The position numbers were made by a program, and so were the translations under genes. A stretch of 33,821 nt of DNA, taken from IMG/VR virus record IMGVR_UViG_3300025520_000011, positions 1 to 33,821 of that record. One strand, written 5' to 3'. Below the pieces are notes generated by a model. That model ran no database searches. It worked only from the letters and a program-made list of their open reading frames with translations, and was not told the DNA's origin. Positions 1 through 33,821 of this stretch are shown here, in pieces. Position 1 is the first letter of the stretch. Each line of letters opens with the position of its first letter. The DNA is from a virus.

Positions 1-390
1 GAGCCGGTGGCGTGGTGCCATCTGCAATACAACGAGGACGGCACTTATTTTGCCGACTGCTTGCAGTACTACCCAGACAGCTACGGTAACACGCCGCTGT
101 ATACAGCACCCCAGCCCGCCAAGCCAGCAGAGCAGGAGCCGGTGGCCGTTGTGGTGGATGCTTACGACACGCCGGGCCTGCAATGGCTTTGTCAGCACCC
201 GCCGAAGTGCGGGGACAGGCTCTACACCGCACCCCAGCCGCCGCAGCAGACAGCCGAGTGGGCTGATCTGCCGCCGGAAGAAATTAAAGCCCTCGTCAAC
301 CTGCCGGGTGCTGGTAGGCCCCGCACCGCGATTGAAATGGCTTACGCAGTTCAAGCCAAGCTGCGCGAGAAGAACGGGGGTGGGGTATGA
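1..390 (+). CDS. Partial early phage protein with EPVA...LYTAPQP repeats (5' end missing)
   Basis: The frame is open from the first base of the window (it reads EPVAWCHLQ...) and stops at 388-390, so the true start lies outside. Two degenerate units are visible: EPVAWC...PLYTAPQP followed by EPVAVV...RLYTAPQP, each about 40 residues, then a tail with the segment ADLPPEEIKALVNL. Phage proteins built from EPVA.../LYTAP-type units are common in early regions of temperate phages of Proteobacteria; their function is not known and I assign none. The stop overlaps the start of the next gene (ATGA at 387-390), so it is translationally coupled to the run of small genes leading to xis and int. The total number of repeats cannot be judged because the gene is cut by the window edge. 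Confidence 0.7.
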   Translation, partial: EPVAWCHLQYNEDGTYFADCLQYYPDSYGNTPLYTAPQPAKPAEQEPVAVVVDAYDTPGLQWLCQHPPKCGDRLYTAPQPPQQTAEWADLPPEEIKALVNLPGAGRPRTAIEMAYAVQAKLREKNGGGV

Positions 391-569
391 GCGAACTCCA
401 TCAAGCCGCCTTGCTTTTGCTTGGATTCTTTTGTGGTGTTTGCTGGGGCGTGTACCTCGGGAAAGAACGGTACCGGCGCACATTGGTGCTGATCGCAAAC
501 GCAGGCTCCGCCGAGAAGCTGCCCAACGGGAAGTTCTACTACCTCATCGCGGAAGGAGCCGACAAGTGA
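387..569 (+). CDS. Small single-pass membrane protein of unknown function
   Basis: Encodes 60 aa. The start ATG overlaps the upstream stop (ATGA) and its own stop overlaps the GTG start of the next gene, the close packing typical of a phage early operon. Residues about 7-24 (ALLLLGFFCGVCWGVYLG) form one hydrophobic segment followed by a positively charged KERYRR stretch, so a single membrane helix with the charged C-terminal part in the cytoplasm is likely. The C-terminal half (LPNGKFYYLI) is short and probably folds as a small beta hairpin. I do not recognise a family. It could affect the envelope or superinfection, but nothing in the sequence proves this. Confidence 0.65.
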   Translation: MSELHQAALLLLGFFCGVCWGVYLGKERYRRTLVLIANAGSAEKLPNGKFYYLIAEGADK

Positions 570-916
570 AGCAATGCACCATGAACTGCGGCCAAGCCAT
601 GTGGGACAAGCGAAGCCGCGAGCAGATGATGGCCGAGTGCGACGACTGCGTGACCGAGCCCTGCAACCCAGCCGAGGACGGCGTGTGTGAGGCGCTGGAG
701 TGCCGATTGCATGAACAGAAAGAACACTGGGTCGAGCAATGGTCAGAAGTCTGCCATGAAAACCAGACGCTGCTGAATCGCATTGACAGCGACACCGCCC
801 TGCTGCGGCAATGCCTTGAGGCTTTGGAATGGTGCGAGCCCGCAGGCACTACCGGGCACGGCGGCATCGAAGCCCGCAAGCAGGCCATCGCCGCCCTCAA
901 GGAGCGACTGACATGA
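566..916 (+). CDS. Cys-rich hypothetical phage protein, GTG start
   Basis: Encodes 116 aa. I chose the GTG at 566 because a strong ribosome binding site (GGAAGGAG, 551-558) lies 7 nt upstream and GTGA overlaps the previous stop. The same frame stays open much further upstream, but that stretch overlaps the two preceding genes and is not used. The N-terminal half has many cysteines (MNCGQAM, ECDDCVTEPC, DGVCEALEC), which may bind metal. The C-terminal half is helical and ends with ARKQAIAALKERL, an ending often seen in small phage proteins of early regions. Function unknown. Its stop overlaps the xis start (ATGA at 913-916). Confidence 0.65.
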   Translation: MKQCTMNCGQAMWDKRSREQMMAECDDCVTEPCNPAEDGVCEALECRLHEQKEHWVEQWSEVCHENQTLLNRIDSDTALLRQCLEALEWCEPAGTTGHGGIEARKQAIAALKERLT

Positions 917-1122
917 CCTACGTCACCATCCCCAAAGCCGCCGAGCAGATCGGTTTGACGGAGAAGGCGATCCGACGCAAGATCGAGAATGGCGTCTGGA
1001 TCGAAGGCCGGGAGTACCGGCGCGCACCCGATGGCCGGGTGTACATCAGCCTGGAAGGAGTAGCAAAATGGGTCGAGGGATCGAAGTCCGAGAGTCGAGC
1101 ATCCGCCTGCGCTTCAGCCTGA
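913..1122 (+). CDS. xis: Excisionase-like winged-helix DNA-binding protein
   Basis: Encodes 69 aa. The first 55 residues (YVTIPKAAEQIGLTEKAIRR followed by a wing GREYRRAPDGRVYISL) match the excisionase/MerR-like small winged-helix pattern: a helix-turn-helix, then a hairpin with an arginine-rich tip, then a short helix GVAKWVEG. Such proteins bind attachment-site arms, bend the DNA and turn integrase towards excision. The context agrees: the integrase gene begins inside the end of this gene, overlapping by 55 bp, so both are made from one message. The start ATG overlaps the upstream stop. The longer frame that begins at 829 overlaps the previous gene and is not supported. Function is inferred from fold and position; a role as a transcription regulator is the alternative. 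Confidence 0.8.
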   Translation: MTYVTIPKAAEQIGLTEKAIRRKIENGVWIEGREYRRAPDGRVYISLEGVAKWVEGSKSESRASACASA

Positions 1123-2216
1123 AAGGCAAGATGGTGAGCCGCACCCTGGTGGTGAACGGCGAGCCGATGCCGCCCACCCAGGCCAACCTGCGCTACGCCG
1201 AGCGGCTGATGCGCGACATCCGCGCCGCCATCCGGCTGGGCGAGTTCCGCATGGCCGATTTCTTCCAGGGCGAAGGCGTGGCCGAGGGCAGCACGGTCGA
1301 AGCGCAACTCAACGACTGGCTCGACGCACAGCGCATCGCGCCCAGCACCAAGGCCGGCTACGCCAGCGCGGTCAAGTTCTGGGCGGCGGCCATCGGCGAC
1401 AAGCCCCTGCCCGCCCTGCGCACCAGCCACATCCTCAAGGCCCTGGCCGACCGCCCCGACCTCACCGGCAAGACGGTCAACAACTACGTCAGTGTGCTGC
1501 GCGAGGCGATGGAACTGGCCGTGACCGACCGGCTGCTGACCGACAACCCGGTGCAGTCGGTCAAGCGCGCCAAACACCAGAAAGACCCGCCCGACCCATT
1601 TTCCCGGGAGGAATCCGACCGGATTCTCGACGCCATCGGCGCCCGCTACCCCGGCCAAGTCCACAACATGGTGGAGTTCTGGTTCTGGACCGGCCTGCGC
1701 ACCAGCGAGATGTTCGCCCTGCGATGGGCCAACGTCGATCTCGCCAGCGGCACCGTGCTGGTGGCCGAGGCCAATGTGCGCGGCAACGTCAAGGCCACCA
1801 AGACCAACACCGCCCGCACGGTCAAGCTCAACAGCCGCGCCCTGGCCGCGATAAACCGGCAGCGCGCCTTCACCCAGATGTCGTCAGAGCACGTCTTCCA
1901 CGACCCGCGCTACGACAGCGCCTGGGTGGACGAGCGGGCCTTCAGGCGCAGCTTCTGGACGCCGACGCTCAAAGCCCTGGGCATCCGCTACCGCCGCCCG
2001 TACAACATGCGCCACAGCTACGCCACTGCAATGCTCATGGCAGGGATGACCCCCGCGTTCTGCGCGAAGCAACTCGGCCACAGCGTTGAGATGTTTTTAC
2101 GCACGTACTCCAAGTGGCTGGACGGCATGGCGAACGACCTCGAAATGGCCCGCCTGGAAGACAGTCTGAAAACCAAAACTGCCCTGGAACTGCCCCAGCG
2201 TTCGCGTGAAGCATGA
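1068..2216 (+). CDS. int: Tyrosine recombinase integrase
   Basis: Encodes 382 aa. The start ATG has an AAGGAG site 7 nt upstream. Residues 1-70 form an N-terminal arm-binding domain, 75-165 a SAM-like core-binding domain, and 175-350 the catalytic domain. Visible catalytic residues are R211 (TGLRTSEMFALRW), K245 (ATKTNTART), R315 in PYNMRHSYAT, H338 (QLGHS) and the nucleophile Y347 (RTYSKW). The first position of the HxxR box is Y312 instead of His, a substitution common in phage integrases. It should recombine attP with a tRNA-His gene: the core sequence lies 50 bp downstream. The last codons contain two ACTGCCC repeats that look like its own arm-binding sites. The gene ends at the first base pairs of a bidirectional terminator. 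Confidence 0.95.
   Translation: MGRGIEVRESSIRLRFSLKGKMVSRTLVVNGEPMPPTQANLRYAERLMRDIRAAIRLGEFRMADFFQGEGVAEGSTVEAQLNDWLDAQRIAPSTKAGYASAVKFWAAAIGDKPLPALRTSHILKALADRPDLTGKTVNNYVSVLREAMELAVTDRLLTDNPVQSVKRAKHQKDPPDPFSREESDRILDAIGARYPGQVHNMVEFWFWTGLRTSEMFALRWANVDLASGTVLVAEANVRGNVKATKTNTARTVKLNSRALAAINRQRAFTQMSSEHVFHDPRYDSAWVDERAFRRSFWTPTLKALGIRYRRPYNMRHSYATAMLMAGMTPAFCAKQLGHSVEMFLRTYSKWLDGMANDLEMARLEDSLKTKTALELPQRSREA
2178..2195 (+). promoter_or_regulatory. Putative integrase arm-type sites, int side (2 copies)
   Basis: ACTGCCC occurs at 2178-2184 and 2189-2195, 11 bp apart (one helical turn), within the 3' end of int. The same heptamer occurs three times on the other side of the att core, in the same orientation. 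Clusters of short direct repeats on both sides of a core, bound by the N-terminal domain of integrase, are the standard layout of lambda-type attP. Binding itself is inference. Confidence 0.55.
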
Positions 2217-2254
2217 AAAAAGCCCTGTAAGTATTTGATCTTACAGGGCTTTTT
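2217..2254. terminator. Bidirectional rho-independent terminator between int and the late operon
   Basis: A perfect 15-bp stem (2217-2231 with 2240-2254) with an 8-nt loop. The GC part is GCCCTGTAAG, flanked by A-runs before and T-runs after, so it ends transcripts in both directions. It begins directly after the int stop codon and faces the leftward lysis transcript from the other side. Late transcripts must therefore cross the att region before stopping here. Confidence 0.9.
2228..2240 (+). promoter_or_regulatory. IHF-like site, int side of att core
   Basis: TAAGTATTTGATC fits the IHF consensus (YAANNNNTTGATW) at every position except the last. It lies 26 bp from the att core and overlaps the loop of the terminator. 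A better match in the same orientation lies on the other side of the core. Confidence 0.4.
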
Positions 2255-2266
2255 CACTTTGGTTTT

Positions 2267-2292
2267 TGGGGTGGCTGATGGGACTCGAACCC
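2267..2292 (-). other. attP core: 3' end of a tRNA-His gene
   Basis: Read on the minus strand the segment gives GGGTTCGAGTCCCAT, then CAGCCAC, C, and CCA. That is the T-arm, the 3' strand of an acceptor stem (partner GTGGCTG), discriminator C73 and an encoded CCA. C at position 73 is characteristic of tRNA-His. Only this 3' part is present; the sequence beyond 2293 does not continue as a tRNA. Phages that integrate in tRNA genes carry exactly such a 3' copy so that the host gene is rebuilt after insertion. Confidence 0.85.
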
Positions 2293-2328
2293 AAACGTCT
2301 GGGGAACAGCGGGGAACCACGGGGCATC

Positions 2329-2341
2329 TAAGTTGTTGATT
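2329..2341 (+). promoter_or_regulatory. IHF site, lysis side of att core
   Basis: TAAGTTGTTGATT is a perfect match to the IHF consensus YAANNNNTTGATW. It sits 36 bp from the att core, between the core and the right-hand ACTGCCC repeats, where a bending site is needed to let integrase bridge core and arms. It resembles the site at 2228-2240 (shared TAAGT..TTGAT). Confidence 0.65.
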
Positions 2342-2362
2342 TTGCAGTGTTTTGCAAATTCA

Positions 2363-2403
2363 ACTGCCCCTCACTTCCCCAACTACTGCCCTGAAAACTG
2401 CCC
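2363..2403 (+). promoter_or_regulatory. Putative integrase arm-type sites, lysis side (3 copies)
   Basis: ACTGCCC occurs at 2363-2369, 2385-2391 and 2397-2403, in the same orientation as the two copies in the end of int. The last two overlap the final codons of Rz. Copy spacing here is 22 and 12 bp, roughly whole helical turns. Confidence 0.55.
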
Positions 2404-2889
2404 TGAGTTCAGTCGGCCTTCAACCTCAAAATACTGCCTGCGGCATTGATCGAGGGCAGATTGTAGTCGGGCCGCATCGGCAGCGAACCCGACAAGAAAT
2501 TCCGCATCTGGCCGAGCCAATCCCGCTCCGGTACATCCAGTTCCAGCGGCGGCACCTGGGGGCACACCTCCAGCACCTGCGCGTTCGGTGGGGCGGTCGC
2601 GCAGCCGCTCAATATCAGCAGCGTACTCAGCAGCCAGGCGGTTTGCTTCATCGACTCTCTCCTTCTTCAATTTCGCGGCCAGAGCGCGCAGAGCCTGTTC
2701 CTGTTGTCTGGCCTTCAGCATCTCGGCTGCGTGCGCCTGGGCGGTCGCCAGCCGTTCCTGATCCCACATCTGCTGCACCTCCTGCGCGCCAGCCACCCTG
2801 CCCTTCTGGTGCGACACCCAGGCAGTGCCAGCACACAAGACGGCGCTTGCGCCAGCAACGACAAACCACCATTTCAGGTTCCACCACAT
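2383..2889 (-). CDS. Rz: Rz-like inner-membrane spanin subunit
   Basis: Encodes 168 aa. The start ATG at 2889 overlaps the stop of the endolysin gene (ATGA). Residues about 7-27 (WWFVVAGASAVLCAGTAWV) form an N-terminal membrane anchor; residues 30-95 are a charged, Ala/Gln/Lys-rich coiled coil in the periplasm, followed by the segment RLRDRPTE often found in Rz proteins. A second gene, the Rz1 lipoprotein, is embedded in another frame, the classical spanin layout. With Rz1 it spans the periplasm and fuses inner and outer membranes in the last step of lysis. The C-terminal codons contain two of the proposed integrase arm sites. The frame is open further upstream, but that part overlaps the endolysin gene in another frame. 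Confidence 0.88.
   Translation of the reverse strand: MWWNLKWWFVVAGASAVLCAGTAWVSHQKGRVAGAQEVQQMWDQERLATAQAHAAEMLKARQQEQALRALAAKLKKERVDEANRLAAEYAADIERLRDRPTERAGAGGVPPGAAAGTGCTGAGLARPDAEFLVGFAADAARLQSALDQCRRQYFEVEGRLNSGQFSGQ
2409..2651 (-). CDS. Rz1: Rz1-like outer-membrane lipoprotein spanin, nested in Rz
   Basis: Encodes 80 aa, entirely inside Rz in a different frame. The first 17 residues are a lipoprotein signal: MKQTAWLLST, hydrophobic core, then the lipobox LSGC with Cys17 as the lipidated residue. The mature part begins ATAPPNAQ and is proline-containing (PQVPP), as in other Rz1 proteins. At about 64 residues it is a typical small outer-membrane spanin. It should be sorted to the outer membrane and contact Rz across the periplasm. 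The full nesting means mutations here often change both proteins. Confidence 0.88.
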   Translation of the reverse strand: MKQTAWLLSTLLILSGCATAPPNAQVLEVCPQVPPLELDVPERDWLGQMRNFLSGSLPMRPDYNLPSINAAGSILRLKAD

Positions 2890-3596
2890 CAGGCCCAGCC
2901 TTCCTTGCGTTGTTTGTAGCGTTCCCAGCCGATGTAGCCCAGCAGCCCCACCACGGCCAGCATGAGCACAGGCACCAGCCACGCGCCCAGGCCGTCCAGC
3001 CCGTGCTTGATCGTGTTGACGGTCTGCACCGTCTCGGCCACCGTCGCCAGCGCAGCCGTCCCACCCGCCACGGTCGAGGCGCGGATGATGTGGCTCTGGG
3101 TCATGGGCCGTTCCGGGTCCACCGCCTGCGGCATCTCCAGGGCGGGCGCATCCGTCACCGCTTTCACCACAGGCTCTAGGTACAGCGCCGCCTCGGCAGC
3201 ACGGCGGCGGGTCAGCCCCGGCCACACCTTGCCTCCGGCTTTGTTCCACAGCGCAAACGCCCTGGCCGCCGCCTGGGTGTCACCCCGGTTGTGGGCCTTG
3301 ATGACGCTGCTGCGTTTCATCCCTGCCACGCCCACGTTGAAGGCGAAGCACACCAGAGCGTCAAACTGGTTCTGGTTCGGCTCGACCGTGCAGGCCGCCA
3401 ACACGCCCCGCTCGTACTCCAGCAGCTCCAGGCGCATCCGGGCGTCGGCTTCGGCCCGGGTCATGGTGTCGCCTTCCTTCACGCCCTTGGTGAACCCATA
3501 TCCCACGGTCCACACGCCCACCACGTCCTTGTAGGCCACGGAGCGAAAGCCCTCGAACTCGGTGATGAGCGCCAACCCACGCATAGAAATTCGCAT
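2889..3596 (-). CDS. GH24 (T4-type) endolysin with C-terminal membrane segment
   Basis: Encodes 235 aa. I start at the ATG at 3596 because GGAGG lies 5 nt upstream; the frame is open to 3668 but that part has no good start. The catalytic triad of T4-type lysozymes is clear: E15-x8-D24-x5-T30 in EFEGFRSVAYKDVVGVWTVG. The glycosidase domain (about 1-155) cleaves the MurNAc-GlcNAc backbone of peptidoglycan. The last 30 residues hold a strong hydrophobic helix (about 206-224, WLVPVLMLAVVGLLGYIGW) followed by RYKQRKEGWA, so the protein is probably anchored in the inner membrane by its C-terminus. There is no N-terminal signal. The stop overlaps the Rz start. Confidence 0.88.
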   Translation of the reverse strand: MRISMRGLALITEFEGFRSVAYKDVVGVWTVGYGFTKGVKEGDTMTRAEADARMRLELLEYERGVLAACTVEPNQNQFDALVCFAFNVGVAGMKRSSVIKAHNRGDTQAAARAFALWNKAGGKVWPGLTRRRAAEAALYLEPVVKAVTDAPALEMPQAVDPERPMTQSHIIRASTVAGGTAALATVAETVQTVNTIKHGLDGLGAWLVPVLMLAVVGLLGYIGWERYKQRKEGWA

Positions 3597-3636
3597 CACA
3601 ACCTCCACCACAGATAAGGCCAAAGCATCCAGATCA

Positions 3637-4143
3637 TCATGGCAACCTATCGGAAAACACTCGGCCATAGAGAGTTTCTTGCGTCCACAGCCCGTGGCAT
3701 CGGTGGTGGCCGACCACCTCCAAGAAACTGATGTGCTCGCGGTGGGTCAGCAGCGCCTTGGGGATTTCCACTCGCCACGGCCCCCAGGTCGAGAAGCCGG
3801 TCGGCGCGTTGCCGCCCACCAGTTCGTCGGGCTTGATCTGGTAGACCAGCACCCGGGGCGCCAGAGGCTGCTTGGGCACGGCCATCACTGAGGTGGAGAT
3901 CAGTTCGCACGCCCGGGTCTTCACCAGCGTGCCACCCAGGACGTAGTGGCCGTCCTGCCGCTCGATGTACTCCAGCTTCCAGTCCTCGATGACCGGGGCG
4001 AACCGTGTCTCGGCCATGTACACCACCCAGAGCATCAGCAGCGCACCCACGGTGAAGGCGCACAACTCAAGGAATCGCAAGGCGACCCGCCCTGGGGTTG
4101 TCTCCAGCAGCCATTCGGCGGCGTGCATGTTCTGGATCATCAT
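3637..4143 (-). CDS. Membrane protein of unknown function, upstream of endolysin
   Basis: Encodes 168 aa. The ATG at 4143 overlaps the stop of the upstream gene (ATGA); an in-frame ATG at 4167 is possible but lies inside that gene. Residues about 23-43 (FLELCAFTVGALLMLWVVYM) form one transmembrane helix; the remaining 120 residues (EYIERQDGHYVLGGTLVKTR, then GFSTWGPWRVEIP) look like a soluble beta-rich domain, probably outside the cytoplasm. No family is recognised. Its place just before the endolysin makes a lysis-related role (holin partner or regulator) possible, but its size and large soluble domain are not those of a normal holin. Confidence 0.7.
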   Translation of the reverse strand: MMIQNMHAAEWLLETTPGRVALRFLELCAFTVGALLMLWVVYMAETRFAPVIEDWKLEYIERQDGHYVLGGTLVKTRACELISTSVMAVPKQPLAPRVLVYQIKPDELVGGNAPTGFSTWGPWRVEIPKALLTHREHISFLEVVGHHRCHGLWTQETLYGRVFSDRLP

Positions 4144-4574
4144 TTGTTCATTTCCCGTTTGAGCCATTCGATGAACCCCATCAGCACCATCGCGCCCACC
4201 AGCCCGATGGCGCCGCGAAGCAGCCAGGAATACAGGTCGGTCTTGATCTTGTCGTCGCGCTCGGCCTGCTTGATGCGCCCGTCGTGGAAGTCCTTGTGCT
4301 TGTACAACGGGCCATCGGGGAACGCCTCGTCGCGCAGCCGGCGCATCTCGGCATCGGTGTGCGCCACGGCGTGGGCCGTTACGGAATCAATCTTCGTCAT
4401 CAGCGCCGTGCTGATTTCCAAGCACTTGGCGTTGAAGTGCTGGATCAGGCGCGACTCGGTTTCCGCCAGCCGGTGGTCGAGTTCTTCCGCCACCATGTCG
4501 GCCACCTGGGCAGGCTGAAGCGCCCGACGCTCCGGCCCGGTGTACTCACGGTAATCGTCACGATCTGGCGACAT
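4140..4574 (-). CDS. Coiled-coil protein with C-terminal membrane helix (possible holin-class protein)
   Basis: Encodes 144 aa. The start at 4574 has AGGAG a few nt upstream. The N-terminus carries EYTGPERRAL; residues about 20-110 are a charged helix (VAEELDHRLAETESRLIQH...) likely to form a coiled coil; residues 117-135 (LLRGAIGLVGAMVLMGFIEW) form one membrane segment followed by LKREMNK. This tail-anchored layout is seen in small phage proteins encoded near lysis genes. It could act as the holin or as a virion-associated membrane protein; the sequence does not decide. It is the first gene after the intergenic element at 4647-4666. Confidence 0.7.
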   Translation of the reverse strand: MSPDRDDYREYTGPERRALQPAQVADMVAEELDHRLAETESRLIQHFNAKCLEISTALMTKIDSVTAHAVAHTDAEMRRLRDEAFPDGPLYKHKDFHDGRIKQAERDDKIKTDLYSWLLRGAIGLVGAMVLMGFIEWLKREMNK

Positions 4575-4646
4575 ACGGCTCCTGCACGGCTGCGCCAGGG
4601 CAGCGCAACAACCCTGTGCCGGATTCTCTGGAAACCGCCCTCGCCG

Positions 4647-4666
4647 CGCCTGCGGCGAGATGTCGT
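4647..4666. repeat. Module-boundary element, copy 1 (half element)
   Basis: CGCCTGCGG-CGA-GATGTCG, differing from the other copies only at its last base. It touches the stop codon of the small tail gene on its right. The distal AGTGTG half of the other three copies is absent here. It also forms part of a short hairpin (8-bp stem, 4640-4659). It separates the tail block from the lysis-side genes. Confidence 0.6.
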
Positions 4667-4887
4667 CAGACCTCGATCAGCTCGACCGGCAGGCTGGGCG
4701 CTTGGCCCTCGATCACGCCGCCGCGCACGAACACGGTCTGGCCCACCTGGGCGTCGCCCCGGGCCTTGAGCAAGCCACCCCCGGGCATCTCCAGCGTGGC
4801 GATGTTGTTGGCGACCGACTGCACCACGCCCACCTGCAAGGCGGGGTCGGGAATCAGGTCGAGGAAGGCTTTGTACAAGTTACGCAT
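4666..4887 (-). CDS. Small tail-tip-associated protein, OB-fold-like
   Basis: Encodes 73 aa; the ATG at 4887 overlaps the end of the 698-aa tail-tip gene by 8 bp. The pattern (VGVVQSVANNIATLEMPGGG, then a segment rich in small residues, then GQTVFVRGGVIEGQAPSLPV) looks like a small five-strand barrel such as those seen in baseplate or tail-tip proteins; this is a structural guess. Its coupling to the tail-tip gene suggests a partner or plug of the hub. No family is recognised with confidence. Its stop is contiguous with the intergenic element at 4647-4666. Confidence 0.7.
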   Translation of the reverse strand: MRNLYKAFLDLIPDPALQVGVVQSVANNIATLEMPGGGLLKARGDAQVGQTVFVRGGVIEGQAPSLPVELIEV

Positions 4888-6976
4888 AGTCGTGTACCTC
4901 CACGCCCAGGGTCTGCCAAACGTCGGGCATCTGCGCGTCCACCTGGGTGCTGCGCACGATGCCGATGCGCGATGCGCCGTTGTCGGTGTACTCCACGAAC
5001 GCCCCCGGCTGGATGATGCCCGTGGCCTGGAGCACCGGCAGGCGCAACTGGTGCTCGATCTGCTTGCCAGTGTCGCCCAGCACGGCCAAGCCCCGCTGGC
5101 GGGCCGCCGCTGCCGTGGTGATGAGCGGGTCCGTCACCATCGGGGCCAGCAAGTCGCCTGCGGTGCCCTGGCGGGTCACCCGGCCCAGCACGCCCTGCTC
5201 TGCGCCGCTCACGTAGACGCGGTTGTAGGCGGGCTTCTCCTTCCACGTCAGGCCCTCGCGGCTCACAACGTCGGCGGGCAGCACGAAGTCCGGGGTCACG
5301 GTGTCCCACTCCCACGGCTTAGTGGGGTACAGGTGGCGCACCTTGAAACTCTGCGCACTCGGGTGCGGGATCAGGTAGGCACCACCGGCCTGCGCCAGCG
5401 CGTTGAGCGCGCCGATGTAGGTGCCCTGGTGGTTCCAGACGCCTGCCGGGATGTTCCACGCCTCCAGCCCGTAGTCGATGTTCCAGCCCATCGGCACACC
5501 GTTGAACGTCAGCACGTCATCGAACAACTGCTGGTGGGTGCGCTCGCTGGTGTTGCCGAACGTCTGGACGGGGGCGTAGGGCGCGTCGAGGAAGGCGTTG
5601 CGGCCCCGGCCACTGATGTTGATGGTGACCTGACCGAACGACCGCTCGCGGCCCACCTGCTCGGCCAGCACGCGGAACTCCTGGCCGTTGACCCAGGCGC
5701 TGAGTTCGACCGGCCCGTTGGTCGGCTCCACCAGGGCCTGGGACGTGGCCGGGAGCGAGGCGCTGAACCCCCACGACCAACTGGACACGTCCAGGCTCAG
5801 GCTGAAACGGAGAGCAGGCACCACGGCGTTGTCGCTGGTGCGGCGAAGGGCGAGGTTGTTGAGCACGATGTAAACCCTCTGTACGGGGACGATGATCGGT
5901 TCGACTGGCGGCTCCGGGGGAGCCTCACCGTCGCAGATGAAGAACAGCCGCGTGTCGCCCGTCCACGGGTACTGGAAGACCAGATTGCTGTCGGGCGTGT
6001 AGCAACCCCCTTCAGGTGGCAAGGGCGGCAGCACGATGCTGATGCCCGCTGGCGGGGGCACGCCGTCTTGGAAGGCCCCGATGAGCCCATTGATGAGCGC
6101 CGTGGCCGACTGGAACCCGCCGTAGTGCGCAGCGACATGCAGCTTCAGCGCCTCGTCGTAGCTCGACTGGCGGCGGGCGTGCGTCTTCGTGCCGTCCTGA
6201 TGTTTGTACAGTGTGGCGTTGCGGGTCTTCGTGGCGTTCTGGAACACACCCTCGCGGTTCTGCCAGATGGCCGTGGCGTCCTGCGAACGGCCCAGGGTGT
6301 CGTCGTGCGCCCGGGTGCCGCGCTGGAAGGCGTCGCGCTGGTCGTTGCGCACCGCCTGGAGGTCGGCAGGCAGCTTGTGCTCGATGGTCTGCGAGCCGTT
6401 GGTCACGCGCTGCCAGAACGCTTCCCAGCCCACCGGCTTGCGCACGGTGTCTTGCTGCGGCTGGCTCGGGCCTGTCTGCACCTTGCTGGCAACTTGGTGC
6501 GGTGCGTCGGTCGCGCCCACCGTCGGGCGTTGCGTGCGCGTGAAGTATTGCGCCTCGGCCAGCATCACCAACCCGGGCATTTGACCCGAGACAGACACCG
6601 GGGTGGAGGGCCGCACTGCGCCGCTGGCGGCTTGCAGCGCAGGCAACGCGCCCGACACGTTGATGTCGATGCGCCCGATCAGCCCGACGACTGCCGTGAG
6701 CCCCGGCATCGTGCCGCTGACGTTGACCGCGACAGCCGGTTCTTCCAGCGGGATGTACTTCGCCAGCCCGGGCATGGTGCCCGAGAAGGCCAGATCGACC
6801 GGCAGCGGCAGGCCATCCGGCTCGCCGAAGGTCAGCGTCGTGGTGGCGGGGGCCTTGTTGCTGAACTGGAACGACAAACGCCCGTCGGGTCCGACAGGCG
6901 TGTTCTCGTACTGGATCGGGTCAAAAACCAGATCGCCGTTGGCGGCGGGTCCATCCCCGAACTCAAAGTCGGCCAA
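4880..6976 (-). CDS. Tail-tip / hub protein
   Basis: Encodes 698 aa. No ATG is available near the N-terminus; the likely start is TTG at 6976, with GGGG 6 nt upstream inside the preceding stop region. That preceding stop (TAA, 6980-6982) is in the same frame. Residues 59-137 hold four short repeats of the type V-x-x-SGTMPGL, about 22 residues apart. Residues 150-300 are helical and rich in N, Q, T, K (FQNATKTRNATLYKHQDGTK) and look like a stalk. The last ~340 residues (VQRVYIVLNNLALRR to VEVHDYA) have the pattern of gp27-like hub domains of siphophage tail tips. It should sit at the distal end of the tail tube and take part in adsorption or opening of the tail. Confidence 0.7.
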   Translation of the reverse strand: MADFEFGDGPAANGDLVFDPIQYENTPVGPDGRLSFQFSNKAPATTTLTFGEPDGLPLPVDLAFSGTMPGLAKYIPLEEPAVAVNVSGTMPGLTAVVGLIGRIDINVSGALPALQAASGAVRPSTPVSVSGQMPGLVMLAEAQYFTRTQRPTVGATDAPHQVASKVQTGPSQPQQDTVRKPVGWEAFWQRVTNGSQTIEHKLPADLQAVRNDQRDAFQRGTRAHDDTLGRSQDATAIWQNREGVFQNATKTRNATLYKHQDGTKTHARRQSSYDEALKLHVAAHYGGFQSATALINGLIGAFQDGVPPPAGISIVLPPLPPEGGCYTPDSNLVFQYPWTGDTRLFFICDGEAPPEPPVEPIIVPVQRVYIVLNNLALRRTSDNAVVPALRFSLSLDVSSWSWGFSASLPATSQALVEPTNGPVELSAWVNGQEFRVLAEQVGRERSFGQVTINISGRGRNAFLDAPYAPVQTFGNTSERTHQQLFDDVLTFNGVPMGWNIDYGLEAWNIPAGVWNHQGTYIGALNALAQAGGAYLIPHPSAQSFKVRHLYPTKPWEWDTVTPDFVLPADVVSREGLTWKEKPAYNRVYVSGAEQGVLGRVTRQGTAGDLLAPMVTDPLITTAAAARQRGLAVLGDTGKQIEHQLRLPVLQATGIIQPGAFVEYTDNGASRIGIVRSTQVDAQMPDVWQTLGVEVHDYA

Positions 6977-6979
6977 GGC

Positions 6980-7372
6980 TTACCCCAGCACCGCACCCAC
7001 CAGCTTTGCGTCGCCACCAGCAAAAAGCTGACGGGTCGCCATCTGGATTTCGCCGTTGTTCGTGCCGTCGTCCACGTCGGCGTCAAAACAGGCTTGGCCG
7101 TCGCCGTTGACGAAGCGGCCCCAGGTCGCTAGCCCGCTGGTGGAGATCAGACCATCCTCCAGTTGCGTCAGCGTCAACTGGCCGTTCGCCACCACGCCAG
7201 CCGGCTGGGTCAACGTGATCTGCACCAGCAAACTGCCCGTGGCCGGGTCACCCGCCGTGGCGGGGCGAGCACCCTCGTAGATTTGCAACTTGGCAGGGCC
7301 AGTGGCCGAGTCGAGGTGGGCCAGCGTACCGTTGAGCCGGTACTCGTTGTGGAGTTGGGTGATGGTAATCAT
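6980..7372 (-). CDS. Small beta-rich tail protein of unknown function
   Basis: Encodes 130 aa; the ATG at 7372 overlaps the upstream stop (ATGA). The sequence alternates hydrophobic strands and polar turns (ITITQLHNEYRLNGTLAHLD, GSLLVQITLTQPAGV, DGQACFDADVDDGTNNGEIQ), suggesting a beta-sandwich. It lies in the adsorption block between a Cna-like domain protein and the tail-tip protein. Its TAA stop is followed after one codon by the TTG start of the next gene in the same frame, so a read-through product joining the two is formally possible. No family is recognised. Confidence 0.65.
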   Translation of the reverse strand: MITITQLHNEYRLNGTLAHLDSATGPAKLQIYEGARPATAGDPATGSLLVQITLTQPAGVVANGQLTLTQLEDGLISTSGLATWGRFVNGDGQACFDADVDDGTNNGEIQMATRQLFAGGDAKLVGAVLG

Positions 7373-7725
7373 GTCGCGCTCAGGTTGTCGGCAATGACTG
7401 CCCGGTAGTAACCCGTGTGATCGTAGGCAATCACGGTGTATCGCGCCTGCGGGAGGAGTTCGCTGAAGGTGTACACGCCGGTCAGCGGGTCGCTGACGGT
7501 CTCGCGGATCACGTTGCCCGACTGTTCTTCGATCAGGATGACGCGGCGGGCCACCGGCTGGTTGGGCGAGCCGAGGTTCTTCACCGTGCCGGTCAGTGTG
7601 GCCGTGCCGAGTTGCGGGTCGAAGCGGAACACCACCGGCTGGCTGGGCAGCGTGGTGGTTGGGTTGAGCGGCATGATCTCGCCCACCGCGTACTGCATGT
7701 TGATGTCAGTGAGTGTGGTCGTCAT
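7369..7725 (-). CDS. Small tail protein with carboxypeptidase-regulatory-like (Cna-B-type) domain
   Basis: Encodes 118 aa; both ends overlap neighbours by ATGA. Residues about 40-115 (GTATLTGTVKNLGSPNQPVA, RRVILIEEQSGNVIRETVSD, GVYTFSELLPQARYTVIAYD) form a seven-strand sandwich of the carboxypeptidase-regulatory-like type. The same domain closes the 455-aa protein just upstream, with the matching segments TGTV/AGTV, RRVILIEEQSG/RRVRLYDENG and YTFSEL/FVFTEL. The pair looks like a domain duplication. Such domains in phage tails stiffen fibres or bind sugars; here the role is inferred from position only. Confidence 0.7.
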   Translation of the reverse strand: MTTTLTDINMQYAVGEIMPLNPTTTLPSQPVVFRFDPQLGTATLTGTVKNLGSPNQPVARRVILIEEQSGNVIRETVSDPLTGVYTFSELLPQARYTVIAYDHTGYYRAVIADNLSAT

Positions 7726-9089
7726 ACAGCCACCACCTTATCCACCGTCAGCGCCCGGTAGTTGTTCTCATAGTCGTAAGTCACCACCGTGTAGGCGTAG
7801 GCCGGGTTCAACTCGGTAAACACGAACTCGCCGGTCACGGCATCGCTCCAGACCTCGCGGATGAACTGCCGACCGTTCTCGTCGTACAGCCGTACACGAC
7901 GGCGCAGCGGGACGTTCGGCACCTTCTTGACCGTGCCCGCCACCGTGGCCGTGCCGCCGTAGGCGATGTCGATGCGGTTGGGCGCTGGGGCGATCTGGCT
8001 GGTGACGGTGGCCGGGGGCGTGTACTCGCTGATGCGGGTGGGGAACGGAACCGGACGGGGCCCCGCTTGCGGTTTCAGTGGTGCAACCGAGCCGTCCATG
8101 AAGTTTGCGGCCACAGGTGGTGTGAACGCGGCGAGGTATCGACAAACACCCACCTCAACCCTTGTTGGCCCGAAATAAGCAGGGCTGCGCTCGGCTGAAC
8201 GGAACTGCACGCGGTCGATGACCACCGGAATGTCGTCTATCCAAGTACCTTTGTTCTGTCCCGCGACCCAAAGCGTGTTCGTGGACCCCTCACGAGTCCA
8301 CGCCACATGCCTCGTGGTGTTGGCCGCGACACCCGAACTCTCGGACGCGACCACTATGCCGGATGCGTCGGTGGCCTCAATCCGATGGTCTGAGTTTGTA
8401 ACCCACTTGACACGCAAACTAGACCCTGCGTTGAAAGAAAGCTGCGCGCTGACGTTTGCCGGTGTAGGGTCCGTCGCGGTGGTAGTTATTCCACCACCCA
8501 GGTAAGTCTCTATGGTGAAGTCACCTTGTAAAACATCACCGATCTCGTAGTAAATCTGCCGACCAGTGGGGCCAAGAACAGTCGTTTGCAAACCGCTATT
8601 TGGCGACGACAACTGGACAAAAGAAGCCGAAGTCAAAATAGCTGGCGTATACGCCAAATTATCCAGACTCAAGTTGTATGGGGCGTTCCAGATAAAGCGA
8701 AACCGTTTGTAGTCTGGATCGCCACCTGACACGTTTACGGGCGGAGAGCCGTCCCAACGCGCCCAGCCGCTAAAAGCCGTTGCCCAAAATGCCCCGCTTT
8801 CGGAATGTTGGACAACCCAAAAACCCGGCCCGCCCCGTGCTGTTGTAGGTGTGAACTGCACGTCATCCACATCCTGCGCCACCCCAAAATCCCACTGCAA
8901 CGCGAACCCCGGCTGGCGCGCATCAGCAGCGGCCCAGCGGCCTGCCGAGATCGGCGCGAAGGTGCTGGTGAACGTCGCACCGCCGTCCACCCGCGAGCCG
9001 CCCGAGTACAGGGCGATGTCACTCAATTCAAGGTCGCCACCACCGTAGGTGGAGATGCCGACAATTCTCCAGTAACGTGCAGCAGGCAT
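7722..9089 (-). CDS. Modular adsorption protein: discoidin-like, LamG-like and Cna-B-like domains
   Basis: Encodes 455 aa. Three beta-sandwich domains are visible. Residues 5-140 (RYWRIVGISTYGGGDLELSD ... WDFGVAQDVDDVQFTP) resemble F5/8-type-C (discoidin) domains. Residues about 150-325 (DVLQGDFTIETYLGGG ... RHVAWTREGSTNTLWVAGQN) resemble a laminin-G/concanavalin domain. Residues about 375-455 are a carboxypeptidase-regulatory-like domain repeated in the next gene. All three types bind carbohydrate or build fibres in other proteins, so this is a good candidate for a receptor-binding protein. It lies directly after the two paralogous tail proteins. Domain calls are by eye. Confidence 0.7.
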   Translation of the reverse strand: MPAARYWRIVGISTYGGGDLELSDIALYSGGSRVDGGATFTSTFAPISAGRWAAADARQPGFALQWDFGVAQDVDDVQFTPTTARGGPGFWVVQHSESGAFWATAFSGWARWDGSPPVNVSGGDPDYKRFRFIWNAPYNLSLDNLAYTPAILTSASFVQLSSPNSGLQTTVLGPTGRQIYYEIGDVLQGDFTIETYLGGGITTTATDPTPANVSAQLSFNAGSSLRVKWVTNSDHRIEATDASGIVVASESSGVAANTTRHVAWTREGSTNTLWVAGQNKGTWIDDIPVVIDRVQFRSAERSPAYFGPTRVEVGVCRYLAAFTPPVAANFMDGSVAPLKPQAGPRPVPFPTRISEYTPPATVTSQIAPAPNRIDIAYGGTATVAGTVKKVPNVPLRRRVRLYDENGRQFIREVWSDAVTGEFVFTELNPAYAYTVVTYDYENNYRALTVDKVVAV

Positions 9090-10262
9090 TTACCAGGGCC
9101 CTGTGATGTCGAAGAAGATGGTGGCCGCGGTGGCCGCAGCCGTGTTGGGCACGCCGATACTTTTTACCGCCAGCAACTTTCGGCCAGCGTAAGCGCCCTG
9201 ACCGTCGATCTTGTCGCGCCAGTTGAAAGTTGTATCCGCTAGAGTGTGGCAGGGGTACAGAAGCCCGCGCAGCCGACCGCGATTTCCGGTAGAGCCTTCA
9301 TAAAGAAAGGCGGGCGCGAGGTACAGACCGTTATCGGGCCCGTTTGGGTATGTGAATAGACCGACAGCACCAGGGTGCGTGTTGTTAGTGTTCGGGTACT
9401 CTATCTGCCGAATAATCTGGAGCGACCCACCGATTGCAGTAAAGGCCCGCGCCACAAAACCCTCGTTCGCTGAGGTGCCCGAGTAAGAAATGCCAGAGCC
9501 CAAAGACGATGTTATGGCACCGGCTGACGCGCTGTGACCTGTTATGTAGCAGCCAAAAGCGTCACCGGATTTGGCGCTGTTGAAATCCCCAAAAACCCAA
9601 CCATAACTATTCGGCATGACCCCCGCGCCGTTCGTGCTGGTGTTCACAAACACGTAGAACGCCCTGTCATCCGCGATCACCGTCCAAGCTCGCGCAACAC
9701 CCGCTGCTGCGCTAGCTTTCGGCCACCACAAACCGCCAGACCGCTGAGTGTTCGTCGGGAACGGCCCCGTGCCGGTGTTCACGTCGGTCATGCTCTCGTA
9801 GCCGACCACCCTGGCGTCGGTCGTACCTGTGTCGTCCACCCGCAGGAACTCTCGCGTCCCGGCCACGTTGGCACTGCGGTACACGGCAAGGTTCGTCCCG
9901 CTGAAGGGCTTTTCCCAACCAGCCGGCGCCAGCCGTGCGTTGATGGCGCCCGTGGCCGTCGTGTCGGCGATGCCTGGGGCTGCGAACGTGATCGTGTTCG
10001 TCGTGGCCGACAGCACGCGCTTCTCGCCGTTGAGGCCCGCAGGCGTCGCCCCGGCGATCAGCACGATGGTGTCGGGCTCGTAGCCGTGGCCCGCGCTGAT
10101 GTTCGCCGTGGCGACGTTCGCGGCCACCGTGAGGCTGTCCACCGTGCGCAGGCTGAACCCGTTGACGAGGCAGGCGTCGAGCACGCCGATCAGAGAGCCC
10201 GCCGTGCCGTTGAGCACGGGGGCGTCGGTCATCGCCGAATGAAAATACTTGACAGAGGTCAT
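9090..10262 (-). CDS. Tail adsorption protein, paralogue B
   Basis: Encodes 390 aa. The ATG at 10262 shares a base with the stop of the upstream paralogue (TGATG); the frame is open to 10334, but that stretch overlaps the other gene. It is clearly related to the 392-aa product of the preceding gene: matching N-termini (MTSVKYFHSAM against MSTAVKFFHSGM), LVNGF, GLNGEKRVLSAT against ALNGEKRVLTTA, and the C-terminal GRKLLAVKS and FFDITGPW against GRKLMALKC and FVDITGPW. The middles differ. This pattern, conserved ends with divergent middles, is typical of duplicated receptor-binding proteins. No enzymatic motif is seen. Confidence 0.7.
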   Translation of the reverse strand: MTSVKYFHSAMTDAPVLNGTAGSLIGVLDACLVNGFSLRTVDSLTVAANVATANISAGHGYEPDTIVLIAGATPAGLNGEKRVLSATTNTITFAAPGIADTTATGAINARLAPAGWEKPFSGTNLAVYRSANVAGTREFLRVDDTGTTDARVVGYESMTDVNTGTGPFPTNTQRSGGLWWPKASAAAGVARAWTVIADDRAFYVFVNTSTNGAGVMPNSYGWVFGDFNSAKSGDAFGCYITGHSASAGAITSSLGSGISYSGTSANEGFVARAFTAIGGSLQIIRQIEYPNTNNTHPGAVGLFTYPNGPDNGLYLAPAFLYEGSTGNRGRLRGLLYPCHTLADTTFNWRDKIDGQGAYAGRKLLAVKSIGVPNTAAATAATIFFDITGPW

Positions 10263-11440
10263 CAGGACTCCCAGGGACCAGTGATGTCTACGAACACGAC
10301 GCCTTGGCTGGTGGTGCCCGCAGGCGAGCCGCACTTCAGCGCCATCAGCTTGCGGCCAGCGAACTGTCCTTGGCCCTGCACGCGGTCCATCTGGTTGAAC
10401 GAAGCGTGCGCGTTCTGCGGTGTGTGGTAGAAGCCGCGCAAGTAGCCGCGAGGTCCACCACCTTCGGCCAGGATCACCCGGCTCAGGATCAAGCCCTGGT
10501 TGGCTGGGGCGGGGTATGTGGCGAACGCTGTGCCGCCTGGGTTGGTGGTGCCACCGCTGACGACGATGGATGTGGAGCCGTTATATGACTCCAGCGCCTT
10601 GATGAGCGCCACAGCACCGCCCACGCCCGATCGGGAGCGGGGTGCTTGTAATGTGCCATAGGCGGTGCTGGAGTTGCTGAGTTCGAGCGTGCCTTCGTTT
10701 CCCGACCCCCCGACGCTGGGGGTGGTAAGGTTTGTTGTCGTTTGCCCCGCGATAAAACACCTGTACGGGTCAAGCGTGCTGAAGGAAACAAAATCCCCGA
10801 AACCAAAAACTACACCACTAGCCAGATTACCGGAGTTAACGTGTTGGATAAGTAGATAAAAAGTCTTTGAGTCCCCGACCAGAATGAACGGGGTGTTTGC
10901 ACTTCGACCCCAACGCACGCCTGACGCTGCGAAAACTCCAGAACCCGTCCCCAATCCAGTGGCGCTTTCAAAGCCAGAAACCTGCGCGTTTGACGATCCT
11001 TCACTATCTGTAACAGACAGAAACATCTGAGTAGATGTCACATCACTGCTGCGGTACACCGCTCCCGTCGCGGCGCTGAAAGCCTTGGTCCACCCCAGCG
11101 GCGCGTATCGCACCAAGATCGTCCCGGTGGCTGCACCGTCGCTCACACCCGCCGCAGAGAACGTGATCGTCGTCGCAGCCGTGGTCAGCACGCGCTTTTC
11201 GCCGTTCAACGCACTGGGTGTCGCACCGGATACCAGCACCACGCTGTCTACCTCAAAGCCGTGGCCGCTGGGCAAGGTAACGGTGGCGACGCCGCCGCTC
11301 ACCGACAGGCTTGTCGCGGTGCGTTCGTTGAAGCCGTTGACCAGCATGTTGTCAAGTCTCCCAATGAGCGCCTGACCCGAAACAGCCAAGGAACCTACCC
11401 CCGCCATCCCCGAGTGAAAAAACTTTACTGCTGTGCTCAT
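10262..11440 (-). CDS. Tail adsorption protein, paralogue A
   Basis: Encodes 392 aa; the ATG at 11440 overlaps the stop of the 1195-aa gene (ATGA). It begins MSTAVKFFHSGM, has SGHGFEVDSVVLVSGATP in a part shared with paralogue B (AGHGYEPDTIVLIAGATP), and ends DITGPWES. The protein is Gly/Ser/Thr-rich and beta-rich throughout, as expected for an exposed virion protein. Paralogue B follows immediately. I infer adsorption or tail-tip decoration from position and composition; no catalytic residues are seen. Confidence 0.7.
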   Translation of the reverse strand: MSTAVKFFHSGMAGVGSLAVSGQALIGRLDNMLVNGFNERTATSLSVSGGVATVTLPSGHGFEVDSVVLVSGATPSALNGEKRVLTTAATTITFSAAGVSDGAATGTILVRYAPLGWTKAFSAATGAVYRSSDVTSTQMFLSVTDSEGSSNAQVSGFESATGLGTGSGVFAASGVRWGRSANTPFILVGDSKTFYLLIQHVNSGNLASGVVFGFGDFVSFSTLDPYRCFIAGQTTTNLTTPSVGGSGNEGTLELSNSSTAYGTLQAPRSRSGVGGAVALIKALESYNGSTSIVVSGGTTNPGGTAFATYPAPANQGLILSRVILAEGGGPRGYLRGFYHTPQNAHASFNQMDRVQGQGQFAGRKLMALKCGSPAGTTSQGVVFVDITGPWES

Positions 11441-14400
11441 GGCGTATCTACGTCCCCGCGAATCAAGATGGTGAAGGAGTCATCAGGCACCGTCTCCGGC
11501 CCCTGCTGCACGGTGCGGACGACCCACACGGGGAACATCGCGCCGATGGTGTTGAAGCGCAGCACGTTGCCCGTCGCCCAGCCAGAACCCCAGCCCAAGG
11601 CGGGGATCGTGAAGTACGGCACGCCCGTGTTCGGGTTGAGCGGCGAGCAGTCCGTGCCGGTGTTGCCCGTGGCGATCACACCCACGTTCTCACCGATGAC
11701 TTCAAACGCGGTGCTGTTGGTGAAGCGCACGGCCCAGCGTTCGGTCAGCGCACCACGGTTGGTCACCGTGATCGGGAACGCCGTGTTGTTGAACGTGGCC
11801 GTGGCCGCCGTACCCGGGGTGTCGCTGAACGTGCCGTTCCACGATGCCAAGTCGAAGATCAGGTTCATGCGGGCGAACAGGTCGCCCGACACCAGGGCCG
11901 ACGACACGTAGCTGCCCAGCGGGTAGTTGTGCGTCAGCGGGCGGGTGAACGTGATCTCGCCGTTGATCTGTGCCTCGCGCACCACGCCCATGTCCTCGAT
12001 GCGGTGCTCGATGGTCACTGGCTGGCTGTAACCCGTCACGTTGGTGAACGTGACGGTGCCTGCTTCCAAGTCAGTGGTGTAGCCGGTGTTGATGACCACG
12101 CCGTCGTTGCCGATGACGCGCACGCGGCTCAGGCGAACCCGACCGCAGTTGATGGTCTGCCCGTTGCTCACCGTCGCCGTGATCTCACCCGTGTGACCCA
12201 CCACCGCGAAGCCGCCTGCGCGGAAGATCGGCACCCGACCGTCGGACGGCAAGCGCACCGGGTCAATGCCCAGCAGGGTGGCGTCCAGCGGCAGGTAGCT
12301 GAAGGCCACCGCGCTGTAACGCACCGAGGCCGAGGCCACGGGGGCAGGCTTGAAGATCGTGCCGTTGGTCTCTACGTTGGCTGCGTTGTACCAGGGCTCC
12401 GACTCATTGCCGGCAGCGGTCACGTACTGGCCGAAGCGCAGCCGCACCAGACCCGTTTCGCTGTCCACGGTGCCGTCCACGCCGGGGGCGGTGATCGTGC
12501 CGTCGAGGGCTGCTGTCGCGTTCTGCGTGCCACCTGCGGCACGGGCGTACTGGATGACCAGAGAGCCTGGGCGGATCGGCGCTGCCGCTGTGCGGAAAAC
12601 GTACTCGCTGGAGATGTTCTCACCCACGGTCGTGACGCAACTCTGGCGGGTGATCGCGTTCGTGGCCCCCGGCGCCCATGAGGTCAGCGCGACGTTGCCC
12701 GTCACGTAGCTGATGGTGCCTCGGTTGACCCAGCCGCCCGTCGTGAACTCGCGCAGCGTCCCGGTGCTGTTGTCACCCCAGGGCTGCGAGCCCGCGATGG
12801 TCAACACGACGGAACCCGGCACCACCTGGGCCTGCACGTCGGTCAGCAGGTTGAACGAAGGGCTGAACGTGAACGTCTCGCTCACGTTGCTGGTGGAGCC
12901 GGCGCTGTTGTACTTCAGCACCACCAGACCGCTGGTGTCGTTCGGGTACAGCGTCGGCGCGTCCACGTAGGTGATGCCGTTGTAGTTCAGGCGGAAGCGG
13001 TCGGTGCCGCCGCCGATGGGTGCGGCCACGTAGTTCGGGCGTGGAATCTTGATCGTGGTGTCGGGCTGGAACACCACAGCGCCCGTGGCGTAGTTCACGG
13101 TGCCGATGTTCGCGCCGTTGTAGACCACGTTGCCATTGCCGTCGTCGCGGGCGACGTGCAGCGGGTCCACGAAGGTTCCGATACCCATCTCCAAGACCTG
13201 CTCGCGGGTGTACGCACCCAGCACAGTCTCGTCGGTGACGGTGTTCCACACCACCTCCAGCGTGTTGGGCTCGATGCTGCCGAGCGTGGCGGTCACCGGC
13301 ACTTGACCCTGGCCGTTGCGCGACGGGTAGGGGAACGTGTCGGACTGCTTGGGGCCCGCCACGTAGTTCACCGTCAACTGCGTGCCGACTTCCGGCAGCA
13401 CGTTGGGTGCGAAGGTCAGCACACCCTGGGCCACGCTCAGGGTGCCGGTGGCGTCACCGCTCAGGGCGCCGCTGGCCGCAGCGGTGGCTGTCTTCGCGCC
13501 GTTGTACGTCCAGCTCACGGTCAGAGAACCCGGCTGCGGGGCTTTGTCTGCCGGCGGGTTCAGGGTGATCGTCTGAGACGCCTTCAGCACCTCGGACGGG
13601 CGGCTGGTCTCCTGCGTCGGCACGTTCCAAGTGATGATGAGGCTGCTGCCCACGTCTGGCAGAGCGCCCAGCGTCACCACGAAATCACCTGTGTCCTTGT
13701 TGAAGGTGCCCACGCCGTAGCTGCTGTCAGTGCCGCGAATCCGGCCCGCGCCGTCTTCACTGAGCACGTACCAGCGGTTCTGCACCATGTAGCTGATCGA
13801 CAGCGTGCCGGGTTGCGGGACCGGGAACACGATACCCACGTAGGACTGGCTTCGGCTTTCCGCTGTGACCACGACCTCCGTCGACTGAGGGGCGCGGAGC
13901 AAACGGGCAGCGGGTGTGTACGTGACGGCCTTGCTGTTGTTGAACGAGCCTGAGTTGACTGTCAGGACGCCGTTGGCGTAGTCGATGGTGCCGATCTCGC
14001 TGGTCGTGGTCTTCAGCAAACCGGCTTCGTCGAAGATGGTCAGGCCATCGGTGACGATCTGCACTGAACCCGGCAGCGCGCCACCCGGGAGGTTCATCGA
14101 CGTGGTGGTAGACCACGCCACGGTCGTCGTGTAGCTAACGGGCGCCGCGCCCGGGACCGGCAGGCCCGAGGCCGCGTAGGGCTGCGCGAACGAGATCGGG
14201 GTCTCGGTCTGGGCGCTCGGCACCAGTTGGGTGTAGATGGACGAGCCCTTGACGGTGAAGTCGCCCAGGTTGGCGGCTTGGGTCAGCGGCACAACACCAA
14301 CGTAGGTGCCGGCGTCGGCCACCACGGTGTCGCGGATCAGCGTCGTCGTCGTGGTCCGGGTGATGCCGTCGGTCGTCCGCATGAACAGACGCGATGCGGG

Positions 14401-15024
14401 AGCACCCTTGAAGTCAGTGCGCAGCGTGTCGCTCAACTCCAGCGACACGATCCTGGCGTTGTACGTCTCCAGGCTGTTGCCGATCAGTTGGGTGAACTGG
14501 CGGATCACCGACGAGACGTTGGTCGCCCGCACGTACTGGATTTTCTCGGTGCTCAGGTTCTCGTTCTGCACCAACACCAGGGTCTGGCCGACGACCGGGA
14601 TTTCCGCCTCGGGGCGCTGGAACAACTGGATCACCCGCTGGCCCATCAGGTGGTCTTCGTACAGGAACCCCGGCCACTCGGGGCCTTTGTTCAGGTACGC
14701 CTCGATGCGCTTCGCCGCCTCGGTGCGCGGGTCGAACGTCAGGCCGTTGGAGAACAGCGTCACGCTCACGCGAGGGTCTTGCGGCGGTTCGGCCACGATG
14801 ACGTTGCCGCCGAAGTAGGTGTCGGTGTCGTCGGTCTGGATCGAGACGAAGGTCTTGCGCAGGTTGACCCGGCCACCCGCGCGGTCGAGTTCCGAGATGT
14901 CAGGGAAGATGGCGTTGCTGACGCCATCGGGAATCACGTTGCCCGTCGGGGCACCGCCACCTTCAGGCACGTCCGCCATCACAGCGGATTTCAGCAGTTT
15001 CACGTCACCGGATTGAATCGGCAT
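11437..15024 (-). CDS. Very large tail protein made of repeated beta domains
   Basis: Encodes 1195 aa, the second longest product here. GGAG lies 7 nt before the ATG at 15024. Residues 1-260 are a unique N-terminal region (ILRKTF-like strands, LSTEKIQYVRATNV) that probably joins it to the tail. From about residue 310 to 880 at least six related units of 70-120 residues can be seen, each opening with a PGS/PGT-L-x-hydrophobic strand (ALPGSVQIV, PQPGTLSISY, PQPGSLTVSW, IEPNTLEVVW, VVPGSVVLTI, IRPGSLVIQY) and most closing with a G-T-x-x-Y/D-x-x-T/N-G-x-hydrophobic strand (GTIDYANGVLTV, GTVNYATGAVVF). The C-terminal ~200 residues differ. It likely forms a long tail-tip structure. Confidence 0.75.
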   Translation of the reverse strand: MPIQSGDVKLLKSAVMADVPEGGGAPTGNVIPDGVSNAIFPDISELDRAGGRVNLRKTFVSIQTDDTDTYFGGNVIVAEPPQDPRVSVTLFSNGLTFDPRTEAAKRIEAYLNKGPEWPGFLYEDHLMGQRVIQLFQRPEAEIPVVGQTLVLVQNENLSTEKIQYVRATNVSSVIRQFTQLIGNSLETYNARIVSLELSDTLRTDFKGAPASRLFMRTTDGITRTTTTTLIRDTVVADAGTYVGVVPLTQAANLGDFTVKGSSIYTQLVPSAQTETPISFAQPYAASGLPVPGAAPVSYTTTVAWSTTTSMNLPGGALPGSVQIVTDGLTIFDEAGLLKTTTSEIGTIDYANGVLTVNSGSFNNSKAVTYTPAARLLRAPQSTEVVVTAESRSQSYVGIVFPVPQPGTLSISYMVQNRWYVLSEDGAGRIRGTDSSYGVGTFNKDTGDFVVTLGALPDVGSSLIITWNVPTQETSRPSEVLKASQTITLNPPADKAPQPGSLTVSWTYNGAKTATAAASGALSGDATGTLSVAQGVLTFAPNVLPEVGTQLTVNYVAGPKQSDTFPYPSRNGQGQVPVTATLGSIEPNTLEVVWNTVTDETVLGAYTREQVLEMGIGTFVDPLHVARDDGNGNVVYNGANIGTVNYATGAVVFQPDTTIKIPRPNYVAAPIGGGTDRFRLNYNGITYVDAPTLYPNDTSGLVVLKYNSAGSTSNVSETFTFSPSFNLLTDVQAQVVPGSVVLTIAGSQPWGDNSTGTLREFTTGGWVNRGTISYVTGNVALTSWAPGATNAITRQSCVTTVGENISSEYVFRTAAAPIRPGSLVIQYARAAGGTQNATAALDGTITAPGVDGTVDSETGLVRLRFGQYVTAAGNESEPWYNAANVETNGTIFKPAPVASASVRYSAVAFSYLPLDATLLGIDPVRLPSDGRVPIFRAGGFAVVGHTGEITATVSNGQTINCGRVRLSRVRVIGNDGVVINTGYTTDLEAGTVTFTNVTGYSQPVTIEHRIEDMGVVREAQINGEITFTRPLTHNYPLGSYVSSALVSGDLFARMNLIFDLASWNGTFSDTPGTAATATFNNTAFPITVTNRGALTERWAVRFTNSTAFEVIGENVGVIATGNTGTDCSPLNPNTGVPYFTIPALGWGSGWATGNVLRFNTIGAMFPVWVVRTVQQGPETVPDDSFTILIRGDVDTP

Positions 15025-15025
15025 C

Positions 15026-15421
15026 TCAAATCTCCATCAGCCGCAGCGTGGCGGTGTAGTAGTCGCCCGTCTGAACGTCGGCGTAGTGGACGACGGGTGT
15101 CGCCTGTATCACTTCACCTTCGTGATGCCGCCATGTGACATTGTAGGAGATTCCACGATGTGAAAGCAACATCTCACATCCTGGAATAGAAGCCCAGGCC
15201 ATGAGCGTCTCCAAAGTGGCCCGTGTGATCCAAGAAGCGTTCTCGGCCTCGGGCTGCAAGGTGATCGGGCGGCCCGCGATTCGGGCGTGCGCCTGGATCA
15301 CCAGCGCCCCGGTGATGGTGCGCTCGGCGGTCTGCACCACGGGTTGCCAACTCGCTTCGTCCGACCAGTACAGGTCGTCGGGCAGGTTGATGGTGGTGCC
15401 GTTGTAGGACAGGGTGGTCAT
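15026..15421 (-). CDS. Minor tail protein downstream of tape measure
   Basis: Encodes 131 aa; its ATG shares one base with the tape-measure stop (TGATG at 15419-15423). The first residues read TTLSYNGTTINLPDDLYWSD, followed by WQPVVQTAERTITGALVIQA, a pattern seen in small tail-tip proteins encoded just after tape measures (the place of gpM in lambda). The rest is beta-rich. It probably joins the tail tube to the tip complex. The family assignment rests on position and general pattern rather than on a diagnostic motif. Confidence 0.7.
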   Translation of the reverse strand: MTTLSYNGTTINLPDDLYWSDEASWQPVVQTAERTITGALVIQAHARIAGRPITLQPEAENASWITRATLETLMAWASIPGCEMLLSHRGISYNVTWRHHEGEVIQATPVVHYADVQTGDYYTATLRLMEI

Positions 15422-18400
15422 CAGATCGTGGCCCTTGTGGACATGGCATCGAGTTGGCGCAGCATTTCGGCCAAAGCGAAGGCGTCTTGCTGCGAGGCGG
15501 TGTTGATTTGGCGAGTGGACCCGTTAATGTTCACGTTCACCGGGGTGGTCGTGGCGCGTGGCGCGGTGGGCGCCGAGGAAGGCGCAGTTGGTCGCTGCGC
15601 CGATCCACCAGATCGACCTTCAAGCTGATTCAACGCAGCCCACAACTCCCCCTTCAAAGCGTCTCGGGCACCCATGCTCCCAAATGTGCTGAACCGAGCG
15701 CCCGCCCGTCGAAGGTCTTCAATAGAAGGCCCTATCTCAAGGGACGTAAGCAAGTTTCGGATCAAACCTGCGTCTGCTTCGGTAAGCGTCCCAGCTTTGG
15801 CCTTTGCTCGGAAAAGCTCCAAGCCGTCTGGCGCTACGGTGGTGCGCGACGCTCGCCCTTCCACGGATGTCGCAACTTTGCCTGCCGCGTCCGCCATCTC
15901 CATAAACCCGCCTGCCGCGTTTTTCGCCGCCTCCCCCACCCGTTCGGTCGCTGCACGCGCCTCATCCATCCTTTGGACGATCAATCGACCCGACGAGTCG
16001 GCCTCGACTTTCATGCCTCGCGCAGCAGCCTCTGCCCGGACTGCCGAACTGACCACGCCGTTGTTGGCCGCCACCGCTGCGCGGGCGTATGCTTCAAACG
16101 CTTGCTGCAACTCCCGCGTCGTCGCAGTGCCTGAGTTGCGTATGACCTCATAGGCTTGCGCGGCCTTGCGCGCTGCATCGTCGAGCGATGCCTGGGTGGT
16201 GACACCCAACTGTCGCATCGCCTCAGCCACACTGTTGATGCCCGGGGTGGCGTTCTCCAGGGAAACACGAAGCTCGTCGGCTTTCTGCTTGGCTTGATCC
16301 AGCAGACCGTTCGCCACGGTGTTGCCCAAAACGTTGCGGACCTCCTCGATGCGGACACGTAACTGCTCCACCGCCGCCTGGGAGTCGGCGGTGTCGATAC
16401 CCTTGCTGATGCTCGCCGTCAGCACCGCACCCACGTCCAAACCCTGCGCCCGTAGCCGGTCCATGCCGCCGATCAGGGTATCCACGTCGTTGACCGCCTT
16501 GACCGAGGTTGCGGTCATCTGGTCGCCCAACGTGCGGATGTCCACGCCCGTGCGGGAGACCGCTGCGGCCAGTTGTGCGTCCATCGCAAAGGCCAACTGC
16601 TCAACACCCCGCCCCGCCGTGCCGAACGCAAGCTGCGCGTTGAAACCGAACGTGGCTAGGTCTTGGCCGTCCAGCGCCTTGGCCCAGGCGGCCTTGAACT
16701 GCTCCGACGTGATGATGCCCTTCTGGAGCAGCGCGTCGAGCACCGAGCCCGCGTTCTGGATGCCCGCCGTGGTGGACAGGTCGAAGTCCTTGCCGATCTT
16801 GTCGATGGCGTCCGCTGTCAGATCACCCTTGGCCTTGAGGTCTTCCAAGTTCTTGACCAGCTCAATGCCCGATTTCGTCAGGCCGAACTGCGCCTGGGTG
16901 GCCTTCTCGGCAGCAGCTTTCTGAGCGTCGAGTTGCTGCTTGCGCTCCTCGGCGGCCTTGCGCGCCGCCTTGTCGGCCTCCTCCATCTTGCGGGTGGACT
17001 CCTCCAGATTGTCCTGGCCCTTCGCCCACAGCACGGCCTTGGCGGCCAGTTCGCCCAAATCCTTCGCGTAGAGCGCCGTCAGCGCCAGGACGCCCACCGG
17101 GCCGCCCAACGCGCCGCCTATGGCCCCCAGGCCCCGTGCCAGCAGCCCGCCGCTGGTGGCGGCTGCCGTGGAGGCCGCTGCCGAGGCGCGGGCCGCCGCA
17201 GCGGTGGCGTTGATCTGGGCGTTCAGGCCCGTGAGGCTTCCGGCGAGCGCCCGGTTGGCGGCTGCGTTGGCGACCTTCGCAGTGGTGTTGGCAACGGTGG
17301 CTGTCGTGTTGGCGGTGTTGGCAGCGGTGTTGGCCGTGGTCGCAGCCGTGGCCTCCACGACCGCCACGGCGGCGGCCTGGGTGCTCTGGCGCAAACCGAA
17401 CATGCTCTGCACGAACGTGGCGATGCGTGCCGCCGCGAACACCTTGAACAGCGCCTCGGCGGATGCCGTCAGCACGCCCATGTTGTCGGCCACGACGCGC
17501 ACCACCGACGCCAGCCCGTTGAGGGCGTCCTTTAGCGCGTTGGTCACGCCCGCGTCGCCCAGCTTCTGGAACGCCAGGGAAATGGCGTTTTGCAGGCGCT
17601 GCCACGCTGCCGTCAGGGTGTTGGACTCACCCTGAATCTCGGTCAACGACTTGGTGAAAGCCGGGAAGAACTCACGGGCCGACACCTGCCCCGCTTCCAC
17701 CAACTTGAACAGTTCCTCGGTGGTCACGCCCAGGCCCTTGGCCGTCAGCGCCACGGCACCGGGGATGGCGTCGCCGAGCTGCTGCCGCAATTCTTCCAGG
17801 CTCACCGTGCCCTTGGCCGCGATCTGGCTGATCGCCTCCAGCGCCTGCTCGGCCTTGACGCTGGACAAGCCCAGCACGCCCGACACCCGCGCCAGTTCGG
17901 CGAACAGCGCGTTGGACTCAGCCAGCGGGATGTTGCTGAACTTTGCCGATGCGCTGAACTTCGTGAAAGCGTTGCTGATGTCGTTGAACGACACCCCGGC
18001 CCTGTCGGCGGCGCCGCGCAGGAAGTCGATCTGGTCGGACGCGGTGCCCGCGTCCTCGTAGATCGAGGTCAGGCCCAGGCGCATCGACTCGATGTTCGCG
18101 TTGGCGGTGATGAACGCCCTGCCCGTGCGCTCCACCACTTCCACCAGGGAGACGAACGCGGCCAACTGGCCGACGGTGGTCTTCAGCAGGCCAGCGGCCT
18201 TGTCCATCATCGTCAGGGAGCCGGTGGCCTCCCTGATCTCGCGCTCCAGTTCGCGGATGCGCGTCTGGCCGCTGCGGAAGGCTTGGTCGAGTTCCGCGCC
18301 CGTGGCCGCACCACTGGACGCCAGCAGGCGCATCGACTCGCGCACGCGCTCGATCTGCTCGCGCAGGGAGTTGACCGATTTCACGCCCACGTCGCTGAAG

Positions 18401-19359
18401 GCGTCGCGCACCCGCTGGCCTGCGGCCTGCGCAGCCGCAGCGGCCTCGCGCTGGGCTTGCTCCATGCGCTGGTAGTCACGGATCACGCCCTCGGCTTCGG
18501 CGCGGGCCTGCGCCTGCAACTGGCGCTTGGTGTTCAGTTCGATGATCGCCAGCCGCTCGGACTCAGCCGCAGCGGCGCGGTCGGCAGCTTCCTTGCGCTG
18601 CACCTCGGCCACGGTCTCGCGGATGGCCGTCTTCACCTGCTCCAGCGACTGCACCACGCTGGCCTGCGCACTGCCAAAGTCCTTCGCTGCCGCGCCCGAC
18701 TGGTTGAGCGTCTTCAGCAGCGTGTCGGCTTCGCGCTCCAGGGCTTGGTAGCCCTTGACCGCCTTGTTCAGTTCGGGTTGCAGCGCCCGGTACTCGCGGC
18801 CCAACTCGGCCTGCGCCTGGGCAGCGGCCTGGGTGTTGGCCTTGGCCTTCTCCAACTCCACACCCATCTCGCGCTTGGTGCGGCGGGCCGCCTCCTCGGC
18901 GGTCTGCAACTCGCGCAGTTTCGTGGTGTAGGCAGTGTTGGCCGCCGTGTGGTCGTCGGTGCTGCGCTTGAGTTCGCGGATTTGCGCCGCGATGTCCTGC
19001 ACCGAGGCGTTGGCTTGCCGGTACTCGGCGGCGGCCTGGGCCTGGGCGGTTTTGGCCGCGTCGGTGGCCGCTTGCAGGCGGGCCAGTTCGTCACGGTAGA
19101 ACTTGGCCTTGTCCGATGCCTCTTGGTACGCCTGCTCGTTGGCCTTGAGTTCCTGGGTGACGTTGTCGAGCGCAGTCAGCGCCTTGGCCTGCCCCTCCAG
19201 TTCACCGAGGGTGTCGGCCAGCTTCTTGAACTCGGGCGCAGCCTCGCCGCCCGACTTTGCCAACTCCTTGACATCATCGCGGAGCTTGCTCAGGGCTTCG
19301 GCGTTGGCGGTCGTAACCGACAAGGCCAGTTCAATGTCGCGGCGGTTCTGCTGGGCCAT
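15421..19359 (-). CDS. Tail tape measure protein
   Basis: Encodes 1312 aa, the longest gene. Residues 1-370 are almost entirely charged coiled coil (Ala/Glu/Gln/Lys/Arg). About 375-620 is the conserved tape-measure domain (EVVERTGRAFITANANIESM, GVSFNDISNAFTKFSAS, GTVSLEELRQQLGDAIPGAV). About 660-720 is a low-complexity stretch of repeated A-N-T triplets; about 745-790 is hydrophobic and glycine-rich (LARGLGAIGGALGGPVGVL), as expected for the part that inserts in the host membrane. The protein sets tail length; using about 0.15 nm per residue from lambda, the tail would be near 200 nm. It follows the tail tube gene across a terminator, with no tail-assembly chaperone genes between. Confidence 0.93.
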   Translation of the reverse strand: MAQQNRRDIELALSVTTANAEALSKLRDDVKELAKSGGEAAPEFKKLADTLGELEGQAKALTALDNVTQELKANEQAYQEASDKAKFYRDELARLQAATDAAKTAQAQAAAEYRQANASVQDIAAQIRELKRSTDDHTAANTAYTTKLRELQTAEEAARRTKREMGVELEKAKANTQAAAQAQAELGREYRALQPELNKAVKGYQALEREADTLLKTLNQSGAAAKDFGSAQASVVQSLEQVKTAIRETVAEVQRKEAADRAAAAESERLAIIELNTKRQLQAQARAEAEGVIRDYQRMEQAQREAAAAAQAAGQRVRDAFSDVGVKSVNSLREQIERVRESMRLLASSGAATGAELDQAFRSGQTRIRELEREIREATGSLTMMDKAAGLLKTTVGQLAAFVSLVEVVERTGRAFITANANIESMRLGLTSIYEDAGTASDQIDFLRGAADRAGVSFNDISNAFTKFSASAKFSNIPLAESNALFAELARVSGVLGLSSVKAEQALEAISQIAAKGTVSLEELRQQLGDAIPGAVALTAKGLGVTTEELFKLVEAGQVSAREFFPAFTKSLTEIQGESNTLTAAWQRLQNAISLAFQKLGDAGVTNALKDALNGLASVVRVVADNMGVLTASAEALFKVFAAARIATFVQSMFGLRQSTQAAAVAVVEATAATTANTAANTANTTATVANTTAKVANAAANRALAGSLTGLNAQINATAAAARASAAASTAAATSGGLLARGLGAIGGALGGPVGVLALTALYAKDLGELAAKAVLWAKGQDNLEESTRKMEEADKAARKAAEERKQQLDAQKAAAEKATQAQFGLTKSGIELVKNLEDLKAKGDLTADAIDKIGKDFDLSTTAGIQNAGSVLDALLQKGIITSEQFKAAWAKALDGQDLATFGFNAQLAFGTAGRGVEQLAFAMDAQLAAAVSRTGVDIRTLGDQMTATSVKAVNDVDTLIGGMDRLRAQGLDVGAVLTASISKGIDTADSQAAVEQLRVRIEEVRNVLGNTVANGLLDQAKQKADELRVSLENATPGINSVAEAMRQLGVTTQASLDDAARKAAQAYEVIRNSGTATTRELQQAFEAYARAAVAANNGVVSSAVRAEAAARGMKVEADSSGRLIVQRMDEARAATERVGEAAKNAAGGFMEMADAAGKVATSVEGRASRTTVAPDGLELFRAKAKAGTLTEADAGLIRNLLTSLEIGPSIEDLRRAGARFSTFGSMGARDALKGELWAALNQLEGRSGGSAQRPTAPSSAPTAPRATTTPVNVNINGSTRQINTASQQDAFALAEMLRQLDAMSTRATI

Positions 19360-19371
19360 GCTGCGTTACTC

Positions 19372-19396
19372 AAAAAAAGTGGGCGCAAGCGCCCAC
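19372..19396 (-). terminator. Intrinsic terminator after tail tube gene
   Basis: On the minus strand a hairpin GTGGGCG-CTTG-CGCCCAC (19379-19396) is followed by seven T (19378-19372). It lies between the tail tube stop and the tape measure start. A partial terminator here would give many tail tube copies and few tape measures, matching virion needs. Confidence 0.8.
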
Positions 19397-19425
19397 CGAA
19401 CCCTCAAAGGAGACCAAGGAAACAA

Positions 19426-20190
19426 TCAAGCCGCATTGAGCAGTTGCACGGTGAACGGCTCCGTCTTACCGGTCGGGGTCTTCAGGCGACCCGGCAGGCT
19501 GATGGTGGCGAAGTCGTCGCTCAGGAAGTCGAACGCGGAATCCGCAGAAATCACGGCTTCGAACACGTCCACGATCACCGGCAACTGGTCGGCGAAGTTC
19601 ACGCCGTCCAGGCGGAACTTGGCACGAATCTGGCTGTTCACGGCACCACGGATCAGGGTGCCGCCCACTGCGCCGTAGGTGCCGGTCACGTTGACGGTGG
19701 CGCCGTCAGCGATGGCAGAGCCGGCCAGAATCTTCAACCAGCCCAGGCGGTAGTTAATCTCGTAGTCGGTGCCCAGGACGTAGGTCACGGTGCCAGCGGA
19801 GTTCTCCACGGCGAAACCGGCCTCGGCCACGTTCTGCTTGCCCAGGTCGATCCATTCACCCTTCTTGGTCACGACGACCGGGGTGTCGGCCCAGGAACCG
19901 CTGCCCTGGTTGATGGTGGACTCGGTGCCCAGCAGAGCGATGGACAGGGACTCCTTGTTCACCTCGGGCAGTTCCAGGGTGAAGTCGGCAGGCTGCGGCA
20001 GGGCCACGGTCTCGATCACTTGGCCGTAGGTGTTGCGGCCCCGGCTGGCGAGTTCTTTCAGCTCGACGTTCGGCTTGATCTCGAACTTGGTGGCTTCAAA
20101 CGGGCCAGTGAAGCCGTCGAAGGTGCCGGTGGCGGGGTTGTAGCGAGAGATGTAGAGGTCGCCAGCCCCAAGGAAACCGCGAGATGCCAT
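19426..20190 (-). CDS. Major tail (tail tube) protein
   Basis: Encodes 254 aa from the ATG at 20190, with GGAG 7 nt upstream; a TTG two codons earlier is less likely. Early text GAGDLYISRYNPATGTFDGF, then FEATKFEIKPNVELKELASR and ADFTLELPEVNKESL, is typical of tail tube proteins: a beta-sandwich with a long loop that stacks rings in the tube. It holds the place of lambda gpV (after the Z- and U-like genes, before the tape measure). High expression is suggested by its own terminator downstream and by a 94-bp leader with the boundary element upstream. No extra Ig-like C-terminal domain is obvious; length is close to lambda gpV. Confidence 0.85.
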   Translation of the reverse strand: MASRGFLGAGDLYISRYNPATGTFDGFTGPFEATKFEIKPNVELKELASRGRNTYGQVIETVALPQPADFTLELPEVNKESLSIALLGTESTINQGSGSWADTPVVVTKKGEWIDLGKQNVAEAGFAVENSAGTVTYVLGTDYEINYRLGWLKILAGSAIADGATVNVTGTYGAVGGTLIRGAVNSQIRAKFRLDGVNFADQLPVIVDVFEAVISADSAFDFLSDDFATISLPGRLKTPTGKTEPFTVQLLNAA

Positions 20191-20240
20191 TTGCAAACTC
20201 CAAAAAGTGCGCCCAACAGGGCTGATGAACGATGGTGCAG

Positions 20241-20284
20241 AGTGTGTTCAAAACACGTCTGCGCCGCCTGCGGATAGATGTCGC
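20241..20284. repeat. Module-boundary element, copy 2
   Basis: AGTGTG (20241-20246), 18 bp, CGCCTGCGG (20265-20273), ATA, GATGTCGC (20277-20284). It touches the stop codon of the U-like gene (TCA at 20285-20287) and lies in the leader of the tail tube gene. The distal half overlaps an imperfect hairpin whose inner arms are GTGTT and AACAC. Confidence 0.7.
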
Positions 20285-20740
20285 TCAGGGGTTGGTCAGG
20301 TCTTCCACGTAGTCCACGTCGATGTCCACGGTCACGAACACCACGGGCACGCCGTCGGCCCGAGGCCCGATGTCGCGGCCCGCGTAGGTCACCTTCAGCA
20401 CCCTGCCGCCGAAGTTGCCGTCGCCCGCGAAGATCGCCCGCTTGATGTCGCGGATCGCTTCGTGCGCTGCGTCGTTGGGGTCGTTCGCGTCGCAGTGAAC
20501 GTAAGCCGCGATGACGAACCGCTGCGTGATGCTGGCCGTCGGCAGCTTGCCGGGGCGGTCGGTCGGGGTGTCCGCGCCTTCGATCAGCACCGCGCAGGGC
20601 ACGGCGCTTTCGTCCACGTTGCGGCGGCCCTTGAACAGCCGCAGCCCGATGTCCGTCTCGTAGCCGTTGGCCTTGGTGATGGCCGCGATGCGGGCGGCCA
20701 CGCCTGCCGCCACTTCGCTGGCCTTGGTGTAAATGGTCAT
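20285..20740 (-). CDS. Tail terminator / gpU-like tail completion protein
   Basis: Encodes 151 aa from the ATG at 20740, which overlaps the upstream stop (ATGA) and is preceded by GAGGAAGCT. The frame is open to 21061, but that part overlaps the Z-like gene. The pattern of an N-terminal helix (SEVAAGVAARIAAITKANGY), strands (CAVLIEGADTP, QRFVIAAYVHCD) and a helix with DAAHEAIRDIKRAIFAG fits the small alpha/beta fold of tail terminators, which cap the tube and stop its growth. Position between Z-like and tail tube genes is that of lambda U. Sequence identity to gpU cannot be judged by eye. Confidence 0.75.
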   Translation of the reverse strand: MTIYTKASEVAAGVAARIAAITKANGYETDIGLRLFKGRRNVDESAVPCAVLIEGADTPTDRPGKLPTASITQRFVIAAYVHCDANDPNDAAHEAIRDIKRAIFAGDGNFGGRVLKVTYAGRDIGPRADGVPVVFVTVDIDVDYVEDLTNP

Positions 20741-21411
20741 AGCTTCCTCAATCTGTCGTCCAGCCCACCCAGGAAGGTGTCTCGCAACTCGTCGTTGATG
20801 GCCTGCTGGTTCTCGGTGGTGTAGCGGCGGAAGGTCTGGTAGACGCTGGGTCCGTACAGGTGCTTGAGCTTTCCGCCTTGGCGCTGGAACACGCCCACGC
20901 CGTTGCCGCCGTCGGCAGTCCCGCGCCTGAGCGGGAGCGTGAAGGCCGAGGCAATGGTTTTTGCGCCCTTGCGGTTCACGTCCACCGTATAGCCCGCCGA
21001 TTTCATGTTCTCGGGGATGCCGCGAAACGCATCGCCCTTGCGGTACGTCCAGCCGGGCCACTTGCCGAACTTCTTGCCCATGTCCTGTATGCGCGAGTTC
21101 GACCAGTTCACAGGGGTCGTGTTGATGTGCGAGCCCGTGAAGCGTTGCAGAGTCGCCCCCCGCACCTTGGACCGCAGCAGGGCCTTGGCGGCGTTGCCGC
21201 TGGCTTGCGTCTCGTCGCGGGCGATGCGCGCCTCCACGTAGTCCCGCGTCAGGTTCAACTGCTTGACGGTGTCGTTGATCGACTTCGTGCGGACAGTCAG
21301 GGCCACCACGTCCACCGTGGCGCGGCGAAGCTCTGAGAGCGTCGTGGCGTCCAGCAGACGCAACTTGTCCGTCACGTCCAACAGGTCGGTGGTGTCCAGA
21401 GTGATCTGCAT
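20737..21411 (-). CDS. gpZ-like minor tail protein
   Basis: Encodes 224 aa. The start ATG at 21411 has AAGG 10 nt upstream. Text such as VDVVALTVRTKSINDTVKQL followed by LTRDYVEARIARDE, basic repeats, and a C-terminal GPSVYQTFRRYTTENQQAIN resembles lambda gpZ/HK97 gp10-type proteins, which help fit tail to head. The gene starts one base after the FII-like gene and its stop overlaps the U-like gene, giving the lambda order FII-Z-U-V. The protein is very basic. I consider the gpZ family the best match. Confidence 0.8.
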   Translation of the reverse strand: MQITLDTTDLLDVTDKLRLLDATTLSELRRATVDVVALTVRTKSINDTVKQLNLTRDYVEARIARDETQASGNAAKALLRSKVRGATLQRFTGSHINTTPVNWSNSRIQDMGKKFGKWPGWTYRKGDAFRGIPENMKSAGYTVDVNRKGAKTIASAFTLPLRRGTADGGNGVGVFQRQGGKLKHLYGPSVYQTFRRYTTENQQAINDELRDTFLGGLDDRLRKL

Positions 21412-21708
21412 TTACAGCACCTTCGGTTGCAGGGTGAACCGCATCGTGTAGCCGTTGTCTTGCAGCAGGCCGTCGAGCACGAAGTTGCCCATCGGGTGTT
21501 GCAGCTCGTCGCCGACCTTGGCACCCAGGCGGGCGTCCAGCGTCGCCACGTCGCGGCTGAACACCGCGTCGTCGAACTGGCCCATCACCTGCACGCCACG
21601 CTCCACGTTGACCTTGCAGGGTGTCGAAGTCATGCCTCGCAGCAAAAAAGCGTCCTGGCCGAGATGACGCAGGACGCTCCGTGCAAGGCGCTCGAAAGCG
21701 CCGCTCAT
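21412..21708 (-). CDS. gpFII-like head-tail connector
   Basis: Encodes 98 aa; its ATG shares a base with the major capsid stop (TGATG). Helical start (FERLARSVLRHLGQDAFLLR) followed by strands (CKVNVERGVQVMGQ, FSRDVATLDARLG, GNFVLDGLLQDNGYTMRFTL) agrees with the small alpha/beta connector proteins that take the place of lambda FII between capsid and Z genes. Lambda FII is 117 aa, a similar size. It should bind the portal-proximal stopper and receive the tail. No FI-like gene separates it from the capsid gene, unlike lambda. Confidence 0.72.
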   Translation of the reverse strand: MSGAFERLARSVLRHLGQDAFLLRGMTSTPCKVNVERGVQVMGQFDDAVFSRDVATLDARLGAKVGDELQHPMGNFVLDGLLQDNGYTMRFTLQPKVL

Positions 21709-22703
21709 CAGGCTGCGAGCAGCTTGACGGGAACCGCAGGGCGGGTGCAGATCGACAGCGGGTTCGACTGCGCTTCCACCATGACGCCCTTGTTGAAGGG
21801 CATCGGCTCTTGCTTGGCGTAGTACGCCAGACCGTTGGTGTTGACGGTCTCCATGTAGTCCGCCGGGGCGTAGAAGGTGCTGAACAGGTCAGCCACGCCG
21901 CTGGGGATCATGTAGGCCGCGCCGTCTTCGATGAACGAAGTGCCGTTGACCGAGCCACGGTATTCTTCCCAGAACACGCCTGCGAAGAAGAAGCCCGAGC
22001 GGTTGTCGCCGCGCAGGAACTCGCCGTTCATCCAACGGTCGTAAGCCTTTTCCACGGCGGGGTGGCTCACCAGGGCGTCGAAGAACGAAGCCGAGCACAT
22101 GGCGCGCAGATCGGTGTACATCAGGCCGCCGAGGGCGGCTTCCATCTTGCGCTTGGCCTCGATCACCTTGATGGCGACCTTGGTGCCGGTGGTGCCCAGC
22201 ACCATGTTGTGCGTGGTCTGCGCAACGCCGAAGGCATCGTACAGGTCTTCCAGCACGGTCACGCCGTCGGCGTCCAGAATCTGGCCCTTGATGGCACCCA
22301 TGCGCTGGTACTCGATGGTCGTGTCGAGGTCACGGCGCATCTTCATCAGCTTGCGGTTCATCAGGTTCTGGGCGGTTTCCACCTCAGACTCGGCACCGAA
22401 GGCACGCAGGTTCTGCACCTCGTCGGCCACGATGGCGGCGCGCTGGGGCAGGTGGATGACGTTCATCGAGCGCAGGGTGCGCTTGTCGTTGGTCATCGGG
22501 CGGCCCGGGGCACCGCGCTGGCCGGCAGGCACCAGGGAGATGGTGCTGCCGATGCTTTCCAGCGACACGGAGGTCGTGGTGATGCCTTCTTCGGTGAAGA
22601 CGCCCAACTGCGACAGGCGCTGGGGCTGGTGCGGCACGTTCTCGATGGCCCGGGTCAGACTGAGCACCGAGAAAGCGTCGTTGTTGAAAATGTCCATGTG
22701 CAT
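21708..22703 (-). CDS. Major capsid protein, lambda gpE type
   Basis: Encodes 331 aa. The ATG at 22703 has GGAG 7 nt upstream. Features of the gpE family: FNNDAFSVLSLTRAIENVP at the N-terminus, EGITTTSVSLESIGSTISLV, QRGAPGRPMTNDKRTLRSMN in the E-loop region, a long spine-helix segment (FGAESEVETAQNLMNRKLMK) and a conserved end SICTRPAVPVKLLAA. Length is close to lambda gpE (341). It forms the T=7-type shell and is decorated by the preceding gene's product. The order protease, decoration, capsid is that of lambda C, D, E. Confidence 0.93.
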   Translation of the reverse strand: MHMDIFNNDAFSVLSLTRAIENVPHQPQRLSQLGVFTEEGITTTSVSLESIGSTISLVPAGQRGAPGRPMTNDKRTLRSMNVIHLPQRAAIVADEVQNLRAFGAESEVETAQNLMNRKLMKMRRDLDTTIEYQRMGAIKGQILDADGVTVLEDLYDAFGVAQTTHNMVLGTTGTKVAIKVIEAKRKMEAALGGLMYTDLRAMCSASFFDALVSHPAVEKAYDRWMNGEFLRGDNRSGFFFAGVFWEEYRGSVNGTSFIEDGAAYMIPSGVADLFSTFYAPADYMETVNTNGLAYYAKQEPMPFNKGVMVEAQSNPLSICTRPAVPVKLLAA

Positions 22704-22716
22704 TTTGGTGCTCCTA

Positions 22717-23067
22717 TCAGCGAACGATGATGCCCAGGGCGGCCAGATCGGCGGTGCCTGCGGCGTCCAGGCCGGTCAGTTCAGCGCCCACCACTTCCGC
22801 GCTGCGGGCGATGATGACGGCGCCTTGGTCGGCTGCGGCGTCGGGGACGGCGCGGTACAGCACGCCAGCGGCGATTTCAGCGCCACCGGAACCGGCGTTG
22901 TTGTAGGCGGTGTACTTGCCGTTCGCCAGTTTGGCGACGACAGTGCCTGCGGCCATCGCACCGGCAGCGGCGTCGATGGTCACTTCTTCACGACTGATCG
23001 AGCCATTGCCTTCCGACAGAATGAACTCGGCAGTGTGCTTGCCTTCCGTGAGAACGGTCATGGTCAT
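22717..23067 (-). CDS. Head decoration protein, lambda gpD type
   Basis: Encodes 116 aa; the ATG at 23067 overlaps the protease stop (ATGA), though an in-frame ATG two codons later is possible. The start TVLTEGKHTAEFILSEGNGS and the following SREEVTIDAAAGAMAAGTVV match the gpD family, whose trimers lock onto the expanded capsid at threefold sites. The C-terminus carries VGAELTGLDAAGTADLAALG, again typical. Size equals that of lambda gpD (110). It lies directly upstream of the major capsid gene. Confidence 0.9.
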   Translation of the reverse strand: MTMTVLTEGKHTAEFILSEGNGSISREEVTIDAAAGAMAAGTVVAKLANGKYTAYNNAGSGGAEIAAGVLYRAVPDAAADQGAVIIARSAEVVGAELTGLDAAGTADLAALGIIVR

Positions 23068-24104
23068 GCTCCTTGCAGATGTTTACGACGCGCAGCCCAG
23101 ATGTCAGAGGTTTTGACCGCAGCGGGCTGCGCGCCCTGAGACTGCGTGTTCGATGCCTGGGGAGACGTGTCAACGTGAGCTTCCTCGTCCTCCATAGCAG
23201 CAAAAATGGCGGCACGGGCCTCGGCCAGAGGGGTGCCTTTGCGAATGAGTTGGTCGGCCATCGCCTCGCGCTTCGCCAGCACGCACAGCGACTTGATCTC
23301 GCGGGCTTCGGCAGCGCGGGCCTTGACGGCGGCCAGATCGGCCAGCTTCGGGTCAAGTGCCCACTGGGCGGCGTAAGCCTCCATGCCCAGTGCAGCGGAA
23401 ACCTCCACCACCTGATCTGCATGGGTCGCGGCAGGAACCCCCACCTCGTTGCTCACGCTGCCGTGGCGGGTGTCTTCGTCGGCGTCCGGGTGCTCCGGGT
23501 CCACGTCCTTGGCGTCTTCCTGCGCCAGCGCGTAGGCCACGCGGGCCCGCTCGGGCAGGCGCTCCAGATCAAAGCTGGCGCGGGCTTCCACGGCGGGCAG
23601 CACCTTGGTGGCGAAGCCCATGTCCAGGGCTTCCTGGGCCGAGAGCCAAGTCTCGGTGTCCAGCATGGACTTGATCTCGTCTTCGTCCTTGCCGGTGCGC
23701 TTGGCGTAGGTGGTGACCAGGGAGGTGCCGATCTTGTCGAGCACGTCGGCGGTGGCCCGCAACTCGTCGGCGTCGCCCACGGCGAACGTCCACGGGTTGT
23801 GGATCATCATCATCGCGTTCTCGGGCATCTCGATCTCGTCGCCCGCCATCGCTACGAGGCTGGCGGCAGAGGCGGCAATGCCCATGACCTTGACGTTGAT
23901 CTTCTTGCCGCTGGCGCGCAGGCCGTTGTAGATCGCCAGACCGGCGAACACGTCGCCGCCCGGCGAGTTGATCTCCACGTTCACGGCTTCGGCCTTGATC
24001 GACTTCAGGTCGTCAAGAAAGGATTTGGCCGAAACGCCATACGCCCCGATGTCGTCAAACACCGTGAGCGTGTCGTTTGCGGCGAGGTTGTACCAAGTCT
24101 TCAT
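23064..24104 (-). CDS. ClpP-like prohead protease with scaffold-like C-terminus
   Basis: Encodes 346 aa. The N-terminal ~170 residues are ClpP/S14-like: INSPGGDVFAGLAIYN, GIAASAASLVAMAGDEI with the likely nucleophile S79, MMIHNPW with H102, and MLDTETWLSAQEALDMGFA with D149. It processes head proteins during assembly. Residues about 200-330 are acidic and helical, then the tail ends SDIWAARRKHLQGA, a composition expected of a fused scaffold, comparable to lambda C with its internal Nu3. I see no convincing internal ribosome site, so separate scaffold expression is unproven. The gene opens the capsid module after copy 3 of the boundary element. The start ATG has only a weak upstream purine stretch. 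Confidence 0.9.
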   Translation of the reverse strand: MKTWYNLAANDTLTVFDDIGAYGVSAKSFLDDLKSIKAEAVNVEINSPGGDVFAGLAIYNGLRASGKKINVKVMGIAASAASLVAMAGDEIEMPENAMMMIHNPWTFAVGDADELRATADVLDKIGTSLVTTYAKRTGKDEDEIKSMLDTETWLSAQEALDMGFATKVLPAVEARASFDLERLPERARVAYALAQEDAKDVDPEHPDADEDTRHGSVSNEVGVPAATHADQVVEVSAALGMEAYAAQWALDPKLADLAAVKARAAEAREIKSLCVLAKREAMADQLIRKGTPLAEARAAIFAAMEDEEAHVDTSPQASNTQSQGAQPAAVKTSDIWAARRKHLQGA

Positions 24105-24128
24105 AGGGTGTTCCCAAGATTTACGGCG

Positions 24129-24172
24129 AGTGTGTGCAAATCAGACGCTTCGCGCCTGCGGGCGGATGTCGC
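24129..24172. repeat. Module-boundary element, copy 3
   Basis: AGTGTG (24129-24134), 18 bp, CGCCTGCGG (24153-24161), GCG, GATGTCGC (24165-24172). It touches the stop codon of the 66-aa gene (TCA at 24173-24175) and lies in the leader of the protease gene. Confidence 0.7.
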
Positions 24173-24373
24173 TCAGAGCAGCAGAGCCAGCAGCAACTCG
24201 TCTTCTTCGCGCTGGCGCTTGCGGCGGGCTTGGTTGCCGACCGTCCACAGGAGGTCGTCAATCTCAGGCTCGGGCGGCTTTTTCTTGAGCGTGAAACCCT
24301 GGAGCGCGGTCGAGGCTGGCCCGTAGCCGATGCCCTGCACGGCCACCGCCCGGGAGTCCAGCGTCTCGTTCAT
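24173..24373 (-). CDS. Small basic/acidic protein of unknown function
   Basis: Encodes 66 aa; the ATG overlaps the upstream stop (ATGA). It contains YGPASTALQGFTLKKKPPEP, then DDLLWTVGNQARRKRQREED and ends in a run of leucines and alanine (LLLALLL). The charged helix plus short hydrophobic end could be an interaction peptide. It is the last gene of the block inserted between portal and protease and is likely co-translated with the 211-aa gene. No family recognised. Confidence 0.65.
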   Translation of the reverse strand: MNETLDSRAVAVQGIGYGPASTALQGFTLKKKPPEPEIDDLLWTVGNQARRKRQREEDELLLALLL

Positions 24374-25005
24374 GTGCGCGTCACCGTGGTGGTGCCGCCC
24401 GCCTCAGTGATCGTTTGAACCACGTCGCCCGCGACACGGGTCGTCGGGCCGACTTGCAGCGGCACGCCCTCCACCAGCCCGTGCAGCTTCGCCAATTCGA
24501 TGATGCGCAGCAGTTCGGCGGCCAACTCCAGGCGCACCTGACCGGCCACAGCGCCTACGTCGCCGGTCACCACGTTCTGCGTCGTGGTGACTTGGTTCAC
24601 GGTCGCGGCCACCGTCACGGGGAACACCGGCTGAATGGCCGCTGTCCAGTAGGCCGTGCCGAAGTCCTCGCTGAACAGCACGCCGTCCACCGAAGTGGCG
24701 TTCGGGTCGTACACCACCCGCCAGCCGTTCGTCATGAAGAACGTGGCCCCGGTGAAGCCGCCCGGGATGGGGTCGTAGCCCGAGTACCGCATGGCCGGGA
24801 GCCACTTGGTGTTCGTGTCCCCGTCCGCGTGCGTCACGCGCACCCAGTCCTTCCATCGGCTGTACATCTCGGCCACGTCCAGCCGCGCCAGGGCCGGGTC
24901 CACGAACACAAAGCGGCCCGCCCCGTCGAAGCGGAACGGGCCTTGGGTGTCCGAGTCCACCGTCACGTAGCCGGTGCGGACGTAGCCGGGATCGACGTAG
25001 TTCAT
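24370..25005 (-). CDS. Virion-type protein of portal-protease insert (211 aa)
   Basis: Encodes 211 aa; both ends overlap neighbours (ATGA). The N-terminal ~130 residues are beta-rich and include MYSRWKDWVRVTHADGDTNT, WLPAMRYSGYDPIPGG and TNGWRVVYDP; the segment around YSRWKDW parallels YSWLKERWK of the 446-aa protein two genes upstream, suggesting a shared attachment domain. The C-terminal part (ELLRIIELAKLHGLVEGVPL followed by a short threonine-rich end) is a helix then strands, as often seen in phage structural proteins that trimerise. Probably a virion appendage component; the exact role is unknown. Confidence 0.65.
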   Translation of the reverse strand: MNYVDPGYVRTGYVTVDSDTQGPFRFDGAGRFVFVDPALARLDVAEMYSRWKDWVRVTHADGDTNTKWLPAMRYSGYDPIPGGFTGATFFMTNGWRVVYDPNATSVDGVLFSEDFGTAYWTAAIQPVFPVTVAATVNQVTTTQNVVTGDVGAVAGQVRLELAAELLRIIELAKLHGLVEGVPLQVGPTTRVAGDVVQTITEAGGTTTVTRT

Positions 25006-25631
25006 GCGTAGAAGTTCGGCGACTTGTTGGGAGTGTTGCGGCGGTCAGACTCGTAGTGGAAGTCCACCAGCAAGCCGAACACGTTGTCGGGGTTCTCGGT
25101 GCCGCCGTTGCTCACGCGGCGCAGCGTCACCAGCAGAATCTCGTCAGGCTCGGTCAGCGTCAGCGCCTGCGCCAAGTCCATCTCCGTCACCATGTGCCGC
25201 CACGCGCCACCGAAGGCAGGCTGCTCCACGAAGTAGCTCGTCTCGGCGGTGAAGTAGGCTTGCCCGTGGCCCAGGGCGCGGCTGATCTGCATCTCCCAGC
25301 GCACCGGCTGGGTGCTCTCGCCGCTGGTGCTCCAGTGGACGTGACAGACCGCCCTGCCCCCCGGCTTCACGTCGTGGTTGACGTGCAGCGGGGCGCTGAA
25401 CGCATAGTCGCCCACCTGGAACGCCATCTCCCGCCGCAGGCCCGAGGGGCCGAACGGCAGGTATTCCGGTGCGAACTCGGTGGGTACGCCGATCAGCGAG
25501 AGCGGCGAGATAAGGTCCGACCACCCCTCTGCCGTCCGCGCATCCAGTTCGGCGATGTTCTGGTCGGCCTCCTGCGGCGAAAGGCTCGCGCCTTTCTCCG
25601 ACAGCAGCGTGATGGGGTGCAACACGGGCAT
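25002..25631 (-). CDS. Virion-type protein of portal-protease insert (209 aa)
   Basis: Encodes 209 aa; AGGA lies upstream of the ATG at 25631, and the stop overlaps the next start. After a helical N-terminus (LSPQEADQNIAELDARTAEG) comes a beta-sandwich with H-x-x-x-D-x-K-PGG (NHDVKPGGRAVCHVHWSTSG) and the ending DFHYESDRRNTPNKSPNFYA. The His-rich strand and the DFHYESDR...PNFY ending recur in structural proteins of other phages as far as I recall, but I cannot name a family. Likely a virion component made with its neighbours. Confidence 0.65.
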   Translation of the reverse strand: MPVLHPITLLSEKGASLSPQEADQNIAELDARTAEGWSDLISPLSLIGVPTEFAPEYLPFGPSGLRREMAFQVGDYAFSAPLHVNHDVKPGGRAVCHVHWSTSGESTQPVRWEMQISRALGHGQAYFTAETSYFVEQPAFGGAWRHMVTEMDLAQALTLTEPDEILLVTLRRVSNGGTENPDNVFGLLVDFHYESDRRNTPNKSPNFYA

Positions 25632-25641
25632 CGGTCAGTCC

Positions 25642-26982
25642 TTATACGGGGTTGTTGTAGTTCCGCTCCAGGGCCGGGGCCAGGAGGACGTTGATGCCCT
25701 GCGAACGGGTGATGGTGAAATCCACCGACGCAAACTGCCCGCCGTCCAGACCCAGACCCACCAGCTTCACGCTGGCGTTGGTGCCCGGTGTGCGGCCACC
25801 CTGGCTGTTGGAGTCGTAGGCGAAGCTGAACGGCACCGAAGCACCCGTGAAGGTGCCCTGAATCGGGTTGCCGTCCTTGTCGTTCACGATCACCGCGCTC
25901 GCCGTGCCGTAGCCGTCCGCGAAGAAGGCGCGGTAGATGAAGTCGCCTGCGCCCGCGTTGGCCCCGAAGTTGATCGTGCCTGCCGACACGAACGGGTAGC
26001 GTCGCACCACGCCGTTGAAATCGTAGAAATCAACGCTGTTGAGGAAGTTGTCGTTCAGCGCGTTGATGTACACGCCGTTCGCACCCACCAGGGTGTCGCC
26101 CACGAAGCGCAGCAATTCGTCTGCCGTGCGGCCCACCACGGTGCCTGCGCCCGTGTCGATGTCGCTCGGCTGGCGCAGCAGGTACTGCACCTTCTCGTAA
26201 ATCTGCTGGGTCGTCGCCACCGTCGCGCCCTGGATCACGATGCGGTACGGCTCGTTGATGGAGTCGCCGTCCACGTCGTACATCTGGTCGGTGCCGAAAT
26301 ACTCGATGCTGATGGCGGTGTACGGCGCGGTCGAAGCGATGGTCGCGTCGCTGGCGTCGATCTTCAGGTCGGTGCCGTTGGACAGTGGGAAACGGTACGT
26401 GATGTACGACAGCGTGGCCGCACCGATGGCCGCGTTGTTCGACGAGGCGTAGGTTTTGCCCTGCTCGCGGCAGAACAGCTTGAACGGCGTGCCGTCCGTG
26501 TAGTTGAAGTTGCCGTTGGTGGCATCCCCGAAAATCTGCACCGCCTCGTTGATCGGGCCGGTGTAGGTGAAGTTGGTGGCCGCGCCGCTGCCGAACTGGT
26601 AGTAGGGCTGGTCCGTGCCGCCCAGCGAACCCAGCGACACCACACCGGCGTACAGTCGCTCCACCACACCGGCAGCAGAGCGTTCGGCCCATCCTGCGGT
26701 ACGGATCAGCTTGCGGGTGGCGTCATCAAACGGCTTCCAGCCGTTGATGAATTCAAACTGTTCGGGCGTGATGGACTCCATCGGGAACGGGAACTTGATG
26801 TAGTCCGCGTTCGCCTTCCAGCGTTCCTTCAGCCACGAATACAGGGCTTGGCCGGTCACGCCGCCCGTGGCCCCCTCGTTGTCCACGCCGCCCGTGGTGA
26901 GAATTCGGATGGTCCGGTTGGTGGTGTTGACCACCACGTCGGTCCCATCGACTAAAAAATCTGGATCAAAGATCACAGGCAT
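25642..26982 (-). CDS. Virion-type protein of portal-protease insert (446 aa)
   Basis: Encodes 446 aa. An ideal AAGGAG lies 6 nt before the ATG at 26982. The N-terminal ~90 residues include QALYSWLKERWKANADYIKF and ITPEQFEFINGWKPFDDATR, then long Gly/Asn/Thr-rich beta regions (YYQFGSGAATNFTYTGPINE, TDLKIDASDATIAS). The C-terminus ends ALERNYNNPV, echoing DRNYRNP at the end of the 489-aa protein, so the two may share a terminal signal or domain. Composition points to an exposed structural protein such as a head fibre or spike. No catalytic motif is seen. Confidence 0.68.
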   Translation of the reverse strand: MPVIFDPDFLVDGTDVVVNTTNRTIRILTTGGVDNEGATGGVTGQALYSWLKERWKANADYIKFPFPMESITPEQFEFINGWKPFDDATRKLIRTAGWAERSAAGVVERLYAGVVSLGSLGGTDQPYYQFGSGAATNFTYTGPINEAVQIFGDATNGNFNYTDGTPFKLFCREQGKTYASSNNAAIGAATLSYITYRFPLSNGTDLKIDASDATIASTAPYTAISIEYFGTDQMYDVDGDSINEPYRIVIQGATVATTQQIYEKVQYLLRQPSDIDTGAGTVVGRTADELLRFVGDTLVGANGVYINALNDNFLNSVDFYDFNGVVRRYPFVSAGTINFGANAGAGDFIYRAFFADGYGTASAVIVNDKDGNPIQGTFTGASVPFSFAYDSNSQGGRTPGTNASVKLVGLGLDGGQFASVDFTITRSQGINVLLAPALERNYNNPV

Positions 26983-26985
26983 GAT

Positions 26986-27180
26986 TTACTCCTTCGTGAA
27001 GGTCATTTGGTAGTTTGTGCCGCAGACGATGGCGGACCCGCCATCACCTGCATGAAAAACCTGCTGGACGCCAACCACATCCCCGTCAGGGAACGTGACC
27101 ACGCTGCCCACTTCAGGCAGTTGCTTAAAAACGTCACCGACGTGCTGGCCGTCCGTGGTGGTGGTGATGCGCCAAGCCAT
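26986..27180 (-). CDS. Small hypothetical protein of portal-protease insert
   Basis: Encodes 64 aa from the ATG at 27180, 1 bp after the stop of the upstream gene; the longer frame to 27261 overlaps that gene. Strands such as WRITTTTDGQHVGDVFK, EVGSVVTFPDGDVVGVQQVF and AIVCGTNYQMTF suggest a small beta barrel (SH3- or OB-like). Its stop lies within the ribosome binding region of the 446-aa gene, so the two are probably coupled. Function unknown. Confidence 0.65.
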   Translation of the reverse strand: MAWRITTTTDGQHVGDVFKQLPEVGSVVTFPDGDVVGVQQVFHAGDGGSAIVCGTNYQMTFTKE

Positions 27181-27181
27181 G

Positions 27182-28651
27182 TCAGGGGTTCCTGTAGTTG
27201 CGGTCGAACACTTGGGCCACGGGCAGCGTCGCGTCGGACGCGGCCAGTTGGTAGTTCTCAAGGCGGAAATAGTTGTAGGCCACGTTGTGGACCACGATGT
27301 CCACGGCCTGCGGGCTGGTGTAGCTGTACGCGGGGTTCACCCCTGCGGTCTTGCTCTCCAAGCCATAGAGTTCGGTGGTGGTGCCGTGTGCGTAGATGCG
27401 CACTTCCGAGCCATCGACCACGCCGGTCAGCGTCAACGTCGCAGACGCCTGCACGGTCACGGCAGACCCGGTGCTGGTCACACCCGAGGCGGTGCCACCG
27501 CCCGACACGTTCACCGTCACGGCGCTGCCGCTGGTATTGTTGATGTCGAAGGTGTTGCCGCTGAAGGTGATGCCGATGAAGTCCTTGGTGCCAGTCGTGT
27601 TGATCTGGATGGCGCGGCTGTTGCCCACGAAGTCGCAGTTCTGCACGCTGGTGCCATCGGGCCACAGCAGCGCGCCCAGCGCATCGGTCGAGCCGCGCAC
27701 GGTGTTGCCCGTGAACCCGGCCCCGGCGGTCTGAATCTGGTTGCAACCCTGGAACACGCAGCCGCTCACCGACTGGCCTGCCTTGAAGCGGGTGGCGTCA
27801 GCGTTCACCACGGTGTTGCCGTCGAACTCCAGCGTGTTGAGGTTGGCGTTGTTCAACAGCAGGTCGAACCGGCTGGCTGTGTTGGCCGACTTGATGACGC
27901 TGTTGGTCAGCCGGAACGTCGTGCTGGCCGTGCCCGCAGGCTCCAACTTGTACAGGTCGGCGTTCACCGGCTGGTTCTCGAACACCACGATCTGGTTCGT
28001 GTCGTTGAACACGGTCGTGGTCGCACCCCCGATGGTCAGGTTGGTGTTGACGAAGTACACGCCGTTCTGGCGACGCACAGCGCCATACCCCGATGCCGCA
28101 TCCACAGCGGCCACGCCAGCCCAATCAATCGGGTCCAATTCGCTGCCGCCCGTGATCGTCAGGCCGTTGCCTCGAACGAGGTAGTCGTACCAAGTGTTCG
28201 TGGCGTTACGGGGTGCGCCAGTCAGGTTGAGCGTGAAGCCGACGCGGTTGATCTGGGTCCGGTTGGGGGTGCCGGTCTGCGCGTCAAACGCCCGGTCCAT
28301 GTCCACCTGAAGCAGCGTCCAGCCGCCGTCGTAGGTGTCGATGCCTCCCAGATACCAGTAGCCGATGTTGCCAGCAGTGTCCTGTGCGAACAGGCGGATA
28401 CCACCGTTGGCCTGGGTTTGCAGGAAGCCGATGGAGGCGTAGTTCAGCCACATCCGCAGGTGCTGGCCGGTCGAGTTGAAGGTCGTCGTCGTGTACGTGC
28501 GGGTGTTCAGCCCCGCAGTACGCAAGATGCCCGACAGCGACGAGGTGCCCTGCTTGACCACCTCGGTGTCCAGCGTGCCCGCGCTCCACCCCGTCGTGCT
28601 GTCGCAGTCGGACAGAACGGTGAAGCCTGGGGTGAGCGTCGGGGTTGCCAT
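27182..28651 (-). CDS. Beta-helix virion protein with carbohydrate-binding-like N-terminus
   Basis: Encodes 489 aa; the start shares a base with the portal stop (TAATG). Residues 1-150 (VLSDCDSTTGWSAGTLDTEV ... GGWTLLQVDMDRAFD) look like a carbohydrate-binding jelly roll. Residues about 170-400 show the regular short-strand rhythm of a right-handed parallel beta-helix, with stacked N/G/V turns (GCVFQGCNQIQTAGAGFTGN, NCDFVGNSRAIQINTTG, GITFSGNTFDINN). The last ~80 residues (GSEVRIYAHGTTTELYG to DRNYRNP) form a sandwich. Such a layout belongs to phage tailspikes and appendages, but the gene lies in the head module. No catalytic acids can be assigned. Confidence 0.72.
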   Translation of the reverse strand: MATPTLTPGFTVLSDCDSTTGWSAGTLDTEVVKQGTSSLSGILRTAGLNTRTYTTTTFNSTGQHLRMWLNYASIGFLQTQANGGIRLFAQDTAGNIGYWYLGGIDTYDGGWTLLQVDMDRAFDAQTGTPNRTQINRVGFTLNLTGAPRNATNTWYDYLVRGNGLTITGGSELDPIDWAGVAAVDAASGYGAVRRQNGVYFVNTNLTIGGATTTVFNDTNQIVVFENQPVNADLYKLEPAGTASTTFRLTNSVIKSANTASRFDLLLNNANLNTLEFDGNTVVNADATRFKAGQSVSGCVFQGCNQIQTAGAGFTGNTVRGSTDALGALLWPDGTSVQNCDFVGNSRAIQINTTGTKDFIGITFSGNTFDINNTSGSAVTVNVSGGGTASGVTSTGSAVTVQASATLTLTGVVDGSEVRIYAHGTTTELYGLESKTAGVNPAYSYTSPQAVDIVVHNVAYNYFRLENYQLAASDATLPVAQVFDRNYRNP

Positions 28652-30534
28652 TACTCGGAGTCCTTCTCAACCTGAGTGGCCTTGACCAGATTGCCGTACT
28701 GGTCACGTTCGATGGTGGTTTCGGTCTTGCGGGCGGGGAGTTCCAGCTTCACCGCTGCTGGGGCCACGTTGAACACGGGCTGCACCTCGGCGGGCACCAC
28801 TTTGTTCTCGATCACGGGGGCGGCCACGTTCACGGTGGGCCCTTCCACGCTGACCTCGGGGGCGGCCACGTTCACCACGGGCGTCTCCACCTTGTTTTCC
28901 ACCAGGGTGGGCGGGATGTGGTTGTTGATGACCAACTGCTGCGGCTCGGACTTCTGCCCCATCAGCGCCGCCTGGATGGCGTTCATCTGCTGGGCCAGTG
29001 CCGCGAACTGCTTGAGCAGTTCAGCGTTCGGCGGCGCGGCGTACTCCTCGTCGTCGATGCCGTCGGTGTCGCCCTGCTCGGGCGGCTCGACCGGCTCACC
29101 GTTGGCGTCGAGTTGGCCGGTGGGGTCTGCGTACAGGCCCATCGACTTCTCGCGCTCCAGATCGGCAGCGCGCTCGGCGTCCACCGTGTCGGGGTCGTCG
29201 CCGCGTTCGGCGATGACGCTGGAGCGGCTGCGGAATCCGCTTTCGACTTCCAGGGCCTTGCCCTGCGGGTCTTGCACCGGGTGGATGTACGCCCAGCCGT
29301 GCGGTGCCCACTCGACCATCGCCACGTCATTGGCTTCGGCCATCGACACCAAGCCCGCGAGCACCGCCGCGTCCGTCCACCACTGGCGAACGGGCTGGCA
29401 GAACATCGGGATCACCGTGTGCCACTGGCGCTGTTCGGCAAATCGACGGAACTCGTTGATGACGACGCGAAGGGTCCGGTCAGAAACCTCCTTGATGTCA
29501 CCACTGAAAAGCTCGTAGGGGATGCCGGTTGCAGCACTGGTGCCCAGATGCTGCGTCCGCATGTAGTCACTGTATGTCGTCCCAGCCTCTGGAGGGTTGG
29601 AGAACTTGACATCTTGACCATATTCCAACTCCTGCATGATGCCCGGTTGCAGACCGGCCAGCGGCTCGCCGCCCGACATCTCGATGGGCAGGTTGGTCAG
29701 GGGGTCGATGTCCACATCGCCGCCCAGGCCCCGGGTGATGAACACCGCAAACAGGTTCGCCAGTTTCTGGCGTTCCAGCACGGCGTCGTCGTAGTCGTTG
29801 ATCGAGCGCAGACGGGCCAGCACCGACGCCAGCGCCGAGACGCCGCGCAACTGCCCTGGGCGCTTGACCTCGTAGATGTGCTTCACGTCGCTGGCGGGGA
29901 TGCGCAGCAGGTTCTGCATACCGGCCAGCGTGCCCTCGCCCGGGTGCTCCCGGTGCATCCAGTAGGCCACGCGCTGGCCGCGCCGGTCCAACTCGATGCC
30001 CTGGCGAATCTTGTTGCCGATGGGCAGACCCGGCCATGTGTCGGCGTCGAACACGGGCACGAACTCGGCCTCTATCAGTTGCACCTGCATCGGCACTTCC
30101 ATGCCGCTGTCCAGGCGTCGGGCGCGCTTGCGCACGAACACCTCGCCGCTGTCCAGCCACGCCCGCACCACCAGGGCTTGCAGGCCGTAGAAGTTCAGCA
30201 CGCCGTCGGCATCGGCCACTTGGACCCAGCGGTCCCACAGGTCGATGAGTTCCTGCTTGCGCGGGCCCGAGGGCAGCCGTTTGAGGCGGGGCGTGATGCC
30301 CACGCCGATCAGGTTGGTGACCCACTTCTGCGTGGCCGACTCACCCGACCAGTCGTTGCGCACCACGTCGCGGGCGCGGTTGCGGATGTTCTGAAGGCCC
30401 GTGATGGCTTTGTTCGGGCCGCTCGACGGGGGCATCCAGCCCTTCATGCGACGGCCAGTCCCGGCGGCGTCGTACTTGTTGCTCACCTCAAGCCGCTTCT
30501 GCGCGGCTGGGTTGGGTTTGCGCGGTCGGCCCAT
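28651..30534 (-). CDS. Portal protein, lambda family, with repeat-bearing C-terminus
   Basis: Encodes 627 aa; its ATG shares a base with the upstream stop (TGATG). The first ~500 residues show the lambda gpB family: RNRARDVVRNDWSGESATQK, WVTNLIGVGITPRLK, GLQALVVRAWLDSGEVFVRK, GVSALASVLARLRSINDYDD. Twelve copies form the channel at one capsid vertex through which DNA enters. The last ~110 residues are an extension: after a helix (ELLKQFAALAQQMNAIQAAL) come beta repeats of the form VVNVAAP/TVNVAAP and an end ETTIERDQYGNLVKATQVEK. Lambda gpB has 533 aa, so the extension accounts for the extra length. Confidence 0.92.
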   Translation of the reverse strand: MGRPRKPNPAAQKRLEVSNKYDAAGTGRRMKGWMPPSSGPNKAITGLQNIRNRARDVVRNDWSGESATQKWVTNLIGVGITPRLKRLPSGPRKQELIDLWDRWVQVADADGVLNFYGLQALVVRAWLDSGEVFVRKRARRLDSGMEVPMQVQLIEAEFVPVFDADTWPGLPIGNKIRQGIELDRRGQRVAYWMHREHPGEGTLAGMQNLLRIPASDVKHIYEVKRPGQLRGVSALASVLARLRSINDYDDAVLERQKLANLFAVFITRGLGGDVDIDPLTNLPIEMSGGEPLAGLQPGIMQELEYGQDVKFSNPPEAGTTYSDYMRTQHLGTSAATGIPYELFSGDIKEVSDRTLRVVINEFRRFAEQRQWHTVIPMFCQPVRQWWTDAAVLAGLVSMAEANDVAMVEWAPHGWAYIHPVQDPQGKALEVESGFRSRSSVIAERGDDPDTVDAERAADLEREKSMGLYADPTGQLDANGEPVEPPEQGDTDGIDDEEYAAPPNAELLKQFAALAQQMNAIQAALMGQKSEPQQLVINNHIPPTLVENKVETPVVNVAAPEVSVEGPTVNVAAPVIENKVVPAEVQPVFNVAPAAVKLELPARKTETTIERDQYGNLVKATQVEKDSE

Positions 30535-30755
30535 CAGTACCCCCGGCCTTGGTAATAGGCGTATGTGCGCTTGGTGCGCCGCTTGCCCGCAGCCGCAGCG
30601 GCTTCGTCTTGCATCTGCTGCTTGAGGTCATTGCGTGCTTTGATGAGGTCGTCCACCGACCGATACGTCACGCTCTGGCCGTTCAGCACCACGACGCGCT
30701 CGCCCGACGCGATGGCCGCGTTCAGCGTGTCGATGTCTGCTTGCGAAACCGCCAT
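30534..30755 (-). CDS. gpW-like head-tail joining protein
   Basis: Encodes 73 aa from the ATG at 30755; a TTG two codons earlier is possible. It reads SQADIDTLNAAIASGERVVV, LNGQSVTYRSVDDLIKARND, i.e. helix, hairpin with a basic and glycine turn, second helix, then a basic tail ending YYQGRGY. This helix-hairpin-helix plan and the place between large terminase and portal are those of lambda W (68 aa), which closes the portal after packaging. The Shine-Dalgarno is weak (GGGG). Copy 4 of the boundary element lies in its leader. Confidence 0.85.
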   Translation of the reverse strand: MAVSQADIDTLNAAIASGERVVVLNGQSVTYRSVDDLIKARNDLKQQMQDEAAAAAGKRRTKRTYAYYQGRGY

Positions 30756-30785
30756 GCCCAAAGCCCCAAAGTTAAAAGTTGAGGC

Positions 30786-30829
30786 AGTGTGGGTTTTTCG
30801 GGGTTTTTTCGCCTGCGGAGAGATGTCGC
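30786..30829. repeat. Module-boundary element, copy 4
   Basis: AGTGTG (30786-30791), 18 bp, CGCCTGCGG (30810-30818), AGA, GATGTCGC (30822-30829). It lies in the gap between the gpW-like gene (leftward) and the antisense ribbon-helix-helix gene (rightward). Unlike copies 1-3 it does not touch a stop codon. The 18-bp spacer and the bases before it hold a direct repeat GGGTTTTTCG/GGGTTTTTTCG. Confidence 0.7.
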
Positions 30830-30850
30830 GTGAGTTTTCGTTTTGGTTAG

Positions 30851-30864
30851 TGTGTATGATTCAA
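30851..30864 (+). repeat. 14-bp start-region repeat, copy at antisense gene
   Basis: TGTGTATGATTCAA, containing the first ATG of the antisense gene. The identical 14 bp, in the same position relative to the start codon, occurs at 33590-33603 (minus strand) at the small terminase gene. Confidence 0.6.
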
Positions 30865-31068
30865 CACATGAACCAACCCCGCCGTGGCGGGCCTCGCCGC
30901 AACGCGGGCCGCAAAACCGAACTCAATGGACAGCCCACCAAGCGCGTCCAGTTGACCCTGGACGAGCGCACGGTGGAGTTGCTGAAGGTGCTGGGCGACG
31001 GCAACATGAGCCGTGGGGCCCGTGTCGCCGCCGATGTGGCCTACGACCGCTACCAGCGGTCAGCCTAA
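30856..31068 (+). CDS. Ribbon-helix-helix-like protein, antisense in the late operon
   Basis: Encodes 70 aa (or 66 aa from the ATG at 30868). It is the only plus-strand gene right of int, placed between large terminase and gpW. After a basic start (NQPRRGGPRRNAGRKTE) the order is strand KRVQLTL, helix DERTVELLKVLGD, turn GNMS, helix RGARVAADVAYDRYQ: the Arc/MetJ ribbon-helix-helix plan, in which dimers bind DNA by the strands. No Shine-Dalgarno is visible. The gene ends 9 bp inside the terminase gene (convergent overlap). Its start region repeats that of small terminase. A DNA-binding regulator is the natural reading, though a structural role for such a short basic protein cannot be excluded. 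Confidence 0.7.
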   Translation: MIQHMNQPRRGGPRRNAGRKTELNGQPTKRVQLTLDERTVELLKVLGDGNMSRGARVAADVAYDRYQRSA

Positions 31069-33177
31069 GTAGCTCGACCTCGCCACTCGGCGCTGGCGCA
31101 CCACCGCAGGCCGCTGCACCACGGGCGGGGGCAACGTGGCCGCCTCGGCTTTGGCCTCGCGCCGTTCTTCCCGCGTCACCAGTTCACGGTTCTCAGGCAG
31201 CGGCGCGGCCCACGCAGGGGCCTTGTCCCAGTTCTTGATCTTGTCGGCCCCCAGCTTCAGGCACCCGGCGCGCACGTAGCCCGCCAAGTCGAACGCCTCG
31301 TTGCGCTTGCGCACCTGCTCCCACTTCCCGTTCTTGCCGCGCACCTCCGAGCGGTGCAGTTCGTCCAGAAACGCCTTGTTGACCCAGCCGGGGACGTGGA
31401 TGTAGCCGGGGCCCGGGGTGGCACGCCGCAGGCCCGCGTGAACGGCGTCCTTCAGCATGTCGGTGTTGAGGATGTAGAGCGGCACGTCGCCCTTCTCCTT
31501 GCCCGAGCGGTTGCCCACCAGGGTCTGGCGGATCATCCCGGCCATCTTGACGTTCGACCCTTTGACCAGCATCACGCGGTCGTGCATCTTCGCCTGCCGC
31601 AGCGCCCGATACCACGCATACGCCTTGTCGGTCACGCCGTCTTCGCCCCCGGAGTCCACCACCGTCAGCAGCACCTGCAACTCGCGGCCCTCCAGCGGCG
31701 TCTTGTAGGTGGCCGTGACCACCTTTTTGGTGAGCGTGTGCCAGTCCTCGGCGTAGCTGGCCGGGTCGATGGGTGCGAAGTCGCTGCCCACGCCCTCGCG
31801 CTCCGACTCCTTGATCTCGAAACGGTCCACCAGCCACTGCTCAAAGTGCGGCCCGACGGCGTGGACTTGCACCACGAAGCGGGCGTTGGTGCCACCCTGC
31901 ACGTCCACGGCGGCCACCAGAAAACGCGCCGACTCGGGCACGGTGTACCGCTCCATTCGGTCGTCCTGGCGAACGTTGCCGCCGTTCTTCGCCGCCTCAG
32001 CCAGCGCCCGTGGGAGGTACGGCAGGCCCTGGTCGGTGTTGACCGTGGTCTTCAGCGTCAGTTCGCTGCCGGTCAGGGCGTACTCGCGCAGGCCCTGGAG
32101 ATGCCGCATGATGAGCGACTTCCAGTGCTGGTACGCTGCCGCCGCGCCACCCAGCCAGTAGCCCGCGATGGTGCTGGTCAGGGGCGCACCGTAGCGTTCG
32201 CCGTCGGCGGTGATCTTCTCGCCGTCCCGCAGCCAGACGCCGCGCCGGTTGAGTTCGTGCTTGTCTTTCGGCGTATGGATGGAGCCGCAGTGCGGGCACG
32301 GCACGCGGTTGTACTGGGCAGCCAACGCACCCAGGTCGGCCTCGCGCACCATCTCGATGAGTTCGTCGTCACTGGGCAGGCCGAACAGGCTCAGGCCCGG
32401 GGCCACCTCGAAATACTCGCTGCAATGCAGGCACGACCAGTACCAGCGGCGGCGGTCGCTGCGGTTGTAGATGCCCAGGATGCCACCCGTGGGTGGGGCT
32501 TCATGGGGCGTGACCGGGTGCCAGTTCGGGTCGCTCACGTCGCGGCCCGGGGACGACTCCACCATGCACATGCCCCGCGACAGGAACGTGGTCGTGCGCT
32601 TGAGGCCCAGGGTGAAGGGTGCGCCCTCCCCGTCCACGTCATCGGGCATCCGGTCGTAGTCGGTGAAGGCGACGTAGCGGTAGTCGGAGCCCGACAGGTT
32701 GGTCACGGTCGGCCACGCGATGCGCAGCCACATCCCGTGCTTGAACATCTTGTCGTGGGTGTTGTCGTGCTGGCTCGACGCCGACTTCATGGCCTTGATG
32801 GCCGGAGAGTGCCGGATCATCCGGTCGATACGGGTCTTGCTGTACTCCCGGGCCTTCTCCTGCGTCATCTGGATCACGGCCATGTCGCCTGGGTCGTTCA
32901 CCACGCAGTGGGCGATCCAGGCGTCCAGCAGGCCCATCGTCTTACCAGTACGCGCTGGGCCGACGAAACACACCGCTTCGTGGCCCCGCGAGGCCAGCAT
33001 GTTCATCGGCTCCACCATGTACGGGGTCTCGTCGGCGCTCCAGGGCCCGACATAGCCCCCGGGCTGGTTGATGACCAGCGTCTCGGCAGCGCCTTCGGCC
33101 ACCGACACCCGTTTGGGCGGGCGCAGCGCGTCGAAACCGCTGCAAATGTCTAGTAGCGCCTTGGCGGGTTCACTCAT
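31060..33177 (-). CDS. Large terminase subunit, lambda GpA family
   Basis: Encodes 705 aa from the ATG at 33177 (GAGG upstream); a TTG at 33192 is in frame. Walker A is GPARTGKT (residues 73-80). The expected Walker B is YVAFTDYDRMPDD (about 168-180), with TDYD where many GpA proteins have DEVD. A zinc-type pair of cysteines appears twice (SCLHCSE and PCPHCGS). The nuclease part starts near AAVDVQGG (about 410) and includes LTVVDSGGED. It cuts concatemeric DNA and drives packaging through the portal. The start overlaps the small terminase stop by 8 bp. The C-terminus is basic (RREAKAEAATLPPP...). Confidence 0.92.
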   Translation of the reverse strand: MSEPAKALLDICSGFDALRPPKRVSVAEGAAETLVINQPGGYVGPWSADETPYMVEPMNMLASRGHEAVCFVGPARTGKTMGLLDAWIAHCVVNDPGDMAVIQMTQEKAREYSKTRIDRMIRHSPAIKAMKSASSQHDNTHDKMFKHGMWLRIAWPTVTNLSGSDYRYVAFTDYDRMPDDVDGEGAPFTLGLKRTTTFLSRGMCMVESSPGRDVSDPNWHPVTPHEAPPTGGILGIYNRSDRRRWYWSCLHCSEYFEVAPGLSLFGLPSDDELIEMVREADLGALAAQYNRVPCPHCGSIHTPKDKHELNRRGVWLRDGEKITADGERYGAPLTSTIAGYWLGGAAAAYQHWKSLIMRHLQGLREYALTGSELTLKTTVNTDQGLPYLPRALAEAAKNGGNVRQDDRMERYTVPESARFLVAAVDVQGGTNARFVVQVHAVGPHFEQWLVDRFEIKESEREGVGSDFAPIDPASYAEDWHTLTKKVVTATYKTPLEGRELQVLLTVVDSGGEDGVTDKAYAWYRALRQAKMHDRVMLVKGSNVKMAGMIRQTLVGNRSGKEKGDVPLYILNTDMLKDAVHAGLRRATPGPGYIHVPGWVNKAFLDELHRSEVRGKNGKWEQVRKRNEAFDLAGYVRAGCLKLGADKIKNWDKAPAWAAPLPENRELVTREERREAKAEAATLPPPVVQRPAVVRQRRVARSSYLG

Positions 33178-33598
33178 CTTCGGCGGCCTCAACGACGCCT
33201 TCCATCGGGCGTTGTTCCTCGGTGATGGCTTCCAACTGGTTCGCCACCTCGTCCAGAGCCGCGTCGATCAGCGCCCCCACCTCGGCGGCCACCTCGGGCG
33301 CGACACCCAGCTTGCGCTCTAGGTTGTCTGGCACCGAGCGCAGGGTCTGGGCCAGCGCGGACAGCGCCGTGGCCGATGCCTGACGCACCTGGGCGCGGTC
33401 CACGTACTGGCCGCGTCTCACCGCCAACTCCAACTCGTTGAGGTCGGCCTTCGCCTTCTCGTTCCGGGCCTTCTCGCGGTCGAGGTCGATGCGTTCCTGC
33501 GGCGGAACGTAGCCAGCGGGCTTCGCACCTGCCCCTGGGCGGTATCCACCGTGGCCGTTGTTGCGCTTTGGCGTGGTCGTGCTCATGGTTTGAATCAT
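33170..33598 (-). CDS. Small terminase subunit / DNA-recognition protein
   Basis: Encodes 142 aa from the ATG at 33598; ATGs at 33604 and 33586 are in frame, and no clear ribosome site decides between them. I favour 33598 because the same context starts the antisense gene at 30856. The N-terminus has the GGYRPGAGAKPAG motif common in small terminases, followed by a long charged helix (RIDLDREKARNEKAKADLNE, LELAVRRGQYVDRAQVRQAS) and an acidic end. This matches the Nu1-type/terminase small subunit that binds cos and positions the large subunit. It is the first gene of the late operon. No typical N-terminal HTH is obvious, so the family call rests on position and the helical pattern. Confidence 0.75.
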   Translation of the reverse strand: MIQTMSTTTPKRNNGHGGYRPGAGAKPAGYVPPQERIDLDREKARNEKAKADLNELELAVRRGQYVDRAQVRQASATALSALAQTLRSVPDNLERKLGVAPEVAAEVGALIDAALDEVANQLEAITEEQRPMEGVVEAAEDE

Positions 33599-33603
33599 AC
33601 ACA
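33590..33603 (-). repeat. 14-bp start-region repeat, copy at small terminase
   Basis: On the minus strand TGTGTATGATTCAA, the exact 14-mer found at 30851-30864, again enclosing an ATG and followed after 3 nt by ATGA. Could be a shared operator or a remnant of common origin. Confidence 0.6.
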
Positions 33604-33622
33604 TCTTTTCATATCGTGGGAC

Positions 33623-33643
33623 GTTATAGCTTCTCGCTATAAC
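33623..33643. promoter_or_regulatory. Inverted repeat, operator candidate upstream of late operon
   Basis: GTTATAGC, 5 nt, GCTATAAC: a perfect 8-bp inverted repeat in an otherwise AT-richer stretch 25 bp upstream of the small terminase start. The size fits a dimeric regulator site. It has no T-run, so it is not a terminator. A weak TTGATC (minus strand) lies just upstream; no convincing -10 pairs with it. Confidence 0.5.
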
Positions 33644-33711
33644 AGAACCGATCAAGATAGCGAAATGCGAAAACTGTCGATCACGGTGCCTCTCCGCCCC
33701 CGCACGCCTTC

Positions 33712-33731
33712 CCGGGGCCCCGGGGCCCCGG
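33712..33731. repeat. Perfect 20-bp GC palindrome
   Basis: CCGG and GGCC blocks alternate to give a perfect self-complementary 20-mer (CC GGGG CCCC GGGG CCCC GG). It lies between the late-operon start and the terminal tandem repeat. It may be part of the packaging region or a difficult-to-sequence hairpin. Confidence 0.6.
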
Positions 33732-33743
33732 TCGGTTTCGCGC

Positions 33744-33821
33744 GCTGGGTGCTGGGTGCTGGGTGCTGGGTGCTGGGTGCTGGGTGCTGGGTGCTGGGTG
33801 CTGGGTGCTGGGTGCTGGGTG
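33744..33821. repeat. (GCTGGGT)n tandem repeat at window edge
   Basis: Eleven perfect head-to-tail copies of GCTGGGT run into the right edge. The true number is unknown because the sequence stops inside the array. Perfect short repeats ending a sequence can be an assembly artefact. Confidence 0.85.

Follow-up and report, generated by a model that had tools for sequence, protein, structure and literature searches.

Late promoters of phage P2 are activated by Ogr, a small phage activator that acts from a short dyad at about -55, and cluster K mycobacteriophages carry SAS/ESAS, a repeated short intergenic element found before several genes, with SAS at the ribosome site. In phage Mu, the Mor site occupies -51 to -36 (centre -43.5) of a promoter without a recognisable -35 element (PMC4287176), and C is the activator of the promoters lys, I (head), P (tail) and mom (PMC4461284). 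The 33,821-nucleotide stretch of viral DNA analysed here (the window) has, in the gaps of its late operon, four copies of an element made of a 16-bp box and a -10-like hexamer. Judging from sequence comparisons, each copy is probably an activator-dependent late promoter for the host RNA polymerase, working with a phage activator of the Mor/C type. The box would stand in for the -35 element, spanning about -49 to -34 when the hexamer is placed at -12 to -7, and the late activator would bind it and recruit the host polymerase, which would have no usable -35 at these sites, to the hexamer (CACACT or GAGAAT in the window). The units for head start, capsid, tail and lysis would each have their own promoter and be turned on jointly by a single activator.

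This arrangement would share with P2 the presence of several late promoters under one small phage activator, but no dyad like that of Ogr was seen. It resembles SAS/ESAS as a repeated short intergenic element before several genes of one phage; in contrast, the element here mostly precedes the start codon by about 60-110 bp and bears a -10-like hexamer. The likeness to Mu Pm and its Mor site is by geometry only: if the hexamer occupies -12 to -7, the box is centred at about -41.5, the spacer is 21-22 bp and, as in Pm, there is no usable -35. Pm, however, stands alone as a middle promoter and its site is dyad-symmetric, whereas here there are several late promoters and an asymmetric box. As with the Mu late promoters Plys, PI, PP and Pmom, several promoters with non-consensus -10 and -35 elements stand before lysis, head and tail units and would answer to one Mor/C-type activator (PMC4461284), although the box has another sequence, without dyad symmetry, and the phages carry lambda-like head genes and another tail type.

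Copies of the element in the late operon

In order along the minus strand, the late genes encode terminase (33192-31060), a head-tail adaptor and a portal (from 30761), a ClpP-like protease, a decoration protein, capsid E, a neck protein, the major tail protein, the tape measure (19359-15421, -), tail proteins and a lysozyme (3668-2889, -). The element is therefore read in transcription order as CGACAT-N4-CCGCAG-N21-CACACT, which in its longer form is GCGACATC-N3-CCGCAGGCG-N18-CACACT. The sequence-only reading had described a bipartite pattern with a constant 18-bp spacing at 20241-20284, 24129-24172 and 30786-30829, and exactly these three matches were recovered, with 0 mismatches and 0.00 expected in shuffles.

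The copy at 30786..30829 (-), with box CGACATctctCCGCAG at 30828-30813, a 21-bp spacer and CACACT at 30791-30786, precedes the head-tail adaptor and lambda-type portal genes (28651..30761, -; phrog_2545 and PF05136). That at 24129..24172 (-; box 24171-24156, CACACT 24134-24129) stands before the genes for the ClpP-like head maturation protease (23064..24104, -; PF00574, E=3e-33), decoration protein and capsid, and that at 20241..20284 (-; box 20283-20268, CACACT 20246-20241) before the major tail protein gene (19426..20196, -; phrog_807, E=1.1e-47). A right half alone had been reported at 4647-4666; the half is present, with 1 mismatch, but the copy is complete, because GAGAAT at 4623-4628 occupies the CACACT slot at the same spacing. 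This fourth copy (4623..4666, -; box 4665-4650, -10-like GAGAAT 4628-4623) precedes the gene at 4140-4574 and the lysozyme gene, and GAGAAT was also found after one box of the related Acidovorax phage ACF1, one base further away. In all four, the hexamer lies 27 bases after CCG. The confinement to intergenic gaps also held, with 4/4 copies in gaps of the late operon; by our gene list, no more than about 4% of the late region is non-coding. The TGA of the upstream gene stands immediately before the copies at 4647, 20241 and 24129, and not before that at 30786. A fifth site in the window, at 7462 (-), has TACGAT at the right distance and was judged a chance match; its box has a mismatch and it lies inside a CarboxypepD_reg-like coding stretch.

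No sigma-70 consensus promoter (TTGACA/TATAAT-like elements 16-18 bp apart) was found in the window between 19000 and 31200. Against the promoter reading, the hexamer mostly lacks the first T of TATAAT. An intrinsic-terminator-like hairpin (19378..19397, -) sits right after the major tail gene, likewise after the tail gene in PCA1 (a Curvibacter phage), ACF1 and the related contig L202, and suggests that the promoter at 20241 gives a short, strong tail-protein transcript. As a trait of box-bearing phages such a terminator was dropped, being not specific (15/45 versus 6/25).

When the spaced pattern was searched across 2.9 million viral contigs, four contigs matched. L042 (IMGVR_UViG_3300001796_000014) is 100% identical to window positions 25375-33795 (8421 bases) and has the same copy before the adaptor and portal genes. 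The other three (L122, L202 and L203), at about 67-72% identity to the window, keep the element before the same tail gene with equal spacing, and L122 also retains CGCACACTT 5' of the protease gene, corresponding to the copy at 24129. In L122 and L203 the element is displaced from the stop codon with spacing and hexamer unchanged. Absence of conserved spacing in relatives had been named as evidence that would count against the element, and the spacing held. For the 15-base pattern alone, almost all of the matches listed among viral contigs were inside coding sequence, apparently by chance; once spacer and hexamer were added, the relatives were the only remaining matches.

Several other features of the window were observed. 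Between portal and protease (24370-28651, -) lie four genes, of 489, 446, 209 and 211 aa, with no Pfam or PHROG family match. Between terminase and the promoter at 30786, a small ORF of 66 aa (30868-31068, +; MNQPRRGGPRRNAGRK...) runs antisense to the late genes; its C-terminal part resembles a ribbon-helix-helix repressor by eye, and the palindrome TGTGTTGAATCATACACA lies right at its start. A tyrosine integrase with an Arm-binding domain is encoded at 1068-2216 (+), so the phage is probably temperate.

The box in related phages

PCA1 and ACF1 have the same gene order as the window and a diverged element at the same borders, with boxes CGAAAT-N4-CCGTTG and CGAAAT-N4-CCGCAG, respectively. Tail-gene homologues from viral and bacterial contigs yielded 42 non-redundant upstream sites, selected by the box alone, with the consensus CGAAAT-N4-CCGCAG. 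A hexamer of the form NANNNT follows CCG at 27 bases in 67% of these sites and at 28 bases in 26%. Most other distances give about 0-12% (29 bases gives 17% and 44 gives 21%), and the background is 3%. Hexamers of the 28-base class often begin with T (TACACT, TAAACT) and are thus nearer to the sigma-70 -10 element. Across the family, the hexamer can be written S-A-N-A-C-T and the 16-bp box CGAMAT-N4-CCGYWR.

The box is repeated within genomes and oriented. In 24 records we counted 78 box matches, 74 of them on one strand, compared with 6 for a reversed control pattern. There are up to six copies per phage, PCA1 having 6 sites and ACF1 5 against about 0.2 expected, and the same signal recurs at the same places in dozens of related phages, including inside one gene. 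The six sites of PCA1 lie near 3251, 3616, 4727, 8629, 13624 and 55191. Because the phages and sites are related by descent, p values overstate their independence and the independent events are fewer than the site counts. Some tail-gene homologues have neither a gap nor a box upstream, and no such box with a strong hexamer was found in the Mu-like phages MuM16-1 and B23 or in phage Suso. In the profile of 42 sites, CGAAAT-N4-CCGCAG forms no inverted repeat; as the box is not a dyad, we say that these promoters work like Mu C/Mor promoters and not that they are members of that class. A description of the element was not found in the open-access literature, which is not proof of novelty, and the PCA1 paper is silent on promoters. 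Most likely, the asymmetric box is undescribed and serves promoters that work like those of Mu C/Mor.

Two further observations concern the tail-gene set. In a clade with CCGTT boxes (L204 at about 8665-8715, L213, L216 and L223), the tail-gene leader is conserved too (GTCAGTGTCCATnTTGCGACAT) and may be a leader RNA signal. Tail-gene relatives also occur in contigs labelled Clostridia and Aeriscardovia (L292 and L293, from rumen MAGs), possibly misbinned contigs of proteobacterial phages.

A copy buried in coding sequence

Most relatives that were checked carry an extra box where RNWAA is encoded in the small gene that follows the tape measure. The corresponding site in the window is 15187..15202 (-), where relatives have RN[WL]A[AV] and the window, with MAWAS, has lost the intragenic copy. 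This copy is in frame and the peptide RNWAAVPG is conserved, as expected if the box were a by-product of coding and no promoter. We regard that as somewhat unlikely, given how the codons are chosen. CGA-AAT is used for 15/16 RN pairs, despite shares of only about 16% for CGA among Arg codons and about 25% for AAT among Asn codons. At its third position, the Arg codon agrees with the phage's own intergenic box type in 16/16 cases, with CGC exactly where the intergenic boxes carry CGC and CGA where they carry CGA (Fisher p 0.002, which overstates independence as the phages are related). In the CCGTT clade the next Ala is replaced by Val, preserving CCGTT in 2/3 phages, and TTACACT follows the coding-embedded box at promoter distance. 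A shared trans-acting reader best accounts for the agreement in box type within each phage.

Candidate activators and other readings of the element

The placing of several late promoters ahead of the units for head, tail and lysis led us to predict an activator of the Mor/C type. Late activators of phrog_836 are encoded by PCA1 (E 9e-23) and ACF1 (E 8e-15), 42% identical to each other, and the PF08765 match passes its cut-off in PCA1 but not in ACF1. The family was detected in 13/23 related records, namely PCA1, ACF1 and 11/21 others; this count leaves out L248, which has phrog_836 and a tail gene without a box in front. Where present, the Mor gene precedes the first late promoter by roughly 0.5-9 kb, some of these positions wrapping around permuted contigs with circular permutation assumed. 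A search of the window for a Mor-type activator gave no match within this linear 34-kb fragment. We infer that the activator binds the box, that transcription starts at the copies of the element and that the activator gene lies in the missing part of the phage. A structure model of a Mor-type protein (pLDDT 71) had no significant match, only generic helix-turn-helix domains, a PDB sequence search turned up no Mor structure, and the letters of the activator recognition helix did not separate clearly by box type.

The same promoters could be read by a phage factor other than a Mor/C protein, such as an unrecognised DNA-binding protein or a sigma-like factor. Ten of the related contigs have no detectable Mor, the box is asymmetric and its conserved bases fall in separate blocks, like those of a sigma promoter. 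Many of the Mor-negative contigs are incomplete, however, several being short or breaking off within about 3-5 kb ahead of the first late promoter; moreover, phrog_836 activators are present in both named phages checked (PCA1 and ACF1), and the box is placed where Mor binds in Mu. Another factor is accordingly an unlikely reader.

The position of the element on the transcribed strand of late-gene gaps, often directly after a stop codon, would also suit an RNA-level signal in the late transcript, acting in antitermination (nut/put-like), processing or translational control. Yet RNAalifold found no pair in 20 sequences, single copies fold close to shuffles (z -0.2 to -2.0), no Rfam match was obtained, and a hexamer at fixed distance, patterned in A and T like a -10 element, is not expected of such a signal, making this reading very improbable. 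A recombination linker for module exchange, to which the placement of copies at module borders and their similarity within one phage would point, is hardly credible: the alignment of the window to L122 and to L202 runs at about 70% unbroken through the tail-gene copy, spacers vary between copies while box, distance and hexamer stay constant, and relatives carry a copy inside a gene. What stands of the original interpretation is thus the late regulatory signal, narrowed to a late promoter that depends on an activator; its suggestions of antitermination, RNA processing and a linker found no support.

With activator-dependent promoters as the preferred reading, we tentatively propose a wider picture, which we hold possible and somewhat short of probable: an undescribed late regulon, widespread among phages, whose single activator reads the asymmetric box and one of whose promoters lies inside conserved coding sequence. 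Synonymous codon choice there, and in one clade the change from Ala to Val, would track shifts in activator specificity. The coding-embedded copy would be a clean case of regulation constraining codon choice. The element would provide a sequence rule for locating late promoters in a large, little-studied group of tailed phages and would link those promoters to a candidate activator family. If box type does drift as a unit in each phage, the recognition code of that family would be readable from genomes, and natural box variants paired with their activators would offer material for understanding how Mor/C-type proteins read DNA.

Follow-up and report, generated by a model that had tools for sequence, protein, structure and literature searches.

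A conserved ribbon-helix-helix family gene antisense to the large terminase gene of a phage late operon, with a predicted promoter core also found before the small terminase gene

The window analysed here is the whole of an IMG/VR virus record, 33,821 nts in length. The phage has an integrase, and the remaining large ORFs between 2.4 and 33.6 kb all run leftward, as an earlier note on this DNA had stated. Against them, between the genes for the large terminase (terL) and a gpW-like protein, lies a rightward gene for a small protein of ribbon-helix-helix (RHH) type. Its 3′ end, at 31068, is 9 bp inside terL, which reads leftward to a stop at 31060, and ~110 bp separate it from gpW; the ORF positions confirm both the placement and the 9-bp overlap that had been proposed. 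The features to which the text refers are the following (relatives are denoted by L numbers).

28651 to 30534, minus strand: portal protein (PF05136, E=3.5e-105)
30534 to 30755, minus strand: gpW-like head-tail adaptor, reading away from the RHH gene (phrog_2545, E=9e-18)
30813 to 30829, minus strand: GCGACATnnnnCCGCAG, an element conserved in the gap that separates gpW from the RHH promoter
30851 to 30864, plus strand: promoter core TGTGTATGATTCAA of the RHH gene, an exact match, with −10 TATGAT at 30855-30860, 7 nt before ATG 30868
30868 to 31068, plus strand: RHH gene, 66 aa (ORF, family alignment A9, RHH profile match, dN/dS)
31060 to 33177, minus strand: terL, GpA-type large terminase (PF05876, E=4e-73; PF20454; phrog_15)
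33170 to 33586, minus strand: terS, small terminase, 138 aa (phrog_57, E=1.4e-15)
33590 to 33603, minus strand: the promoter core again, an exact match ahead of terS, with −10 TATGAT at 33594-33599, 7 nt before ATG 33586
33623 to 33643, unstranded: GTTATAGC-N5-GCTATAAC, a perfect inverted repeat on the upstream side of the terS promoter and close to it

The terS start is placed at ATG 33586 by promoter geometry and by conservation in L117/L119. At the right end of the window, 33741-33821 is a tandem CACCCAG repeat, where the contig probably ends at a repeat.

The RHH gene had been described as encoding 70 aa. The ORF is there, but the start which that length requires, ATG 30859, lies within or overlapping the −10 hexamer, and the left end then given to the gene, 30851, is where the promoter core begins. 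Because ATG 30859 overlaps the TATGAT box, ATG 30868, giving 66 aa, is the likelier start. The gene is real: homologues in the same slot and orientation, a dN/dS of ~0.2 and a match of the family profile to an RHH structure put it well beyond a chance ORF, a candidate ruled out by the conservation and the dN/dS.

Searches of Pfam, NCBIfam, PHROGs and PDB with the single protein sequence gave nothing usable, and the family became visible only with an alignment, through stepwise searches. The resulting 20-member family profile (A9) matches residues 1-45 of the NikR RHH domain (1q5v) at E=9e-4, aligned over the strand and both helices, and shows the succession of strand, helix A, turn and helix B by which RHH proteins are recognised in sequence profiles. 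At the sequence level this match bears out the DNA-binding type assigned in the earlier note. With single sequences, Pfam RHH_1 is matched at E=0.05, in two members only. Family members have a basic N-terminal arm, GG-R-x-GAGRK or GRK/GRP, followed by a core of the form KR-v-v-LD--t----lG(D/E)GN-S-GiR-A. The strands of RHH proteins pair only in the dimer. An AlphaFold2 monomer of the window protein has helices at 33-42 and 47-65, predicted with high confidence, and its strand is not formed; Foldseek with this monomer returned no match, and the monomer is uninformative for RHH.

No Pfam, PHROG or NCBIfam family covers these proteins, which are without a name and nearly absent from cultured phages, the homologues there being gp37 of Iodobacter phage phiPLPE (clear) and gp70 of phCDa (weak, E=0.07), with no others. 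Cellular genomes gave few matches, mostly to the N-terminal motif alone. Weak, sub-threshold Pfam matches (BrnA_antitoxin, E=0.13; CcdA, E=0.08) would suit an orphan RHH-type antitoxin, BrnA/CcdA-like. However, they are far below the curated cut-offs and no toxin gene lies beside the RHH gene, either in the window or, among the relatives, in the slot, and such a role is very improbable; a toxin-antitoxin pair was rejected, there being no partner gene. A separate group of 135-145 aa proteins (L197, L199, L209, L227, L236, L256, L262 and L270) has an extra N-terminal region, MTHxxRGRLTVxLGG, fused to the RHH core, and its genes have a promoter with a TTTGTGTGTATAATTCAA core and a conserved short leader peptide upstream.

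Relatives were drawn from 80 loci retrieved with a terL profile, a family match being one with E below 1e-10. Most are metagenomic contigs, and L116, an IMG/VR record identical to the window, was left out as non-independent. Every family match among the 80 loci is in the terL-gpW gap and antisense to terL, and none is sense. Conservation in related phages, on which the earlier note had made its proposal depend, is thus found: a homologue occupies the same gap in twelve other terL lineages (13 with the window), whose terL proteins are 47-84% identical to one another. These other lineages are L117/L119, L120, L126, L127 (with L129 and L163), L134, L138, L141, L142, L144, L151 and L161, together with L086, where the order is likewise portal-gpW-[RHH]-terL. 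In L057 the gene ends 17 bp inside a distant GpA-type terL, and in L009 and L010 it is antisense, with terL and a small HTH-like gene on one side of it and portal on the other. Among the relatives with an empty junction are L121-L124, L135 and Curvibacter phage PCA1.

On the terL tree, presence of the RHH gene needs 4 changes compared with 11.8 when labels are shuffled (0/500), and falls inside one clade of 34; RHH and terL distances are correlated (Mantel r=0.71; 0/5000 permutations). The dN/dS is ~0.19-0.25 where dS is usable (unsaturated), and 0.4-0.5 for more distant pairs, while L127 and L129 differ by two synonymous changes and zero non-synonymous ones. By these sequence comparisons the gene has long been resident and is under purifying selection, and it is no recent hitchhiker.

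The evidence of descent bears directly on the earlier suggestion of a moron, a lysogeny-expressed gene whose protein would act on host genes or incoming phages, the terL-gpW gap being a tolerated docking site for it. Much of what is expected of such a gene is present: it has its own predicted promoter, it forms a discrete cassette with the terL stop on one side and a conserved element on the other, it is present in some relatives and absent from others, the phage has an integrase, a sister clade has other inserts (tRNA, methylase) in the slot, and moron loci characteristically have genes that run antisense to the lytic genes of a prophage (PMC7067206). The terL tree and the Mantel correlation do not show a gene gained recently and independently of the phage backbone, however. 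The few changes, and the inheritance with terL across 47-84% identity, suit a gene of the lineage better than a hitchhiker, and the promoter core in common with terS suggests a link to the packaging genes. The cassette part of the suggestion stands and the part that implies recent mobility does not; a moron is an unlikely reading, and one that still deserves a hearing.

The terL-gpW gap is occupied in other ways too. A sister clade (L003, L125, L128, L131, L147, L152, L157, L158 and L162) has gap inserts of ~0.4-1.3 kb that are without an RHH gene; there are tRNA genes in those of L003 (Acidovorax phage ACF1; 4800-5940), L152 and L162, and the remaining ones mostly have no convincing ORF. In L133 (3316-4446) the gap holds, instead of the RHH gene, a sense-strand gene for a DNA adenine methylase-like protein of 376 aa (named by eye). 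The ACF1 large terminase (L003, 5950-9174, late strand) is ~1075 aa and has an intein-like insertion just after its Walker A motif.

Members of the RHH family also occur beyond this slot, in replication, tail or integrase regions, some of them on the sense strand, and in L024, L041 and L070, which are other phages, they are directly upstream of terS, sense-strand cases again occurring. Because of these sense-strand, terS-adjacent and replication- and tail-region members, a single universal role for the family seems unlikely.

The best −10 hexamer is 5-8 nt before the ATG of the RHH gene in 13 of 14 lineages, for which the null mean is 2.4 of 14 and none of 2000 shuffles is as high. Among the late genes of the window only terS shares this geometry. 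No −35 box is above chance, and dyads over the −10 exceed shuffles only slightly. From a −10 this close to the ATG, with no usable −35, the prediction is of activator-dependent promoters whose mRNAs are leaderless, the RHH transcript starting at its ATG. Both lambda cI and paaR2, a prophage regulator, are documented cases of leaderless translation (PMC8630535). A predicted promoter of the gene's own, facing the late genes, is in keeping with this geometry.

Transcription from it would oppose the late operon, and the earlier note had considered that this could interfere with the packaging and head genes. Were this itself the function, the antisense transcript would collide or pair with terL mRNA and lower terminase, the protein being secondary. 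In the window the orientation is convergent, the overlap with terL is 9 bp and no clear terminator follows the RHH gene; further, the prophage antisense RNA STnc6030 has a phenotype (PMC7067206). The overlap is variable, though, from 53 bp inside terL to ~500 bp away from it, hairpins lie between the gene and terL in L134, L120, L161 and L086, and the constraint is at the amino-acid level. Interference may occur, but it is not what has been conserved, and as the function of the locus it is improbable.

The promoter core itself, TGTGTATGATTCAA, has two exact copies in the window, one before the RHH gene and one before terS. Both in the window and in its nearest relative a common core of 14-27 bp precedes the two genes. 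L117 and L119 have the same RHH/terS pair, with 27- and 25-point matches compared with 7-12 in shuffled controls; as they are 98.7% identical over 4 kb, they are counted as one lineage. A scan of IMG/VR for the core followed by an ATG found two copies in three contigs only: the window, L117 and L119. Sharing was not seen in L134, L120, L142 and others, some loci having no terS promoter in the contig, and the candidate generalisation that terS and the RHH gene have a common promoter in every lineage was rejected, the arrangement being seen in two lineages only (the window and L117/L119). Nine further contigs retrieved by core DNA alone have a family member downstream in the same operon; they are related to one another and count as ~two lineages. 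The promoter of the RHH operon in L002 also has the core. In L278, L282 and L286, however, the core precedes small non-RHH genes, and because of these it is regarded as a recurrent promoter core and no exclusive RHH operator. It appears enriched with the RHH family, and that it has an operator role is put forward as a hypothesis; TGTGTATRATTCAA as an RHH-only operator was judged too strong, non-RHH phage genes also being downstream of the core. The inverted repeat upstream of the terS promoter (GTTATAGC-GAGAA-GCTATAAC) is the sole copy in the window and is a possible operator.

The core in common with terS, in the window lineage, also favours a packaging accessory, in which the RHH protein would be made together with TerS, bind phage DNA (pac/cos) and help or limit packaging initiation. 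The place beside terL kept in many lineages, the family members just upstream of terS in L024, L041 and L070, and the N-terminal arms of GG-R-x-GAG-K type in both TerS and the RHH protein are in its favour as well. Yet the arm motif is common in unrelated proteins, and the RHH gene is absent from close relatives with the same type of terminase and is therefore dispensable for packaging. Such an accessory role is decidedly unlikely.

On its other side the cassette is bounded by the GCGACATnnnnCCGCAG element, which relatives retain whether or not they have the RHH gene, a related sequence being present in the terL-gpW gap of many relatives. It recurs at two further intergenic sites in the late region of the window. 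A repeated element of the window, GCGACATnnnnCCGCAGGCG, is on the late strand at 30813-30829, 24156-24172 and 20268-20284, and with one mismatch at 4650-4666; with up to one mismatch allowed, 5 were found compared with 0.18 expected in shuffles. Two copies immediately follow a stop codon, with the next late gene 50-90 bp further on. It could be a late promoter, a processing signal or a boundary signal. From the terL stop to this element, then, the RHH cassette is a unit divergent from gpW/portal, a position in which regulators are classically found.

An autoregulated RHH regulator of the flanking packaging and head genes is the reading to which we would give an even chance. The RHH protein, presumably dimeric, would bind DNA; its mRNA, probably leaderless, would run against the late operon from a −10-only, activator-type promoter of its own. 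The protein would most likely bind its own promoter region and so regulate both itself and the divergent gpW/portal unit and, in the window lineage, it would probably also act at terS through the copied core. The outcome would be that it sets the timing or level of packaging and head gene expression. Dimerisation, DNA binding, operator sites, the sign of regulation and the timing of expression are all inferred here. The RHH profile match, the always-antisense slot, co-inheritance with terL, purifying selection, the −10/ATG geometry, the core in common with terS, and divergence from gpW across ~110 bp holding a conserved element are consistent with such a regulator. Against it, the core also stands before non-RHH genes and may be no more than a recurrent promoter, two lineages only have it in common with terS, dyads over the −10 barely exceed shuffles, and other family members are elsewhere, some of them sense. 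A regulatory role, which the earlier note had raised as a possibility, is probable. A more specific version, that a single promoter/operator, present in duplicate, lets the regulator couple its own synthesis to that of TerS, with the convergent pair bracketing terS-terL as a built-in packaging-timing switch, is advanced tentatively and is rather doubtful; if true, it would be a late-phase regulatory circuit inside the packaging module and not the immunity region.

It is usually thought that temperate phages control their late genes from outside the structural module. A regulator antisense beside terL (13 lineages), with a promoter core in common with terS (two), would put control of packaging inside the packaging genes. 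The predictions are concrete: there should be one leaderless transcript, the protein should form one RHH-DNA complex, and its target promoters should number two or three. A literature search on RHH, terminase, phage and antisense found nothing and, as far as the searches go, the type of fold is known while the family, its slot and the promoter in common with terS are undescribed. The analysis also sets boundaries for a small protein family missed by reference libraries.

Among known proteins, the N-terminal domain of NikR and the CopG/Arc RHH regulators share with the window family the strand-helix-helix core and a KRVxxTLD...N(x)S..(I/V)R pattern (relative to 1q5v 1-45). The window family differs in being without a metal domain, in its basic GG-R-x-GAGRK arm and in its location in a phage late operon. 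Gene 37 of phiPLPE encodes a family member and is also antisense inside a virion-gene cluster, but its product is 29% identical to the window protein and it lies between tail-fibre/virion genes, away from terminase. Antisense prophage morons, such as STMMW_20121 of prophage ST64B (PMC7067206), are likewise small genes with their own promoter, antisense to lytic genes and present or absent among relatives; the window gene differs in its long vertical residence with terL and in a promoter core common to terS. With lambda cI (from PRM) and paaR2 (PMC8630535) it shares a −10 placed for a start at the initiation codon, the lack of a Shine Dalgarno sequence and a regulator as the presumed product, whereas its protein would be RHH and not HTH, its start site is a predicted one, and its setting is the packaging module instead of the immunity region.
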